NCBI RefSeq assembly: GCF_900111015.1
Contig: NZ_FOFS01000001.1
Coordinates: 124,001 to 188,000, forward strand
Direction: 5' to 3'
DNA from: Solimonas aquatica
GTDB taxonomy: Bacteria; Pseudomonadota; Gammaproteobacteria; Nevskiales; Nevskiaceae
DNA: 64,000 nt
A program made the translations under genes and the position numbers. Numbering within the stretch: position 1 is the first letter of the stretch; each line of letters begins with the position of its first letter. Positions 1-64,000 of the stretch are shown here, piece after piece. The notes under the pieces were generated by a model that was not told the origin of the DNA, ran no database searches, and was given only the letters and a program-made list of their open reading frames with translations.

Positions 1-290
1 GCTGGGTTTCTTCACGGCGGCCTTGGGCAGCGCGACGGTCAGCACGCCGTCCTCGAACTCGGCGCTGATCTGCGCGATCTCGACGTCTCCCGGCACGGTG
101 AAGCTGCGCGTGAAGCCGCCGTAGGCGCGCTCGATGCGATGGTGCTTCTGATCCTGCCCATCCTTTTCGAACTTGCGTTCGCCGGACAGGGTCAGCACGC
201 CGATCTGCACATCGACTTTCACCGCGTCCTTGGCGACGCCGGCCAGCTCGGCCTTGACGGTGTCTGCTTGTCGGTTTCGGCGATATCGCG
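1..290 (-). pseudogene. Hsp20/alpha-crystallin small heat-shock protein, frameshifted and cut by the window edge
   Basis: Read on the minus strand, positions 267 down to 1 translate to a clear alpha-crystallin domain: residues such as VKAELAGV, VLTLSGERKFEKD, HHRIERAYGGFTRSF and EFEDGVLTVALPKA are hallmark Hsp20 strands. The reading continues past position 1, so the C-terminus is not in the window. The expected lead-in DIAETDKQ is encoded at 287-264 but in another frame, so a one-base deletion near 262-263 separates it from TVKAEL. No ATG start with a ribosome site exists in the domain's frame, and no usual Hsp20 N-terminal region is recognisable upstream. Hsp20 proteins hold unfolding proteins in the cytoplasm. 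It lies downstream of rpoH-like and dksA-like genes, as expected for a heat-shock group. It is either a decayed copy or a sequencing error at the homology break. Confidence 0.75.
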
Positions 291-443
291 CCTTGCCTGG
301 CGCGATTTCTGGCAGCAACGCAGCGGGTAACGTGAATGCCAACAGGCCCTCAGGGCATGATCGATCTCCGGTTCGATTGACGGGCCGTGGGGGTACGGCG
401 CAGGCAGCATCCCGCGTGCCGGTGGTCATGGGGACGACCCCTG

Positions 444-782
444 TCAATGACCTTCTTGGCCAGCGCAGTGACTGCACAGCGTGGCCTGCGGCAAGGCCTT
501 CAGGCGCGGCTCCTCGATGACTTCGCCGCAGCGCTCGCAAATGCCGTAATGGCCTTCGGCCTCGCGGTGCAGCGCCCGCTCGACCTGGGCCAGATCGGCT
601 GCAGTGCTTTGCTCCAGTCGGGCCAGCACATCCTCGTTTTCCAGCTCGGTGGCCTGTTCTGCGGAGTCGGCGCTCAAGGGTCCGGCGCGGCGCTGGCGGT
701 CGGCACGGATGCGTTGCAGGCGGTCGTCGAGTTCACGGCGCAGGGTCTGCAGGCGGGGGCGGGGGTTGTCGATGGTGCTCAT
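444..782 (-). CDS. DksA/TraR-family C4 zinc-finger protein
   Basis: A 112-residue protein with an N-terminal alpha-helical coiled-coil half and a C-terminal zinc finger: C82-x2-C85 and C103-x2-C106, the DksA/TraR arrangement. At 112 residues it is shorter than classical DksA (about 150) and closer to the small DksA-like paralogues. The family binds the RNA polymerase secondary channel and tunes transcription with ppGpp. The start at 782 was chosen because an AGGA lies 10 bases upstream and the frame further upstream only overlaps the sigma-factor gene. The acidic DxxDxA coiled-coil tip of true DksA is not obvious, so this is probably a paralogue and not the housekeeping protein. It sits 29 bases downstream of the sigma-factor gene in the same direction, so the two are likely co-transcribed. 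Confidence 0.85.
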   Translation of the reverse strand: MSTIDNPRPRLQTLRRELDDRLQRIRADRQRRAGPLSADSAEQATELENEDVLARLEQSTAADLAQVERALHREAEGHYGICERCGEVIEEPRLKALPQATLCSHCAGQEGH

Positions 783-811
783 GGCAGTAGGTCCTGAAAA
801 TTGAGAAAGGC

Positions 812-1696
812 TCAGTCGCCAAGCCGTTCGCGCAGGCGCAGCAGTGCCTGGTTCTGAATCTGGCGGATGCGTTCGGCGGAGACGCCGTACTCGTCCGCCA
901 GCTGCTGAAGCTCGCAGCGCTGCTGGTCTTCGCATAACCAGCGTCGCTGCACGATGTCGCGCGAACGCGCATCCAGGGCGCGCAGCGCCTTGTGCAGACG
1001 CGAGAGACGATGCGCCTGCCATTGCTGCCGCTCGACTTCGGCGGCGGTGTCCTGCGGCGCGGGCAGCACCTCGCCCCAGCTGCTGGCCTGTTCGTGATCC
1101 GCGCAGGGCGCATCGAGGGACAAATCGTGATGCGCCATGCGCGTTTCCATGCGGCGCAGCTCCTCGCAACCCACCTCCAGCTGCTGTGCAAGCGCCTCGG
1201 CCTGACTGAGCGTGAGCGCTGCCGTGCCGGACTTGGCGCTGCGCAGCCGGAAGAACAGCTTGCGCTGCGCCTTGGTGGTCGCGGTCTTGACGATGCGCCA
1301 GTTGGCAATCACGTAGTCGTGGATCGCGGCCTTGATCCAGTGCACGGCGAAGCCGATCAGCGCCACACCGCGCTGCGGATCGAAGCGCCGCACGGCTTTC
1401 ATCAGGCCGATGTTGCCTTCCTGGATGAGATCTGCCAGCGGCAGGCCATAACCCCGATAGCCGCGCGCGATGTGCACCACATGACGCAGATTGCACAGCA
1501 CCAGCTGGGTCGCGGCCTGCAGATCGTGGTGTTCGTGCAGCCGCTGCGCCAGTGCCAGCTCGGTCTGCCGGTCCAGTCGTGGCTGGCGCAGCACCGAGGC
1601 GATGTAGCTGTCCAGCGAGCGCGCCGACAGACCGGCGGCCAGGAACTCGGCCGGCATGTCGCAGCTCCTGCCCAGTGCCTCGATGCCCGCGCTCAT
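812..1696 (-). CDS. rpoH: RNA polymerase sigma-32 (heat-shock) factor
   Basis: A 294-residue sigma-70-family factor. Region 2 reads LRHVVHIARGYRGYGLPLADLIQEGN and is followed by GLMKAVRRFDP and FAVHWIKAAIHDYV. The RpoH-specific box QRKLFF(N/R)LR is present with N replaced by R. Region 4 ends in a helix-turn-helix, LADEYGVSAERIRQIQNQALLRLRE. Length is close to the 284 residues of E. coli RpoH. The start at 1696 was chosen because AGGAG stands about eight bases upstream; an in-frame ATG at 1795 would add 33 residues with no good ribosome site. RpoH directs RNA polymerase to heat-shock promoters. The usual neighbours ftsE/ftsX are absent; instead a DksA-like gene and an Hsp20 remnant follow, so this may be a second, accessory RpoH. 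Confidence 0.88.
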   Translation of the reverse strand: MSAGIEALGRSCDMPAEFLAAGLSARSLDSYIASVLRQPRLDRQTELALAQRLHEHHDLQAATQLVLCNLRHVVHIARGYRGYGLPLADLIQEGNIGLMKAVRRFDPQRGVALIGFAVHWIKAAIHDYVIANWRIVKTATTKAQRKLFFRLRSAKSGTAALTLSQAEALAQQLEVGCEELRRMETRMAHHDLSLDAPCADHEQASSWGEVLPAPQDTAAEVERQQWQAHRLSRLHKALRALDARSRDIVQRRWLCEDQQRCELQQLADEYGVSAERIRQIQNQALLRLRERLGD

Positions 1697-1864
1697 CCAT
1701 CGCTCTCCTGCAAAGGCCTGCTCCGTCATGTCCACAGGCTCGGTCAGCAGGCCGCTGCGGACATTGATGGCCATCAAACCCGGAGAGGCGATCATTGATG
1801 GCGGTCAGTACCGGCCCAGGGCGATGGGCGCAGGCTGGCCTTGGTGCTTTTTCCCGGAGTCACC

Positions 1865-2827
1865 ATGCACTGCCAGCAGATCCTGCTCATCGTCGATCCC
1901 GGCATGTGCCGCACCCCGGCCTTCGACCGCGCGGTGCACCTGGCCTGCCGCAGCGGCGCGGCCCTGCATCTGCTGATGGTGGACTACCTCGGCAGCGTGG
2001 AAGCGGTGGGGCTGATCAATGCCGAGGTCATGAATCTGGCGCGAAGCGCGCATCTGGCCGAGCGCGAGGAATGGCTGCGCGAGCTGGCGCTGGAACTGCA
2101 GAGCCGGCATCTGCGGGTGAGCTGCCAGGTCCTGTGGGGACGACCGCTGCACGAGAAGATCGTTGCGCAGGTGCTGGCGTCCAAGCCTGATCTGGTGATC
2201 AAGGATCTGGCCACGACGCAGGGCCTGCGGCGCCTGCTGCTGAACTCGGTGGACTGGCAGCTGCTGCGCCTGTGTCCCGCGCCGCTTCTGCTCGTGCGTC
2301 AGGCCGCGCACAGTCCCAGCCATCGCATTCTGGCGGCGGTGGATCCATTGCATGAGGCGGAGCAGGCAGGCCAGCTCAACCAGCGCATCGTCGAAGCGGC
2401 GCAGTGGCTGTGCGCGATGGAACCCGCCGAGCTGCATCTGCTGCATGCCCACGGCGGCATGCCGCCGCTGCCCTTGCTTGATGCCACGGCCAGCACCGAT
2501 CTGTTCAATCAGGCCTGTGAGCAGCTGCGGCAGATACGCCAGGAAAAGTTCATGGCGCTGGCGCAGCAGTACGCGCTGGGCCCCGAACAACTGCATCTGC
2601 TCGACGAGCTGCCGCAGGACGCCATCGTGCGCCTGAGTCAGGCGCTGAAGGCCGACACCCTGGTGCTGGGTACCGTGCAACGCAGCGGACTGGGCCGGGT
2701 ACTGATGGGCAGTACCGCCGAGCGCGTGCTGTCGCAGCTGGACTGCGATGTGCTGGCGGTCAAGCCGCAGGGCTTCAGCGGCGATCTGCAGGCGCAGCTG
2801 CGCTGCGAGGCCGGCGCAAACACCTAG
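1865..2827 (+). CDS. Tandem-domain universal stress protein (UspE-like)
   Basis: A 320-residue cytoplasmic protein made of two Usp domains in tandem, the length and layout of E. coli UspE (316 residues). The first begins MHCQQILLIVDP; the second ends with a nucleotide-loop-like stretch, VLGTVQRSGLGRVLMGSTAERVL, followed by LDCDVLAVKP, which is strongly UspE-like. The start at 1865 was chosen over an ATG eight codons earlier because a GGAG lies just before it. Usp proteins accumulate under starvation and stress; UspE has been linked to motility and envelope stress. It is transcribed away from the rpoH-like gene and meets the ompA-like gene tail to tail across a strong terminator. Confidence 0.85.
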   Translation: MHCQQILLIVDPGMCRTPAFDRAVHLACRSGAALHLLMVDYLGSVEAVGLINAEVMNLARSAHLAEREEWLRELALELQSRHLRVSCQVLWGRPLHEKIVAQVLASKPDLVIKDLATTQGLRRLLLNSVDWQLLRLCPAPLLLVRQAAHSPSHRILAAVDPLHEAEQAGQLNQRIVEAAQWLCAMEPAELHLLHAHGGMPPLPLLDATASTDLFNQACEQLRQIRQEKFMALAQQYALGPEQLHLLDELPQDAIVRLSQALKADTLVLGTVQRSGLGRVLMGSTAERVLSQLDCDVLAVKPQGFSGDLQAQLRCEAGANT

Positions 2828-2921
2828 CAGGGCCCGCGGCGCACGGGGCGGACATCAGCAGATCCGGGAGCGGGCGGTCCGCCTGTTCCCGGGCATTCCC
2901 GCCAAGACAAAAACCCCAAAG

Positions 2922-2954
2922 AAAAACCCCCGCGGCTTCGCGCCGCGGGGGTTT
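2922..2954. terminator. Bidirectional intrinsic terminator between usp and ompA
   Basis: A GC-rich hairpin with arms CCCCCGCGGC (2927-2936) and GCCGCGGGGG (2942-2951) around a five-base loop. It is flanked by AAAAA on the left, which reads as U-run for the minus-strand ompA transcript, and by GTTT on the right for the plus-strand usp transcript. It lies in the 148-base gap between convergent genes. Confidence 0.9.
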
Positions 2955-2975
2955 ATGTGCTGCGGGTACTGCTGC

Positions 2976-4637
2976 TTACTCGATGACGGTCAGTTCGACG
3001 CGGCGGTTGTTCTCGCGGCCGACCTCGGTCTCGTTGCTGTCGATCGGGCGCGTCTCGCCGTAACCCACCGGGCGCATGCGCTCGGCCTTGACGCTGTGCT
3101 CGGCGAGATAACGCTTCACCGAATTGGCGCGGCGCTCGGACAGGCCCAGGTTGTAGCTGTCCGAACCGATGTTGTCGGTGTGGCCGGACACTTCGACGTT
3201 GACGTTCGGGTAAGCCTGCAGGGTCTGCGCGACCTGATCCAGGATCGCCATCGCTTCCTTGGTCAGGCGGTCGGAGTCGAACTCGAACTTCACGCCCTTG
3301 AGGATGAAGCTCTGCTGCACGGCGCAGCCCTTGCTGTCGACCTGTTCGCCCGGACGCGGCTTGCGGCAGTCGCCGACCAGCGCGCAGCCGTTGGGCAGCA
3401 CCTTGGCGCCCGGCGGCGAGTGCGGGCACTCGTCGAGATAATCCGGGATGCCGTCACCGTCGCTGTCCAGCGGGCAGCCGTTCGGACCCACGGCGACACC
3501 GGCGGGGGTGTTCGGGCACTTGTCGAGATCATCGGGCACGCCGTCGCCGTCGGCGTCGGCCGAGGAGCAGCCGTCGGCATTGACCTTGGTGCCGCGCGGG
3601 GTGCCCGGGCACTTGTCGAGGTAATCCGGCACGCCGTCGCCATCGCTGTCCAGCGGGCAGCCGCTCTGATCCACCTGCACGCCCTTGGGCGTGTTCGGGC
3701 ACTTGTCGAGATAGTCGGGAACGCCGTCACCGTCCATGTCCACCGGGCAGCCGTTGGAATAGACCTGCACATTGGGCGGGGTGTTGGGGCACTTGTCGAG
3801 GCGATCCGGCACGCCGTCGCCGTCGCTGTCCTTCTCCTTGCCGCCGAAGGAGTAGCGCAGGCCCAGGCCGATGTTGTTGGCCTTGTACGAGAGCGTCTGC
3901 TTGCCGCCGTCGGTGGTGTCGAAGCTGGGGTCGTTGGCGCTGACGTAGCGATAATCCAGCGACAGCGTGGTGGTCTGGTTGATCAGGAAGCCCAGACCGG
4001 CGCCCAGCTGATAGGCAAAGCCGTTGTCATTGGAGCTGGCGCCCTGCGCGGACACTTCCGTGCGCTGATAGCCGAAGCCGGCGCCCAGATACGGCACCAC
4101 GAAGCTGCCGAAGTCGAAGTCGTACCAGGCATTGAGCATCGCGCGGTACATCTTCTGGCTGGCATTGGAGCTCAGCTTGGTGGTGGCGCTGCTGCCGGTG
4201 AGCGTGATGCTGTCCCAGTCGGCCTGGGTGTACGAGAAATTGAATTCGGGGCGCAGGCCGCCTTCGAACAGATAACCGATGCCGAAGCCGCCACCGATGC
4301 CGCCCTTGTAGCTGACGCTGGTGTCGTAGATCTGCGCGGCGGTGCCCGGCGTGGCCGAGGTGCCGGGACCCAGCAGGCGCAACAGACAGCCGGTGCTGGT
4401 GGAGCCGGCGCCCAGCAGCGAGCCCAGGCCCAGCAGATTGCCCAGTGCGCAGCTGGTGGCGGAGGTGCCGGCCGTGGCCGGCTGCGTGGTGACGCCGTCG
4501 GCGTCCTGCGTCTGGGAGTAATAGGCGTCGAGATCGAAGTACCAGCCGGGCGAATAAGCATTGCCGACCGTACTGCCGAGCAGGCCGATGGCCGCAGCTC
4601 CCCCGAGCAACACATTGCGAACCTGTCTGCGCTTCAT
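2976..4637 (-). CDS. OmpA-family outer-membrane protein with TSP3 repeats
   Basis: A 553-residue exported protein. After a signal peptide (about residues 1-28) comes an eight-strand-type OmpA beta-barrel ending near residue 265. Five thrombospondin type-3 calcium-binding repeats of the form DxDGDGVPDxLDKCPNTP follow. A C-terminal OmpA/MotB peptidoglycan-binding domain ends the protein, with VEVSGHTDNIGSDSYNLGLSERRA and the final NNRRVEL motif. The barrel anchors the protein in the outer membrane while the C-domain grips peptidoglycan; the calcium repeats form a stiff periplasmic spacer, as in Pseudomonas OprF. The start at 4637 has AGGGAG eight bases upstream; an ATG 12 codons earlier lacks one. 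It is monocistronic, with its own terminator at 2922-2954. Confidence 0.93.
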   Translation of the reverse strand: MKRRQVRNVLLGGAAAIGLLGSTVGNAYSPGWYFDLDAYYSQTQDADGVTTQPATAGTSATSCALGNLLGLGSLLGAGSTSTGCLLRLLGPGTSATPGTAAQIYDTSVSYKGGIGGGFGIGYLFEGGLRPEFNFSYTQADWDSITLTGSSATTKLSSNASQKMYRAMLNAWYDFDFGSFVVPYLGAGFGYQRTEVSAQGASSNDNGFAYQLGAGLGFLINQTTTLSLDYRYVSANDPSFDTTDGGKQTLSYKANNIGLGLRYSFGGKEKDSDGDGVPDRLDKCPNTPPNVQVYSNGCPVDMDGDGVPDYLDKCPNTPKGVQVDQSGCPLDSDGDGVPDYLDKCPGTPRGTKVNADGCSSADADGDGVPDDLDKCPNTPAGVAVGPNGCPLDSDGDGIPDYLDECPHSPPGAKVLPNGCALVGDCRKPRPGEQVDSKGCAVQQSFILKGVKFEFDSDRLTKEAMAILDQVAQTLQAYPNVNVEVSGHTDNIGSDSYNLGLSERRANSVKRYLAEHSVKAERMRPVGYGETRPIDSNETEVGRENNRRVELTVIE

Positions 4638-4840
4638 CAAAAAGCTCCCTGAATTTCGTGGTTTCTGCCCCAAGCCCGCGATTATGCCAACTCTGTTTTA
4701 CGAACGACAGGCACGTGCCCGGATACAGTTCACACTGAAAACACTGCCGCTACGCAGGATGGCGAGGCTCGCATCTTCAAACCGCGTGCCCGCAGCGCTG
4801 TGCGCGGCCGCATTTTGCGCAAAAGGTGGTTCTGGCCGCT

Positions 4841-5635
4841 TCAGCGCGGCGCCGGGACCAGGGGTTGCGGGTTCACCGCCAGCCAGATCCGGCCATCGGC
4901 GCCCTGCTGCAGCTCGGTGTCCAGGCCGAAGACCTGCCGCATCCGCGCCGGCGTGATCACTTCGCGGGGCTGGCCGCAGGCCTGTACCCGGCCCTGGTGC
5001 AGCAGGCAGGCGCAGTCGGCATAGCTCAGCACCAGATTGGGATCGTGCAAGACCACGATGACCCCCACGCCGCGCGCCGCCCAGTCGCGCGCCAGGCGAA
5101 GGCAGGCGTGCTGATAGGCGAGGTCGAGGTGCGCGGTGGGCTCGTCCAGCAGCAGATAGCGGTCCGTGGCCGGATCGGCGTCCCAGATCTGCGCCAGCGT
5201 GCGCGCCAGTTGCACGCGGGCGCGTTCCCCGCCGGACAGCTGCGTGTAGAGACGCTGCTGCAGCGGGCTCACGCCGCAAACCGCCAGCGCCGCATCCAGC
5301 ACGGCTTCGTCCTGACTGCGTCGTGCTGCATGCAGACGGCCCAGGCGCACCACCTCACGCGCCGTGAACGGGAAGGACAGGGCGTGCATCTGCGGCAGCA
5401 CCGCGCGCTGGCGGGCCAGTGCGGGCAGCGGCCAGTCGCGCAGCTCGCGTCCGCTCAGGCTGACGCTGCCGCTGCTGCAGGGCCATTCGCCGGAGAGCAG
5501 GCGCAGCAGCGTGGATTTGCCGGCGCCATTGGGGCCGAGGATCGCATGCACTTTGCCGGGGGTGAATTGCAGATCGCAGGGTGCCAGCAGTTCGCGGCCT
5601 TGCTGACGGCAGGCGGCTTGCCGGGTGCTGAGCAT
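4841..5635 (-). CDS. hmuV: Hemin/iron-chelate ABC transporter ATP-binding protein (HmuV-like)
   Basis: A 264-residue ABC ATPase. Walker A is GPNGAGKST (34-42), the signature is LSGGERARVQLAR (133-145), Walker B is YLLLDEPTAHLDL (160-172), and the switch histidine sits in VVLHDPN. The overall pattern, including FPFTAREVVRLGR, is that of HmuV/FecE-type importers of heme, siderophores or cobalamin. The start codon overlaps the stop of the permease gene (TGATG at 5637-5633), so the two are translationally coupled. No periplasmic binding protein or heme receptor gene is adjacent. Heme is the best guess from family resemblance, but substrate is not proven by sequence. Confidence 0.85.
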   Translation of the reverse strand: MLSTRQAACRQQGRELLAPCDLQFTPGKVHAILGPNGAGKSTLLRLLSGEWPCSSGSVSLSGRELRDWPLPALARQRAVLPQMHALSFPFTAREVVRLGRLHAARRSQDEAVLDAALAVCGVSPLQQRLYTQLSGGERARVQLARTLAQIWDADPATDRYLLLDEPTAHLDLAYQHACLRLARDWAARGVGVIVVLHDPNLVLSYADCACLLHQGRVQACGQPREVITPARMRQVFGLDTELQQGADGRIWLAVNPQPLVPAPR

Positions 5636-6666
5636 CAGGCCAGCTCCGGGGCGTGGCGCCAGCGCAGCAGCAGGGCCAGGAAAAACGGTGCGCCGAGCAG
5701 GGCGGTGACGATGCCCACCGGCAGTTCGCCGGGCTGCATGGCCAGGCGTGCGGCCAGATCGGTGATCGAGAGCAGCAGCGCACCGCCCAGAAACGACAGC
5801 GGCAGCAGCGCGCGATGATCCGGCCCCACCAGCAGGCGCAGCACATGCGGCACCATCAGGCCGACAAAGCCGATCACGCCGGCGGCCGCCACTGCCAGGG
5901 CGCTGGCCAGTACCGCGAGCAGGATGCTGCGGCGCTTGAGCTGGCGCACTGCCACGCCGATATGCAGGGCCTCGGCCTCGCCCAGCAGCAGGGCGTTGAG
6001 CCCGGCGGCATGGCGCCAGAGCAGCAGGCCGGCGAGCAGGATGCCGCTCAGCGCAATCAGCACCTCCGTCCAGCCGGCGCGGCTCAGGGAGCCGAACAGC
6101 CAGAGCGTGATCACGCGCAGCGTGGGGTCGGCGCTGGCATAGGCAATCAGACCCAGCAGGCCGCCGGCCAGGGCGTTGACCGCCAGACCCGTCAGCAGCA
6201 GCGTCACCGGCTGGGTTTCGCCGTCCACCCGCGCCAGGCGCAGCACCAGCAGCGCCGCCGCCAGTGCGCCCAGCAGCGCTGCTGCCGGCACCAGCAGCTG
6301 CGCAGGCAGCAGGGGCAGCGCGGTCAGGCCGGCCAGCGCCGCTGCCGCCGCCACCGCCGCACCGCCGGAGACGCCGATGAAGCTGGGGTCGGCCAGCGGA
6401 TTGCGCAGCACCGCCTGAAACGCGCAGCCGGCCAGGGCCAGGCCGCCGCCCACGCCGATGGCATTGAGCAGGCGCGGCAGACGCAGCTGCAGCAGCACCG
6501 TGTGTTGCAGCTCGGTGTGCGCATCGCCGCCGCGCAGGGCATCGAACAGCTCGCCGGGCGCCAGCGGCACCGCGCCGGCCAGCAGCGAGGCGGCGGCGGT
6601 GGCGAGCAAGAGCAGCAGCAGAACCAGCCCCAGGGCACGGGGCGGCAGTCGCATCGGGGAATTCAT
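5635..6666 (-). CDS. hmuU: FecCD-family iron/hemin ABC transporter permease (HmuU-like)
   Basis: A 343-residue inner-membrane permease with about ten hydrophobic segments starting at residue 12. The FecCD/BtuC family signature is clear: LPRLLNAIGVGGGLALAGCAFQ, NPLADPSFIGVSGGA, and near the C-terminus GVIGFVGLMVPHVLRLLVGPDHR, which forms the loop contacting the ATPase. It moves the metal-chelate released by a periplasmic binding protein into the cytoplasm and pairs with the downstream hmuV. Transcription runs away from the tRNA-Leu gene, whose first base is 75 bases from this start. No Fur box was identifiable by eye in that short gap. Confidence 0.87.
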   Translation of the reverse strand: MNSPMRLPPRALGLVLLLLLLATAAASLLAGAVPLAPGELFDALRGGDAHTELQHTVLLQLRLPRLLNAIGVGGGLALAGCAFQAVLRNPLADPSFIGVSGGAAVAAAAALAGLTALPLLPAQLLVPAAALLGALAAALLVLRLARVDGETQPVTLLLTGLAVNALAGGLLGLIAYASADPTLRVITLWLFGSLSRAGWTEVLIALSGILLAGLLLWRHAAGLNALLLGEAEALHIGVAVRQLKRRSILLAVLASALAVAAAGVIGFVGLMVPHVLRLLVGPDHRALLPLSFLGGALLLSITDLAARLAMQPGELPVGIVTALLGAPFFLALLLRWRHAPELA

Positions 6667-6720
6667 CCCGGCATTGTGCCAGTCCTGGTCCGGTTTGCCG
6701 GCACGATCCTCGCAAGTCGC

Positions 6721-6729
6721 TGATATACT
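6721..6729 (+). promoter_or_regulatory. Extended -10 promoter of the tRNA-Leu gene
   Basis: TGATATACT contains the TGn extension plus TATACT, a near-consensus sigma-70 -10 element, 12 bases before the first base of the mature tRNA. No good -35 hexamer is seen at normal spacing, which is tolerated for extended -10 promoters. Confidence 0.6.
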
Positions 6730-6741
6730 GAGCCGCTTGTC

Positions 6742-6826
6742 GCGAGAGTGGCGGAATTGGTAGACGCACTGGATTTAGGTTCCAGCGCCGTAAGGCGTGC
6801 GAGTTCGAGTCTCGCCTTTCGCACCA
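6742..6826 (+). tRNA. tRNA-Leu, anticodon UAG
   Basis: An 85-base class II tRNA. The acceptor stem GCGAGAG pairs with CTTTCGC, allowing one G-U pair. The anticodon stem CTGGA/TCCAG holds the loop TTTAGGT with anticodon TAG. A variable arm (GCGCCGTAAGGCGT region) and the T-arm GTTCGAGTC follow, and the CCA end is encoded (6824-6826). It reads CUA leucine codons and wobbles on CUG. It lies 47 bases upstream of the trigger factor gene. Confidence 0.97.
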
Positions 6827-6873
6827 ACGCGAATAAAGACAGTCAATTCTTCAATCGGATTAGAGCCTTAAGA

Positions 6874-8193
6874 ATGGAAGTTCATGTTGATTCCGCGGGC
6901 GGCCTGCGCCGCGAAATGCGTGTTCGCGTGCCGGCCGAGCAGGTCGCCAAGGCCGTCGACGAGCGTCTGAACAAGCTGGCCCGCCGCGCCAAGCTGCCGG
7001 GCTTCCGCCCGGGCAAGGCGCCGCGCAAGGTGATCGAGCAGCAGTACGGTCCGACCGCCCGCTACGAGGCGATCTCCGACGTGATTCAGGAGACCTATCC
7101 GCAGGCGGTGACCCAGGCCGGCGTCAATCCGGCCGGCCAGCCCAAGATCGACATCACGGCCGAGAAGGAAGGCGAGGCCTTCGAGTACGTCGCGCACTTC
7201 GAGGTGTATCCGGAAGTGCAGCTCAACGCCCTGGACCAGCTGGCCATCGAGCGGCCGCTGGTGACGGTGGGCGAGGCCGATGTGGATCGCCTGATCGGCA
7301 ATCTGCGCAAGGCCCGTCGCACGTTCAACGAAGTCAGCCGCGCCGCGCAGAACGGCGATCAGGTCAAGATCGATTTCCTGGGCAAGGTGGACGGTGAAGC
7401 CTTCGCTGGCGGCGAGGGCAAGGACGTGCAGTTCGAGATCGGCGAAAGCCGCTTCCTGCCCGATCTGGAAAACGGCGTGGTCGGCCACAGCGCCGGCGAA
7501 AGCTTCGTGGTGGACGTGAAGTTCCCCGAGGACTACCGCGCCGAGAATCTCAAGGGCAAGACCGCGCAGTTCGAGGTCACGCTCAAGCAGGTCAACGAGC
7601 CCAAGCTGCCCGAGATCGACGCCGAGTTTCTCAAGGCGCATCAGGTTGAAGAAGGCGCGGGCGAAGCCGGTCTGCGTGCCAAGTGCCAGGCCGCGCTGGA
7701 GAAAGAGCGCGACAAGGCGGTGGCCAACCGCCTCAAGAGCCAGGCGCTGGAGCAGCTGCTGCAGCGCAATCCGCTGGAGCTGCCGCGTGCGCTCATCGAG
7801 CAGGAAATCCCGAATCTGCGCCGCGAAGCCGCCGCGCGCATGAACATGGCCAATGTCGATGCCGCCAAGCAGGCCGAACTGCTGCCGGACCAGCTCTTCG
7901 AGCAGACCGCCAGCCGCCGCGTGGCCCTGGGTCTTCTGATCGGTGAAGTGATCAAGGCCAAGGACATCAAGCTCGATGCCGCGCGCGTCGAAGCCGCCCT
8001 GGACGGCATGGCCGGTGATTACGAGCAGCCCGAGCAGGTCAAGGCCTACTACCGCTCGCGTCCCGAGCTGATGCAGGGCCTGCGCGCCATGGCGCTGGAA
8101 GACCAGGTGGTGGATGCCCTGCTCAGCGGCGCCTCGGTGACCGAGCAGACCCTGAGCCTGGAGCAGCTGCTGAACCCGCAGGCGCCGAACTAA
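6874..8193 (+). CDS. tig: Trigger factor, ribosome-bound chaperone and peptidyl-prolyl isomerase
   Basis: A 439-residue protein with the three trigger-factor parts. The N-terminal ribosome-binding domain carries the GFRxGxxP signature (GFRPGKAP, residues 43-50). An FKBP-type PPIase domain lies around residues 155-240 (GDQVKIDFLGKVDGEAFAGG). A long helical C-terminal cradle completes it. It shelters nascent chains at the ribosome exit. The start at 6874 gives the standard MxVxVxxxGGLRREMxV opening; in-frame codons further upstream lie inside the tRNA gene and are not coding. It heads the classical tig-clpP-clpX order. A strong hairpin follows at 8225-8259, so clpP may have partly separate expression. 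Confidence 0.97.
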   Translation: MEVHVDSAGGLRREMRVRVPAEQVAKAVDERLNKLARRAKLPGFRPGKAPRKVIEQQYGPTARYEAISDVIQETYPQAVTQAGVNPAGQPKIDITAEKEGEAFEYVAHFEVYPEVQLNALDQLAIERPLVTVGEADVDRLIGNLRKARRTFNEVSRAAQNGDQVKIDFLGKVDGEAFAGGEGKDVQFEIGESRFLPDLENGVVGHSAGESFVVDVKFPEDYRAENLKGKTAQFEVTLKQVNEPKLPEIDAEFLKAHQVEEGAGEAGLRAKCQAALEKERDKAVANRLKSQALEQLLQRNPLELPRALIEQEIPNLRREAAARMNMANVDAAKQAELLPDQLFEQTASRRVALGLLIGEVIKAKDIKLDAARVEAALDGMAGDYEQPEQVKAYYRSRPELMQGLRAMALEDQVVDALLSGASVTEQTLSLEQLLNPQAPN

Positions 8194-8224
8194 GGGCCGT
8201 TCATCGGCGGGCCTTGCAACTCGC

Positions 8225-8259
8225 GCAGGCGTCTCCACTACGGTAGTGGGGACGCCTGC
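8225..8259 (+). terminator. Long perfect hairpin between tig and clpP
   Basis: GCAGGCGTCTCCACTAC (8225-8241) pairs with GTAGTGGGGACGCCTGC (8243-8259), a 17-base stem with one G-U wobble and almost no spacer. There is no T-run after it (AAATCCCCCC follows), so it is not a textbook intrinsic terminator. It may stabilise the tig mRNA end, attenuate read-through, or be a palindromic repeat element. Confidence 0.5.
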
Positions 8260-8306
8260 CAAATCCCCCCAGATTGTCACACCTACCGGACCTCAAGAAG
8301 CCTGCC

Positions 8307-8924
8307 ATGACCGATATGCTGACCCGCTCCCAGCTGGTGCCGATGGTGGTCGAACAGACCGCCCGCGGCGAGCGCGCCTTCGACATCTTTTCGCGCCTGC
8401 TCAAGGAGCGCGTGATTTTCATCACCGGCCCGATCGAAGATCACATGGCCAATCTGGTGGTGGCGCAGCTGCTGTTCCTGGAATCGGAAAACCCGGACAA
8501 GGACATCCACCTGTACATCAACTCGCCGGGTGGTGTGATCACCGCCGGCCTGTCGATCTACGACACCATGCGTTTCATCAAGCCGGACGTCTCGACCATG
8601 GTGATCGGTCAGGCGGCCAGCATGGGCGCTTTCCTGCTGTCGGCCGGTGCCAAGGGCAAGCGTTATGCCCTGCCCAATGCCCGCGTGATGATCCACCAGC
8701 CCTCGGGCGGCGCCCAGGGCCAGGCCAGCGACATCGAAATCCAGGCCCGCGAGATCCTCTATCTGCGCGAACGGCTCAACAAGCTGATGGCCGAGCACAC
8801 CGGTCAGGCGCTGGACAAGATCGAGCGTGACGTGGAGCGTGACTACTTCATGAACGCAGAGGCCGCCAAGGAATATGGGCTGATCGACCACATTCTGGCC
8901 CAGCGTAGCGGTTCGGCTGCCTGA
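8307..8924 (+). CDS. clpP: ATP-dependent Clp protease proteolytic subunit
   Basis: A 205-residue serine protease that forms the 14-mer degradation chamber used by ClpX and ClpA. The catalytic triad is intact: S105 in [10 protein letters not shown]130 in MIHQPSGG and D179 in DVERDYF, matching S111/H136/D185 of the E. coli precursor with a constant offset of six. The start at 8307 ([12 protein letters not shown]) is preferred over one 11 codons earlier because it matches the family N-terminus. clpX follows 90 bases downstream on the same strand. Those 90 bases contain no obvious terminator. Confidence 0.97.
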
Positions 8925-9014
8925 ACGGGACGCCCGAGGCTGAAGTTTTGCAGAAGAATGACGCTGTGCTATACAGAAGTCGCCGGACGTTAGCGGTCCG
9001 GACGAGGATGTGAA

Positions 9015-10286
<1,272 letters not shown>

Positions 10287-10314
10287 AGCCCGGCAAGCGC
10301 ACGAAGCAGTCGCA

Positions 10315-10342
10315 AGAGCCCCGCAAGGGGCTCTTTGCATTT
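10315..10342. terminator. Intrinsic terminator of clpX
   Basis: AGAGCCCC (10315-10322), loop GCAA, GGGGCTCT (10327-10334), then TTGCATTT. The stem is perfect with a stable GNRA tetraloop. It lies between clpX and the convergent LysR gene, whose stop codon begins at 10342, and the A-rich left flank may let it act in both directions. Confidence 0.88.
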
Positions 10343-11220
10343 CAGGCGCCGCCGAGCAGACCCAGGAACGCTTTGAGCGAGGCGCTGGGGCTGCTGTTGC
10401 GCAGGCTCACCCGATACAGCGGCCGCTCGATCTTCAGATTCTTGACCGGCACCACCGTGAGCGTGTGCGCGCGCAGTTCGGTCTGCACCGCCACCGCCGA
10501 GAGAAACGCCAGGCCCAGGCCGGTGGCGACGGTCTGCTTGATCGCCTCGCTGCTGGCCAGGGTCATCGCCGGGCGAATGGCCAGACGCTTGCCGGCCAGG
10601 GCTTTTTCGGTGATCGCGCGGGTGCCGGAACCCACCTCATGCATGAACAGCGGAAACTCGCTCAAGGCCGACAGCGGCAGGGGCGCGCGCCGGCAGGCGG
10701 GATGCTTGGGCGCTGCGATCAGCACCAGCTCGTCCTGGGCGAAGACCCGGTATTCGAGCAGCTCGCTGCCTTCCACGCCTTCGGCAAAACCGATATCGAT
10801 TTCGCCGGCCAGCAGCTTGGTTTCGATGGCACGGGTGTTCTCCACCTGCAGCGACAGCTCCACCGCCGGATGGCGGCGGCGGAACTCCGCGAGCAGCGGC
10901 GGCAGCAGATAGGCGCCGATGGTGCGGCTGGCGCCGATGGCGATGCGTCCGCGCGTGAGCTGGCGCAGGTCGCCGAGGGCCTGTTCGGCTTCGGCCTCCA
11001 GGGCGAACAGGCGGTTGGCATAGCCCAGCAGCAGCTTGCCGGCTTCGGTGAGCCGCACGCCGCGCGGCAGGCGGTCGAAGAGATTCACCTTCAGCGCACG
11101 CTCGAACTCGGCGAGCTGCTTGGACACCGCCGACTGGCTGATATGCAGCTGCGCGGCGCCGGCACTGATGCTGCCGCGCAGCGCCACGGCCTGGAAGATG
11201 GCGAGATGGTTGAGGTTCAT
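10342..11220 (-). CDS. LysR-family transcriptional regulator
   Basis: A 292-residue regulator. The winged helix-turn-helix is near the N-terminus ([30 protein letters not shown]), followed by a substrate-binding domain of CysL/CbbR type ([46 protein letters not shown]). The start at 11220 (MNLNHLAIF) matches the family N-terminus and has a GG-rich stretch upstream; an ATG six codons earlier has none. It is divergent from cysC-sat with a 141-base gap, the usual arrangement for a LysR protein controlling its neighbour. A role in sulfate assimilation is therefore inferred from context. It is not a CysB orthologue by its N-terminal sequence. Confidence 0.88.
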
Positions 11221-11361
11221 GCCCGGCCATTCTGCCATGAAGAAAAGAGAAGGATCGTATCGCTATCTTGCCTTTTTCTTATGCGTGGCCCAGGCCTACA
11301 ATCTTCAGTGGACTGTGAACCCGCAGTCGCCAAACAAACACCATCCTCAGGAACTCCCAGC

Positions 11362-11979
11362 GTGACCGAACAGAAAGCGACGAATGTGCATTGGCACGAA
11401 GGTGAAGTGAGCCGTGCCGACCGCGGCCAGCTGCTCAAGCAGAAGGGCGCCACGCTCTGGTTCACCGGCCTGTCCGGCTCCGGCAAGAGCACGGTGGCGG
11501 TGGCGCTGGAGAAAGTGCTCTATGCGCAGGGCCGTCTGGCCTATCGCCTGGACGGCGACAATGTGCGCCTGGGCATCAACAAGAATCTGGGCTTCTCGGC
11601 CGAGGATCGCGCCGAGAACATCCGCCGCATCGGCGAGATCGCCAAGCTGTTCGTGGACGCCGGCGTGATCGTGCTGTCCAGCTTCGTCTCGCCCTATCGC
11701 GCCGACCGCGATCTGGTGCGCAAGCTGCACGAGGATGCCGGCATGGACTTCATCGAAGTCTATGTCGATGTGCCGCTGGCGGAGGCCGAGAAGCGCGATC
11801 CCAAGGGCCTGTACAAGAAGGCCCGCGCCGGTCAGATCAAGAACTTCACCGGCATCGACGATCCCTACGAAGCACCCGAGAAGCCCGAGCTGGTGCTGCC
11901 CAGTCACCAGATGAGCCTGGAGCAGGAAGTCGAAGCCCTGCTCAAGCTGCTGCAGGCGCGCGGCATCCTGCCGGCCTGA
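11362..11979 (+). CDS. cysC: Adenylyl-sulfate (APS) kinase
   Basis: A 205-residue kinase that phosphorylates APS to PAPS, the second step of sulfate activation. The P-loop is GLSGSGKST (36-44). Other family motifs are [38 protein letters not shown] and the lid [12 protein letters not shown]. The start is a GTG at 11362 with AGGAA about nine bases upstream; no suitable ATG is available, and the frame upstream lies over the LysR gene. The gene encoding ATP sulfurylase follows 36 bases downstream, so the two act in series. Confidence 0.95.
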
Positions 11980-12015
11980 GTTTTCCCCTTAAACGTCTCC
12001 GATTCGAGAATCCCC

Positions 12016-13206
12016 ATGATCAAGCCGCACGGCTCTGACACCCTGCTGCCCCGTTTCGTCTACGACAACGCGCGTCATGCGCAGCTGGCCAAGGAAGCCG
12101 AGAGCCTGCCCAGCCTGCTGCTCAACTCCGCCGCCGCCGCCAACGCCGTGATGCTGGGCGCGGGCTACTTCAACCCGCTGGCCGGCTATATGGACAAGGC
12201 CGATGCGCTGGGCGTGGCGAAGAACCTCAAGACGGTTGGCGGCCTGTTCTGGCCGGTGCCGATCGTTAACCTCACCAAGGAAGCCGGGGTGAAGACCGGC
12301 CGCCTGGCGCTGCGCGACCCCAACGTCGAAGGTCACCCGGTGCTGGCGGTGATGGACGTGCAGAAGATCGAGACCGTCAGCGATGACGAACTCAAGCTGA
12401 TGGCCAAGGAAATCTTCGGCACCCTGGACGAGAAGCATCCGGGCGTGCAGACCTTCCTGGCCCTGGGCAACACTCTGCTGTCCGGCCCCATCGACGTCCT
12501 GAACTTCAGCTACTTCCAGAGCGAGTTTCCGGACACCTTCCGCACCGCGGTGGAAATCCGCAACGAGATCGCCGAACGCGGCTGGAAGAAGGTGGTGGCC
12601 TTCCAGACCCGCAACCCCATGCATCGCGCCCACGAAGAGCTGTGCCGCATGGCGCACGAGCGCCTGGGCACCGACGGCATCGTGATCCACATGCTGCTGG
12701 GCAAGCTCAAGGCCGGTGACATCCCGGCGCCGGTGCGCGACGCCGCGATCCGGACCATGGTGGAAAACTACTTCCCGAAGAACACGGTGATGATCACCGG
12801 CTACGGCTTCGACATGCTCTACGCCGGCCCGCGCGAGGCCGTGCTGCATGCGGTGTTCCGCCAGAACATGGGCGCCGACTATCTGATCGTGGGCCGCGAC
12901 CACGCCGGCGTGGGCGACTACTACGGTCCCTTCGACGGCCAGACCATCTTCGACGAGAAGGTGCCGGCCGGTGCGCTGGACATCCAGATCTTCCGCGCCG
13001 ACAACACCGCCTACAGCAAGAAGCTCAACCGCGTGGTGATGATGCGTGAAGCGCCGGATCATGTGCCGGATGACTTCATCAATCTTTCAGGTACCAAGGT
13101 TCGCCAGATGCTGGGTCAGGGCATCGCTCCGCCGCCCGAGTTCTCGCGTCCGGAAGTGGCTAAAATCCTGATGGATTACTACCAGGAACTCGACCGCAAG
13201 GCATAA
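12016..13206 (+). CDS. sat: Sulfate adenylyltransferase (ATP sulfurylase), homo-oligomeric type
   Basis: A 396-residue ATP sulfurylase making APS and pyrophosphate from sulfate and ATP. The active-site motifs are QTRNPMHRAHE (197-207), with the two HxxH-type histidines, and GRDHAGVGDYYG; the FLNLSGTKVR-like end FINLSGTKVRQML is also present. It is the single-polypeptide Sat type and not the CysDN heterodimer typical of enteric bacteria. With cysC upstream and no aprAB or dsr genes in view, an assimilatory role is most likely, although the same type is used in reverse by sulfur oxidisers. A strong terminator follows at 13241-13277. Confidence 0.95.
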   Translation: MIKPHGSDTLLPRFVYDNARHAQLAKEAESLPSLLLNSAAAANAVMLGAGYFNPLAGYMDKADALGVAKNLKTVGGLFWPVPIVNLTKEAGVKTGRLALRDPNVEGHPVLAVMDVQKIETVSDDELKLMAKEIFGTLDEKHPGVQTFLALGNTLLSGPIDVLNFSYFQSEFPDTFRTAVEIRNEIAERGWKKVVAFQTRNPMHRAHEELCRMAHERLGTDGIVIHMLLGKLKAGDIPAPVRDAAIRTMVENYFPKNTVMITGYGFDMLYAGPREAVLHAVFRQNMGADYLIVGRDHAGVGDYYGPFDGQTIFDEKVPAGALDIQIFRADNTAYSKKLNRVVMMREAPDHVPDDFINLSGTKVRQMLGQGIAPPPEFSRPEVAKILMDYYQELDRKA

Positions 13207-13240
13207 TTACGGGCTGCCCGTAGCCGCGCAGGGTCGTCGG

Positions 13241-13277
13241 GCCCGCCGCCAGTTTCTGGCGGCGGGCTTTACTTTTG
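13241..13277 (+). terminator. Intrinsic terminator after sat
   Basis: GCCCGCCGCCAG (13241-13252), loop TTT, CTGGCGGCGGGC (13256-13267), then TTTACTTTTG. A perfect 12-base stem with a following T-rich stretch ends the cysC-sat transcript before pyc. Confidence 0.93.
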
Positions 13278-13346
13278 TATGGCCTGATTCCTGCGTAACG
13301 TCGGCAGTATCCCGTCCTCACGAACCGATAAACACAGAGATTCATC

Positions 13347-16300
13347 ATGAGCAGCGTCAAGACCGGACCGATACGCAAACTGCTGGTGGCCAACCGCGGC
13401 GAGATCAGCATCCGTGTGATGCGCGCCGCCGCCGAGATGGGCATCCGCACGGTGTCGATCTACGCCCACGAGGATCGCTTCGCCCTGCATCGTTTCAAGG
13501 CCGACGAAAGCTATCTGGTCGGCAAGGGACAGAAGCCCATCGCTGCCTATCTGGATATCGCCGACATCATCCGCATCGCCAAGGATGCGCATGTCGATGC
13601 CATCCATCCGGGCTATGGCTTCCTCTCGGAAAATCCGCATTTCGCGGAGGCCTGCGCCGCCGCCGGCATCTTGTTCATCGGTCCTTCGCCGGAGGTGCTG
13701 CGCACCCTGGGCGACAAGGTGGCCGCGCGCAAGGCCGCCGAGGCCGCCAAGGTGCCGGTGCTGCGCGCCTCGCCGGCGCTGCCGCACGATCTGGAGGAGT
13801 GCAAGAAGCTGGTGGCCAGGGTCGGCTATCCGGTGATGATGAAGGCCAGCTGGGGCGGCGGCGGTCGCGGCATGCGCGTGATCGATTCCGAAGCCGAGCT
13901 GGCGGTGCAGATGGAGACCGCGCGCCGCGAAGCCAAGGCCGCCTTCGGCAATGACGAGGTCTACGTCGAGAAGCTGGTGCGCCGCGCCCGCCATGTCGAA
14001 GTGCAGGTGATGGGCGACACGCACGGCAATCTGATTCATCTCTTCGAGCGTGACTGCTCGGTGCAGCGCCGCAACCAGAAAGTGGTGGAGCGTGCGCCGG
14101 CGCCTTATCTCTCCGCTGCGCAACGTGAGGAGCTGTGCGGCGCGGCGCTGCGTCTGTGCAATCAGGTGAACTACTCGCATGCCGGCACCGTCGAGTTCCT
14201 GATGGACGCCGACACCGCCGAGTTCTATTTCATCGAGGTCAATCCGCGCATCCAGGTCGAACACACCGTGACCGAGCAGGTCACCGGCGTGGACATCGTC
14301 AAGGCGCAGATCCGCGTCACCGAGGGCGCGAAAATCGGCGATCCCGCCCACGATCATGTGCCGGCGCTGCCGACCCAGGATCAGCTCAAGCTCAACGGCC
14401 ACGCCCTGCAGTGCCGCGTCACCACCGAGGACCCGGAGAACGGCTTCACGCCCGACTACGGCCGTCTGCTCGCCTACCGCAGCCCGGCCGGCTTCGGCAT
14501 CCGCCTCGACGGCGGCACGGCCTACGGCGGCGCCGTGGTCACGCCTTACTACGACTCCCTGCTGGTGAAGGTCACCGCCTGGGCGCCGACCACGGGTGAC
14601 GCCATCGCGCGCATGGACCGCGCCCTGCGCGAGTTCCGCATCCGTGGCCTGTCCACCAATCTGGCGTTCCTGGAAAACGTCATCAACCATGATCTGTTCA
14701 AGTCCGGCGAGTGCACCACGCGCTTCATCGACACCACGCCGGAGCTGTTCGTGTTCACGCCGCGCCGCGACCGCGCCACCAAGCTGCTGCGCTTCATCGG
14801 CGAGGTGACGGTCAACGGCAATCCGGAGATGAAGGGCCGCAAGCCGCCGCAGCTGCCGCTGCCCGAGCCGCTGCTGCCCAAGCTGGCGCTGTCGCAGCCG
14901 GTGCCCAAGGGCACGCGCGACATCCTGCTGGAGCGTGGGCCGGCGGGCTTTGCGCAGTGGCTGAAAGACCAGAAGCAGGTGCTGCTCACCGACACCACCA
15001 TGCGCGATGCGCATCAGTCGCTGTTCGCCACGCGCATGCGTACCCGCGACATGGTGGAGATCGCGCCGTATTACGCACGTCTGGCGCCGAACCTGTTCTC
15101 GCTGGAATGCTGGGGCGGGGCGACCTTCGACGTGGCGATGCGCTTTCTGAAGGAATGCCCCTGGGATCGTCTCGCGCAGCTGCGCGCGGCGGTGCCGAAC
15201 ATTCCCTTCCAGATGCTGCTGCGCTCGGCCAATGCCGTGGGCTACACCAACTACGCCGACAACGTGGTGAAGTTCTTCGTGCAGCAGGCGGCGAAGAACG
15301 GCGTGGACATCTTCCGCGTGTTCGACTCGCTCAACTGGGTGGAGAACATGCGCGTGGCCATGGACGCGGTGATCGAGTCCGGCGCGGTCTGCGAAGGCAC
15401 CATCTGCTATACCGGCGATCTGTTCGACGGCTCGCGCCCGAAGTACAACCTCAAGTACTACGTGGACATGGCCAAGCAGCTGGAGAAGGCCGGCGCGCAC
15501 ATCCTGGGCATCAAGGACATGGCCGGCGTCTGCAAGCCGCGTGCGGCGCGCGAGCTGGTCCGCGCGCTGAAGAACGAGGTGGGCCTGCCCATCCACTTCC
15601 ACACCCACGACACCAGCGGCATCGCCGCCGCCAGCGTGCTCGCGGCGGTGGAGGCGGGTTGTGATGCGGTGGACGGCGCGCTGGATGCGATGTCGGGCCT
15701 CACCTCGCAGCCCAATCTCGGCGCCATCGCCGCCAGCCTCTCCGGCAGCGAGCGGGATCCGAAGATCGATTTCGACGCCTTGCAGCAGCTCTCCGATTAC
15801 TGGGAAGGCGTGCGCCGTTATTACTCGCCCTTCGAGGCCGATATCCGTTCCGGCACCGCCGATGTGTACCGCCATGAAATGCCGGGTGGCCAGTACACGA
15901 ACCTGCGCGAGCAGGCGCGTGCCCTGGGTCTGGAGTCGCGCTGGTCGGAAGTGTCCAAGGCTTATGCCGATGTGAACCGCCTGTTCGGCGATATCGTCAA
16001 GGTCACGCCCACTTCCAAGGTGGTCGGTGACATGGCGCTGTTCATGGTTGCCAACAACCTCACGCCGCACGAGGTGGAGGACGAGGGCAAGAGCATCGAC
16101 TTCCCCGAGTCCGTGGTGCAGCTGTTCCGTGGTGAGCTGGGCCTGCCGCCGGACGGCTGGCCGAGTGCGCTGCAGAACAAGATTCTCAAGGGCAAGCCGG
16201 CGCTCAGCGAGCGGCCCGGCAAGAGCCTGCCGGCGGTGGATCTGGAAGCCGCGCGCAGCGATGCCGAGAAGGCTCTGGGCCAGGAGCTGTCCGATACCGA

Positions 16301-16817
16301 GCTGGCCTCCTACCTGATGTATCCCAAGGTCTACAAGGACTACGCCGAGCACGTGAAGCTGTACGGCGATGTCTCGCGCCTGCCGACCACGGCCTTCTTC
16401 TACGGCATGCGCGAGCAGGAAGAGATCAGCGTCGACATCGACAAGGGCAAGGTGCTGGTGATCCGCCTGCAGGGCCGCGCCGACGAGGACGCCTCGTCCA
16501 AGCTGTTCTACGAGCTCAACGGCCAGCCGCGTGCGGTGCGGGTCGCGCGTGCCGACGCCAAGGCCTCGGCCAGCGAACGGCCCAAGGCCGTGGACGGTGA
16601 TCCCAGCCAGATCGGCGCGCCGATGCCGGGCATGATCTCGCGCGTGGCGGTGAAGGTGGGTGACGTGGTCGCGCAGAACGACCCGCTGATCTCGCTGGAA
16701 GCGATGAAGATGGAAACCGTGATCGCCGCGCCGCGTGCCGGTCGCGTCAAGCAGGTGCTGGTGACGGCTGGCAATGCCGTCAACACCAAGGATCTGCTGC
16801 TGGTGCTCGAAGACTGA
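13347..16817 (+). CDS. pyc: Pyruvate carboxylase, single-chain
   Basis: A 1156-residue biotin enzyme converting pyruvate, bicarbonate and ATP to oxaloacetate, an anaplerotic step. Biotin carboxylase occupies about residues 10-460, with the ATP-grasp loop GGGGRGMRVI and EVNPRIQVEHTVTEQ. The carboxyltransferase TIM barrel (about 535-820) opens with LLTDTTMRDAHQSL and contains MAGVCKP and HFHTHDTSG. The PYC/OADA domain follows to about 1050. The biotinyl domain ends the protein with EAMKMETVI, where K1121 is the biotinylated lysine. Size and order match four-domain Pyc of the eukaryote-like single-chain type. It is monocistronic between two terminator-like structures. Confidence 0.96.
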   Translation: MSSVKTGPIRKLLVANRGEISIRVMRAAAEMGIRTVSIYAHEDRFALHRFKADESYLVGKGQKPIAAYLDIADIIRIAKDAHVDAIHPGYGFLSENPHFAEACAAAGILFIGPSPEVLRTLGDKVAARKAAEAAKVPVLRASPALPHDLEECKKLVARVGYPVMMKASWGGGGRGMRVIDSEAELAVQMETARREAKAAFGNDEVYVEKLVRRARHVEVQVMGDTHGNLIHLFERDCSVQRRNQKVVERAPAPYLSAAQREELCGAALRLCNQVNYSHAGTVEFLMDADTAEFYFIEVNPRIQVEHTVTEQVTGVDIVKAQIRVTEGAKIGDPAHDHVPALPTQDQLKLNGHALQCRVTTEDPENGFTPDYGRLLAYRSPAGFGIRLDGGTAYGGAVVTPYYDSLLVKVTAWAPTTGDAIARMDRALREFRIRGLSTNLAFLENVINHDLFKSGECTTRFIDTTPELFVFTPRRDRATKLLRFIGEVTVNGNPEMKGRKPPQLPLPEPLLPKLALSQPVPKGTRDILLERGPAGFAQWLKDQKQVLLTDTTMRDAHQSLFATRMRTRDMVEIAPYYARLAPNLFSLECWGGATFDVAMRFLKECPWDRLAQLRAAVPNIPFQMLLRSANAVGYTNYADNVVKFFVQQAAKNGVDIFRVFDSLNWVENMRVAMDAVIESGAVCEGTICYTGDLFDGSRPKYNLKYYVDMAKQLEKAGAHILGIKDMAGVCKPRAARELVRALKNEVGLPIHFHTHDTSGIAAASVLAAVEAGCDAVDGALDAMSGLTSQPNLGAIAASLSGSERDPKIDFDALQQLSDYWEGVRRYYSPFEADIRSGTADVYRHEMPGGQYTNLREQARALGLESRWSEVSKAYADVNRLFGDIVKVTPTSKVVGDMALFMVANNLTPHEVEDEGKSIDFPESVVQLFRGELGLPPDGWPSALQNKILKGKPALSERPGKSLPAVDLEAARSDAEKALGQELSDTELASYLMYPKVYKDYAEHVKLYGDVSRLPTTAFFYGMREQEEISVDIDKGKVLVIRLQGRADEDASSKLFYELNGQPRAVRVARADAKASASERPKAVDGDPSQIGAPMPGMISRVAVKVGDVVAQNDPLISLEAMKMETVIAAPRAGRVKQVLVTAGNAVNTKDLLLVLED

Positions 16818-16837
16818 GGCCAGGCCCTGCAAGGCTT

Positions 16838-16871
16838 GATCCCGATACGCGCCTGCCGCGGTATCGGGATC
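16838..16871. terminator. Inverted repeat between convergent pyc and AcoR-like gene
   Basis: GATCCCGATAC (16838-16848) and GTATCGGGATC (16861-16871) form an 11-base perfect stem around a 12-base GC-rich loop. No T-run is present, so termination would be inefficient or Rho-assisted. The location between two converging genes favours a transcription-end role. Confidence 0.55.
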
Positions 16872-16955
16872 AGGCGCAGCCAGTTCCTTGTTTTCGCCTG
16901 GGCGTTCCCTGCGCCCTGGCGTGATGCTCTGGTCTTTGCCTGCTCGATGGGCTGG

Positions 16956-18986
16956 TCAGCGCCGCGCCAGGCCCTCGCTGCGCAGGGTCTCGGCGGCGAT
17001 GCCGTGGGCCTTGAGCTTGCGGTAGAGCGTGTTGCGGCTGATCGCCAGCTGGCGCGCGGTATTGGTCATGTTCCAGGCATTGGCGGCGATGGCGCGCAGC
17101 AGCGCTTCGCGCTCGGCCACCATCAGCGGGTTCTCGGCCTCGGCGCCGGTGTTGATCGTGGTGGAGCTGAGCACCGGAACCTTGCTCAGCAATTCCATCG
17201 GCGAGGACATGGCGCGGCTCTGCAGCTCGGCCGGCAGATCGGCGACGCGAATCACGCCGGCCTCGGCAATCGCCAGCGCGGTGCGGATGACATTGCGCAG
17301 CTCGCGGACATTGCCCGGCCAGTCGTGCTGGGCCAGACGGCGGAAGGCTTCGGCCTCGATGCCGGCAGGGCGGCCCGGTTCGGCCTCCTCGGCCAGGATG
17401 CGATGGATCAGCGTTTCCAGATCCTCGCGCTGACGCAGCGCCGGCAGGCTCAGGGTGATGCCGTTCAGGCGATAGAAGAGATCCTCGCGGAATTCACCGC
17501 GCGCGATCATGTCGCGCAGCGGCCGGTGCGAGGCGCTGACGATGCGCAGGTTCACCTTCACCGGCGCCTCGCCACCCAGCGGGGTGACTTCCTGTTCTTC
17601 CAGCACGCGCAGCAGGCGGGTCTGCAGCGTCAGCGGCATGTCGCCGATTTCGTCGAGGAACAGCGTGCCGCCGCTGGATTGCGCGATCAGGCCGCGCATG
17701 CCTTCCCGGCGCGCGCCGGTGAAGGCGCCGGCGCGATAGCCGAACAGCTCGCTCTCGATCAGGGACTCCGGAATCGCCGCGCAATTGACCGCCACGAAGG
17801 GCTGATTCGCGCGATCGCTGGCCAGATGCAGGGCGCGGGCGAAGGCTTCCTTGCCGCTGCCGGTCGGGCCCTGGATCAGCACCGAGACCTTGGAGGCGGC
17901 GATGCGCTGCGCGCAGCGGGCATTGCGCAGCATGGTCGGATCCTGACCGGCGAGTTCTTCCAGGCTGTGCACCCGCGATTCGCCGCGACTGGGTTCGATG
18001 GCCAGCACCTTGCCGCTGATGTTGATGCGCGCGCTGCGCTGTTCCAGCTGCGGCGCGTGCAGGCTCATGTAATAGCGCCGGCCATGCGTCATATCGCGCA
18101 CCGGCAGAATCGGCTGGCGCGGCATGACCATGCCGGATTCCAGTTCGCGATTGGAAACGTCGAAGATTTCATTGACCGGACGGCCGATCAGGTCGCTGCG
18201 GCAGTCCACCGAGAGCAGCGCCACGGCGGTGTCATCGGCGGCGGTGATGCGGCCGTCGGCATCCACCGCCAGGGCGCCGTCGTGCAGCAGGTTCACGAAT
18301 TCCGGGCGGCTGTGGAAACGGATCACGCGCTTGTTGCGGAAGCGGCGCAGGAACAGGCATTTCTCGATCAGGCGCGCCGACATGCTCAGCAGCGCCACGG
18401 TGTGCATGCGGCTGGCCTTGCTGTCGTCGGAGCCGACGCAGGAAGCATCCAGCACCGCCATCAGCTCGCCGCCGGTGTCGCGGATCGGCGCCGCTGAGCA
18501 GGACAGGCCGATGTGGCGCGCGCGGAAGTGGTCGTTGCGATGGATGGTGATCGGCCGGCGCTCGGTGATGCAGGTGCCGATGCCATTGGTGCCCTCGTGC
18601 TGCTCGCTCCAGTTGGCACCGGCGATCAGTCCCGCCTTGCGGAAGCTGTCGCGCAGGGTGGGATCGACCTTTTCGCTGAGAATCACGCCGCTGGCATCGG
18701 TGAGCAGCAACGCATAACCGGAGCCGGAAATCTGCTCGTAGAGCGAGTCCATCTCGGCGCGGGCAATCAGCACCAGGTCTTCGATGCGCTGCTGGCGTTC
18801 GCGCAGCTGCACGTTCTCCACCACGGCGGTGTGCATGGGGCCATCGGGACGCAGATGGTGTTCCTTGGCACAGCGCAGCCAGGAATAGATGACGGGTTTG
18901 TCGAACTGTGTCGGCAGACGCGGAAACTCGCCGACCAGACTCATGACTTCGCGTGCGTGCTGCACCAAGCTTTGTGGTTCGCCCAT
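16956..18986 (-). CDS. Sigma-54-dependent activator, AcoR type (GAF-AAA+-Fis)
   Basis: A 676-residue enhancer-binding protein. The N-terminal region (about 60-220) is a GAF-type sensor of the AcoR class (EGTNGIGTCITERRPITIHRNDHF), followed by a PAS-like segment. The AAA+ domain (about 345-575) has Walker A GPTGSGKE, the sigma-54 contact loop GAFTGA in YRAGAFTGARREG, and Walker B GGTLFLDEIGDM. A Fis-type helix-turn-helix ends it (NMTNTARQLAISRNTLYRKLKAHG). It needs ATP to open RpoN promoters. The start at 18986 has AGGAG just upstream; one four codons earlier lacks this. Two RpoN promoters lie nearby (19240, 20995), making the kinase and porin genes probable targets. Related proteins control acetoin and alcohol oxidation. 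Confidence 0.92.
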   Translation of the reverse strand: MGEPQSLVQHAREVMSLVGEFPRLPTQFDKPVIYSWLRCAKEHHLRPDGPMHTAVVENVQLRERQQRIEDLVLIARAEMDSLYEQISGSGYALLLTDASGVILSEKVDPTLRDSFRKAGLIAGANWSEQHEGTNGIGTCITERRPITIHRNDHFRARHIGLSCSAAPIRDTGGELMAVLDASCVGSDDSKASRMHTVALLSMSARLIEKCLFLRRFRNKRVIRFHSRPEFVNLLHDGALAVDADGRITAADDTAVALLSVDCRSDLIGRPVNEIFDVSNRELESGMVMPRQPILPVRDMTHGRRYYMSLHAPQLEQRSARINISGKVLAIEPSRGESRVHSLEELAGQDPTMLRNARCAQRIAASKVSVLIQGPTGSGKEAFARALHLASDRANQPFVAVNCAAIPESLIESELFGYRAGAFTGARREGMRGLIAQSSGGTLFLDEIGDMPLTLQTRLLRVLEEQEVTPLGGEAPVKVNLRIVSASHRPLRDMIARGEFREDLFYRLNGITLSLPALRQREDLETLIHRILAEEAEPGRPAGIEAEAFRRLAQHDWPGNVRELRNVIRTALAIAEAGVIRVADLPAELQSRAMSSPMELLSKVPVLSSTTINTGAEAENPLMVAEREALLRAIAANAWNMTNTARQLAISRNTLYRKLKAHGIAAETLRSEGLARR

Positions 18987-19118
18987 CGCTCTCCTCATCG
19001 TCTTGCCACCGTGGCAGGCGTCACGCGCCTGGTACAGCCAGTGGACTATCAGTGCAGCAGACCGTATCTGCCGGGTAAAAAAGCGTCAATAAGGACAAAC
19101 CGAAGCGCTCTGAAACTG

Positions 19119-19185
19119 TGTCAAGGTCGTGACAGCCATGCTGGCAAATGCGTCCCGGCTGTCACAGCCTGCCTTGGAGTGTGAC
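19119..19185 (+). promoter_or_regulatory. Cluster of TGTCA/TGACA half-sites upstream of the histidine kinase
   Basis: TGTCA-N6-TGACA is a perfect inverted repeat at 19119-19134. A second pair, TGTCACA (19160-19166) and TGTGAC (19180-19185), lies 25 bases further on. Both sit 55-120 bases upstream of the sigma-54 promoter at 19240, the usual distance for enhancer-binding sites. I infer they bind the AcoR-like activator. Confidence 0.5.
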
Positions 19186-19239
19186 GGCTCCAGGTATATA
19201 AGTTGATGAAAATCAGTGTGGTACATGCGGCGTCCGGTT

Positions 19240-19254
19240 TGGCGCGGGGCTTGC
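19240..19254 (+). promoter_or_regulatory. Sigma-54 (-24/-12) promoter of the histidine kinase gene
   Basis: TGGCGCGGGGCTTGC matches the RpoN consensus TGGCACG-N4-TTGC with one difference, and has GG and GC separated by exactly ten bases. It lies 62 bases upstream of the chosen start of the kinase gene. The 330 bases between the activator and kinase starts hold only this promoter, its half-site cluster and the activator's own promoter region; no gene is seen there. Confidence 0.72.
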
Positions 19255-19315
19255 CATGATTTGTCCAAAAACAGCAGATGCCGGTGCTTTGCCGGCATCC
19301 GGAGAGCCCCAGATC

Positions 19316-20764
19316 ATGAGCAATGCCCGAGTGTCCCGGGACCGCAGTCTGAATTTCTGGCGCCGCGCCGATCTGCGCTGGCGCCTGTCCGCCGGCATCG
19401 CCCTGGTTCTGCTGTCCAGCCTGAGTGTGGCCAGTCTGCTCGCGGTGCGTGAAGCGCGGCGCTCGGTGGGCGAGGAAATCCGGGCCAGCATGGCGGCGGC
19501 CGAGCGCAGCCTCGATATCAGTCTCGGCCTGCTGGCGAACCTGGACGAAGCCAGCGCCGAAGCGGCGCTGCACGATTGGGCGCAGGCCTACGCCTACAGC
19601 CGCCACCTCTGCGTGGTGCTGAGCCGCGTGGAGGCCGACGACTACAGCGGCCAGTGCGGCAATTCCGCAGCGCCGCGCGCACCCGCCTGGTTTGCCGAGG
19701 GCATCGGCCCGCTGCCGGCCACCGTGCAGCGCGGCTGGCCACAAGCACAGCCGCGTCTGCTGCTGCGCCTGCTGCCGATGCCGGGCAATGAGATCGGCGA
19801 AGCCTGGGCAACGGTGCGCGGCCTGTTGCTGCTGCTGATCGCGATGGCCTTCGTCATCAATCTGCTGGTGTTTGCCTGGTTGTCCTATGCCCTGCGTCCC
19901 CTGTCCGGCATCGTGCTGGCGCTGGAGCGTATGCAGGAAGGCGAGTTCGAACTGCAGCTGCCGCGGGCGCTGGATGGCACGCCGGAACTGCAGCGCCTGC
20001 TGGCGCAGGTGAGCGCCCTGGCGCGCCAGCTCGCACAGGCGCGCACCCAGAATCGTCGTCTCCTGCTGCAGCGTCTGGGCGTGCAGGAAGAGGAGCGGCG
20101 CTGGGTGGCGCATGAGCTGCACGACGAGATCGGACAGCACGTCGCCGCCATCGAAGTGGAAACGGCCTGTCTGCAAGGTCTCGCACAAGCCTCGTCGCAG
20201 GCGGCGCTGCGGGGCGGCCTGCAGCGCATCCACGGTCTGGTCGGCGAGGTGCATTGCATCAGCCGCCGCCTGATCCAGCGCCTGCGCCCGCCGGCCCTGG
20301 ATCTGCTGGGGCTGGCGGCGAGCCTGCGCGCCATGGGCGAGCAATGGCAGCGTCACCATCAGGGCTGGACGCTGCAGCTGGAGATAGACGAGAGCTGCAG
20401 CCGCGTGCACGACGAGCTGGCGATTCATGTCTTCCGCATCGTCCAGGAAGCCCTGTCGAATGTTGCGCGTCATGCCGATGCCCGACAGGTGCTGGTGCGC
20501 GTGCAGATGCAGGCCACGCAGCTGCAGCTGTGCATTGCCGATGATGGTCGCGGCTTTGATGTGCACCGGCGGCGCAGCGGCATGGGCCTGGCCGGCCTGG
20601 GCGAGCGCGTGGACGCCCTGCGCGGCAGCCTGCAGGTGGACAGCGCGCGTGGTCTGGGCTGCCGGCTGCATGTGCAGCTGCCCTTGAGCGGCGAGCACGC
20701 CACGCGTCGCGACGAGCAGCTGCGCGCCTGCTCGCAGCTGGATGGCGTGGCCCGCGAGGCTTGA
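19316..20764 (+). CDS. Membrane sensor histidine kinase, NarL-partner type (MoxY-like)
   Basis: A 482-residue sensor kinase. A transmembrane helix at about 22-44 and another at about 167-190 bracket a periplasmic sensor domain of roughly 120 residues, with a LapD/MoxY-like character. A HAMP-like linker follows. The HisKA_3 dimerisation domain holds phospho-acceptor H269 in HELHDEIGQH, and the HATPase domain has the N-box VQEALSNVARHADA and the G-box DDGRGFD. Kinases of this class phosphorylate LuxR/NarL-type response regulators; none is encoded next to it. MoxY controls PQQ methanol dehydrogenase genes in Paracoccus, and this gene stands beside a PQQ dehydrogenase locus. The start at 19316 has GGAGAG upstream. 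Confidence 0.87.
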   Translation: MSNARVSRDRSLNFWRRADLRWRLSAGIALVLLSSLSVASLLAVREARRSVGEEIRASMAAAERSLDISLGLLANLDEASAEAALHDWAQAYAYSRHLCVVLSRVEADDYSGQCGNSAAPRAPAWFAEGIGPLPATVQRGWPQAQPRLLLRLLPMPGNEIGEAWATVRGLLLLLIAMAFVINLLVFAWLSYALRPLSGIVLALERMQEGEFELQLPRALDGTPELQRLLAQVSALARQLAQARTQNRRLLLQRLGVQEEERRWVAHELHDEIGQHVAAIEVETACLQGLAQASSQAALRGGLQRIHGLVGEVHCISRRLIQRLRPPALDLLGLAASLRAMGEQWQRHHQGWTLQLEIDESCSRVHDELAIHVFRIVQEALSNVARHADARQVLVRVQMQATQLQLCIADDGRGFDVHRRRSGMGLAGLGERVDALRGSLQVDSARGLGCRLHVQLPLSGEHATRRDEQLRACSQLDGVAREA

Positions 20765-20897
20765 GAGCTGCGCTGCAAGCGCTGTGTCTCTCATCCTGAG
20801 CGGCCGGCTACGCGATGCGACGCAAACCCGTCTGTCTCAGCGCTCACGTCTCAGGGCCTGCGCCTCATCGCCGTGACAGTCTGCCGCGCCAGCGACG

Positions 20898-20913
20898 TGA
20901 CACTTGCGTGTCA
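20898..20913 (+). promoter_or_regulatory. Perfect inverted repeat upstream of the porin sigma-54 promoter
   Basis: TGACAC-TTGC-GTGTCA is perfectly symmetrical, lies 81 bases upstream of the -24/-12 promoter at 20995, and has another GTGACAG at 20873-20879 nearby. The half-site resembles those upstream of the kinase promoter. It is a candidate enhancer site for the AcoR-like activator. Confidence 0.52.
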
Positions 20914-20994
20914 GCGCTCGCATGGTCGCCCGGGCCTGCGCCGTTTTTGAGTTTCCCCTGCTGACAAAACAATGACTTAAGGCAATGCCGCGAA

Positions 20995-21009
20995 TGGCAT
21001 ATGGCTTGC
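20995..21009 (+). promoter_or_regulatory. Sigma-54 (-24/-12) promoter of the porin gene
   Basis: TGGCATATGGCTTGC fits TGGCAYR-N4-TTGC with GG and GC exactly ten bases apart. It precedes the porin start at 21107 by 97 bases. The 343-base stretch from the kinase stop to the porin start contains no gene; it holds this promoter and the inverted repeat at 20898. Confidence 0.75.
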
Positions 21010-21106
21010 GCTATCGGTGCCGGCCCGCGGCGGAGCTATGTCTGCGAACCAGGGCTGTACGAACCCGCCGCAGGTTCGTCAATCACATTCGAGGAGAGTA
21101 GGGGTT

Positions 21107-22333
21107 ATGCGTTCTTCATTACCGAAGTACGGTCTGGCCGGCTTTGCGCTCACGCTGATCTCGGCACAGGCCGCCGCAATCGAACTCGATGCCGGCGACT
21201 GGAGCTTTACCGTCAACGGCAACGTCAACGTTCATTACATTCATTCCAGTTGTGAAAGCAGTCCGGCGAACATCATCACGGTGGGTGGCGCCTGCACCGT
21301 CGACAGCGGCGGGGAAAGCAGTGCGTCTTCGGTCAGCAACGGTCTGCTGCCGGCGGCGCTGAGCTTTGGCATCGCCACGCAGCAGAGCGGCTACAACATC
21401 GCGGCGCATTTCGGCCTGTATCCGGGCATCAGCACCAACGACGGCGGCAGCCCCAATCTGCAGAGCGGCAGCAGCAATACCGCGCTGGGCACCACGGGCA
21501 TGGATGTGCGTCAGGTGTACATGACGGTCGGCAATGCCGATATCGGCACCTTCACGCTGGGCCGCAACTTCGGTCTGTTCGGCTTCGATGCCATCATCAA
21601 TGACATGACGCTGCCGGGCGTCGGTGTCTCCGGTGCCGCGGGCTCCGGTGCGCCGGCCAATACCACGCTGGGTTCCATCGGCTTCGGCTATGTCTACACC
21701 GACACGCTGGCGCAGATGAACTACACCACGCCCAGCTTCTCCGGCCTGACGCTGACCCTGGGCGTGTTCGATCCGGTGGAGCCCTTGTTCCAGGCCTCCG
21801 CCACCGCCAAGAGCACGCCGGGCTTTCACGGCAAGCTGGCCTGGACCTATGCCGGCTACTATCTGTCGAGCGCCTTCATCAGCCAGAAGCAGCAGCTGCC
21901 CAGCAACGGCGGTGACTACAACAGCTTCGCGGCCGACGTGACCGCCAAGGCCAAGCTCGGTGCCGTTGATCTGCTGGCCAGCTATTACAAGGGTTCGGGG
22001 CTGGGCACCACCGCGCTGTTCGTGCTGGCCGACGATGGTCTGGGCAATGCGCGCGACTCCGACGGCTATCTGCTGCAGGCCACCTGCACCCTGGGCAAGA
22101 CCAAGCTCGGTGCCAACTACGGCGTGTCCAAGCTCGACTATGCCAATGCCACGGACAAGGCAACCCGGCCGAACCTGCTGGAGAAGAACAGCAAGTACAC
22201 CTTCGGCGTGTATCACGCGCTCACCGCCAACCTCACCCTGCTCAGTGAATTCAGCGGCGTGAAAACCGAGGCGCACAACGGCGCGGAGAATCAGAGCAGC
22301 AACTTCAACGTCGGCGCTTATCTGTCGTTCTGA
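21107..22333 (+). CDS. Outer-membrane porin-like beta-barrel protein
   Basis: A 408-residue protein with a signal peptide (about residues 1-24, ending AQAAA). The mature part is rich in alternating beta strands, glycine and aromatic residues. It contains DVRQVYMTVGNADIGTFTLGRNFGLFGFDA, which is typical of Gram-negative general porins, and ends in a strand with terminal Phe (GAYLSF), the BamA recognition signal. The start at 21107 has GAGGAG upstream. It probably admits alcohols or related small substrates to the periplasmic dehydrogenase encoded next. Its RpoN promoter suggests induction together with the kinase gene. Exact substrate cannot be told from sequence. Confidence 0.85.
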   Translation: MRSSLPKYGLAGFALTLISAQAAAIELDAGDWSFTVNGNVNVHYIHSSCESSPANIITVGGACTVDSGGESSASSVSNGLLPAALSFGIATQQSGYNIAAHFGLYPGISTNDGGSPNLQSGSSNTALGTTGMDVRQVYMTVGNADIGTFTLGRNFGLFGFDAIINDMTLPGVGVSGAAGSGAPANTTLGSIGFGYVYTDTLAQMNYTTPSFSGLTLTLGVFDPVEPLFQASATAKSTPGFHGKLAWTYAGYYLSSAFISQKQQLPSNGGDYNSFAADVTAKAKLGAVDLLASYYKGSGLGTTALFVLADDGLGNARDSDGYLLQATCTLGKTKLGANYGVSKLDYANATDKATRPNLLEKNSKYTFGVYHALTANLTLLSEFSGVKTEAHNGAENQSSNFNVGAYLSF

Positions 22334-22368
22334 TCAGCGGTCCGGCGGCGTTTGTATCGTCGTCGTTG

Positions 22369-22396
22369 CGCACTGTCACGGCTTTGGGACAGTGCG
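22369..22396. promoter_or_regulatory. Inverted repeat between porin and PQQ dehydrogenase genes
   Basis: CGCACTGTC (22369-22377) and GACAGTGCG (22388-22396) are perfect inverted copies around ten bases; with flanks the symmetry extends to about 12 positions with one mismatch. It has no following T-run. It contains the same TGTCA-type half-site as the sites upstream of the kinase and porin, so it may be an operator 175 bases before the dehydrogenase start, or a porin transcript end. I found no -24/-12 element in 22400-22570. Confidence 0.45.
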
Positions 22397-22570
22397 TAAC
22401 GCTCGGCGGTGCAGTCACGATGGACAACTGCGCATGAAAGCGCTTTGATGCAGGGCAAGGTGTGTAGAGCAAGACTGTCGTACGAGCCAAGCATCGTGAT
22501 GACAGTGTTGCCGGACATCACAACAAGTATCGGCGTCTGCCGAAATTGATAAGACTAGAGGAGCTTCACC

Positions 22571-24331
22571 ATGATGAGTCGTACCTTCAAGCAAGGGCAT
22601 TGGCGTGGCACTGCCATGGCCACCTTCATGCTGGCCAGCTGCCTGCCGGCTTTTGCGGGCGTCACCGATCAGATGATCAGCAACGACGCCGCAAGCACGG
22701 ACGATGTGGTGACCGTGGGCATGAGCCAGGGCGGCCAGCGCTACAGCCCGCTCAACAAGATCAACACCAGCACCGTGGCCGATCTGGTGCCGGTCTGGAC
22801 GTTCTCCTTCGGCGACGAGAAGCAGCGCGGCCAGGAAACCCAGCCGCTGATCTACAACGGCAAGGTGTTCGTCACCGGTTCCTACTCGCGCATCTGGGCG
22901 CTGGACGCCAAGACCGGCGAGCGACTCTGGGCTTATCAGCATCGTCTGCCCGACGGCATCATGCCCTGCTGCGACGTGGTCAACCGTGGCGCCGCGCTGT
23001 ACGACAATCTGGTGATCTTCAGCACGCTCGATGCGCATCTGGTGGCGCTCAACCAGGACACCGGCAAGGTGGTCTGGAATGAAACCCTGGGCGACTACAA
23101 GGCTGGCTACTCCAACACCGCGGCGCCGCTGATCGTCGATGGCAAGGTCATTACCGGTGTCTCCGGTGGCGAGTTCGGCATCGTCGGTCGCGTCGATGCC
23201 CGCGATGCCAGGACCGGCAAGCTGGTGTGGACGCGTCCCACCGTCGAAGGTCACATGGGCTATCTCAATGGCCAGGAGAACGGCATCACCGGCAAGCTCA
23301 ATGCGAGCTGGCCCGGCGACATGTGGAAGTTCGGTGGCGCCGCCACCTGGCTGGGCTGCACCTACGGCGCCGACGTGCGCCTGATCTACTGTGGCACCGG
23401 CAATCCCGCGCCGTGGAACTCGCATCTGCGTCCCGGCGACAACCTGTACTCGTCCTCCACGCTGGCAATCACGCCGGACACCGGCAAGATCGCCTGGAGC
23501 TACCAGACCACGCCGCATGACGGCTGGGACTTCGACGGCGTCAACGAGTTCATCCCCTTCGACATGAAGAAGGATGGCAAGACCGTGAAGGCCGGTGCCA
23601 AGGCCGACCGCAACGGCTTCTTCTACGTGCTCGACCGCGGCAACGGCAAGTTCATCAGCGCCTCGCCCTTCGTCACCAGGCAGACCTGGACCAAGGGTGT
23701 GGATGCCAAGACCGGCCGGCCCATCGAGGCCGACACGCGTCCGGGCGATCCGGCGCAGGCCGAGCGCGGCAAGCAGGTGTTCTCGGCGCCTTCGTTCCTG
23801 GGCGGCAAGAACTGGATGCCGATGGCCTACAACCAGAACACCGGCCTGTTCTACGTGCCGGCCAATGAGTGGGGCATGGACATCTGGAACGAGCCCATCG
23901 CCTACAAGAAGGGCGCGGCTTATCTGGGTGCGGGCTTCACGATTCATCCGCTGTATGACGATTACATCGGCGCGCTGCGCGCGATGGACCCGGCCACTGG
24001 CAAGATCGTCTGGGAGTACAAGAACCCGGCGCCGCTGTGGGGTGGTGTGATGACCACCGCCGGCGATCTGGTGTTCACCGGCACGCCGGAAGGCTACTTC
24101 AAGGCCTTCGATGCCAAGACGGGCAAGGAGCTGTGGAAGTTCCAGACCGGTTCGGGTGTGGTCGGTCAGCCGGTCACCTGGGAACAGGATGGCGAGCAGT
24201 ATGTGGCAGTGGCTTCGGGCTGGGGTGGCGCCGTGCCGCTGTGGGGCGGTGAAGTGGCCAAGAAGGTCAAGGACATCAGCCAGGGCGGCATGCTCTGGGT
24301 GTTCAAGCTGCATCGCGCCGCAGCGCCGTAA
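22571..24331 (+). CDS. PQQ-dependent alcohol dehydrogenase, lanthanide-type active site
   Basis: A 586-residue periplasmic quinoprotein with a signal peptide (about residues 1-29) and an eight-bladed propeller with W-motifs such as [13 protein letters not shown]. The adjacent-cysteine disulfide over PQQ is C133-C134 ([10 protein letters not shown]). The catalytic base D320 is followed by D322 ([11 protein letters not shown]). In XoxF and PedH, an Asp two places after the catalytic Asp coordinates a lanthanide; calcium enzymes have Ala or Ser there. It is therefore predicted to be lanthanide-dependent. It lacks a fused heme domain, and electrons should pass to the cytochrome c encoded next. 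The start has GAGGAG seven bases upstream. A strong terminator separates it from the following genes. Confidence 0.92.
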
Positions 24332-24346
24332 GCTGCACCCCATGTC

Positions 24347-24383
24347 GCGGCGGATGCGTGGCTGCGCATCCGCCGCGCTTTTT
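24347..24383 (+). terminator. Intrinsic terminator between PQQ dehydrogenase and cytochrome c genes
   Basis: GCGGCGGATGCG (24347-24358), loop TGGCTG, CGCATCCGCCGC (24365-24376), then GCTTTTT. A perfect 12-base stem plus T-run. It should make the dehydrogenase transcript much more abundant than the downstream accessory genes, which would then rely on read-through or on a promoter in the next 37 bases. Confidence 0.92.
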
Positions 24384-24419
24384 CACACCCCATACAACTG
24401 ACCTCGCTCGAGTATCGTC

Positions 24420-24857
24420 ATGCTTGCTCTCTTCAAGAAATCCGCTGCTGTCTCGCTCCCGGCCGCGCTGCTGTTCACCGGTCTGGCCCTGGCGCACGGC
24501 AATGTCACGCCGCAGGGCGTGAACACCGAAGGTCTGCCGCCGCTGTCCGGCGAGCTCACCGAAAATCCCTATCGCAAGGACCAGAAGGTTTACGCCAAGG
24601 CCATCGAGATCGGCTCTTCGGCCTTCAACCAGAATTGCGCACGCTGCCACGGCCTGGGCGCCGTGTCCGGCGGCATCGCCCCGGACCTGCGCAATCTGCC
24701 CGCCGGCGGCGAGGGCGATGAGTTCTTCCAGATGCGCATCCGTCATGGCTCGGTGCGCAATGGCGTGACCTATATGCCGCCGTTCGAATCCGTGTTCAGC
24801 GAACAGGCGATCTGGGCGATCCGCAGCTATCTGGATTCAGTCCGTGTCGATAACTGA
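24420..24857 (+). CDS. Cytochrome c-550, PedF-like electron acceptor of quinoprotein dehydrogenase
   Basis: A 145-residue secreted class I cytochrome. The signal peptide ends near residue 26 (LALAHG). The heme-binding motif is C73-A-R-C76-H77, and M119 in YMPPFES is the likely sixth ligand. The overall pattern (NVTPQGVNTEGLPPLSGE, then YRKDQKVYAKAIEIGSSAFNQNCARCHG) matches PedF-type cytochrome c-550. It should take electrons from the PQQ alcohol dehydrogenase. Its last 14 bases overlap the start of the next gene, so the downstream genes are translationally coupled to it. Confidence 0.9.
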   Translation: MLALFKKSAAVSLPAALLFTGLALAHGNVTPQGVNTEGLPPLSGELTENPYRKDQKVYAKAIEIGSSAFNQNCARCHGLGAVSGGIAPDLRNLPAGGEGDEFFQMRIRHGSVRNGVTYMPPFESVFSEQAIWAIRSYLDSVRVDN

Positions 24858-25716
24858 GCTGCGCGGCAAGGCGCTGCGCGTTCTGCTCCTGCTGCTGGCG
24901 CTGCCGCTGGCCAGCGTGGCGGCAGCCGAGGACCGGCTCGACACCATCCGTGAGCGCGGCGAGCTGTCGGTCGCCGTGTATCGCGATTTCGCGCCGTATT
25001 CCTATGCCGATGCCGACGGACACTACGTCGGCATCGACGTGGATCTTGCCAAGGCCCTGGCGCAGGCCCTGGCGGTGAAACTGGATCTGCGCCCGGTGAT
25101 CGCCGGCGAGGACAGCGACGACGATCTGCGCGTGAACATCTGGCGCGGACCGCTGATCAACGGCAGTCCCTCCGATCTGATGCTGCACATCGGTCTGGAC
25201 CCCGAGTACATCAAGCGCACCGACAAGGCCGAACTGTTCGGCGCCTATCAGCGCGAGACCGTGTCGGTGATCTACCGCAAGCAGCAGATCGGCACCCTGG
25301 ACACGCCGCTCAAGCTCGCCGGCCAGAAAGTCGGGGTGGAAGTCGATTCGATCAGCGACTACTACATGAGCGGCGCCTTCAACGGCCGCCTGCGTACCAG
25401 CGCCGTGCGCCTGCTCTCGGTCGACGAGGCGGTGGCGCGTTATCTGAAAGGCGAACTCGATGCCGTGATGGCGCCGCGTGGCCAGCTGGAGGGCGCGCTG
25501 TTTCGCGCGCACGCCGATGCCGCCGCCGTCACCATCGGCGATTTCGTCGGTCTGTTCCGCACGCAGTGGGACGTGGGCATGGCGATCAAGGCCGGCAATC
25601 CGGAACTCAAGGCCGCGCTGCAGGCGGCGCTGTCGCAGCTGCGCGAGTCGGGTCGCCTGCGCGAGATCTACGCGTCCCATGGCGTGACCCTGCAGGACCC
25701 GCTGCTGAGGCCCTGA
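24844..25716 (+). CDS. Quinoprotein-associated periplasmic substrate-binding protein (TIGR03871-like)
   Basis: A 290-residue exported protein of the amino-acid-type (SBP 3) binding fold: signal peptide to about residue 28, then LDTIRERGELSVAVYRDFAPYSYADADGHYVGIDVDLAKALA. Members beside PQQ dehydrogenases (XoxJ/MoxJ relatives) have no transporter partners and probably help activate or mature the dehydrogenase. The start is a GTG at 24844 that overlaps the cytochrome gene by 14 bases. No permease or ATPase gene is nearby, which supports a non-transport role. Confidence 0.85.
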   Translation: MSITELRGKALRVLLLLLALPLASVAAAEDRLDTIRERGELSVAVYRDFAPYSYADADGHYVGIDVDLAKALAQALAVKLDLRPVIAGEDSDDDLRVNIWRGPLINGSPSDLMLHIGLDPEYIKRTDKAELFGAYQRETVSVIYRKQQIGTLDTPLKLAGQKVGVEVDSISDYYMSGAFNGRLRTSAVRLLSVDEAVARYLKGELDAVMAPRGQLEGALFRAHADAAAVTIGDFVGLFRTQWDVGMAIKAGNPELKAALQAALSQLRESGRLREIYASHGVTLQDPLLRP

Positions 25717-25722
25717 ACCGAC

Positions 25723-26487
25723 ATGGCCGCTTCCGCCTGGCGCCGGCTGGCGCTGCTGTTGATGCTGGTGACGGCCTCGGCGCAGGCGGAGATACCGGCC
25801 GATCCCCTGCAGTCGCCGGCCTGGCGTTATCTGGCACAGCGCTATTTCGGCGAGGCCGGTGTCGTCTTCGATCCGCGGGTGAAGCTGCTGCTGCCGGTGT
25901 CCGCTGAAAATCCCCTGTCGGTGCCGGTGCACGTGGATGCGCGCGCGCTGGCCGAGGTGCGCGAGATTCTGGTGTTTGCCGACCTGAATCCCATTCCGGT
26001 GATTCTGCGCTACCAGCCCGGCGCGCAAGCCGAGCCGAGCCTGGGCTTTCGCTTCAAGGTGCAGCAGGCCACGCCGGTACGCGCGGCCGTGCGCACCGGC
26101 GATGGCCAGTGGCATCTGGGCGGCGCCTGGATCGATGCTGCCGGCGGCGGTTGCACCACGCCGAGTCTGGGAACCGGCAGCGGTTTGTGGAAAGACCACT
26201 TCGGCGAAATCAGCGGCCATCTCTGGCCGCGCGAGAACGGCGTGCAGCGCCTGCGCCTGCGGGTGATTCATCCCATGGATACCGGCCTGGCCGGCGGCAT
26301 TCCGGCGTTCTATCTCGATGAGTTGCAGCTGCAGAACGGCAAGGGTGAGTTGCTGGCGAAGCTGCAGGGCTTTGAGCCGCTCGCCGAAAATCCGCTGCTG
26401 AGCTTCGATCTGCGCAATGCCGGCGTGGTGCGGGTGCTGGCGCGCGATACGCAGGCCAACCAGCTGCGCGGGAGTGTGGCGCCATGA
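25723..26487 (+). CDS. Quinoprotein dehydrogenase-associated SoxYZ-like carrier protein
   Basis: A 254-residue exported protein (signal peptide to about residue 22) joining a SoxY-like and a SoxZ-like domain in one chain. The only obvious carrier cysteine, C144 in AAGGGCTTP, lies at the junction and corresponds to the swinging-arm Cys at the end of true SoxY. In Sox sulfur oxidation this Cys carries the sulfur substrate; here no other sox genes exist. The family has been proposed to take part in a quinoprotein relay with the adjacent zinc hydrolase. What is attached to the cysteine is unknown. Its stop overlaps the next start by four bases (ATGA). Confidence 0.85.
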   Translation: MAASAWRRLALLLMLVTASAQAEIPADPLQSPAWRYLAQRYFGEAGVVFDPRVKLLLPVSAENPLSVPVHVDARALAEVREILVFADLNPIPVILRYQPGAQAEPSLGFRFKVQQATPVRAAVRTGDGQWHLGGAWIDAAGGGCTTPSLGTGSGLWKDHFGEISGHLWPRENGVQRLRLRVIHPMDTGLAGGIPAFYLDELQLQNGKGELLAKLQGFEPLAENPLLSFDLRNAGVVRVLARDTQANQLRGSVAP

Positions 26488-27419
26488 GAAGCCTGCCCGT
26501 CCTGCTGGCGCTGCTGGCCAGCCTCACGGCGCTGGCGGCCGGTCATGAGTATCACCTCAATGGCCAGAAGCTGGCCGATGGCGTGTATGTCTTCGTCGGC
26601 GCGAGGGAACACTTCAGTCGCGCCAACGGCGGCAACATCGTCAACACCGGCTTCATCGACACAACGGAGGGCGCGGTGGTGATCGACAGCGGCAGCTCGC
26701 GCCTGTACGGCGAGCAGCAGCGCGCCTGGATCAGCGGGCACAGTGCCAGCCGCCGCATCGCCCGCGTCTACATCACGCATGCGCATCCCGATCACTTTCT
26801 CGGCAGCCAGGCTTATGCCGAGGTGCCGCAGTATGCCTTGCCGGCGACGCGCGCCAGCATCGCCGAGAGCGGCGACCGGCTCAGCGACAATCTCTACCGG
26901 CTGGTGGGCGCCGCGATGAGCGGCACGCAGTCACGCACGCCGAATCTGCCGGCCGGCGAGGGACGCGTGCTGATCGGTGGCCGCGCCCTGCAGCTGATCG
27001 CCGGCAGCGGACACACCGAAGCGGATCTGGCGGTCTACGACGAGGCCAGCGGCACGCTGTTCGCCGGTGATCTGGTGTTCTATCAGCGCACCGCCACCAC
27101 GCCCAATGCCGACATCCCGCGCTGGCTGGCGGCGCTGCAGCGCCTGGAAGCCATCCCGTACAAGACCCTGGTGCCCGGGCACGGCCCGGTGGTGCAGGGG
27201 CCGGAAGCCATCGCGCAGACCCGCGACTACCTGCGCTGGTTGCAGAGCACCCTGCAGGAGGCGGCACGCAAGGGCGTGGATCTGCCGGAGCTGTTCGAGC
27301 AGCCGCTGCCCGAACGCTTCCGCGACCTGGCGCTGGCGCGCGTGGAGTTCATGCGTTCGGCCGAGCACTTGTATCCGGCGCTGGAACTGGACACGCTTCA
27401 GGGGCAGGGCTCGCACTGA
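26484..27419 (+). CDS. Quinoprotein relay system zinc metallohydrolase (metallo-beta-lactamase fold)
   Basis: A 311-residue exported hydrolase with a signal peptide of about 19 residues. Zinc ligands are clear: THAHPDH at 98-104 (H99, H101, D103, H104), then GSGHTEAD, FAGDL and VPGHGPV. The architecture resembles SoxH-type proteins and the metallohydrolase 2 family placed beside PQQ dehydrogenases. It probably acts on a thioester or adduct borne by the SoxYZ-like partner encoded immediately upstream, with which it is translationally coupled. That substrate is inference. Confidence 0.88.
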   Translation: MRSLPVLLALLASLTALAAGHEYHLNGQKLADGVYVFVGAREHFSRANGGNIVNTGFIDTTEGAVVIDSGSSRLYGEQQRAWISGHSASRRIARVYITHAHPDHFLGSQAYAEVPQYALPATRASIAESGDRLSDNLYRLVGAAMSGTQSRTPNLPAGEGRVLIGGRALQLIAGSGHTEADLAVYDEASGTLFAGDLVFYQRTATTPNADIPRWLAALQRLEAIPYKTLVPGHGPVVQGPEAIAQTRDYLRWLQSTLQEAARKGVDLPELFEQPLPERFRDLALARVEFMRSAEHLYPALELDTLQGQGSH

Positions 27420-27464
27420 GCGGTATCGCGGTCCGCATCCACATAAAACTCAAGGGGAGAAACC

Positions 27465-27866
27465 ATGCTGCAAGTCGGTATCTGGGCCGAGCACGGCGCA
27501 ACGTTCCTGCGCGTGCTGGTGATTGCCACCACGCTGTTCTTCGCGCTGCCCATCTTTCTGGTGCCGCTGCACTGGGCGCGCCTGATGCGCTGGCGCATTC
27601 CGCAGGACACCGACCTTGCCGTCTATTTCGGGCGCTGCCTGGGCGCCTTCATCCTGATCTTCGAGGGCTTGGCCTGGCGCGCGGCCTCGGGCCTGGAAGA
27701 CCTGCAGACGGTGTTCAAGATGCTGCTGGCCATCGCCGGCAGCATGGTGCTGGTCCACATCTATGGCGCGCTGCGCCGCATCCAGCCCTGGACCGAGACC
27801 CTGGAGATCGGCTTCTACGCGGGTTTGTTCTGGCTGGGGCTGCGGTTCTATCCGGTCGGTGTCTGA
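27465..27866 (+). CDS. Small integral membrane protein of unknown function
   Basis: A 133-residue protein with about four hydrophobic helices (roughly 14-36, 58-72, 80-98 and 112-128) and no signal cleavage site or recognised motif. GGGGAG lies just before the ATG. It is the last gene of the cytochrome-SBP-carrier-hydrolase group, 45 bases after it, and its stop is only six bases from the end of the convergent thiolase-fusion gene. I do not recognise the family. Context suggests a membrane partner of the quinoprotein relay, for example in passing electrons to quinone, but there are no heme or metal ligands in sight. Confidence 0.75.
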   Translation: MLQVGIWAEHGATFLRVLVIATTLFFALPIFLVPLHWARLMRWRIPQDTDLAVYFGRCLGAFILIFEGLAWRAASGLEDLQTVFKMLLAIAGSMVLVHIYGALRRIQPWTETLEIGFYAGLFWLGLRFYPVGV

Positions 27867-27872
27867 GCCGGC

Positions 27873-30167
27873 TCAACGTCCCTGCCAGACTGGCTTGCGC
27901 TTTTCCAGGAAGGCGCGCGGGCCTTCGGCGAAGTCGGCGGTGCCGAGCAGGGACATGAACTTCTCGCCCGAGAGCTGCGCCAGCTCGGCATCGCTCTGCT
28001 CGAAGGCCGAGGCGCAGATCAGGCGTGAGGCCTGCACCGCCAGCGGCGCGTTGTCGGCAATGCTCTGTGCCAGCGCCAGGGCGCGTGCACTCAGCTGCTC
28101 TTCATCGACCAGTTCGTTGATCAGGCCCAGGCTCAGGGCCTGCTCGGCGCCCACGGCCTCGCCGCTGAGAATCATCGCCATGGCCACGCGCGGCGGGATG
28201 CTGCGCGGCAGACGGTAAAGGCCGCCGGCCGCTGCAATCAGCGAACGCTTGACCTCCGGCAGACCGAAGCTGGCGCTGCGCGTGGCCACCGTCAGATCGC
28301 AGGCCAGCGACAGCTCGGTGCCGCCGCCCAGGGCGCTGCCGCTCACCGCCGCGATCCAGGGCTTGATGCGTTTGGCGTTGACGAAACCGGCAAAGCCATT
28401 GCGCGAGTGATTCAGTTCCAGGCCGCGACCGGCGGCAATCTCGCCCAGATCGGCGCCGGCGCAGAACACCTTGCCGCCGGCACCCTGCAGAATCGCGACG
28501 CGGATCTGCGGGTCTTCGTCCACCAGGCGCACATAGCGCGCCAGCAGGCGAGTGACCGCAGCGTTCACGGCATTGCGCTTTTCCGGTCGATCCAGGGTGA
28601 TCACCGCGATGTGCGCGCCGTGCCGCTCGAAGCGCACCGGCGCCGGCGGCAGCTGCGCGGGCGGCTGCAGGCCAAAGTGCAGCCAGCCGTCGTTGCCGTC
28701 GTAGATGTGCCCCTCGCGGCCGATCGCTTCCTGTGTGCCGTCGATCAGGAACTGCAGGGTGTCGCGCTCCAGTTCGGTGACGCGCGTGACCACGCGCTGG
28801 CCATCCGGCGTGCGCGCCAGCACGATGCCGCGATCCGGCTTGCCGCCGGGCGTGAACGAGACCGTATAGGTCTCGATGCGGGCCGGGCCGCTGTAGTCTT
28901 CGAGCAGCGCCGGTGCCGGCGCCTGCTGCGCTTCCAGTTCCGCCTGCAGGTCTTCGTTGCGCAGCGGCTGCGTCGGGGGCCGCCGCGCCAGCACCGCCGC
29001 ATGGTGCTTGGTGACGAACTCGCCATTGCCGTGCAACAGGCCCAGGCGACCTTCGCCGGCACGCAGGGCGCGCACCATCGCGGTGATGGCATGGGTCATG
29101 TAGTTGTTGCCCGGCCCGCCGAACATCGTCAGGCCACCGCAGACCGAGGTCTGCGCATCGGCCGCAAGGCCCAGCACGCGCCGCGCGAGCTTGGGCACGA
29201 TGGGAAAGCAGGAATACAGCTCGAAGAGATCCAGATCGCGCGCCGCCAGGCCGTTGAGCGCCAGGGTGCGCTGCAGCACCAGCTCCAGGGCGGGCGAGTG
29301 CTGATAGTGGGCGCGCTGCAGGAAGTCATAAGGCTCGTGCGCGCCGGCGCCGGACCAGATGTAGACCAGCTGGTCTTCGGGCACGCCCATGGCCAGGGCG
29401 CGCTCGCGCGTGGTGACGATCACCGCCGCCGCCTGATTCACCGCGACATTGGCCACCATGTATTTCTGGTAGGGCCAGTACAGGGGACGATTGTCCTTGC
29501 TGGGCGTGACCACTTCCTCGGCGCTCATGCTGCGCCCGCTCCAGGAATAAGGATTGCGCGCCGCCGCCTCCGAGTTTTTGGCGAAGATCAGGCCGGACTC
29601 GGCCTGCGACTCGGCAAAGCTCTGCTGCCAGTGTGCGCGGCAGGCGTTTTCATACAGCGGATAGATCGCCACCGGCGAGGACAGGCCGTAGTCGGCCGCC
29701 AGGCGCGACACATGATCCTCGGCATTGAGCGGACCCTTGCTGGGATGCGGATCGCTCCAGGCCGGCTTGCGGCCCTGGCTCAGCAGCGCGCCCATGGTGC
29801 GCACGGCCTCGGCACCACAGAGCAGGGACACCTCGCTCTGGCCCCTGACGATGTCCAGGGCGGCGTCGAGCATCATGCGCACCGGCGTCTCGCCGCCGAT
29901 CGGGCCCTGGATATGCTCGGCGCCGCGGATGCGCAGGCGCTGCGCCAGCAGCTCCGGCAGATTGCGATAGGCCCAGCAGAACAGATCGACCACGCGGATG
30001 GTGTCGATCTGCCGCAGCCAGCCGCCGCCGCCGTCGCGGTCTGCAGCCAGCACCGCCTCCTGCAGCAGTTCTACAGGCTCGCGGCCTTCGGCGGGATTGC
30101 GCGGCTTGTCGAGATATTCACCGATGGCAACGATGACGGGAACGCGTTCGCGGGCGGCTGTGTTCAT
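27873..30167 (-). CDS. Thiolase-like protein fused to enoyl-CoA hydratase
   Basis: A 764-residue cytoplasmic fusion. Residues 1-400 resemble acetyl-CoA acetyltransferase/SCP-x-like thiolases (LFELYSCFPIVPKLARRV, CGGLTMFGGPGNNY), followed by an OB-like C-domain (about 430-490; GGKPDRGIVLARTPDGQRVV). Residues 510-764 are a complete crotonase domain: RPEKRNAVN, oxyanion-hole FCAGADL, and both catalytic glutamates E618 (GGGTELSLACDL) and E638 (GLPEVKRS). In the thiolase half, the place of the nucleophilic Cys is occupied by GGETPVRMM, so it may not be a classical thiolase. It could combine hydration with a later acyl transfer or binding step. It is the last gene of the TetR-controlled operon. Confidence 0.88.
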   Translation of the reverse strand: MNTAARERVPVIVAIGEYLDKPRNPAEGREPVELLQEAVLAADRDGGGGWLRQIDTIRVVDLFCWAYRNLPELLAQRLRIRGAEHIQGPIGGETPVRMMLDAALDIVRGQSEVSLLCGAEAVRTMGALLSQGRKPAWSDPHPSKGPLNAEDHVSRLAADYGLSSPVAIYPLYENACRAHWQQSFAESQAESGLIFAKNSEAAARNPYSWSGRSMSAEEVVTPSKDNRPLYWPYQKYMVANVAVNQAAAVIVTTRERALAMGVPEDQLVYIWSGAGAHEPYDFLQRAHYQHSPALELVLQRTLALNGLAARDLDLFELYSCFPIVPKLARRVLGLAADAQTSVCGGLTMFGGPGNNYMTHAITAMVRALRAGEGRLGLLHGNGEFVTKHHAAVLARRPPTQPLRNEDLQAELEAQQAPAPALLEDYSGPARIETYTVSFTPGGKPDRGIVLARTPDGQRVVTRVTELERDTLQFLIDGTQEAIGREGHIYDGNDGWLHFGLQPPAQLPPAPVRFERHGAHIAVITLDRPEKRNAVNAAVTRLLARYVRLVDEDPQIRVAILQGAGGKVFCAGADLGEIAAGRGLELNHSRNGFAGFVNAKRIKPWIAAVSGSALGGGTELSLACDLTVATRSASFGLPEVKRSLIAAAGGLYRLPRSIPPRVAMAMILSGEAVGAEQALSLGLINELVDEEQLSARALALAQSIADNAPLAVQASRLICASAFEQSDAELAQLSGEKFMSLLGTADFAEGPRAFLEKRKPVWQGR

Positions 30168-30205
30168 GGCTTGTGGTGTGTGAGCTGCGCCAGTGCGCAG
30201 CGTAA

Positions 30206-31360
30206 TCAGAATTGCAGCTGTCGTGCGGCCAGGTCTTTCATGATTTCGCTGGCGCCGCCGCCGATGGACAGCACCTTGGTCTCGCGAAACACGCGCTCCA
30301 CCTTGGCGCCACGCAGGAAACCGGCGCCGCCGAAGATCTGCACGGCTTCGCCGGCGACCTCTTCCAGCGTGCTGGTGGCCAGATTCTTCAGCATGCACAG
30401 CTCGGCAATCGGTGCCTGCTGCCTGGAAACCTGCCAGGTGAGCAAGTCCAGCTGCGCCTTGACCGCGTCGATGCGCATCTTCATGTCCACCAGCTTGTGG
30501 CGGATCACCTGCCGCGTGATCAGCGGCTTGCCGAAGGTCTGGCGTTCGCGCGCATAGGCCAGGGCTTCGTCGTAACAGAGCTGCGCCGAGGCCCAGGCCT
30601 GTGCCGCCAGCATCAGGCGCTCGGAATTGAAGTTGCGCATGATCGCCAGGAAGCCGGCGTTTTCCGGACCCAGACGGTTGGCCACCGGCACGCGGCAGTT
30701 CTCGAAGTAAAGCGTGGCGGTGTCGGAGCAGTGCCAGCCCATCTTCTGCAGCGGGCTGCGGCTCAGGCCCTCGCAAGGCGCTTCCACCACCAGCAGCGAG
30801 ATGCCGTTCAGTCCCGGCTCGCCGGTGCGCACCGCCAGGGTGATGAAGTCGGCGCGCAGGCCGGAGGTGATGAAGGTCTTGGCGCCATCGACGATGTAGA
30901 CATCGTTCTCGCGGCGCGCACGCGTACGCAGATTGGCCACGTCCGAGCCACCACCGGGTTCGGTGATGGCCAGGGCCGCGATCTTCTCTCCCGCGAGCAC
31001 GGGCTTCAGGAAGCGTGCCTGCTGCTCGGCATTGCCCATGTACAGCACCGGCGGACTGGCGATGCCGTGCGAGAGCAGGCTGGCAATCAGGCCGCCGGCG
31101 CTGCTGCGCGCCAGCTCTTCCACCACGATCTGCTGGTAGAAGTAATCCGCAACCTCGATGCCGCCCAGGGCCTCGGGAAAGCCGATGCCCAGCAAGCCGG
31201 CTTCGCTGGCCTTGCGGTGCAGCTCGCGCGGCAGCTCGCCGGCCGTCTCCCAGGACTCGATGTGCGGCAGGCATTCGCGTTGCACGAAACGCCGCACCTG
31301 ATCGCGGAAGCTGTCGTGCTCGGCGGTGAAGAAGGGTGAGGCGGCGCTGCGCTTGCTCAT
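30206..31360 (-). CDS. Acyl-CoA dehydrogenase
   Basis: A 384-residue flavoenzyme that introduces the alpha,beta double bond into an acyl-CoA. FAD-binding and family signatures are AITEPGGGSDVANL (131-144) and the C-terminal FGGAGFLRGAKVERVFRETK. The usual catalytic Glu position near the C-terminus is Gly (SIGGGASEIM). E247 in NSERLMLA corresponds to the alternative catalytic Glu of isovaleryl- and long-chain dehydrogenases. It is the second acyl-CoA dehydrogenase of the operon and stands 16 bases after the SCP2-like gene; the thiolase-hydratase fusion follows 38 bases later. Confidence 0.92.
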   Translation of the reverse strand: MSKRSAASPFFTAEHDSFRDQVRRFVQRECLPHIESWETAGELPRELHRKASEAGLLGIGFPEALGGIEVADYFYQQIVVEELARSSAGGLIASLLSHGIASPPVLYMGNAEQQARFLKPVLAGEKIAALAITEPGGGSDVANLRTRARRENDVYIVDGAKTFITSGLRADFITLAVRTGEPGLNGISLLVVEAPCEGLSRSPLQKMGWHCSDTATLYFENCRVPVANRLGPENAGFLAIMRNFNSERLMLAAQAWASAQLCYDEALAYARERQTFGKPLITRQVIRHKLVDMKMRIDAVKAQLDLLTWQVSRQQAPIAELCMLKNLATSTLEEVAGEAVQIFGGAGFLRGAKVERVFRETKVLSIGGGASEIMKDLAARQLQF

Positions 31361-31376
31361 GATGGCTTGAGTCGGC

Positions 31377-31694
31377 TCAGGCCAGCTTGGCGGCGTCGAA
31401 GAAGCTGCCCATGCGCTGCGCCAGCATCAGATCGCCTTCCACCTGCAGCTTGCCGGTCATGAACGCGCTCATGCCATTGAGCTCGCCCTTGAGCAGGGCA
31501 ATCAGGTCTTCATCGGCCATGCTCACGGTCAGGTCGGCGGCGGGCGCCTTGCCTTCCACCGTGCTGCACACGCCGTCCTTGATCTGCACATAGGCAGGCG
31601 TGGAGGCATTGAACTGGATCACGCAGGCGCTGCTGCCGGCGGCGTTGGCATCGAAAGCGGCGGGCAGTTTCTTGAGGACATCGATCACGGACAT
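31377..31694 (-). CDS. Stand-alone SCP2 sterol-carrier domain protein
   Basis: A 105-residue protein that is a single SCP2 fold: VIQFNASTPAYVQIKDG, ADLTVSMADEDLIALLKGELNGMSAFMTGKLQVEGDLMLAQRM. SCP2 domains hold sterols, fatty acids or their CoA esters in a hydrophobic tunnel. The start at 31694 has a strong GGAGGAG upstream. It sits between the thiolase and acyl-CoA dehydrogenase genes and probably presents bulky acyl-CoAs to them. The MFE-2-like protein of the same operon carries three more SCP2 domains. Confidence 0.9.
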   Translation of the reverse strand: MSVIDVLKKLPAAFDANAAGSSACVIQFNASTPAYVQIKDGVCSTVEGKAPAADLTVSMADEDLIALLKGELNGMSAFMTGKLQVEGDLMLAQRMGSFFDAAKLA

Positions 31695-31736
31695 GGGGTA
31701 CTCCTCCAATCGTTGAAAAAATGATCTGCAGCGGAT

Positions 31737-32918
31737 TCAATCGCGACGATAGAGCGTCACCACGCAGGCGCCGCCCAGACCCAGGTTGTGCTGCAGGGCG
31801 ATGCGTGCGCCGTCCACCTGACGCGCATCGGCACAGCCGCGCAGCTGCCAGACCAGCTCGGTGCACTGTGCCAGACCCGTGGCGCCCAGGGGATGACCCT
31901 TGGACAGCAGGCCGCCGGAAGGATTGGTCACCACCTTGCCGCCGTAGGTGTTCTGCGCGTCCCAGATGAAGGCCTCGGCACCGCCTTCGGCACACAGGCC
32001 CAGGGCCTCGTAGGTGAGCAGCTCGTTGGCGGTGAAGCAGTCGTGCAGCTCCACGACATCCACTTCTTCAGGGCCGATGCCGGCGGCCTCGTACACCTGG
32101 CGTGCGGCGGCCTTGCTCATGTCGTAGCCGACCATCTTGATCATGCTCTTTTCCGAGAAGCTGCTGGCGAAGTCGGTGGTCATGGCCTGCGCGGCGATGT
32201 ACACCGGCTGGGCAATGCCGTGCTTGCTGGCGAACTCATCGGAGCAGAGGATCGCCGCACCCGCGCCGCAGGTGGGCGGGCAGCACTGGAAGCGCGTCAG
32301 GGGATCGAAGACTTCTTCCGAGGCCATGATCTCGTCCAGGCTCAGGGCCTGCGAGAACAGGGCGTAAGGATTGCGGCTGGCGTGGCGGCGCGCCTTCTCG
32401 GCGATCTTGCCGAAGGTTTCCTTGCGCGTGCCGTGCTCATAACGGTATTCGCGGCCGGCGCCGCCGAACATCTGCGCAGCGGGCGGGGCGCTGTTGATGC
32501 CCTGTACCTCGTTCATCAGCTGCACCTGCGGCCCCAGCGGCGGTTCGCGGTCGTCGAACTTGCTGCCCAGCGCGCCGCGCTCCATCTTCTCGAAGCCCAG
32601 GGCCAGCACGCATTCGGCGGCGCCGCTTGCCACGGCCTGCCGCGCCAGCCACAGCGCGGTGGAGCCGGTGGAGCAGTTGTTGTTGACGTTCACCACCGGA
32701 ATGCCGGTGAGGCCCAGTTCGTAGACCGCGCGCTGGCCGCAGGTGGAATCGCCGTACACATAGCCGACATAGGCCTGCTGCACTTCCTCGTAGGCAATGC
32801 CGGCATCCCGCAGCGCGATCTGACCGGCCTCGCGGGCCATCTCGTAGTACTCGGCACTGGCGCCCGGCTTGGCGAACCTGGTCATGCCCACGCCGATGAC
32901 ATTGACGCGACGTTTCAT
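31737..32918 (-). CDS. SCP-x-type thiolase / lipid-transfer thiolase
   Basis: A 393-residue thiolase of the sterol-carrier-protein-x family. The acylated cysteine is C82 in NNNCSTGS. Other active-site motifs are [12 protein letters not shown] and GHPLGATG, followed by [13 protein letters not shown]. Such enzymes cleave branched or steroid side-chain 3-ketoacyl-CoAs; some Ltp2 relatives act as aldolases with a DUF35 partner, but no DUF35 gene is present and the intact Cys supports true thiolase chemistry. It lies 27 bases after the MFE-2-like gene and 42 bases before the SCP2 gene. Confidence 0.92.
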
Positions 32919-32945
32919 GCTTGTCTCCGATTCAAAGCGAAAGAG

Positions 32946-35927
32946 TCACAGCAGCTCGGCCAGCAGGGCGAGCTGGGGTGCCAGGCGCACATCGCCGTCC
33001 ACGCGCAGGCGGCCCTGCTGATAGAGGCTGCGCACCGGCGCTTGGCGCTGCAGCAGGGCGTACAGGTCTTCATCGCGGATGCCGAACACGGCATCGGCCT
33101 GACCCGGTGCCTGCGCCTTCAGGCTGGGCTGCGCACCGCTGCAGTCCAGCAGCCAGCTGGCCTCGGGCTCGCGCAGGTTCAGGCGCAGCAGCTTGCCCTT
33201 GAGTGCAGCCAGGGCCGTCGAGTCCTGAGCCAGCTTCTGCTGCAGGCGTTCCAGCAAGGCTGCGCTGCGCGAGGCTGCCGGGCTCAGCGCCGATGCCGCG
33301 GCAGCCGGTGCACGCGGCGCCGCAGCCGCTGTGCCGCGCGCCTGCTGCAGCAACTTGGGATCGAGCTTCTGCAGGAAGCCCAGCTTCTGCGAGGCCATGA
33401 CATTGCCGCTGACCTTCATCTTGCCGCCGAAGTACAGCTTGTTGGGATCGGCCTTGCCGCTGGCCATGGCCAGGAAATCCTCATCCGCCATCTCCAGCTT
33501 GACATCGGCCTGCTCGGCGACGCCGGCGAAGACGCGGCCATCACCGGACTTCAGATCGATGACCCAGCTGCTGTCGGGCTGCTTGAGCTGAAACTGGAAC
33601 ACGGTCTTGATCTGCGCGCCCATGCCCGGATGTGCCTGCAGATGCAGACCGATGGCGGCGAAGATCGTGGCGCTGCCACTGGCATCGGCGGGCGGCGCGG
33701 CTTCGGCAGCCGCAGCCCTTGTGCCGCGCGTCTGCTGCAGCAGTTTGGGATCGAGCTTCTGCAGGAAGCCCAGCTTCTGCGAGGCCATGACATTGCCGCT
33801 GACCTTCATCTTGCCGCCGAAGTACAGCTTGTTGGGATCGGCCTTGCCGGTGGCCATGGCGATGAAATCGGCATCGGCGAGTTCCAGCGTGACATCGGCC
33901 TGTGCCGCCAGGCCTTGCTGAACCGCGCCGTCGCCGGACTTCAGATCCAGATACCAGTCGCTGTCCGGAGACTTGAGGCGGAACTGGAACACGGTCTTGA
34001 TCTGCTCGCCCAGACCCTTGTGCTGCTGCAGGTGCAGGGCGATGGCGCCGAACAGCTCGCCCGCGCTGGGGCCGGCATCGGCCGGCGGCTGCGCCGCAGC
34101 GGGCTTGGCGCTGGCCGCGACCGGAATCTGTTCGTAGAACTCGACGGCCGCGTTCTTGATCACGATCTTGTCGTTTTCCTTGACGCGGGTTTCGACGATG
34201 ACGCGCGTGGCCGATTCGCGCCACATGCGCGTGACCAGGGTCTGTCCCGGAAACACATTGTCGGCGAAGCGCACGCGGATGCTCTTGAAGCGACGCGCAT
34301 CGTTGCCGAGGAAAGCCTTGATCACATGGCGTGCGACATAACCATACGTGCAGAGGCCGTGCAGGATGGGCTTGTCGAAGCCGAAGGCCTTGGCGAAGGC
34401 CGGATCGGCGTGCAGCGGATTCCAGTCGCCGGAGAGCCGGTAGAGCAGGGCCTGGTTGGCATCGGTGCGTTCCTCGATCACGGCATCCGGTTCGCGCGCC
34501 GGTGGTTCCAGCGTTTCACCGGCCGGGCCGCGATCGCCGCCCCAGCCGCCGGCGCCGCGCACGAACATCGTGGTTTCGTTGTATGCCACTTCTTCGCCGG
34601 CCTGGTTGCGGCTCGTCACCGCGATCACCACCACGGCGTGCGGCGCCTTGTCATAGGCGGCTTTCAGCCTGAAGCTGTGCCGCAACTGATCCTGGCCCTT
34701 GAGCGGCTGCTTGATCTCGGTGTACTGCTCGCCGTGCAGCAGGCGCTCAAAACCGAAGTTGAGGCCCTTGAGCACCTGCTTGCCTTCCTTGGCCAGCGCC
34801 AGCATGGCATTGCTGGCCGGCATCACGGCGTAGGTGGGCAGCACCTGGAAGCGATCACCCTTGAGCTCGTAGACGTAGGACAGCTCCTGATCGTCGAGCG
34901 GGTCCGGTGCCGCGCCCACGCCGAGCGCATAGAGCGCGACATCGCGCTGATCGTACTGGCTGTCGATCACGGTCTCGCTGTTCATGGCCTGATCCAGGTC
35001 GATGAACTCGTTGCCGCCCAGCGACTTCGAATTCATGTTGGCCAGCAGCGGCGCCATGGATTCGTTGATGTTGCCGGGATGCTCGGCGTCGGTGAAGTCA
35101 CCGATCTGCGCCCAGTGCCTGGCCACGTCCTCGGCGCTGAACGGGCGACCCAGTGGCAGCGAGCGGCCCTTGCTGCGCTCCCAGCGCAGCTTGCCGATGT
35201 AACCGGCGCCGACCTCGAACAGGCTGCCGGATTCCTTGCAGTCCTCGTGGCAGAGCCAGCCGAGCAGGGGGCTGACGTATTCCGGCTTGAGCGCGGCGAT
35301 CAGTTCCGGCGGCAGCACGGTTTCGGTGAGGCGGCTGCCGGCGATCGGCGCGATGGTGTTGACGTGGATGTTCTTGGCGCGGCCTTCCTGCGCCAGGGTG
35401 TTGGCCAGCCCCACCAGCGCGAGCTTGGCTGCCGAGTAATTGGCCTGGCCGAAGTTGCCGTAGATGCCGGCGGCCGAGGTGGTCATGATGATGCGGCCAT
35501 AGCCCTTGTCGCGCAGGATCGGCCAGGCCGCGTGCGAAACCCGGAACGCGCCATGCAGATGCACGCGCACGATCAGATCCCAGTCCGCCTGCGTCATCTT
35601 GTGGAAGCTGCTGTCGCGCAGGATGCCGGCGTTGTTGACCACGATGTCCAGGGTGCCGAAGGCATCCAGCGCGGTCTGCACGATCCTGTCGCCGTCTTCC
35701 ACCGAATCGTAATTGGCTACTGCCTCGCCGCCGGCGGCGCGGATCTCCTCGACCACCTTGTCGGCGGCGGCGCTGGACTTGCCCTCGCCATGAATGCCGC
35801 CGCCCAGATCGTTGACCACCACCCGCGCGCCGCGGGCGGCGAACATCAGGGCATGCTGACGGCCCAGGCCATTGCCGGCGCCGGTGATGATCGCCACCTT
35901 GCCGTCGTAGCGCAGCTCGCTGCTCAT
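32946..35927 (-). CDS. MFE-2-like multifunctional protein: SDR dehydrogenase, MaoC hydratase 2 and three SCP2 domains
   Basis: A 993-residue fusion like peroxisomal multifunctional enzyme type 2 (HSD17B4). Residues 1-300 form a short-chain dehydrogenase with TGAGNGLG (15-22) and active-site S151, Y164 and K168, oxidising 3-hydroxyacyl-CoA. Residues 330-600 form a two-hotdog enoyl-CoA hydratase 2 with the motif SGDWNPLHADP (D501, N503, H506). SCP2 domains follow at about 620-733 and 750-863, and a more diverged one at 885-993; human MFE-2 has only one. The first two SCP2 copies share 38 identical residues. The start at 35927 has AGGAG at about ten bases; an ATG three codons earlier is too close to it. 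Confidence 0.93.
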   Translation of the reverse strand: MSSELRYDGKVAIITGAGNGLGRQHALMFAARGARVVVNDLGGGIHGEGKSSAAADKVVEEIRAAGGEAVANYDSVEDGDRIVQTALDAFGTLDIVVNNAGILRDSSFHKMTQADWDLIVRVHLHGAFRVSHAAWPILRDKGYGRIIMTTSAAGIYGNFGQANYSAAKLALVGLANTLAQEGRAKNIHVNTIAPIAGSRLTETVLPPELIAALKPEYVSPLLGWLCHEDCKESGSLFEVGAGYIGKLRWERSKGRSLPLGRPFSAEDVARHWAQIGDFTDAEHPGNINESMAPLLANMNSKSLGGNEFIDLDQAMNSETVIDSQYDQRDVALYALGVGAAPDPLDDQELSYVYELKGDRFQVLPTYAVMPASNAMLALAKEGKQVLKGLNFGFERLLHGEQYTEIKQPLKGQDQLRHSFRLKAAYDKAPHAVVVIAVTSRNQAGEEVAYNETTMFVRGAGGWGGDRGPAGETLEPPAREPDAVIEERTDANQALLYRLSGDWNPLHADPAFAKAFGFDKPILHGLCTYGYVARHVIKAFLGNDARRFKSIRVRFADNVFPGQTLVTRMWRESATRVIVETRVKENDKIVIKNAAVEFYEQIPVAASAKPAAAQPPADAGPSAGELFGAIALHLQQHKGLGEQIKTVFQFRLKSPDSDWYLDLKSGDGAVQQGLAAQADVTLELADADFIAMATGKADPNKLYFGGKMKVSGNVMASQKLGFLQKLDPKLLQQTRGTRAAAAEAAPPADASGSATIFAAIGLHLQAHPGMGAQIKTVFQFQLKQPDSSWVIDLKSGDGRVFAGVAEQADVKLEMADEDFLAMASGKADPNKLYFGGKMKVSGNVMASQKLGFLQKLDPKLLQQARGTAAAAPRAPAAAASALSPAASRSAALLERLQQKLAQDSTALAALKGKLLRLNLREPEASWLLDCSGAQPSLKAQAPGQADAVFGIRDEDLYALLQRQAPVRSLYQQGRLRVDGDVRLAPQLALLAELL
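33355..33459 (-). repeat. 105-bp perfect direct repeat inside the MFE-2-like gene, copy in second SCP2 domain
   Basis: These 105 bases are identical to 33745-33849, exactly 390 bases (130 codons) away and in frame. They encode the strand-helix segment from KADPNKLYFGG to FLQKLDPK. Flanking parts of the two SCP2 domains differ at many positions, so perfect identity here points to recent gene conversion or strong constraint. Confidence 0.9.
33745..33849 (-). repeat. 105-bp perfect direct repeat inside the MFE-2-like gene, copy in first SCP2 domain
   Basis: Partner of 33355-33459, identical over all 105 bases and in the same orientation. Confidence 0.9.
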
Positions 35928-35959
35928 CTTCGTCATTCTCCTGGTCTGTCGGCGCACGA

Positions 35960-37102
35960 TCAGAGCGTGCGCGCGATCAGTTCTTTCATGATTTCGTTGG
36001 TGCCGCCGTAGATGCGCTGGGCGCGCGAATCGACGAAGGCACGCGCCACCGGGTATTCGAGCATGTAGCCGTAGCCGCCATGCAGCTGCACGCATTGATC
36101 GACCACCTTGCCGAGCAGATCCGAACACCAGTATTTGGCGGTGGCGGCGTCGTCCACGCCCAGCTTGTTCTGCATCACCAGCTCCGTGCAGCGGTCCACG
36201 AACACGCGGGCGATGGACAGCTCCGCCTTCATCTCGGCGAGCTTGAAGCGGGTGTTCTGGAACTGCGCCACCGCCTTGCCGAAGGCCTTGCGGCTGCGCG
36301 TGTATTCGATGGTGTGCTTGAGCACCGCCTCGCCGCCGGCCACCGAGGTGATGGCGATCATCAGGCGTTCCCAGGCCAGCTCCTTCATCAGCATGATGAA
36401 GCCCATGCCTTCCTTCAGACCCAGCAGATTGGCCTTGGGCACGCGCACGTTCTCGAAGAACAGCTCGCAGGTGTCCTGCGCTTTCATGCCGACTTTCTTC
36501 AGCGGTTTGCCCTTGGTGAAGCCCGGGCTGTCGGCCTCGACCAGCAGCAGGGAGATGTCCTTGGCGCCTTCGCCGCTGTTGCCGGTTCTGGCGACCACGA
36601 TGGCGAGGTCGCAGAGATAACCGTTGGTGATGAAGATCTTCGAACCATTGAGGATGTAGTGGTCGCCGTCGGCCACCGCCGTGGTCTTGACCGCCTGCAG
36701 ATCGGAGCCGGTGCCGGGCTCGGTCATGGCGATGGCGCCGACCATCTCGCCGCTGGCGAGCTTGGGCAGATAGCGCTGCTTCTGCTCGGGCGTGCCGAAG
36801 TTGTTGATGTAGGGCGCGACGATGTCGGAGTGCAGGGAGAAGCCCACGCCGGAGTCGCCGCTGTAAGCCTGCTCTTCCATCAGGATCACGCTGTAGCTGC
36901 GGTCCACGCCCAGGCCGCCGTAAGCCTCGGGCATGGTCACGCACAGCAGGCCCAGTTCGCCGGCCTTGTTCCAGAGCTTGCGGTCGACATGCTGCTGCTC
37001 TTCCCAGGCTTCGCGATACGGCAGCACCTCGGTTTCAAAGAAGCGGCGCACGGTCTTGCGGAAGTCCTCGTGCTCGGGCTTGAACAGGGTGCGGGCGATC
37101 AT
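35960..37102 (-). CDS. Acyl-CoA dehydrogenase, first gene of the beta-oxidation operon
   Basis: A 380-residue acyl-CoA dehydrogenase with the classical motifs MTEPGTGSDLQAVKTTA, HGGYGYMLEYPVARAFVDSRAQRIYGGTNEIMKELIA, and the long-chain/isovaleryl-type catalytic Glu in LAWERLMIA. It performs the first oxidation of the cycle and passes electrons to ETF; no etf genes are in the window. It is the promoter-proximal gene of the minus-strand operon and lies 32 bases before the MFE-2-like start. The palindromic operator 37131-37148 sits about 30 bases upstream of its start, so it is the gene most directly controlled by the divergent TetR protein. Confidence 0.94.
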   Translation of the reverse strand: MIARTLFKPEHEDFRKTVRRFFETEVLPYREAWEEQQHVDRKLWNKAGELGLLCVTMPEAYGGLGVDRSYSVILMEEQAYSGDSGVGFSLHSDIVAPYINNFGTPEQKQRYLPKLASGEMVGAIAMTEPGTGSDLQAVKTTAVADGDHYILNGSKIFITNGYLCDLAIVVARTGNSGEGAKDISLLLVEADSPGFTKGKPLKKVGMKAQDTCELFFENVRVPKANLLGLKEGMGFIMLMKELAWERLMIAITSVAGGEAVLKHTIEYTRSRKAFGKAVAQFQNTRFKLAEMKAELSIARVFVDRCTELVMQNKLGVDDAATAKYWCSDLLGKVVDQCVQLHGGYGYMLEYPVARAFVDSRAQRIYGGTNEIMKELIARTL

Positions 37103-37130
37103 CCGTTGCTACTCCTCGTTGATTATTTAC

Positions 37131-37148
37131 ATACAGTCCGGACTGTAT
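37131..37148. promoter_or_regulatory. Palindromic TetR operator
   Basis: ATACAGTCCGGACTGTAT is a perfect 18-base palindrome in the 166-base gap between the divergent acyl-CoA dehydrogenase and TetR genes. It is only 28 bases from the dehydrogenase start, where binding would block its promoter, and lies within reach of the tetR promoter for autoregulation. The surrounding A/T-rich stretch (GATTATTTAC, TCTAATATC) is the best promoter candidate. Confidence 0.8.
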
Positions 37149-37268
37149 CTAATATCAAGACCGGAATCGCTGTCAAACGGCAGCGGCGCGGTGCTTGGCC
37201 AAGCGCTTCAACCATCAGGCAAGCAGGCTTGCGCTGCCGTGGTCGCCTAGCCAAACTGCCCGCCATTT

Positions 37269-37988
37269 ATGAGCTCCGACAAAACACCAAAACGCCGCCG
37301 CCGCTCGCAGGAAGAACGCAGTGATGCCATGCGCAGGCGCCTCATCGAGGCCACGGTGGAGAGCCTGGCGCAGGAGGGTTACGCCGGCAGCTCGCTCAGC
37401 TCCATCGTGCGCCGCGCCGGGGTCTCGCGCGGCGCGCAGGTGCATCACTATCCGAACAAGCAGGCGCTGCTGCTCGATGCCGCCGAAGAACTGCTGAAGA
37501 ACAATTACCGCCAGATCGGCGAGGCCCTGCTGGGCATGCCGGAAGGCGGCGACAAGCTGCAGGCGGTGGTCGATACCGTGTGGCAGCAGTTTTTCGAGAC
37601 CGCGCAGTTTCGCGCCTACTGCGAGCTGCTCACCGCCGCGCAGCGCGACGCGGCGCTGATGACGGCGATGCGCACCATGGTGCGCCGAGTCTTCGATCTG
37701 TTCTCGCCGGCCTCCGCGCACTACTTCGAAACCAAGGACAGCGGCACGCGCTCGGCGGAATTGTTCCTGCAGCTGGGCTTCCTGCTGTCGGGGCTGGCGC
37801 TGCAGGCCGATCTGCTCGACAACCGCGCGATGATCCGCGCGCAGGTGCAGCTCTGGGTGGATCTGGTGCGGCCGCAGCTGCGCGCGCGCAAGGGTGTGCG
37901 CACGCCACCGCCGCGACCCGGGGTCTGGGATCAGCCGCTGCGCAATCAGCTGCCGGCGACGGCAGCGGTGCGCAAGCGCAAAGCCTAG
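37269..37988 (+). CDS. TetR-family transcriptional repressor of the beta-oxidation operon
   Basis: A 239-residue regulator. The N-terminal helix-turn-helix is SSLSSIVRRAGVSRGAQVHHYPNKQALLLDAAEELL (residues about 41-76), preceded by a basic stretch KRRRRSQEER. The ligand-binding C-terminal helices (about 85-205) are hydrophobic, as expected for sensing an acyl-CoA or sterol intermediate. It is divergent from the six-gene operon and has the palindrome 37131-37148 between. Its stop codon overlaps, within CTAG, the stop of the convergent flavoprotein gene. Confidence 0.9.
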   Translation: MSSDKTPKRRRRSQEERSDAMRRRLIEATVESLAQEGYAGSSLSSIVRRAGVSRGAQVHHYPNKQALLLDAAEELLKNNYRQIGEALLGMPEGGDKLQAVVDTVWQQFFETAQFRAYCELLTAAQRDAALMTAMRTMVRRVFDLFSPASAHYFETKDSGTRSAELFLQLGFLLSGLALQADLLDNRAMIRAQVQLWVDLVRPQLRARKGVRTPPPRPGVWDQPLRNQLPATAAVRKRKA

Positions 37989-39319
37989 TCCCGGGCCTGG
38001 AAGCTGTCGCGCAGCAGCTGGGCCTGAGCCGCCAGCGCGGCGCGCGCGCTCATGGCGCGTGCGCCACGATCGGCCTGTGCAGGACTGGCGCTTTCCTCGA
38101 TGCGGTTGAGTCTGCCGCCGACACTGGCGAAACGGCTCTCGACGCTGAGGGCGTAATCGGGCGCCAGCAGGCTGTAGCAGGCATTGTGCAGAATCCCGGC
38201 GCCGCTCGATGCCTGCCCGGCGTAGCGCGAGGCGATGGCCTGGGCGCAGGCCCGGCCTTGCGCGTGGGCGGCTGAGGCGGACTTGGGCAGGGGCAGCGCC
38301 TGACTGGCGTCGCCCACGACATAGACATGCTCATGGCGCAGCGAGGCGAAGCTGTCGGCGGCCACCGGACACCAGAGGCTTTCGTCGCAGAGATCCGAGC
38401 GCTGGGCCAGGGCACCGGCGGTCTGCGGCGGAATCAGGCTGATCAGATCGGCCCGCACGCGCTCGCCGCTGTCCAGCAACACGCTGCCGGCGCGCGCATC
38501 CACCGCGCGCACACTGCCGCCGGCGGCGCGCGGCAGCCATTCGATGGTCTGCGGATACAGGGCTTCCCAGCCGGCCATGAAGGCGGCGCTCAGGGGGAAG
38601 TCATCCTTGGCGTCGGCAATCAGAATGCGCCAGCGCTTGCGCCGCCGCTGCGCATACCAGGCAAAGGCGGCAGCGCGTTCATAGGGCGCCAGCGGGCAGC
38701 GATAGGGCAGGGGCGGCGCGCTGATCAGCAGGGTCGCGCGTTCGGGCAGCGCGGCAAGGCGCCGCTGCAGCAGCGGCAGCTGTGCATCCAGCAGCCAGCC
38801 GTGCGGCATGCGCGAGCTGTTCTGCGCATCGAGCCCTTCAATCGCCTCATAACGCAGATCGATACCGGGTGCGATCACGAAGCAGTCCGCACGCAGACGG
38901 CTGCCATCGGCCAGATACAGGCAGCGATCCGGCGCGTCCAGGCGCTCGGCGCGCAGCGGCAGCCAGCGCAGTGACAGCTGCCGCACCAGAGGTTCGATGT
39001 TTGCCTGCAGACGTTCGGCGGCGATGAAGCCGGCCAGCAGGCCATTGGACAAGGGCCCGGTGATGAAGCGCGCGCGTGGTTCCACCAGGCTGATGCGGCA
39101 GTCCGGCAGCAGCTCGCGCAGTGCGCGTATGCAGCTCATGCCGGCAAAACCGCCACCGACCACCGCCACATGCAGGCTCGCGGCGCCGGCGCTCAGGCGC
39201 GGCAGCGCCAGGCCGCCGAGCATGGCGAGGTCGTGCAGGACTTGGCGACGGGTGCGCATCATTTCGCGCAATTGTCGCGCAAACCCCGCGTGATCGCTGT
39301 CCGGCCGCTCCTTCGCCAT
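37985..39319 (-). CDS. FccB/SoxF-like FAD-dependent sulfide dehydrogenase flavoprotein
   Basis: A 444-residue flavoprotein. A twin-arginine-like leader (RTRRQVLHDLAMLGGLALPRLSAGA, about residues 23-47) precedes the FAD motif VAVVGGGFAGMSC. RCPLAPYERAAAFA and NACYSLLAPDYALSV match flavocytochrome c sulfide dehydrogenase, whose two redox cysteines lie in these stretches. FccB oxidises sulfide and passes electrons to cytochrome FccA, but no cytochrome subunit is adjacent. The start is uncertain: 39319 or an ATG about 20 codons later would both keep the leader, and neither has a clear ribosome site. It could instead act on another sulfur compound or quinone. Confidence 0.8.
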   Translation of the reverse strand: MAKERPDSDHAGFARQLREMMRTRRQVLHDLAMLGGLALPRLSAGAASLHVAVVGGGFAGMSCIRALRELLPDCRISLVEPRARFITGPLSNGLLAGFIAAERLQANIEPLVRQLSLRWLPLRAERLDAPDRCLYLADGSRLRADCFVIAPGIDLRYEAIEGLDAQNSSRMPHGWLLDAQLPLLQRRLAALPERATLLISAPPLPYRCPLAPYERAAAFAWYAQRRRKRWRILIADAKDDFPLSAAFMAGWEALYPQTIEWLPRAAGGSVRAVDARAGSVLLDSGERVRADLISLIPPQTAGALAQRSDLCDESLWCPVAADSFASLRHEHVYVVGDASQALPLPKSASAAHAQGRACAQAIASRYAGQASSGAGILHNACYSLLAPDYALSVESRFASVGGRLNRIEESASPAQADRGARAMSARAALAAQAQLLRDSFQARD

Positions 39320-39392
39320 TTGCGCCTGTGTCGCAGGAAAAATGACCAGCGACGCAGGAAATCACCACCCCCCGAAGCCGCGTCCGGCGGCA

Positions 39393-39406
39393 TTGATCCG
39401 GATCAA
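39393..39406. promoter_or_regulatory. FNR/Anr-type box
   Basis: TTGAT-CCGG-ATCAA is a perfect match to the FNR/Anr consensus TTGAT-N4-ATCAA, within the larger palindrome ATTGATCCGGATCAAT. It lies in the 220-base gap between the divergent flavoprotein (74 bases from its start) and amidohydrolase (134 bases from its start), so oxygen-responsive control of either is likely. Confidence 0.75.
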
Positions 39407-39539
39407 TGTTGGGCGCCTGGGGGCGCTCCGCATCATGGTTTGCGCGGCGACGGACGCCCAGCGCAAAACGCCGCCGCAAGCGGCAGGACAGTCCGCCTGA
39501 TGCGCAAGGCGCAGCGGCGAAAAACGGAGGAGAACGACG

Positions 39540-40799
39540 ATGGCCAAGACCCTGTTCCTGGGCGCGCGCATCTGGGATGCGAGCGGTGCCCCCGCCTTCG
39601 AAGGCGATGTGCTGGTGGAGAACCAGTACATCCGCGCCATCTCGCGCACGCCCGGACAGCTGACTGCACCCGGCGCCACCGTGATCCAGGCGCGCGGCAA
39701 GACCCTGCTGCCGGGCATGACCGAAGGTCATGCGCATCTGTCCTTCGATGCCGCGACCTCCACGGAGGATCTGATCACCCCGCCGCCCGAGGAGCAGACC
39801 CTGGCCACCGCGCGCGGCGCCAAGGCCTTGCTCGATGCCGGCTTCACCAGTGCCTGGGGCGCTTCCGAGGCCAAGCTGCGTCTGGGTGTGGCGGTGCGCA
39901 ATGAGGTCGATGCCGGGCGTCTGCCGGGGCCGCGCATCCGCGCCGGTTCGCTGGAGATTTCCGTGACCGGCGGCATGGGCGATGAAAGCCGTCTGCACAA
40001 TCCGCGCAAGGGGCCTTCGATCATCATCGACGGGCCTGAGGAGATGCGCAAAGCCGTGCGCCTGTGCTGCCGCGAGGGCTGCGACAACATCAAGCTCGAT
40101 GTCTCGGGCGACCCGTTCTATCCGAACACGCCGGCGCACCTCACGCCGATGGCGTACGAGGAAATCCGCATGGCGGTGGAAACCGCGCATGCCCTGGGCC
40201 GGCGCGTCAATGCGCACACGCGCTCCATCGCCGGCACGCAGGCCTGCATCAAGGCCGGTGTCGATGTGCTGTATCACCTGGAGTATTCCGACGAGCAGAC
40301 CCTGGACCTGCTCGAGGAGGCCCGCGAGCGCGTGTTCGTGGTGCCCACCGTCAGCCTGTTCCACACCATCGTCAACAACGAGGCCGCGCCTTACGGCCTG
40401 AGCGCCGAAGTCGGCGCGCGCATGGGCGTCCCCGCTTTGCTGGAAGCCTCGTCGAAGACGCATACGGCGCTGCGCAAGCGCGGCATCCGCCATGTCATCG
40501 GCGGTGACTACGGCTTCGCCTGGAGCCGCAACGGCAGCAATGCCCGCGATCTGCAGTTCTTCGTGGACTACTACGGTTACACGCCGGCCGAAGCCCTGCG
40601 CTGCGCCACGCGCAATGGCGGCGCGATGATGGGCATCGACAGCGGCCAGAAGCTGGGCCAGATCCAGGAAGGCTATCTGGCCGATCTGCTGCTGGTGGCC
40701 GGCGATCCGCTCGCCGACCTGTCGCTGATGACCCAGGCCGAACGTCTGCTGGTGATCATGAAAGACGGCGCGCTTTACAAGAACCGCTGCGCAGCCTGA
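39540..40799 (+). CDS. Amidohydrolase-superfamily metal-dependent hydrolase
   Basis: A 419-residue cytoplasmic enzyme of the amidohydrolase superfamily. A small beta domain at both ends flanks the TIM barrel. Metal ligands are H64 and H66 in EGHAHLS, a likely carboxylated lysine in DNIKLDVSG, His in NAHTRS and YHLEYSD, and Asp in GGDYGF. The subgroup is that of imidazolonepropionase- and prolidase-like hydrolases that open cyclic amides or cleave dipeptides. GGAGG lies just before the start. It is followed 42 bases later by a Rieske oxygenase gene, suggesting joint breakdown of an N-containing or aromatic compound; the actual substrate is unknown. Confidence 0.85.
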   Translation: MAKTLFLGARIWDASGAPAFEGDVLVENQYIRAISRTPGQLTAPGATVIQARGKTLLPGMTEGHAHLSFDAATSTEDLITPPPEEQTLATARGAKALLDAGFTSAWGASEAKLRLGVAVRNEVDAGRLPGPRIRAGSLEISVTGGMGDESRLHNPRKGPSIIIDGPEEMRKAVRLCCREGCDNIKLDVSGDPFYPNTPAHLTPMAYEEIRMAVETAHALGRRVNAHTRSIAGTQACIKAGVDVLYHLEYSDEQTLDLLEEARERVFVVPTVSLFHTIVNNEAAPYGLSAEVGARMGVPALLEASSKTHTALRKRGIRHVIGGDYGFAWSRNGSNARDLQFFVDYYGYTPAEALRCATRNGGAMMGIDSGQKLGQIQEGYLADLLLVAGDPLADLSLMTQAERLLVIMKDGALYKNRCAA

Positions 40800-40841
40800 G
40801 CGCGGCATCGCATTGAATCCACCAAACCCTGGAGAAAACTC

Positions 40842-42245
40842 ATGAGCGTGGCAACACCAGACCCAGTGCAGCTCGACCAGGGCGATGCCCGCTGTCCGGG
40901 CGCGCCCAGCACGCAGGACATCATCGCCGGCGACAAGGTGCCCGCGCCGGGCTGGGTGCGTTCCGAGGCCTATCAGTTCCTCGGCAGCGAGGATGTCTCC
41001 TCCGAGCGTTACACCGAAGCGGCGTTTGCGAAGCAGGAATTCGACAAGCTGTGGACGCGCACCTGGCAATTCGCCTGCCGCGAGGAACACATTCCGGAAA
41101 CGGGCGACTACTACGTCTATGACATCGGGCCGTACTCCTTCATCGTCACCCGCGTCAGCGACCGTGAAATCCGCGCCTACTACAACGCCTGCCTGCATCG
41201 CGGCACCAAGCTGCGCGCCTCCGGCACCGAAGGTTTTGCCGAAGAGTTCAAGTGCAGCTTCCACGGCTGGAGCTGGAGCATCGACGGCAACTGCCGCGAA
41301 GTGGTCTGCGAATGGGACTTCCCGCATGTGGACAAGGCGAAGTTCAGCCTGCCGCAGGTGCGCGTCGAGACCCTGGGCGGCTTCGTGTTCATCAACATGG
41401 ACGATCAGGCGCCGACACTCACCGAGTATCTGGGCGCCGAGGCGGTCTCGCACATCCGCGCCTGGAAGCTGGAAGACCGCTATATCTACGCGCACGTGGC
41501 CAAGAACCTGCCGGCCAACTGGAAGCTGTCCATCGAAGCGTTCATGGAGGCCTACCATGTGCTGGAGACGCATCCGCAGGTGGCGGTCTCCAACGGCGAC
41601 GCCAACTCGCAGTACGACGTCTACGGCGAGCACGTCAACCGCTTCATCTCCACGCTGGGCGTGCTGAGCCCGCATCTGTACGGCAAGCACAGCGAGCAAG
41701 ACATCCTCAATCAGTTCACGGTGGGCGACAGCAGCGTGCTCGCCGGCGCCAAGCGCTCGCTGGGCGAGGGCGGCAAGGCGCGGCAGGTGATGGCCGACAT
41801 GCTGCGCAGCATGTTCGAGAAGGCCACCAATACCGATCTGTCCAAGGTTTCGGACTCGGAACTGCTGGACTGCTTCTCCTACACCCTGTTCCCGAACTGC
41901 TTCCTGTTCCCCGGCATCTCGCTGCCGATGGTCTACCGTTTCCGTCCGGACCCGCGCGATCACCGCAAATGCCTCTATGAAGTGTTCTTCCTGCGGCCCG
42001 TGCCCCAGGATGGCGTGCGTCCGCGTCCGGCCGAAATGGAACGCCTGAGCGATGCGCAGTCCTTCACCCAGGCCAAGACCATGGATCGTGGCTTCGGCGT
42101 GATTCTGGATCAGGACACCGACAACCTGATTCTGCAGCAGGAAGGCTTCGAGGCCAGCGCCAAGCGCGCCGAGACCCTGGGCAATTATCAGGAAATCCGC
42201 ATCCGCCATTTCGAGCGCACGGTGGATCGTTACGTGAAATCCTGA
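40842..42245 (+). CDS. Rieske ring-hydroxylating oxygenase, alpha subunit
   Basis: A 467-residue oxygenase large subunit. The Rieske [2Fe-2S] motif is C117-x-H119 and C138-x2-H141. The mononuclear iron site includes H239 and H244 in FMEAYHVLETHPQ, with E236 nearby in the bridging position and a candidate Asp ligand in LLDCFSYTLFPN. These enzymes activate O2 to hydroxylate aromatic or sterol-like substrates using electrons from a ferredoxin and reductase. No beta subunit, ferredoxin or reductase gene is in the window, so it is either an alpha-only type served by a distant partner or one of the KshA/demethylase-like kinds. A strong hairpin at 42263-42299 ends the transcript. Confidence 0.9.
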   Translation: MSVATPDPVQLDQGDARCPGAPSTQDIIAGDKVPAPGWVRSEAYQFLGSEDVSSERYTEAAFAKQEFDKLWTRTWQFACREEHIPETGDYYVYDIGPYSFIVTRVSDREIRAYYNACLHRGTKLRASGTEGFAEEFKCSFHGWSWSIDGNCREVVCEWDFPHVDKAKFSLPQVRVETLGGFVFINMDDQAPTLTEYLGAEAVSHIRAWKLEDRYIYAHVAKNLPANWKLSIEAFMEAYHVLETHPQVAVSNGDANSQYDVYGEHVNRFISTLGVLSPHLYGKHSEQDILNQFTVGDSSVLAGAKRSLGEGGKARQVMADMLRSMFEKATNTDLSKVSDSELLDCFSYTLFPNCFLFPGISLPMVYRFRPDPRDHRKCLYEVFFLRPVPQDGVRPRPAEMERLSDAQSFTQAKTMDRGFGVILDQDTDNLILQQEGFEASAKRAETLGNYQEIRIRHFERTVDRYVKS

Positions 42246-42262
42246 GTGCGATCGAGGCCTAT

Positions 42263-42299
42263 GCATTGCGGCTGCCGCCCGCTGCGGCAGCCGCAATGC
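42263..42299 (+). terminator. Hairpin after the Rieske oxygenase gene
   Basis: GCATTGCGGCTGCCG (42263-42277), loop CCCGCTG, CGGCAGCCGCAATGC (42285-42299): a perfect 15-base stem 18 bases after the stop codon. There is no T-run, so this may be a Rho-independent terminator of atypical form or an mRNA 3'-end stabiliser. Confidence 0.65.
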
Positions 42300-42373
42300 G
42301 GCGCCGCGTGTGACTGGCTTGCCGTGACTGCCGCAAGCCACGCCGCGTTCAGGACAGGGTTTGCAGCAGCCTG

Positions 42374-42539
42374 CTAGTGTCGTGAGTCAGAAGTTCCTTG
42401 ATGAAGTCGCCGAGGATTTTTCGTGGCTGGCAAGGCGCGCCGACGAGGCATAGTGGTGACTATGGCGAGGAGGCGCAACGCCGCCAGACGCGAAAAAGAC
42501 CGGCGAATTCACATGCGAATTTCTGACTCACGACACTAG
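42374..42539. mobile_element. 166-bp MITE, IS630/Tc1-type (TA target)
   Basis: The ends are perfect inverted repeats of 19 bases, CTAGTGTCGTGAGTCAGAA at 42374-42392 and its reverse complement at 42521-42539. Each end carries the CTAG whose TA is the hallmark target duplication of IS630/Tc1-type elements. There is no coding capacity. The interior is imperfectly self-complementary, with a clear CATAGT-GGTG-ACTATG hairpin in the centre. The right end overlaps the last codon of the TolC-like gene. No matching transposase is in the window, so it would depend on one elsewhere. Confidence 0.85.
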
Positions 42540-43897
42540 GGCGCGGCATGAATGTCGAGTGCGCCGATGGTTCGGGCCAGTCGCGTGCGGGCGGCGGCCC
42601 AGTTGCTGCGGGCCAGCACCAGTTGCTGGCGTGCATCGGCTGCGGCGTTCTGCGCGTTGATCAGATCCAGAATGATGCCGATGCCGGCTTCGTAGCGGGC
42701 ACGGGCCAGAGATTCGGATTCCTGCGCGGCGTCGAGCAGTATCGCCGCGCTGCGCGCCGCCTGGGTCTGCGTGATCAATTCACTGTGCGCGAGATAGACC
42801 TCGGTGCTCGCGGCCAGACGCAGACGTTGCAGCTCGGCCTGTGCCAGATCGCGCTCGGCTTCGGCGGCGCGCACGCGGTTGTGATCCTCGAAGCCGCGAA
42901 ACAGCGGCACGCTCAAGGTGAGGCCCAGCGCCGAACTTTCGCGCAGCTCGCCGGCGCTGCGGTTCCAGCGCTGCGTGACGGTGCTGGACAGTGTCGGCAG
43001 GCCGCTGGATTTCACGGCGCGCAGATTGGCTTCGGCAGCGCGCAGACTGGCTTCGGCGGCCAGCAGATCGGCGCGCGACTGCAGGCTCGCGGCAATCAGC
43101 GGTTCCAGCTGTTGTTCATAGTCGGCCGCCGGCTGCGCCGCTTCGACGGCCGCCAGATCGAGCGCCGCGTTGGCCGGCAGGCCCATGGCCGCCCTCAGCT
43201 CGCCGCGCGCCGCGCGGGCGCGGCCTTCAGCCTGCGCGCGCAGCAGCTGGCTGCGTGCATGTGCGGTCTGCGCCTGCAGACGATCCGCGCGGGTGCCCGA
43301 ACCGACGGCTTCGCGCAGCACCGCCGCATCCAGGCTGGACTGCGCGGCGCGTTCGGACTCGCGCGAAGCGGCGAATGCCCCTTCGGCCGCCAGCCAGGCG
43401 TAGTAAGCCGTCACCGCGTCCAGGTACACCGCCTGCAGCACGTCAATGCGCGAAGCCTGCGCCAGATCGAGCCATGCGGCGGCGCGGTCCAGCGCGGCGC
43501 GACGTCCGCCGGAATCCAGCAGCAGATAGCTCAGCGTCGCGCTGTTGTTCAGGCGTGTACGCGTGCCGCTGCCGGAGTCGCTGCTGCTGTCGCTGCCCAC
43601 CAGCGGGTCGCTGTACACGCTGCTGAAGTTCAGCGCCGGCAGATAGGGCGCATAAGCCGCGCTGTGGCTGGCCTGCGCCGCGCGCAGCCGGGCCCAGGCC
43701 TGCGCGCTGCGCGGATTGCGACACAGCGCGATGTCCACCACATCGCCCAGTTGCAGCGCGGTCTGCGGCAGCGCCGTGCAATCAGCCGGCGGGGCCTCGA
43801 CCGGCGCGGCGCCGGCTGGCTGCGGCAACAGGGCGAGCAGCAGCAAGGCCGGCAGCGCGCGGGCGAATGCGTTCAAGAGCGGGTTCGGCAATGCCAA
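42536..43897 (-). CDS. TolC-family outer-membrane efflux protein
   Basis: A 453-residue exported protein (signal peptide about residues 1-30). It has the twofold helical-hairpin layout of TolC: a first repeat with LNNSATLSYLLLDSGGRRAALDRA and a second with LGLTLSVPLFRGFEDHNRVRAAEAERDLAQ, and long Ala/Arg/Gln-rich coiled coils between. It forms a trimeric export channel spanning outer membrane and periplasm. Its stop codon TAG (42538-42536) is provided by the terminal CTAG of the adjoining MITE, so the original C-terminus was probably altered by the insertion. The gene follows the first amidase by nine bases. No RND pump or HlyD partner is encoded nearby. Confidence 0.92.
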   Translation of the reverse strand: MALPNPLLNAFARALPALLLLALLPQPAGAAPVEAPPADCTALPQTALQLGDVVDIALCRNPRSAQAWARLRAAQASHSAAYAPYLPALNFSSVYSDPLVGSDSSSDSGSGTRTRLNNSATLSYLLLDSGGRRAALDRAAAWLDLAQASRIDVLQAVYLDAVTAYYAWLAAEGAFAASRESERAAQSSLDAAVLREAVGSGTRADRLQAQTAHARSQLLRAQAEGRARAARGELRAAMGLPANAALDLAAVEAAQPAADYEQQLEPLIAASLQSRADLLAAEASLRAAEANLRAVKSSGLPTLSSTVTQRWNRSAGELRESSALGLTLSVPLFRGFEDHNRVRAAEAERDLAQAELQRLRLAASTEVYLAHSELITQTQAARSAAILLDAAQESESLARARYEAGIGIILDLINAQNAAADARQQLVLARSNWAAARTRLARTIGALDIHAAP

Positions 43898-43906
43898 GGG
43901 TGCTGA

Positions 43907-45544
43907 TCAGAAGCGGATCACATCACTGCCGAGCGCCGGCGTGTGCTTGGGCAGACGGATTGCCTTGCTGGCCTGCTCGAAGTCATAGCCATAGGAAATC
44001 AGCTTGGGCTCGGTCCAGGCCTGGCCGAAGAAGGAGATGGTCACCGGCAGACCTTCCGCCGTCATGCCGGCAGGCACGATCAGATCCGGATAACCGGTCT
44101 GGTTGGCGAAGTTGGTGGGTGAATCGCTGGGCGCGGGCGTCTTGGTGACGATGGGCTGCGCCGGACGCGGCGAGGTGGGATAGACGATGGCATCGAGCTT
44201 GTGCTTGGTGAACAGCGCGTCGATGGCGGCCTTGGTGGCGCCCACGCCCTGGTTCCGGGTCGCCAGGTACACCGGATCATCCACGGCCAGCGCGATGGAA
44301 TTGGTGTAGTTCAGGCCCACGGCTTTTTCCGGACTGCGATAGCCGGTCCTGGGATCGTTGACGCGCGCCACGATCTCGTCCAGCGTCTTGGGAAAGCCGG
44401 GCCCGGTGGTCTTCAGGTAGGTGGCGATGTCGGCCTTGAATTCGGCGCTGACCACCAGGTTGTAGATGCCCTGGCGGTTCTGCAGGATGGGATCGGGATA
44501 CTTCACGTCGATCAGCGTCGCGCCCTGCTTCTTGAGCGTGGCCAGCGCGCTTTCCATCACCTGGTCGGTGCCGGCGTCCTTGCCCATGAAATCACGCGCC
44601 ACACCGATGCGCGCGCCCTTGAGCGAACCGGTTTTCAGATACGGCGTGTAGTCGGTCTTGAAATGAGCGGCGCTGGCGGCGGTGGCTGCATCGGCGGCAT
44701 CGACACCGGTCATGGTGCCGAGCGTGATCGCCACATCGCGCACGCTGCGCGCCATCGGGCCGCCGGTGTCGAAGGACAGGCCCAGGGGGACGATGCCGTC
44801 GCGGCTCATCAGGCCGCGCGTGGGCTTGAGACCGGCGATGCCATTGGCCGAGCAGGGACCGCGCACCGAACCACCGGTGTCGGTGCCCAGACCGAAGGGC
44901 GCGAAGTTGGCGGCCACCGCTGCGCCGGTGCCGCCGGAGGAACCGGCCGGGCCGCGCGTGGGGTCATGCGGGTTGCGCGTCTGGCCACCGGCGGAGCTGA
45001 AGCCATTGGGCACGCGGCCCTTGGCGGCAATCTCTTCCGGCGCACCGCTCACCGAGCCGCCGCTGCCGGCGAACTCGGAAAGATTCACCTTGGCCAGCAC
45101 GATGGCGCCGGCCTCGCGCAGCTTCTTCACCACGAAAGCGTCGTCCGGCGGCACATGGCCTTCCAGCAGCTGAGAGCCCGCCGTGGTCTGCAGATCGAAG
45201 GTGTCGTAATTGTCCTTGAGCACTACCGGGACGCCATGCAATGGTCCACGCAGCTTGCCGGCCTTGCGTTCGGCATCCAGCTTGCGCGCCTCGTCCAGCG
45301 CCTTGGCGTTGAGCAGAATCACCGCGTTGATCTGCGGCCCTTTCTTGTCGTAGGCCTCGATGCGCTTGAGGTACGCCTGCACCAGCGCCTCTGAACTCAA
45401 GCCCTGCTTGAACGCGGCCTGGATTTCGGTGATGCCGGCCTTGTCGATATCCAGCGTGCCGGCGTAGGCCTGCGGCAGCGTGGTGAAGCTGAGCAGGGCG
45501 GCCAGGGCGAGGGGACGTAAGCGGAGGGTGAGCGATGCGGACAA
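43907..45544 (-). CDS. Exported amidase-signature enzyme (first of four)
   Basis: A 545-residue secreted amidase with a signal peptide ending near residue 29 (AYAG). The amidase-signature triad is complete: K110 in VVLKDNYDT, cis-Ser S202 in PAGSSGGTG, and nucleophile S226 in TDTGGSVRGP. The cis-Ser and nucleophile numbers coincide with those of Stenotrophomonas peptide amidase (S202, S226). Such enzymes hydrolyse amides, often C-terminal amides of peptides or aryl and fatty amides. It shares an operon direction with tolC nine bases downstream. A 547-base repeat-rich gap separates it from the next amidase upstream. Confidence 0.93.
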   Translation of the reverse strand: MSASLTLRLRPLALAALLSFTTLPQAYAGTLDIDKAGITEIQAAFKQGLSSEALVQAYLKRIEAYDKKGPQINAVILLNAKALDEARKLDAERKAGKLRGPLHGVPVVLKDNYDTFDLQTTAGSQLLEGHVPPDDAFVVKKLREAGAIVLAKVNLSEFAGSGGSVSGAPEEIAAKGRVPNGFSSAGGQTRNPHDPTRGPAGSSGGTGAAVAANFAPFGLGTDTGGSVRGPCSANGIAGLKPTRGLMSRDGIVPLGLSFDTGGPMARSVRDVAITLGTMTGVDAADAATAASAAHFKTDYTPYLKTGSLKGARIGVARDFMGKDAGTDQVMESALATLKKQGATLIDVKYPDPILQNRQGIYNLVVSAEFKADIATYLKTTGPGFPKTLDEIVARVNDPRTGYRSPEKAVGLNYTNSIALAVDDPVYLATRNQGVGATKAAIDALFTKHKLDAIVYPTSPRPAQPIVTKTPAPSDSPTNFANQTGYPDLIVPAGMTAEGLPVTISFFGQAWTEPKLISYGYDFEQASKAIRLPKHTPALGSDVIRF

Positions 45545-45699
45545 GGCGGGCCTCGGGATTGGCAGAGAAGTGGATGGTTCTTGTCTGCTAAGACGGCGCC
45601 GCCCGGCAGCGCCCTACGTGCTTCGCGCCAAGCATGCTGCGTAGACGCAACGCAATTCTGGCGAAGACGCGCACGCAGGAAGACCTGTGGGCCTGCAGG

Positions 45700-45730
45700 G
45701 CGGGTTAGGCGCGCCAGCGCCGCAACCCGC
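45700..45730 (+). repeat. REP-like palindromic repeat, left outer copy
   Basis: GCGGGTT-A-GGCGC-GCCA-GCGCC-GC-AACCCGC folds as a hairpin in itself, and it matches the reverse complement of 46052-46082 at 30 of 31 positions. It is typical of REP/BIME units scattered between genes. Confidence 0.85.
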
Positions 45731-45780
45731 GATGGCTTTGCTGATCGTTGCTGCGTGTGATGCTCGATCTATTGGCTTCC

Positions 45781-45869
45781 GTAGCCCGGATGCAGCGAAG
45801 CGGAATCCGGGGGCTCATCGCTCACCGCCATCAACAGCCCCGGATTGCGCTTGGCTTCATCCGGGCTAC
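45781..45869. repeat. Inner inverted pair of GTAGCCCGGATG-type repeats
   Basis: The 32-base unit at 45781-45812, beginning GTAGCCCGGATG, is repeated in inverse orientation at 45838-45869 with 29 of 32 positions identical and a 25-base spacer. The pair could form one long hairpin. Similar units are common intergenic REP-like repeats in gamma- and betaproteobacteria. Confidence 0.85.
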
Positions 45870-46051
45870 ACAAGCTTTGGCTTTGCTTTTCAAACCCCTT
45901 TGCGTCGCACGCAAGCAGCGCTTAGCTTCCGGCGCCGCGACTGCGGCGACGGATGCGACGCGTAGGGCGCGCTTCTGCTGCGGGCGCCTAAGGGCGCACG
46001 AAACCAAAGCCCAATCAAGAGATCAGCTAAGCCCAGAACAGCAAAACGATG

Positions 46052-46082
46052 GCGGGTTACGGCGCTGGCGCGCCTAACCCGC
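46052..46082 (-). repeat. REP-like palindromic repeat, right outer copy
   Basis: Inverted copy of 45700-45730, ending nine bases before the stop codon of the second amidase gene, so it may protect that mRNA's 3' end. Confidence 0.85.
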
Positions 46083-46091
46083 CTTACGGTT

Positions 46092-48374
46092 TTAGTGCTT
46101 CACCGGGCCGAAGTCTGGTGGCGGCTGGCGATGGTGCGTCGCGGCTTCATAGGCTGTGCCGATACGAATCAGCGTCGGTTCGGCGCCTTGGCCGGCGAAG
46201 AAGGTGATGGCAATCGGCATCGGCTTGGCCAGCTTGCCGGGCCTGGCATCAGGTGGCAGCGCGGATTCGTAGTCGCTGCGATCCTTGTTCAGCACGTACA
46301 CCGGCTCCACGACGGTCTGCGTCATGCCGGCCGGAACCACCACGCGCGGAATCTGGAAGAAGGGCGTGATGCCATCCAGACTGATGCTGCCGACATTGGG
46401 CCCGAGAATCTTCGGCGTGGGCACCGTGTTCTCCGGATGCACGAAGGCATCGATGCGGTTCTCGCGCATCATCTTCTCCAGCGCCAGCCGCGCCACGTAA
46501 CTGCGTGCCAGACGCTCGCTCTTGCCCTCGTCGAAATGGCCCTTGAAGCTGATCCAGTTCTCGGCGCCGGCACGCGACTCATCCTCACGGAACTTGGCAT
46601 TGGCCACCCAGCTCGGCCAGTCGCGCACGCGGGCGTCGCCACGTTCCGCCAGATAACGGTCGATGTCGAAGCGCAGATCGGCGCAGAGGCTGTTCTGACA
46701 GGGCAGCGCGGCGAAGCCGGCGAAGTTGACCATGTTGATCTTGTCGGTCAGCGGCGCCTGATGTCGGCTCAAGGCCTTCAGATAATCGTAGGACGTGACG
46801 TCATGCCCCGGCACGGCAAAGTACAGCTCGCCCTTCTTGTCGCGACGCGTGAAGATCTCCGGCATCAGCCTCGGCAGGATTTCCGCCAGCGCATCGTTGA
46901 AGCTGAATTGCACATTGGCCACCTCGGGATCGTCCGGATACCCGGCCGTGACCGTTTCCACCAGTTCCGCGCCCAGCTGATCGCGCAACACGGTCTTGAT
47001 CTCGCGGTCGATCTGATCGGAGATGGCGACATGATTGGCGGTCTTCTTCACCATGTGCTCGCGCAGAATCGCGATGCGCATGCCCTTGAGCGGCTTGCCG
47101 GCGCCGCTGGCCACCACATAGCGGGAATAGGGCTGCGGCGGCAGCAGCGCCTGCGGCACGGCGGTGAAGGGATCGTGCGGATCGAAGTAGCCTTGCTCGG
47201 CATCCTTCACGGCATCGAGCACGCGTACGGTGTCGGCCAGATGCAGGGCGTGCACACCAGCGCGGTCGTTGAACCACTGATAGCCGATGCCGCCGTTGTC
47301 CGGCAGCAGGCCCTTGGTGGTCAGCAGCGTGGCCACGCCATTGCGCGAGCCCGGTCCCTGGCAGGAGGCGCCGGACTGTTCGCAGATGCCGATGGTGGCG
47401 AGATTGGCGCCGATGGCCGCACCCGAGCCGCCACTGGAACCGCGCGTGACGCGCTCGGTGTCGTAGGGATTGCAGGCCTGTCCGCTCCAGGAGCCGAAAG
47501 CCTGACCGCCGTTGACCAGATTGGTCTTCGGCTTGGCGGCGCCGCCGGGATCACCCGGACCGCCGTTGAATTCATGTGCCACTGATTTGGCGTAGATGAT
47601 GGCGCCCTTGTCGCGCAGGCGTGCGATGAGAGTGGCGTCGCGCGGCGGCGCATCCATTGCAAAATTCACATCGTTGTTGGCGGTGCTGCGCATGTCGCGG
47701 GTGTCGTAGACATCCTTGATCGCAACCGTCACGCAGTACAGCGGCAGCTTGTTCAAGTCGGGCTTGCGGCCGTATTGCGCATCGAGTTCGGCGGCGCGCT
47801 CCAGGGCATCGGGCTGGCGACGGAATTCCTCGCAGATCTTGGGCGCATCGGCCGGCAGCGGACCGCTGGAAGGATGCGCATCGAAGCGGCCCTTGCAGGT
47901 CACCGAGCGCTCGCCGCGCAGGTTCAGCGTTTCCAGGGCATTGACCTGGCCGGCGTTGGCCATGCCCACGCGCATGCCCATCTGCTGCATCACGGACGGG
48001 TCGGACACGGTCGCTTCCATGCGACCGTAATCCAGGGGCAGACCGCGATACTGATCCAGATCCGGCAGCAGCGATGAAGCCTTGACCGTGCGCGTCGGAA
48101 ACTTCAGCACCGCGCCGGCACGGCGCATGCCGAAGGCCGGCGCGACATCGGCGCCGTCGGGGGTGAGCAGCGCGGTGCAGATGCCGTTGTAGGCGCGGGC
48201 GCGGGCCAGATAGGCCTCGACCACGCCCTTGCAGCTGGTGGCGCCGGAACGGATCGCGTCGTGGATCTGCGCGATGCTGGCCTCCTCGACTTGAAAAGGA
48301 GCCGCCTGCGCTTGTGCGCAGGCGGTGGACAACAGGAGGTTCAGGCTCAGAGCCTGTAAGCGGAAGGCAGACAT
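46092..48374 (-). CDS. Exported long amidase-signature enzyme (second of four)
   Basis: A 760-residue secreted amidase (signal peptide to about residue 25). The triad K220 (VAIKDVYDT), S313 (RGSSGGSG) and S337 (CEQSGASCQ) is intact, with the exact 24-residue Ser-Ser spacing of the family. Compared with the 520-550-residue members of this cluster, it has about 100 extra residues between the N-terminal helix and the lysine, and further insertions in the second half. Cysteines are frequent, some shared with the third enzyme (SVTCKG, PLYC, ACNPYDTE), suggesting periplasmic disulfides. The start at 48374 has GGAGAG upstream. It is four bases after the third amidase gene and is clearly a tandem paralogue of it (ending AYEAATHHRQPPPDFGPV). 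Confidence 0.92.
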   Translation of the reverse strand: MSAFRLQALSLNLLLSTACAQAQAAPFQVEEASIAQIHDAIRSGATSCKGVVEAYLARARAYNGICTALLTPDGADVAPAFGMRRAGAVLKFPTRTVKASSLLPDLDQYRGLPLDYGRMEATVSDPSVMQQMGMRVGMANAGQVNALETLNLRGERSVTCKGRFDAHPSSGPLPADAPKICEEFRRQPDALERAAELDAQYGRKPDLNKLPLYCVTVAIKDVYDTRDMRSTANNDVNFAMDAPPRDATLIARLRDKGAIIYAKSVAHEFNGGPGDPGGAAKPKTNLVNGGQAFGSWSGQACNPYDTERVTRGSSGGSGAAIGANLATIGICEQSGASCQGPGSRNGVATLLTTKGLLPDNGGIGYQWFNDRAGVHALHLADTVRVLDAVKDAEQGYFDPHDPFTAVPQALLPPQPYSRYVVASGAGKPLKGMRIAILREHMVKKTANHVAISDQIDREIKTVLRDQLGAELVETVTAGYPDDPEVANVQFSFNDALAEILPRLMPEIFTRRDKKGELYFAVPGHDVTSYDYLKALSRHQAPLTDKINMVNFAGFAALPCQNSLCADLRFDIDRYLAERGDARVRDWPSWVANAKFREDESRAGAENWISFKGHFDEGKSERLARSYVARLALEKMMRENRIDAFVHPENTVPTPKILGPNVGSISLDGITPFFQIPRVVVPAGMTQTVVEPVYVLNKDRSDYESALPPDARPGKLAKPMPIAITFFAGQGAEPTLIRIGTAYEAATHHRQPPPDFGPVKH

Positions 48375-48378
48375 GGCT

Positions 48379-50664
48379 TCACGGCTCTCCGGCGACCGGA
48401 CCGAAGCCCGGCGGCGGACGGCGGTGATGCGTGGCCGCTTCATAGGCCGAGGCCACTTTCAGAATCACCGCCTCGTCGCCCGGCCCCGCCCAGAAGGCGA
48501 TGTTGTAGGGCAGGGGATTTTTCAGCTGTGTGGGCTTGCTGCCGGCCACGGTCTCGTACTTCTTGCCATCGGCGCTGAGCTTGAACTCCGGCTCATAGTT
48601 GCTGCTGACGAAGCCGGCCGGCACGAACACTTCCGGCGTGCCCAGACGCGCGCCGTAGCCGAAGCCCGCGCGCAGCTCGCTGTTGGGCTGGCTGGGGCCA
48701 CCCAGCTTGGCCGGCACCGTGGACAGCGTGGCATTGGCGAACACATCGATCTTGTTCTGCTCCAGAACCTTGATCACCGCCATGCGCATCACCTCGCGGC
48801 GCTTCATGGTGTAGGTGGTGTCGTAGGTGCGCGGGTCGATGGCCTTGTTCTCCCAGTTCTTCGCCGAGGCAGCCTTGGCGTCACTGAAGTACTTGGCATT
48901 GGCGTTGAGGCTCGTCCAGTCCTTGATTTTTGCGTCGCCGCGCAGGCCCAGGTACTGGTCCATGTTGAAGGCGAAGCTGTAGCCGGTGACGCTGTCCTCG
49001 TTGCTCGGCGGATTGCCGAAGATGCGCCGGAAGTTCAGGTTCTTCGGCAGCGGCGCCTGATGGTTGGCCACCGCCACCAGATACTTGCGGCTGCTGACAT
49101 CCCAGCCTGGCACCTCGAATTCCGGCTTGCCGTCCTTGGTCTTCCAGGAGAACACCTCCGGCATGTGGAAGGGCAGCACCTCGGCCATCGCGTCCTGCAT
49201 GGTGAAGGCCATGTTCGGAATCGAAGGATCGTCGGCCACCTGCGGATCGGTGGTCTCCACCAGTTCGGCGCCCAGCGCGCGCAGCACCTTGAGCTGCTCA
49301 TTCACGCCATCGATCATGCCGGCGTCGCTGGGCGTGTGCTTCACATACAACTCGCGGATCACGCCGATGCGCACGCCCGCCAGCGGCTTGTCGCTACCTG
49401 CCGGACTGAGTGCTTCGACGAAAGACTTGGCATAGGGCAGGTTGCGTGGCAGCGCGGTGTAGGCGTCGCCGGCGTCGAAGTAGCGGCCGGTCTTGGTGTC
49501 GCGGAACGCATCCATCACCGTCGCCGCGTCCTTGACGCTGCGGCAGAGAATGCCGGGGCGATCCTGGTAGGGATTCGCACCGATGGCGCCGGCGTAGGAG
49601 ATCATGCCCTTGGTCGGCACGAAGTTGACCACGTTGTTGTGCGTGGCCGGATTGCGGCAGGAGCCGCCGGTGGTTTCGCAGATCGAGCAGACCACCAGAT
49701 TGGCCGCCACCGAAGTGCCGGAGCCGCCGGAAGAACCGCCGGTCTCACGCTCGGTGTCATACGGATTGCAGGTGGTGCCGCCCCAGGCTTCGCGTGCACC
49801 GGCTGCGCCGATGTACGGACGCTTGACCTTGGCATCGCCACCCGGATCGCCGCTGCCGCCGTTGTACTCGGAGTTCAGCGCATGGGCGTAGATGATGGCG
49901 CCGGCACTGCGCATGCGCGCGGTGAGCGTGCCGTCCTTGGGCGCAAAGTCGGTGGCGTAGGCGGCATCGCCGCCACCGGTGGAACGCATGTCCTTGGCGT
50001 CATACACCGCCTTGGTGGACATGGGCACGCAGTACAGCGGCATGGCCTTGAGATCCGGATTGCGTCCGTACTGACGGTCCAGGGCCGCGGCCTGCTCACG
50101 GGCGTCCGGCAGCTTGCGGAAGTCATCGCAGGCCTTGGGGCAGTGCGCCGGCAGCGCGCCGCCGGCGGCATCGCATTCGGCCTTGCAGCTCATGCTGCGT
50201 TCACCGCGCACATTGATGGTGTCCAGGGCATTGATGCCGCCGGCCTTGGGGATGCCGGCCACCATGCCGTACTGCTGATACACGCTCGGGTCCGACTTGG
50301 TGGGTTCCATGCGGCCGAAGTCGGGCGTGTCGCCCTTGTAATTCTTGTAGTCAGGCAGGTGCTTGTCGATTGCCACCGTCTTCTGCGCAAACTTCAAGGG
50401 CACACCGGCGCGCAGCGCGCCGAGCACCGACGGTGCGGCCTTGCCGTCCTCGGTGATCAGCGCGGTGCAGGAGCCGTTGTAGGCCTTGGCGCGCGCCAGA
50501 TAGGCATCGACGATTCCGGCGCAAGTCACTTCGCCGGAGCGGATGCCGTTGTGGATGTTTTCGATGCTGGTTTCTTCCAGCTTGAACGAGGCTGCTGCGG
50601 CGCTGCCGGCACACAAGGCCAGCAGCGTCGTCAGCAGCGTTTTGGCAAGAATGCGTGAGCGCAT
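48379..50664 (-). CDS. Exported long amidase-signature enzyme (third of four)
   Basis: A 761-residue secreted amidase (signal peptide to about residue 25) closely related to the second enzyme of the row in length, cysteine pattern and C-terminal AYEAATHHRRPPPGFGPV. The triad is K218 (STKAVYD, where the usual Asp after Lys is Ala), S311 (GGSSGGSG) and S335 (TTGGSCRNPA). The start at 50664 has GGGGAG at eight bases. The 96-base gap to the fourth amidase gene has no obvious terminator. The two long enzymes have probably diverged after tandem duplication, which may widen the range of amides cleaved. Confidence 0.92.
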   Translation of the reverse strand: MRSRILAKTLLTTLLALCAGSAAAASFKLEETSIENIHNGIRSGEVTCAGIVDAYLARAKAYNGSCTALITEDGKAAPSVLGALRAGVPLKFAQKTVAIDKHLPDYKNYKGDTPDFGRMEPTKSDPSVYQQYGMVAGIPKAGGINALDTINVRGERSMSCKAECDAAGGALPAHCPKACDDFRKLPDAREQAAALDRQYGRNPDLKAMPLYCVPMSTKAVYDAKDMRSTGGGDAAYATDFAPKDGTLTARMRSAGAIIYAHALNSEYNGGSGDPGGDAKVKRPYIGAAGAREAWGGTTCNPYDTERETGGSSGGSGTSVAANLVVCSICETTGGSCRNPATHNNVVNFVPTKGMISYAGAIGANPYQDRPGILCRSVKDAATVMDAFRDTKTGRYFDAGDAYTALPRNLPYAKSFVEALSPAGSDKPLAGVRIGVIRELYVKHTPSDAGMIDGVNEQLKVLRALGAELVETTDPQVADDPSIPNMAFTMQDAMAEVLPFHMPEVFSWKTKDGKPEFEVPGWDVSSRKYLVAVANHQAPLPKNLNFRRIFGNPPSNEDSVTGYSFAFNMDQYLGLRGDAKIKDWTSLNANAKYFSDAKAASAKNWENKAIDPRTYDTTYTMKRREVMRMAVIKVLEQNKIDVFANATLSTVPAKLGGPSQPNSELRAGFGYGARLGTPEVFVPAGFVSSNYEPEFKLSADGKKYETVAGSKPTQLKNPLPYNIAFWAGPGDEAVILKVASAYEAATHHRRPPPGFGPVAGEP

Positions 50665-50760
50665 GCGTTGTTGCTCCCCGAAGCGGATGCACGCCGGCTG
50701 GATCTGCCGGCTCCAGTTCAGACGCGGCACCAGCCGCATGCCCCTACGTCGGCGCCGCGA

Positions 50761-52341
50761 TCAGTATTCGAAACGCTCGCCGGGCAGCGACGGCGTGCTC
50801 GCCGGCGGCTTGCGCACCTTGCTCAGCTGCTCGTAGGCATAAGCGATGCGAAACAGCGTGGGCTCGCTCCAGGGACGACCGAGGAATTCAATGGCGATGG
50901 GGCCGTTTTCCTTCCTGGTGTAACCCGCCGGCACCAGCAGCGCCGGCAGTCCGGTCACGGAGCTGAAGGGATTGTCCTGGTCCACGCCGCGCTCCAGATG
51001 CGGCGGTGGCGGCACGCTCTTGAAGGGATAGACCAGCACATCGAGCTTGTGGCGATCCATCAGCGCAATGGCCTGTTCCCTGAGCATCTCCTGCGTGTCG
51101 CGACGCGCGAGGAAGTCCGGCTGATGCATCAGCGAACGGAACTCGCCATAAGCCTGCACGATGCTGGGCTTCACCAGCTTGCCGCCCTTGGCAATCAGCT
51201 CGTCCATGTTGCGGATCGGCGCGGTCAGGCCCAGTCGCCGGAAATACAGATCGTAGGAGAACTGCGCCTCGTAGTAGTTGGTGCGGGTGTCGGCGAGCAG
51301 GCCGAACAGATCCAGGCCCATGCTCACCGGCTCCACGATCACCGCGCCGGCCTCCTTCATCTTCGCAATCGCCGCCTCGATCATCGCCACGCCCTCGGCA
51401 TGAATGGGCCCCTGGCGGAACAGATCACGGAACACGCCGATGCGCGCGCCACGCAAGCCCCTGGCGTCGAGAAAATGCGTGTAAGGCTGGGCCGGTGCAT
51501 GACCCGGCGCGTTGATGGTCAGCAGGTCTTCGGCATCGAAGCCGGCGATGGCCTCGGTGAGTGCCGCCACGTCATAGACGCTGCGCGCCATGGGGCCGGC
51601 GCGTTCCTGCGTGAACGAGGTCATCACCTGGCCGGCGCGCGGAATCAGGCCGCGCGTCGGCGCCAGGCCCACGATGCTGTTGTTGGAGGTGGGATTGCGG
51701 ATCGACACGCCGGTTTCGCTGCCCAGTCCGACCTGCGCGAAGCCTGCCGCCAGCGCCGCACCGGTGCCGCCGCTGGAGCCGCCGGGCGTGAGCGCGAGAT
51801 TGTAGGGATTGAGCGTGCGGCCCAGCACCGTGCTCTGATCGCCGGGCTTGGGCACGCCGAACCAGTCGCTCATATTGACCTTGGCCAGAATGATGGCGCC
51901 GGCCGCACGCAGGCGCGCGACCACGGTGGCATCGAGAATCGGCCGCGAGTCCTTCATCGGCAGAAAGCCGGCGCTGGTGGGCATGTCCTTGGTGTCGTAC
52001 AAATCCTTGAGCACCACCGGCACGCCATGCAGGGGCGAGCGCGGCCCTTTGGCCTTGCGCTCGGCGTCCAGTTCGCGTGCGGTTTCCAGCGCAGCGGGAT
52101 TGAGCGTGATCACGGCATTGATCTTCGGCCCGCTCTTGTCATAGGCGGCGATGCGCGCCAGATACAGCTGCGTGAGTTTTTCCGAACTCAGCGCACCGGC
52201 GTCCATGGCGGCGTTGATGTCGGCCAGCGTGGCGGTCTGCAGATCAAACGTGGCAGCCTGCGCCTTGAACGGCAGTGGCAGTGAAAGTGCCAGCGTCAGG
52301 GCGAGTGCCAGGCGGGTGCGGGAATGGCGAAGCGGAGACAT
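50761..52341 (-). CDS. Exported amidase-signature enzyme (fourth of four)
   Basis: A 526-residue secreted amidase with signal peptide to about residue 29 (KAQAA). The triad is K112 (VVLKDLYDT), S189 (PGGSSGGTG) and S213 (SETGVSIRNP), with Val in place of the usual Gly just before the nucleophile. The N-terminal half (LYLARIAAYDKSGPKINAVITLNP, HGVPVVLKD) resembles the first amidase of the row more than the two long ones. It is the promoter-proximal amidase, 200 bases downstream of the TPR gene with a hairpin between, so the amidases may be transcribed both from the upstream TonB genes and from their own promoter. Confidence 0.92.
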   Translation of the reverse strand: MSPLRHSRTRLALALTLALSLPLPFKAQAATFDLQTATLADINAAMDAGALSSEKLTQLYLARIAAYDKSGPKINAVITLNPAALETARELDAERKAKGPRSPLHGVPVVLKDLYDTKDMPTSAGFLPMKDSRPILDATVVARLRAAGAIILAKVNMSDWFGVPKPGDQSTVLGRTLNPYNLALTPGGSSGGTGAALAAGFAQVGLGSETGVSIRNPTSNNSIVGLAPTRGLIPRAGQVMTSFTQERAGPMARSVYDVAALTEAIAGFDAEDLLTINAPGHAPAQPYTHFLDARGLRGARIGVFRDLFRQGPIHAEGVAMIEAAIAKMKEAGAVIVEPVSMGLDLFGLLADTRTNYYEAQFSYDLYFRRLGLTAPIRNMDELIAKGGKLVKPSIVQAYGEFRSLMHQPDFLARRDTQEMLREQAIALMDRHKLDVLVYPFKSVPPPPHLERGVDQDNPFSSVTGLPALLVPAGYTRKENGPIAIEFLGRPWSEPTLFRIAYAYEQLSKVRKPPASTPSLPGERFEY

Positions 52342-52465
52342 GGTGGGATTCCTCGGCGAGCGGTCTTAGCTAGACTGCTTGCGAAAGCACGCGCCCCACC
52401 TCAGGTTTTTTTGCGCGGTGAGCCGCCTTTCATGCACGCACCGGCGCCGCAAGCCGCCATGGCGA

Positions 52466-52488
52466 GGCGCCGCGGCTTGCGCGGCGCC
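52466..52488. terminator. GC-rich hairpin between the TPR gene and the amidases
   Basis: GGCGCCGCG (52466-52474) and CGCGGCGCC (52480-52488) form a perfect nine-base stem with a five-base loop, 54 bases after the TPR stop codon on the minus strand. No U-run follows in that direction, so it may only attenuate. Confidence 0.4.
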
Positions 52489-52541
52489 GCCGCCAGGCCG
52501 CCCTGGATGCTGAGCGCGCCACGGCCCGGCTGCGTTGCGTC

Positions 52542-53828
52542 TCAGCTCGATCCTGCGACCGCCACCGACTGCTGCGCCTGCAGTTCCGCCGTCAGCTGCC
52601 GCAGCCATTCGCCAGCCTGCGTGCGGGTTTCGTTGTAGCCCTGCGCCTTTTGCAGCGAAGCGACGGCGGACTTGAGATCGCCCAGGCGGTAATCCGCCAC
52701 CGCGATACGGAAATGCACATCGCCCGGCCGCTTGAGATTGCCCTTGGCCAGCGCGAGCTCCAGCATCTCCCTGGATTCCTTCCAGCGCTCCTGATCGCCA
52801 TACATGCCGCCGAGCCGGAAGTAGTATTCGCCGCGATCCGCCACCGCCGCGACCCGCTTGAGGGCGGCCTCGGCCTTGTCCGCTTCACGGGCATTGATCC
52901 AGGCATTGGCCACCGCTTCCAGCGACTTCTCGTCAGCCGGAATTTTCTCTTCGGCCAGCGCCTGCTCCATCAACAGACCGGCTTTCACCGGCACATCGAT
53001 GATCATGTAGATGTTGTAGAGATTGAACAGATCCGCCGGCTTGTTGATGAAGCCCTGCCGTTCGGCCAGCGCCATCACCGCCAGCGCCTGGGCCTTGTCG
53101 TCCATCTCCAGCAGCACGCCGGAGAGCTGCTTCCAGTAGTCCGGCTTGTCGGGCTTGAGCGAGATCAGCAGCAGCAGGGTCTCGGCGGCCTCGCGGTACT
53201 GCTTCATTTCGTATTGCGCGCCGAGCTTGAACTGCAGCCAGTTCTCCTTCGGGGCCTTGACCTTGGACAAGGCCAGATCCACTTGCGGAATGGCTTCCTC
53301 GTAGCGCTTCTGCTCGGCCAGGGCGCTGGCCAGGAACATATGCGCCTCCGGCGCCACCGTGCCGCAGGCCTGCGCCAGATACTGCTGCAGGGCCTGCGTG
53401 CCTTTCTCGTACTGGCCCGCCGCGACATAGAGCTGGCCGAGATTGAACTGCAGCTGCTCGCTCTGGTTCTGCGGCAGCACCTTGAACGCCAGCGCCTTGG
53501 CAAAGGCTTCGGCCGCCGGCAGATACGCTTCCTTGGCGCTGTAGGCCACGCCCAGGTTGTACTGGATCATGGCTTTGTCGAAAGGCTCGCCACGCTCGGT
53601 AAAGGCGCTGAGCTTGGCGATGGCCTCATCCTGCTTCTTCTGCGCGAGCAGGTCGGTGGCGCGGCGCACGGCATCGTAAGTGGCATCGCTCATCGAGGCC
53701 ACCGGCTGCGGCGGCGCGCCGCATTGTGCGGCGACCGGCTGTGCCTGTGCGTTGCCCGCGCAGGCCAGGCTCAGCAGCAGAGGAATCAGGCGGGACGAAA
53801 ACGAAGGAAGCTTGCGATTGACGATCAT
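52542..53828 (-). CDS. Periplasmic TPR-repeat protein of the TonB cassette
   Basis: A 428-residue exported protein (signal peptide to about residue 29) consisting of tetratricopeptide-like helical pairs: IQYNLGVAYSAKEAYLPAAEAFAKAL, LQFNLGQLYVAAGQYEKGTQALQQYL, AHMFLASALAEQKRYEEAIPQVDLAL and more. TPR arrays are protein-docking scaffolds. A TPR gene closes the ttpC-exbB-exbD-tonB cassettes of Vibrio and Shewanella type, where it is thought to assist energy transfer to particular receptors. The start at 53828 has GGCGGAG upstream. It lies 14 bases after tonB. Confidence 0.9.
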   Translation of the reverse strand: MIVNRKLPSFSSRLIPLLLSLACAGNAQAQPVAAQCGAPPQPVASMSDATYDAVRRATDLLAQKKQDEAIAKLSAFTERGEPFDKAMIQYNLGVAYSAKEAYLPAAEAFAKALAFKVLPQNQSEQLQFNLGQLYVAAGQYEKGTQALQQYLAQACGTVAPEAHMFLASALAEQKRYEEAIPQVDLALSKVKAPKENWLQFKLGAQYEMKQYREAAETLLLLISLKPDKPDYWKQLSGVLLEMDDKAQALAVMALAERQGFINKPADLFNLYNIYMIIDVPVKAGLLMEQALAEEKIPADEKSLEAVANAWINAREADKAEAALKRVAAVADRGEYYFRLGGMYGDQERWKESREMLELALAKGNLKRPGDVHFRIAVADYRLGDLKSAVASLQKAQGYNETRTQAGEWLRQLTAELQAQQSVAVAGSS

Positions 53829-53842
53829 GGCTGGTGCTCCGC

Positions 53843-54550
53843 CTACTTGTTCAGATCGAAGGCGATTCTTTGCGTGGCGACATAGTCCACCGGCACGCCA
53901 TCGACGACCTTGGGCTTGAAGCGCCACTTGAGCACCGCGGTGACGGCGGACGCATCGAACAGGCCCTTGGGTTTGGACTCGATGACCTTGGCGGCGCGCA
54001 CGCTGCCATCCGGCGCGATGGTCAGTTGCAGACGCACATAACCGGTGATGCCGGCGCGGCGCGCTTCGTTGGGATACATCGGGTTGACGCGCTGCAGCGG
54101 CACGGCATCGCTGTCGAACATATTGGCGCTGGCGCCGCCGCTGGCCGGGCCGCCGCTGTCGGCGCTGAGGTCCAGGCTGCCGGGCGCGGCGATGCCGGGG
54201 CCGCCCACCGGCGCATCGGTGGCCACCGACATCTTGGCGGGCGGCGGCGGCGACTTCGGCGGCGGCGGTGGCGGCGGCTTGCGGCGCTCGTTGGGCGTGA
54301 CATCGCTGTCGCGCTTCAGGCGCACGAAGTCGATGGTCTGCAACTGTTCCTTCTTCTGCGGACCCATGCCGCTGACGTGAATCACCGTGTGCATCAGCCA
54401 GAACAGCCCCAGGGACAGCGCCAGCGCGCCGCCGAAGGCCGGCATCCAGCCGCTGGGCCGGCGCACATCCCTGGAGCGCAGGATCTCGGCAAAGGTCTTG
54501 TGCGAGCTGGGGTCGGAGGGCAGGGGCATCTGATTCATCGGAATGGACAT
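53843..54550 (-). CDS. tonB: TonB energy-transducing protein
   Basis: A 235-residue protein: cytoplasmic start, one transmembrane helix (about 37-58), a Pro-rich periplasmic spacer (KPPPPPPPKSPPPPAK) and a C-terminal TonB domain (NPMYPNEARRAGITGYVRLQLTIAPDGSV, ALLKWRFKP-like end). It couples the proton motive force harvested by ExbB/ExbD to outer-membrane receptors. The short spacer resembles the TonB2 type of Vibrio and not long enteric TonB. Seven bases separate it from the second exbD gene. Confidence 0.94.
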   Translation of the reverse strand: MSIPMNQMPLPSDPSSHKTFAEILRSRDVRRPSGWMPAFGGALALSLGLFWLMHTVIHVSGMGPQKKEQLQTIDFVRLKRDSDVTPNERRKPPPPPPPKSPPPPAKMSVATDAPVGGPGIAAPGSLDLSADSGGPASGGASANMFDSDAVPLQRVNPMYPNEARRAGITGYVRLQLTIAPDGSVRAAKVIESKPKGLFDASAVTAVLKWRFKPKVVDGVPVDYVATQRIAFDLNK

Positions 54551-54557
54551 GGCGGCA

Positions 54558-54974
54558 TCAGCCTCCCGCCGGCGGTGCGGCGGCGATGGAGACTTCCTGG
54601 ATGCCGCCCTGCTTGACCTGATCCATCACCTTGGTCAGCACGCCGGTCTGAGAGTCCTTGTCGGCGATGATCACCACCGTATCCTCGGGACGTTCGATGT
54701 GCAGACGCTCGATGGCGGTACGCACATCGCGCACGTCGATGCGCTGCTTGTCCATCCAGACATCGCCGTTGGGACGGATGGCGATCAGGATGTTGCCGTT
54801 TTCCTTGTTCTCGGCGGTCAGTGCCTCGGGGCGCGTGACGGTGATGCCGGATTCCTTCACGAAGGAGGTGGTGATGATGAAGAAGATCAGCAGATTGAGG
54901 ACGAAGTCCAGCATCGGCGCGAGGTCGATGCCGGTGTCCTCGCTTTCATGTGCGGCGGCTCGGTGCGCTTGCAT
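54558..54974 (-). CDS. exbD: ExbD/TolR biopolymer transport protein, second copy
   Basis: A 138-residue protein with one transmembrane helix (IDLAPMLDFVLNLLIFFIITTSFV), including the proton-path aspartate in PMLDFVLN, and a periplasmic domain DTVVIIADKDSQTG. It pairs with ExbB in the proton channel. It is similar to, but not the same as, the ExbD encoded 21 bases upstream, so the channel may contain ExbD heterodimers. Confidence 0.93.
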   Translation of the reverse strand: MQAHRAAAHESEDTGIDLAPMLDFVLNLLIFFIITTSFVKESGITVTRPEALTAENKENGNILIAIRPNGDVWMDKQRIDVRDVRTAIERLHIERPEDTVVIIADKDSQTGVLTKVMDQVKQGGIQEVSIAAAPPAGG

Positions 54975-54995
54975 AATCGGCCTTTGAGTGGGTCT

Positions 54996-55415
54996 TCAGG
55001 AATTGGGTTGCGAAGCGGCGATGGACACGCCCATCACACCGCCCTGACGCACCTGGTCGATCACCGAGACCAGAATGCCGGTGGGCGCGTGGTTGTCGGC
55101 CACCACCACCACCGCGTCTTCGGGACGTTGGGCGTGCAGGCGTTCAATCGCGGCGCGCACCGAACGCTCGTCGGTGAGCTTGCGGTCCACCAGGATGTCG
55201 CCGCGCGCATCGATGGATACCACGATGCTGCTCGACTCCTTCTTCTCGGCGTTGGAGGCATTGGGCCGGCTGACCGTGATGCCCACTTCCTTGAGGAACA
55301 CCGCCGTGATGATGAAGAAGATGAGCAGATTGAGCACGAAGTCCAGCATCGGCGCGAGATCGATGCCGGTCTCGTCGCCCATTTCCACTCCGAGTCTGCG
55401 CTTGCGCAATCGCAT
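54996..55415 (-). CDS. exbD: ExbD/TolR biopolymer transport protein, first copy
   Basis: A 139-residue paralogue of the next gene: transmembrane helix IDLAPMLDFVLNLLIFFIITAVFL with the same aspartate, then periplasmic DAVVVVADNHAPTG. The two ExbD copies keep the same helix but differ in the cytoplasmic tip (RLRKRRLGVEMGDE here, QAHRAAAHESED there) and in the periplasmic domain. Gene order exbB-exbD-exbD-tonB is that of DUF3450-associated TonB cassettes. Confidence 0.93.
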   Translation of the reverse strand: MRLRKRRLGVEMGDETGIDLAPMLDFVLNLLIFFIITAVFLKEVGITVSRPNASNAEKKESSSIVVSIDARGDILVDRKLTDERSVRAAIERLHAQRPEDAVVVVADNHAPTGILVSVIDQVRQGGVMGVSIAASQPNS

Positions 55416-55430
55416 GATGGTTCCCGTTGA

Positions 55431-55952
55431 TCAGAAGCTGAAGCGGTCCGCGAGCCGCTCCGTCTCCAGACGGACGCGGCGGCGGAAGTAGTGCACGGGG
55501 TAGAGGCCGGAGATGCTCACCGCAAGGCCGGTGAGCGTGCAGATCATCGCCTCCGACACGCCGTTGGCCATCGAGCGCGCATCGGCCGAACCGCGGGCGG
55601 CCATGGCGTCGAAGACATTGAGCATGCCCGAGACCGTGCCCAGCAGACCCAGCAGCGGACACAGCGGCACCAGCACGCGCAGCAGCTGGATGTTGGCCGA
55701 CATGCCGGAGTTGAGCGTGGAGATCATCGCCTTGCGGATCTGGTGCGCGATCCAGCTGCTGCGCTCCGGACGCGCCTGCCATTCCATCAGCAGGCGCTCG
55801 GTCTGGCGCGGCAGCACGCCGGTGAAGAACCAGTAGCGCTCGATCACCAGGGTCCACATCACCAGGCAGGCGGTGAAGATCGCCATCACCACCGGCCCGC
55901 CCAGGTGGCGCATCTCCACCATGGCCTCGTAGGGGGCGAGCAGATCAGCCAT
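55431..55952 (-). CDS. exbB: ExbB/TolQ/MotA-family proton channel
   Basis: A 173-residue ExbB with three transmembrane helices: VVMAIFTACLVMWTLVIERYWF near the N-terminus and LLRVLVPLCPLLGLLGTVSGMLNVF and GVSEAMICTLTGLAVSISGLYPVHYF later. It makes the pentameric channel around ExbD. It is shorter than E. coli ExbB (244) and matches the ExbB2 type found with TtpC. Its start overlaps the ttpC-like stop by eight bases, showing translational coupling. Confidence 0.93.
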   Translation of the reverse strand: MADLLAPYEAMVEMRHLGGPVVMAIFTACLVMWTLVIERYWFFTGVLPRQTERLLMEWQARPERSSWIAHQIRKAMISTLNSGMSANIQLLRVLVPLCPLLGLLGTVSGMLNVFDAMAARGSADARSMANGVSEAMICTLTGLAVSISGLYPVHYFRRRVRLETERLADRFSF

Positions 55953-57327
55953 GGCGCGCCGCCTCCAGGCGACCGGCCAGCAGGCCCGTGCTCTGCTCGT
56001 CGAGAATCTGCAGGATGGACTTGGAGATCGAGGTCAGCCAGGCGTTGGCGAACAGCAGCGGGATGGCGATGCCCAGGCCCAGCACGGTGGCGATCATGGC
56101 CTGCGAGATGCCGGCGGCCATCAGCTTGGGATCGGAGGAGCCCGATTCGGTGATGCTCTGGAAGGTCACGATCATGCCGACCACGGTGCCGATCAGGCCG
56201 AGCAGGGGACCCGCGGCCACCGCCAGGCGCAGGAAGGACTGGAAGCGTTCCAGCTTCGGCGCCTCCTTGAGCACGGCCTCGGAGATGCGCAGTTCCACGA
56301 TTTCGGCGTCCTCTTCGAGCTTGGCGGCGCTCCCCTGGAAGGTGGCCAGCACGCGGCCCAGCGGGTTGTCCGTCTTGGGCGACTCGATGCTGGCGAGCTG
56401 CAGCTTGACCCGGGCACGCACCATCATCAGATAGGTGAACTGATAGATCGCAAGACCCGCGCCAATCAGGCCGACGAGGATGATGATGTAGCCCACCGCC
56501 TCACCACGGTCGATGCGCTCCTTGATGTTGGGACGCTGCGAGTAGATCGACAGCAGCACGCCGCGGGTGGGATCGACCATCGCGCGCACGAAGCCGGACT
56601 TGGCTTCCTCCACTTCCTCCGCCGCGTCGGTGAACTTGGACGTGGGCTGACGCGCCATGACCGCCAGCTGGCCCTGCGTGGACAGATAGCTCAGGTACTT
56701 GCCGCCGGTGCTGGCGGTGAACGGACCCACGCGCACCACGCTGGCCGGCACCGGCTTGCCGTCCGGCATCACCACCTTGGTCTGATAACGCACCACCTTG
56801 CCGCTCTCGGTCATCTCGCGCTGCATCTCGAACCAGAAGCGCTCCAGCACTTCGATCGAGGGCAGGGCCTTGCTCTGTGCCAGCTCGGTCACGAAGTCCT
56901 GACGCTTGGGGAACTGCGCGCTGATGATCGAGGTGCGCACCACGGAGGAAAAGTCGTTGGCCACCTGACGCACCACGCCGAACATCTCGCCGAGATTGCC
57001 GGCGCGCGCTTCCAGCTCCGCCGTCAGCTCGCCCAGGCGCTTCTCATTGGCGTCGAAGCCGCCGGTCAGCGCCGCGCCGCGCTTGCGCTCGGCGGCGAGT
57101 TCGGCCTTGGCCTCGGCCAGCAGTGCGGCCTGCTTGTCGCGGGCGGCGGCAAAGCGCGATTCGCGTTCGGCATTGAGGCTGGCTTCCTGATCCCGTGAGT
57201 TCAGGGTCTGCTGCAGGAGCTCGTCGAGATTGCCCGGCGCAGCGGCGGATGCACAGGTGCTGAACGCCGATGCACCGAAGGCGAGCGCGAGGCCGATGAG
57301 CGTCGCTTTGAATGGCGCGCGGAACAT
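55945..57327 (-). CDS. TtpC-like protein: periplasmic coiled coil fused to a MotA/TolQ/ExbB channel
   Basis: A 460-residue protein. A signal-like N-terminus to about residue 29 is followed by a periplasmic region of about 240 residues that opens with a coiled coil (AALLAEAKAELAAERKRG). The rest is an ExbB-type module with three transmembrane segments (GYIIILVGLIGAGLAIYQF, AVAAGPLLGLIGTVVGMIVTF, MIATVLGLGIAIPLLFANAW). In Vibrio, TtpC is needed for TonB2-dependent uptake and spans the periplasm toward the outer membrane. The start codon overlaps the stop of the DUF3450 gene (TAATG). Confidence 0.9.
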   Translation of the reverse strand: MFRAPFKATLIGLALAFGASAFSTCASAAAPGNLDELLQQTLNSRDQEASLNAERESRFAAARDKQAALLAEAKAELAAERKRGAALTGGFDANEKRLGELTAELEARAGNLGEMFGVVRQVANDFSSVVRTSIISAQFPKRQDFVTELAQSKALPSIEVLERFWFEMQREMTESGKVVRYQTKVVMPDGKPVPASVVRVGPFTASTGGKYLSYLSTQGQLAVMARQPTSKFTDAAEEVEEAKSGFVRAMVDPTRGVLLSIYSQRPNIKERIDRGEAVGYIIILVGLIGAGLAIYQFTYLMMVRARVKLQLASIESPKTDNPLGRVLATFQGSAAKLEEDAEIVELRISEAVLKEAPKLERFQSFLRLAVAAGPLLGLIGTVVGMIVTFQSITESGSSDPKLMAAGISQAMIATVLGLGIAIPLLFANAWLTSISKSILQILDEQSTGLLAGRLEAARHG

Positions 57328-58100
57328 TACTTGATCTCCTTGGCAGCGGGAACGGCAACCGCGAGAAAGTCAGGCGCGGCTTGCTTCTTGGCGATTTTCA
57401 GACCGGCCTTGATGTCGTCGCCGTACTCCGGCGCGGCCACCCATTTGCGGGCACCGGCATCCCAGTAGCCGGTTTCCTTGCCGTCGAGCGTCTGGTAGAG
57501 CAGAGCGACACGGCCGGCGCGCAGGAAGTCCACGGTCTTCTCGCCCACCTTGCCCTGATAGGCCTCGATGGTGCGGCCGTACTCCATCTCGATCTGATAG
57601 GCCTCGACCACGCGCCGGTACTTCTCGGCCAGCGAGACGTCGGCGCGGCTCATCATCTCCTTGAGCCCGGCGATGCGCTTGGCGCGCTCCTCCGGCAGGA
57701 AGGGCATGTCCAGGCTCACGAACTTTTCCAGCGTGGCCAGCATGCGGGTGACCATGGGCAGTGCATCGCGCGCGGTCTGGCCCACCTCATCGAGCTGCTT
57801 CTGCAGCGAGGCCAGCTCTTCGTTCTGCGACTTCACCTGGATGGCGAGCTGATCGTTGTAGGATTTCAGGCTCTGCTGCTCAGCCAAAACCTGACGGTAC
57901 TCCGCCAGCATGCCGCTGGCCTCGTCGTCGAGCTTGGTGACCTTGGCCTGCGAAGCCTTGGCGGCTTCCTCGTTGCGGGTCTGTTCGCTGATCACCGTCT
58001 TGACCTTCTCGTGCTCGACGGCGCCGGCGAGCTGCGAGGCGGACAGCGCGCATACCGCTGCTGCAATCAGACCGACACGATGTTTATGCATGAAAAACAT
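57327..58100 (-). CDS. DUF3450-family periplasmic coiled-coil protein
   Basis: A 257-residue exported protein (signal peptide to about residue 26, LAGA). The first half is a long coiled coil (ASQAKVTKLDDEASGMLAEYRQVLAEQQ), and the second holds MPFLPEERAKRIAGLKEMMSRADVSLAEKYRRVVEAYQIEMEYGRTIEAY, typical of DUF3450. The family is nearly always the first gene of ttpC-exbB-exbD-tonB cassettes, and its exact role is unknown. The start at 58100 has GGGAG at about ten bases; an ATG three codons later is possible. It lies 17 bases after the receptor gene. Confidence 0.9.
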   Translation of the reverse strand: MFFMHKHRVGLIAAAVCALSASQLAGAVEHEKVKTVISEQTRNEEAAKASQAKVTKLDDEASGMLAEYRQVLAEQQSLKSYNDQLAIQVKSQNEELASLQKQLDEVGQTARDALPMVTRMLATLEKFVSLDMPFLPEERAKRIAGLKEMMSRADVSLAEKYRRVVEAYQIEMEYGRTIEAYQGKVGEKTVDFLRAGRVALLYQTLDGKETGYWDAGARKWVAAPEYGDDIKAGLKIAKKQAAPDFLAVAVPAAKEIK

Positions 58101-58117
58101 GAAGTGCTGCTCCCGGA

Positions 58118-60874
58118 TCAGAAATCCATCTTCAGGGTGAATTCGAGGCGACGGCCCGGCATTACCGATACAAGATTGGTGCCGGTATCGGAGTTGCGCG
58201 CGCGAAAGTAAATCTCGTCGAACAGGTTGTAGGCGTTGAGCTTGAACTGCCATTTGCGCCAGTCGTAGGTCATGGCGGCGTTGGCGGTGGTGGACTGCGG
58301 CAGCTTCATGCGCTGCAGGCGGTCGGCGTACACCGAGGAGAACCAGGTGCCGCCGAACATCAGGCCCACGCCGTTGTCGAAGTTGTAGTTGAGGTTGAGG
58401 CTGGCCTGCTTGTCCGGCGTGCCGGTGCGCTTGCGGTAGCCCTTCAGCACATCGGCCGGAATGTTCATCTGCACGCGGCCGCCGTAGAGGAAGGCCTCGG
58501 CCGGATAGACCAGATTGCCGGCGGAGTCGTAGACGTCCTGGAAGCCCAGATCGCGGCCGTTGAATTCATACGCGCCGGACTGATCGACGATGTACTCGGC
58601 CTTCTGCAGCACGGCATAGCCCTGCACCGAGAAATGCTTGTCCGGATTCCACTTCAGCTCCACCTCGGTGCCCTTGGTCTCGGTGCTGGAGACTTCGGCG
58701 CTGGCGGTGGGATCGGCGGCGCTGGAGATGTCGGTGCGGGTCTGCTTGTAGTTGGCGACGGTGAGGAACAGGCGGTCGTTGAACCAGCCCGCCTTCAGGC
58801 CGTACTCCACCAGGGTGGCATCGCCGATATGGCCGCCCGGTGCCGCGACGGTGTCGTAGACCATGATGTTGTTGGCGCCGTCCAGCGAGACGCTGGAGAT
58901 GGCGCGGGTGAAGTAGGGGCGCAGGCCCAGCGGCAGCTTCTGCGAGATCGAGAAGCTCCAGGACTTGCCGCCGTCCCAGCCGTGAATCGTGCGTTCCGGC
59001 AGATAGCTCGCGGTGGTGGCGTTGCTGGCGTTTTCGTTGAATCGGCGGAAATCGGTGGCCTTGGCGCGCGAGCGGTCGTAACGCGCGCCCAGCACCACAT
59101 TGGTGTTCTTGAAGATGTCGATGTCGAACATCAGGCCGGCGCCGAATTCGTTGAAGGCGCTCCAGCGCGCAGTGGTCACCGGTGCGCCGGTTTCGAAGCT
59201 TTCGTTGTCGAGCTGGTTCCAGAAGATGGTGTTGGGATAGTGATTGCCCTTGCGGAACATCACGTCCTGGCGATAGTCGAAGTCGCCGCCGGAGCTGCGG
59301 ATCTCGCCGGCGGTGCGGCGGTAGTTGAGCGAGGCCAGGCTGTTGACGCGCAGCCACTGCGGCAGAATCTCGTCGGGAATGCGCTGCGTGAAGGTGATCT
59401 TCTCTTCCCACAGGCGGATGTCCTGCTTTTCGCCATAGGGCAGATAGGAGTTCTTGAAGGAATCGAGATGATCCATGAAGAACTGGCTCTTCACCGTCGA
59501 GTCCGGATTCTTGTCGTAGACCAGATCGAAGAACAGCAGGCCGAGCTTGGCGTCCTGGATGCGTTCGTAGGAGCCGTTGCGGTGATAGTTGACCGGCACC
59601 AGCGAGATGGTGCGCGGATCCAGCGCAAAGCCGATCGGCAGCTGCTGGGAAGAGGTGGCCGAACCCGGCTTGGGGCCGCCGCGACCGGCGGCGAGCATCG
59701 CCTGTCCCTGCGGGCTGGCAGCGAGTTCCGGATTGGCCTGAATGGCGTCGTAGAGCAGGGTGGGAATGCCCGGAATCTTCGGAAAGTCGTCGGGACGGCA
59801 CAGACCGTAGGAGCAGGTCGGCCAGTTGAAGGTCTGGTTGAGCGGGCGGTTGCCGCCGCTGACGTTGCCACGGATCGGCGAGTTGGCATGCGTTTCACGA
59901 AAGCCCACCGCACCGTCGCCGGCGCCGAGCAGGCTGCCGTTGAGTGATGCGCCGGAATCGAGATTCACCAGCGGCTGGCCGGAGATGTACACGCCACGAT
60001 CGATCAAGGCCTGCGTGGCGCGGTTCATGTACGCGCCGGAGGTGATCGAGTTCTGGATCTGCGTGCCGGTTTCCAGACGGAACGGACCGAGGAAATTGTC
60101 CAGCGAGAAAGTGGCCTGCAGGATGCGCTGCTGCGCGCCGACCTTGTCGACGAAGCTGCCGGAGTTTTCCACCAGACCGTAGATGTAGAAGCCGCCGTTG
60201 CGGTCCAGGACATTGATCGGGCCGCCCGCACCGGCGGAGATTTCCGACTTGGAGTAGTCGCCGCCCACCATCTGCGCAAAGCCGGTGAGCTTGTCGGCGT
60301 AGGCGCCCATCTTGGCGCGTCCGGACTTCGGTGTGAGATTGCTGTAACCGCCGATCTTGCCCATGCCGTAGATCGGCGAGGGCGGACCCTTGATGACTTC
60401 AATGGAATCCATCGCCGCCAGCGAGGTGCGTGCATGGCCCTGCATGTTGATGCGCTTCATGCCGCGGAAGTACATGTCGGCGGCCACACCGCGGACGTTG
60501 ATGCCACCTTGCAGACCGTAGCGCGTGGTGGTGAAAGTGCCGGGCACCACGCGGGTGAGATCGTCCACGGAAGAGATGCCCATCAGGCTCAGCTGCTCGG
60601 AGCTGACGAAGGATACGGTGCGCGGCGTTTCCAGAATCGGCTTGGTGAAGCCGATCGAAGAGCCCGTGGACTCGTTGACCAGCGAACTCAAGGCATCCTC
60701 GGTGACCACCATGTCGCTGAGCGAAGAACCTTCCGTGGCGACGGGGGTGGCGGCTGCCTTGTCGGTCTGTGCCTGTACGGCGCCGCTTGCCGTGAACGCG
60801 GCAATCGCAAGGGCGATATCGCTCAGAGCGAAGCGGAATGTCCCTTGGCGGGGCTTACGCAGAGGTTGACGCAT
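58118..60874 (-). CDS. TonB-dependent receptor without signalling domain
   Basis: A 918-residue outer-membrane receptor. The signal peptide ends near residue 36 (AVQAQ). A TonB box-like DMVVTED precedes the plug (about 60-215), which contains PRTVSFVSSEQLSLMGISSVDDLTRVVPGT and IEVIKGPPSPIYGMGKIGGYSNLTPKSGR. The 22-strand barrel ends with FNAYNLFDEIYFRARNSDTGTNLVSVMPGRRLEFTLKMDF. The plug is of siderophore-receptor type, but loop sequences do not reveal the ligand. The start at 60874 has GGAGATG upstream. The 113 bases before it contain a small inverted repeat (GCGCTTG at 60897-60903 with CAAGCGC at 60912-60918), possibly regulatory. Confidence 0.93.
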   Translation of the reverse strand: MRQPLRKPRQGTFRFALSDIALAIAAFTASGAVQAQTDKAAATPVATEGSSLSDMVVTEDALSSLVNESTGSSIGFTKPILETPRTVSFVSSEQLSLMGISSVDDLTRVVPGTFTTTRYGLQGGINVRGVAADMYFRGMKRINMQGHARTSLAAMDSIEVIKGPPSPIYGMGKIGGYSNLTPKSGRAKMGAYADKLTGFAQMVGGDYSKSEISAGAGGPINVLDRNGGFYIYGLVENSGSFVDKVGAQQRILQATFSLDNFLGPFRLETGTQIQNSITSGAYMNRATQALIDRGVYISGQPLVNLDSGASLNGSLLGAGDGAVGFRETHANSPIRGNVSGGNRPLNQTFNWPTCSYGLCRPDDFPKIPGIPTLLYDAIQANPELAASPQGQAMLAAGRGGPKPGSATSSQQLPIGFALDPRTISLVPVNYHRNGSYERIQDAKLGLLFFDLVYDKNPDSTVKSQFFMDHLDSFKNSYLPYGEKQDIRLWEEKITFTQRIPDEILPQWLRVNSLASLNYRRTAGEIRSSGGDFDYRQDVMFRKGNHYPNTIFWNQLDNESFETGAPVTTARWSAFNEFGAGLMFDIDIFKNTNVVLGARYDRSRAKATDFRRFNENASNATTASYLPERTIHGWDGGKSWSFSISQKLPLGLRPYFTRAISSVSLDGANNIMVYDTVAAPGGHIGDATLVEYGLKAGWFNDRLFLTVANYKQTRTDISSAADPTASAEVSSTETKGTEVELKWNPDKHFSVQGYAVLQKAEYIVDQSGAYEFNGRDLGFQDVYDSAGNLVYPAEAFLYGGRVQMNIPADVLKGYRKRTGTPDKQASLNLNYNFDNGVGLMFGGTWFSSVYADRLQRMKLPQSTTANAAMTYDWRKWQFKLNAYNLFDEIYFRARNSDTGTNLVSVMPGRRLEFTLKMDF

Positions 60875-60987
60875 ATCATCTCCGTTGAAGAGGCAGGCGC
60901 TTGTCACTGGTCAAGCGCTGTATTCGGAGAATCAGACGTGACCTTGCGTGGTCTCCCCTACCTGAGGGTGCACGTCGGCGCCGCTGC

Positions 60988-63900
60988 TCAGAAGCTGGCA
61001 GCCAGCGAAAACTGGAAGCGTCGTCCCGGCATCGCGGACACCGGCAGGTCGGCTAGCGTGTCGCCGTTGCGGGCGCGAAAGTATTGCTCGTCGAACAGAT
61101 TGAAGGCGTCCAGGCGCAGCTGCCAGACGCGGCGGTCCCATTGCAGACCGGCGTTGAGCACCACGGCCTGCGGCAGGCGGATCAGGCGCAGGCGGCCGGC
61201 GTAGACGCTGGAAAAATAGTTGCCGCTGAGACTCGCGCCCAGACCGTTGTCGAGACGCGCCTGCAGGGTCATGCCGAGCTGGGTGTTGGGATTGCCTTGC
61301 TTTTCGCGATAGGCATTGAGATTCGGTGGCAGCTGCACGAAGGCGCGGCCGCCGAACAGGAAGGCTTCGGCGGGATACACCACGGCGCCGGTGGCGGGAT
61401 CACGCACATCCTCGAAACCCAGGCTGCGTGCGTCGATCAGAATCGAGCCGCCGCGATTTGGCGCATACACGGTCTTCTGCACCAGGCCGTAGAGCGAGGT
61501 GAAGAAGTTGCGTGCCGGCACCCATTTGATCTCGGTTTCCCAGCCACGCGTGATGGTGGAGGAAACCTCGGCAGTGATGGTGGGATCATCCGGCACATGC
61601 ACATTGATGCGGCGCTGTTCGTAGGCCGCGCTGCTGATGAACAGGCGCCGGTCCAGCAGCATGCCCTTGATGCCCACCTCGCTCAGTCGCGACTGGCCGA
61701 TGTGTCCGGCCTGAATCACCGGATTGGGCAGGCGGTTGGCGTTGTTGTCGAGCGTCAGGCTGGCCTGCGCGATCGTGACATAGGGGCGCAGATCGTAGGG
61801 CAGATGCGGCGACACGCTCAGCGACCAGGACGCGCCCTGATCCCAGCCATGCACTGCACTGTTGCCCTGTGCCGGCATGCCGGGCGCCGCCGAGGTGCCG
61901 CCCACTGCGACGGTGTCGGCATATTCGATATTGCGCGCCAGCGAAACATCCTGACGAGCGCCGAGCATCACATCGAGCGATCGCAGCAGCTCGGCGTCGA
62001 ACATCAGGCCCGCGCCGATCTCCAGCAGGCGGGTGCGGCCATGATCGGTGACCGGCGCGCCGTCCTTGTCGATATCGGAATTGACCAGGCAGTTGGTGAA
62101 GGTGCTGTTCGGTGTCATGCCGCCGCGCGCGTCCACCCAGGTGGCTGCCATGGCGTCGCTGCGGTGGGTGCTGAAATCGCCGAAGCACTGCCTGGAAGGC
62201 GAGTCGGTGTAACGCACATTGAGCGCGCCCAGGGTATTGAGGCGCAGCCAGGAGGGCAGCGCCTGCGCGCGGTGGGTCAGGGTCAGGCGGTCTTCGACCA
62301 CCCAGGGACTCTGGTCGGTGCCGAAGGGCTGTTCGGAAATCTTGTACTGATCCATGCCGTCGAAGAACAGCTGGTTCTTCACGGTGAAATCCGGATCGTG
62401 ATCGTCGATCAGGTCGATGAAGGCGGTGAACAGATCGGCGTGCAGATCACGTTCGAAGGCGGCGAAGCGGCGGCGGTCGAGATGGTCGAAGCCCACGGTG
62501 GCGGGATCCAGCACGAAGCCCACCGGCAGATAGCCGCTGGCGGGCAGCGGACCGCCCACGCCTTGCGCGCGCAGCGCACCGGTGGGATCGGCCTGCGGAT
62601 GCGTCTGCAGATAGTCGTACATCGCCTGCGGAATGCCGGCCACGCGCGGAAAGTCGCGCAGCGGCAGCGGCTGCCCCTGGGCATCCAGCGGCCAGTTCCA
62701 GCGCTGCATCAGCGCCTGGTTGTAGGTGCTCAGCGCGCCGCGCGCCGGCGAGGCGGTGTTGTATTCCAGATAGCCGATGCTGCCGTTGCCGTTGAGATCC
62801 AGATTCACCAGCGGCACGCCGCGGATGTAGCGGCCGTGATCGGCCAGGTCCTGTGTGAAGCGGCCGATCAGCGCGCCGGCGCTGCGCGAGCTTTGCGCGC
62901 TGAAGCCGGTTTCCAGACGCACATGGCCCAGGACATCATCCAGGCTGATGGTGGCCTGCGCGAGCTTGGCATCGAGCGGCACGCCGCGCGCATAGCTTTC
63001 GGAGTTCAGCATCATCGCGAACAGCTGATAGCCGCCATGCAGGTCCAGCAGGCTCAGCGGGCCCTGCACATTGGCGCTGAGTTCGCTGCGCTCGTAGCTG
63101 CCGACCACCGCGCGCATGCGCAGGCGCGAGCTGTCCAGATAGCGGCCGTCGGCGGCCCGCCCCGAGCGCGGCATGACATTGGTGTAGCCGCCGATCTTGC
63201 CCATGCCGTAAATCGGCGAGGGCGGCCCGCGCACCACCTCGATGGAATCCAGCGCCGACAGCACGGTGGGCGTGTGGCCCTGCAGGTTGAGCCGCTTCAT
63301 GCCGCGAAAGAAGGTGTCCGCCGGCACATTGCGCACGTCCACGCCGCCCTGGATGCCGAAGCGCGTCGGTGTATAGGTGCCGGGCACCACGCGCACCAGA
63401 TCCTCCACGGCGGAGAGCCCGAACAGATCGATGCTCTCGTCGCTGATGAAGCTCACCGAACGCGGCGTCTCCAGCAGTGATTTGTTGAAGCCGAAGGCGG
63501 AGCGGCTGAGTTCGGCGGGCAGCACCCGGCTGGGGTCCTCCACCACCGTGATATCGCTCAGCTCCATGCGCCCGGTCTGAAGTGCCGGTGGTGTGTAGGC
63601 CGGCGGCAGCACGGGCGAGGGCCGTGTGATGCCCGGTGCCTGGGGCGGTTCGCTGCCGGGACGCTGGATGGCGACGGTGCGGCCGTCGAGCAGACGCCAG
63701 CGCAGACCGGTGCCGGCCAGCAGACGGTTGAGCACCTCGGCGGGCGGCATGGCGCCCACGGTTTCCGGTGTCGGGCGCTGTCGCGGCAGATCGGCGCCGT
63801 AGATCAGCTGCAGGCCGCTTTGCTCGCTGAAGCGGTCGAGCGCATCGGCCAGCGTGCCGCCGGGAATCCGGAAATAGGGATTGAGCGTGTCGGCTTCAAC

Positions 63901-64000
63901 CTGCGCACAGGCCGTCGGCGGATGGCCGCCGCCGGCCGCCAGCAGCGCCGCCAGCAGCAGGCGCAGCGGGCGGCGGCGCCAGCGGCTGAATTCAGATTCG
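60988..64000 (-). CDS. TonB-dependent receptor with N-terminal STN domain, 5' end outside the window
   Basis: About 1004 codons are visible; the frame is open to the right edge, so the start lies beyond 64000. The first visible residues include a signal-type stretch (RLLLAALLAAGGG) followed by an STN (secretin/TonB short N-terminal) domain: FRIPGGTLADALDRFSEQSGLQLIYGADL and AEVLNRLLAGTGLRWRLLDGRTVAIQ. STN domains signal to a FecR/FecI-type anti-sigma pair, so gene activation by the ligand is possible. The TonB box is near LSDITVVED. The plug and barrel are clearly paralogous to the next receptor (LDSIEVVRGPPSPIYGMGKIGGYTN, ending FNLFDEQYFRARNGDTLADLPVSAMPGRRFQFSLAASF). Confidence 0.93.
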   Translation of the reverse strand, partial: ESEFSRWRRRPLRLLLAALLAAGGGHPPTACAQVEADTLNPYFRIPGGTLADALDRFSEQSGLQLIYGADLPRQRPTPETVGAMPPAEVLNRLLAGTGLRWRLLDGRTVAIQRPGSEPPQAPGITRPSPVLPPAYTPPALQTGRMELSDITVVEDPSRVLPAELSRSAFGFNKSLLETPRSVSFISDESIDLFGLSAVEDLVRVVPGTYTPTRFGIQGGVDVRNVPADTFFRGMKRLNLQGHTPTVLSALDSIEVVRGPPSPIYGMGKIGGYTNVMPRSGRAADGRYLDSSRLRMRAVVGSYERSELSANVQGPLSLLDLHGGYQLFAMMLNSESYARGVPLDAKLAQATISLDDVLGHVRLETGFSAQSSRSAGALIGRFTQDLADHGRYIRGVPLVNLDLNGNGSIGYLEYNTASPARGALSTYNQALMQRWNWPLDAQGQPLPLRDFPRVAGIPQAMYDYLQTHPQADPTGALRAQGVGGPLPASGYLPVGFVLDPATVGFDHLDRRRFAAFERDLHADLFTAFIDLIDDHDPDFTVKNQLFFDGMDQYKISEQPFGTDQSPWVVEDRLTLTHRAQALPSWLRLNTLGALNVRYTDSPSRQCFGDFSTHRSDAMAATWVDARGGMTPNSTFTNCLVNSDIDKDGAPVTDHGRTRLLEIGAGLMFDAELLRSLDVMLGARQDVSLARNIEYADTVAVGGTSAAPGMPAQGNSAVHGWDQGASWSLSVSPHLPYDLRPYVTIAQASLTLDNNANRLPNPVIQAGHIGQSRLSEVGIKGMLLDRRLFISSAAYEQRRINVHVPDDPTITAEVSSTITRGWETEIKWVPARNFFTSLYGLVQKTVYAPNRGGSILIDARSLGFEDVRDPATGAVVYPAEAFLFGGRAFVQLPPNLNAYREKQGNPNTQLGMTLQARLDNGLGASLSGNYFSSVYAGRLRLIRLPQAVVLNAGLQWDRRVWQLRLDAFNLFDEQYFRARNGDTLADLPVSAMPGRRFQFSLAASF

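Follow-up and report, generated by a model that had tools for sequence, protein, structure and literature searches.

Polysaccharide utilisation loci (PULs) and other catabolic loci built around TonB receptors with Fec-type signalling combine a receptor and FecI/FecR-type control with numerous exported hydrolases in a single locus. In lasso peptide isopeptidase clusters of the AtxE type, a TonB-dependent transporter and a sigma/anti-sigma pair accompany an enzyme for the opening of an amide bond (PMC9266682), and the TonB2 and TonB3 systems of Vibrio have the arrangement TtpB-TtpC-ExbB-ExbD-TonB-TtpD (PMC6957404). We analysed a locus of a Solimonas-group bacterium from soil or fresh water, probably a Solimonas-like member of the Nevskiaceae, in which TonB receptors, Fec-type regulators, a TonB motor and exported amidases stand together. 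Our main reading, to which we assign a probability of about two in three (0.68), is that the block of genes described below forms the core of a nitrogen-gated, surface-signalled locus for amide import and hydrolysis that is organised like a PUL.

The window, meaning the whole 64,000-nucleotide stretch of DNA that was analysed, corresponds to C28:124001-188000 in a 4.43-Mb genome. A Pfam domain scan of its open reading frames recovered every gene that a preliminary description had listed between 42536 and 64000, each where it had been placed and all on the minus strand. Features are given below in window positions unless a contig position is shown; gene starts are those of a simple caller and may be inaccurate.

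42536-43897, minus strand: TolC-family outer membrane channel (TolC/OEP; PF02321, E 7e-51; TIGR01844 below cut-off)
43907-45544, minus strand: Am545, Sec-type exported amidase-signature enzyme (PF01425, E 6e-99; catalytic K-S-S)
45592-45617, minus strand: putative ECF-type promoter, GTAGGG-N16-CGTC, 48-73 bp upstream of Am545
46092-48374, minus strand: AmL760, exported amidase of the long form, extended by about 110 residues near the N terminus (PF01425, E 2e-34)
48379-50739, minus strand: AmL786, long-form exported amidase with a Cys-rich insert (PF01425); true start probably near 50664
50721-50747, minus strand: putative ECF-type promoter, GTAGGG-N17-CGTC, upstream of AmL786
50761-52341, minus strand: Am526, exported amidase (PF01425, E 3e-83)
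52542-53828, minus strand: TPR protein in the TtpD position of the Vibrio TonB2 system (TPR families; PMC6957404)
53843-54550, minus strand: TonB (PF03544)
54558-54974, minus strand: second ExbD (PF02472)
54996-55415, minus strand: first ExbD (PF02472)
55431-55952, minus strand: ExbB (PF01618)
55945-57327, minus strand: TtpC-like MotA/ExbB protein (PF01618 and a weak DUF3450 match)
57327-58100, minus strand: DUF3450 protein in the TtpB position (PF11932, E 2e-77)
58118-60874, minus strand: TBDR2, large TonB-dependent receptor (PF07715)
60935-60961, minus strand: putative ECF-type promoter, GTAGGG-N17-CGTC, upstream of TBDR2
60988-64000, minus strand: TBDR1, FecA-like transducer receptor with an STN signalling domain (PF07660, E 3e-8, and PF07715), ending at C28:188062
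C28:188163-189787, beyond the window: fecR and fecI (FecR PF04773; sigma-70 regions 2 and 4)
C28:431027-432682 (locus L012:16027-17682), second cluster: B551, His-rich membrane protein (orthologue without a Pfam match)

The two TonB receptors, which had been called related, are 47% identical. The cassette beside them is complete, as described: TtpB (DUF3450), TtpC, ExbB, ExbD, TonB and TtpD (TPR) are encoded in order, with one extra ExbD, as in a six-component TtpC-type TonB system. A second DUF3450 copy, on contig C17 of the same genome, is a housekeeping one.

The block had been taken to end at 64000; it does not. The TBDR1 reading frame extends 62 bp past the window and is followed by fecR and fecI, and the full locus occupies 38.6 kb (C28:166536-205121). 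An ECF sigma factor, a FecR anti-sigma and an STN receptor are thus encoded side by side, in the same order in relatives, as in FecI-FecR-FecA surface signalling. After fecR and fecI come, in order, a 644-aa amidase, an AcrB-type RND pump, an MFP adaptor and a 528-aa amidase (in this genome, neighbouring genes of the amidase-RND-MFP-amidase stretch overlap by 4 bp or lie 12 bp apart), then a divergent 547-aa amidase on the plus strand, a cytochrome c', a cytochrome b561, an AhpC/TSA protein and two Tat-type amidases. At a distance of 222 kb lies a second cluster (C28:427276-439457). Besides four further exported amidases, it encodes two asparaginases of type II, B551 and an exported hydrolase of the FmdA/AmdA type, the last assigned through the domain match of its orthologue. 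The count of four exported amidases in the preliminary description holds for the window, where all four have an N-terminal hydrophobic leader and a complete catalytic triad, but the locus contains nine and the second cluster four more, which brings the exported amidase-signature enzymes to 13; four of these 13 have Tat-like leaders. The B551 family is conserved and accompanies the system, with a copy of the GTAGGG motif (see below) upstream; a fold search on its predicted model, which was weak (pLDDT 70), returned no match.

The TolC gene is indeed part of the block in this genome, 10-30 bp downstream of an amidase and in the same orientation, but it is not conserved with the system. TolC was not seen in gene maps of the relatives' loci and was therefore rejected as a conserved component; the exporter that is conserved is the RND-MFP pair, which lies beyond the window. 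TolC probably completes this pump in the present strain only.

Several other features were observed in and around the block. The 547-bp gap between Am545 and AmL760 contains, at 45699-46083, a 48-nt inverted repeat of 90% identity and a 38-nt REP-like inverted repeat. A 39-nt inverted repeat at 42374-42539 reaches the TolC stop codon and is possibly a small mobile element or a terminator. On the minus strand at 38847-42341, a 1164-aa open reading frame without a Pfam match lies antisense to well-supported amidohydrolase and Rieske oxygenase genes and is probably not a gene. Beside the block, at 27873-37102 (C28:151873-161102), is an acyl-CoA beta-oxidation-like cluster with a TetR regulator, judged from gene sizes and leaders only; this cluster is not conserved with the amidases.

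Membership of the amidase signature family (PF01425) follows from the domain matches, from the Lys-Ser-Ser triad (Lys, cis-Ser and nucleophile Ser), which is kept in 84 of 84 aligned amidases, and from the amidase signature fold of the AmL786 model. AmL760 and AmL786 are 45% identical, and the long form is marked by its extra residues and conserved cysteines. Of the AmL786 residues K243, S336 and S360, the first and last are conserved in all of 40 homologues and S336 in 90% or more; the triad being intact, decay of catalysis in the long amidases was ruled out. An AlphaFold2 model of AmL786 (pLDDT 86.5) retrieved Tse8 and the peptide amidase PAM as top structures in Foldseek (TMt 0.80 to 5ac3). 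The nearest solved structure for Am526 is the peptide amidase of S. maltophilia (E 1e-84), and the same holds for the short forms in general. The closest NCBIfam model to Am545 is PRK08137 (peptide amidase, PAM-like), whose equivalog cut-off of 534 bits was reached neither by three short forms (457 for Am545, 369 and 401 for the other two) nor by a long form, at 142. A tree of 84 locus amidases from six genomes contained at least 13 orthologous clades, each spanning several genera, so the battery consists of long-standing paralogues; recent tandem duplication was ruled out because the orthologous clades cross genera. PF01425 matches number 14-29 in genomes that carry the locus and 2-9 in relatives that lack it.

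To what extent do receptor and amidases occur together? Among 100 genomes, TBDR2 and the long-form amidase were both present in 12, the amidase alone in two, the receptor alone in one and neither in 85; in the receptor-only genome the contig ends inside the amidases. This association is more than chance (Fisher p ~1e-12 across the 100 genomes and ~1e-9 within the family, with relatedness ignored). In a class sample of 369 genomes, no TBDR2 match at 1e-60 was found besides this genome. The set is conserved but patchy in the Nevskiaceae, and its mixed presence within four genera indicates that gain or loss was repeated. The same genes were found in Hydrocarboniphaga effusa, H. daqingensis, Solimonas flava, S. 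soli and Nevskia relatives, as well as in the more distant gammaproteobacterial MAGs G101 and G102 (distant loci were mapped by tblastn).

The order that recurs in the gene maps is fecI-fecR-TBDR1-TBDR2, usually the TonB cassette, and then the amidases, with RND/MFP, asparaginase, FmdA-type and B551 genes near the recurring loci. In H. effusa the orthologue of Am526 is the first amidase and begins 3 bp past the TPR gene. The amidases directly follow the receptors in S. flava and S. soli, and the TonB cassette was not found in the loci of G003 and G007 (S. flava). Because the receptors of G003 and G007 run straight into the amidases, the cassette appears to be the looser partner. Rarity of the amidases beside the cassette, a possibility raised at the outset, was not what conservation showed: import receptors and amidases are kept together across genera. 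Most long amidases outside this group or outside the Gammaproteobacteria stand alone. A separate case, also in Solimonas, is a compact fecI-fecR-TBDR-five-amidase operon in S. flava (G007:C14:27849-39757, L220) and in G008 (G008:C18:27713-39578, L222). Its receptor belongs to a different family, with about 26% identity to a vitamin-B12-type receptor of this genome, and the sigma54 box and GTAGGG motif described below are absent from both operons. A receptor, Fec-type control and several amidases have thus been paired, or kept, more than once.

When spaced words in upstream regions were counted without bias, the motif GTAGGG-N15-17-CGTC emerged; it was present in 37 of 107 locus upstream regions and in one of 154 others, that one being the locus fecR; shuffled sequences contained 0.035 on average. 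The three copies in the window are all ahead of block genes, and none of 100 shuffles reached three. Genome-wide, a slightly looser pattern matched 26 times, with eight matches inside the two clusters. Among distant genomes and loci, the motif lies ahead of the cassette, receptors, B551 or amidases in G101, G102, L100, L104 and L126 and is absent from four stretches (L121, L115, L137 and one of G106). Held-out partial contigs had it in 3 of 26 cases versus 0 of 29, which is not significant alone, and 3 of 46 lone long amidases carried it. The motif is present on both sides of the 200-bp gap that divides the block into "two halves", and independent regulation of these halves, another possibility raised earlier, was not what we found at the sequence level: one promoter motif is common to both. 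The motif looks like an ECF promoter, and the FecI of the locus would be its obvious reader. By sequence, the genes make up a conserved set with a common putative promoter motif ahead of its units.

Upstream of the locus fecI is a -24/-12 GG-N10-GC box that is near the sigma54 consensus TGGCACG-N4-TTGC (PMC3224663). With hand-set score weights and a threshold chosen after the data had been seen, the box scored at least 23.2 of 24.2 in all seven genomes of the first set and in one of 622 other upstream regions. Orthologues outside the discovery set scored 22.0-24.2 in nine of the other eleven. The box is strong in the Nevskiaceae, which together with G100, G106 and G107 scored 22.7-24.2, and weaker in G101-G103 (20.7), with G104 at 22.0; it is weaker in three of the four most distant fully mapped loci. 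Control fecI genes scored 17.0-21.2, one of them reaching 21.2. An rpoN gene and two NtrC-type activators are near the second cluster. Sigma54 serves other pathways besides nitrogen; for the promoter of this fecI, we infer nitrogen control. The positive control for the sigma54 scan was locus L015 (C7:196001-216000), where sigma54-like boxes lie ahead of a P-II gene and a gene for an NMT1-type binding protein that adjoin a probable urea carboxylase/allophanate hydrolase pair.

A nitrogen-gated amide locus of this kind might operate as follows. Under nitrogen limitation, sigma54 polymerase and an NtrC-type activator would transcribe fecI from the -24/-12 promoter. Substrate on TBDR1 would then signal through the STN domain to FecR and free FecI, and FecI polymerase would read the GTAGGG-N15-17-CGTC promoters to turn on receptors, motor and hydrolases. 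The TonB motor would power import through TBDR1 and TBDR2 of an amide-rich compound whose size or scarcity would rule out entry by porins. In the periplasm, Sec- and Tat-exported amidases of differing specificities, together with the asparaginases and the FmdA-type enzyme, would split its amide bonds, giving ammonia, amines and acids, and the RND pump (with TolC in this strain) would clear amphiphilic or toxic products. In this scheme, the compound imported by the receptors would be the substrate of the amidases. The combination of amidases, asparaginases and an FmdA-type enzyme, with no peptidase family found among the domain-scanned locus proteins, points to amides as a nitrogen source. The initial proposal that receptor import and cleavage by exported amidases form one system is supported by their joint conservation, the common promoter motif and the 3-bp spacing in H. 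effusa.

Other explanations account for parts of these data. General catabolism of peptides or lipopeptides for carbon, with the amidases as peptidases or lipoamidases and nitrogen not the main point, would agree with a peptide amidase as the nearest solved relative of the short forms, and an HAE-type RND pump would suit amphiphilic products. Some amidase-signature enzymes also cleave fatty amides. We consider this explanation unlikely, however, because the scanned proteins lack peptidases, the asparaginases and FmdA-type hydrolase deamidate, and the sigma54 promoter fits nitrogen; the locus may feed carbon and nitrogen alike. Iron acquisition, in which the receptors would import a peptidic siderophore and the amidases would open it to free the iron, is improbable. 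It fits the FecI/FecR/FecA-like regulation and the receptors' weak resemblance to known siderophore receptors (TIGR01783, far under its cut-off; distant PDB matches to FptA, CntO and FoxA). However, the best Fur-box matches upstream of fecI, TBDR1 and TBDR2 covered 8-11 of 19 positions, which is background and led us to reject Fur-controlled iron uptake; the fecI promoter is of the sigma54 type, the locus has no conspicuous siderophore permease or ferric reductase, and 13 amidases with two asparaginases and an FmdA-type enzyme would be excessive for one siderophore. Of the substrates named initially, a nylon-like oligomer, a toxin and a peptide siderophore are unsupported.

We also see little likelihood that the locus protects the cell by destroying or expelling amide-containing antibiotics or toxins of competitors. 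An RND pump found together with hydrolases, and the patchy distribution, are in keeping with such a function, but two receptors and the usual dedicated TonB motor would bring the compound in, and many conserved paralogous hydrolases under nitrogen-type control better suit feeding. That a TonB operon merely neighbours an amidase expansion, without a functional link, is hardly credible: the cassette is absent from two loci and most long amidases outside the Gammaproteobacteria are alone, which speaks for it, but against it stand the co-occurrence across genera, the common promoter motif, receptor-amidase adjacency in G003 and G007, the close spacing in H. effusa and the association in L220 and L222.

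If nitrogen-gated amide import and hydrolysis is the correct reading, amide-rich compounds would be a class of nutrient taken up via TonB receptors by a dedicated system not found in the open-licence literature, and there would be a reason for the 14-29 amidase genes of some bacteria. The regulatory logic is concrete, with a sigma54-type promoter before a FecI-type sigma gene and then one motif across the locus, and the battery of about 13 orthologous groups, with putative periplasmic amide cleavage, would supply enzymes whose specificities are defined and differ. In open-licence papers we found nothing relevant on amidases in Solimonas or Hydrocarboniphaga, on amidase signature enzymes with TonB receptors, or on RpoN with FecI, and the locus looks like an undescribed kind of nutrient-uptake system. 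The chances are about even that it represents an amide counterpart of PULs, a new class of nutrient system in which two keys, nitrogen shortage acting by way of sigma54 and substrate sensing by FecR/TBDR1, together switch on a single regulon that imports an amide-rich compound and takes it apart with a conserved set of more than 12 specialised periplasmic amidases.

Each of the described systems shares part of this organisation. The six kinds of component of Vibrio TonB2/TonB3 are all present, here with two ExbD genes and a fixed association with two large receptors and amidases. The PAM of Stenotrophomonas maltophilia (1m21, 1m22, 5ac3) is a single enzyme, whereas here there are 13 paralogues, among them a long form that carries some 110 additional residues as well as conserved cysteines. 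AtxE clusters likewise join a TonB-dependent transporter and a sigma/anti-sigma pair to an enzyme that opens an amide bond, but that enzyme is one S9-type (prolyl oligopeptidase-like) isopeptidase rather than 9-13 amidase-signature enzymes; no S9-type isopeptidase or lasso maturation protein was among the domain-scanned proteins. Like PULs, the locus groups a receptor, FecI/FecR-type control and many exported hydrolases, and it differs from them in that amides rather than glycosides would be cut, SusD was not found, the ECF sigma gene has a sigma54-type promoter, and a dedicated TonB motor and an RND pump accompany the hydrolases.
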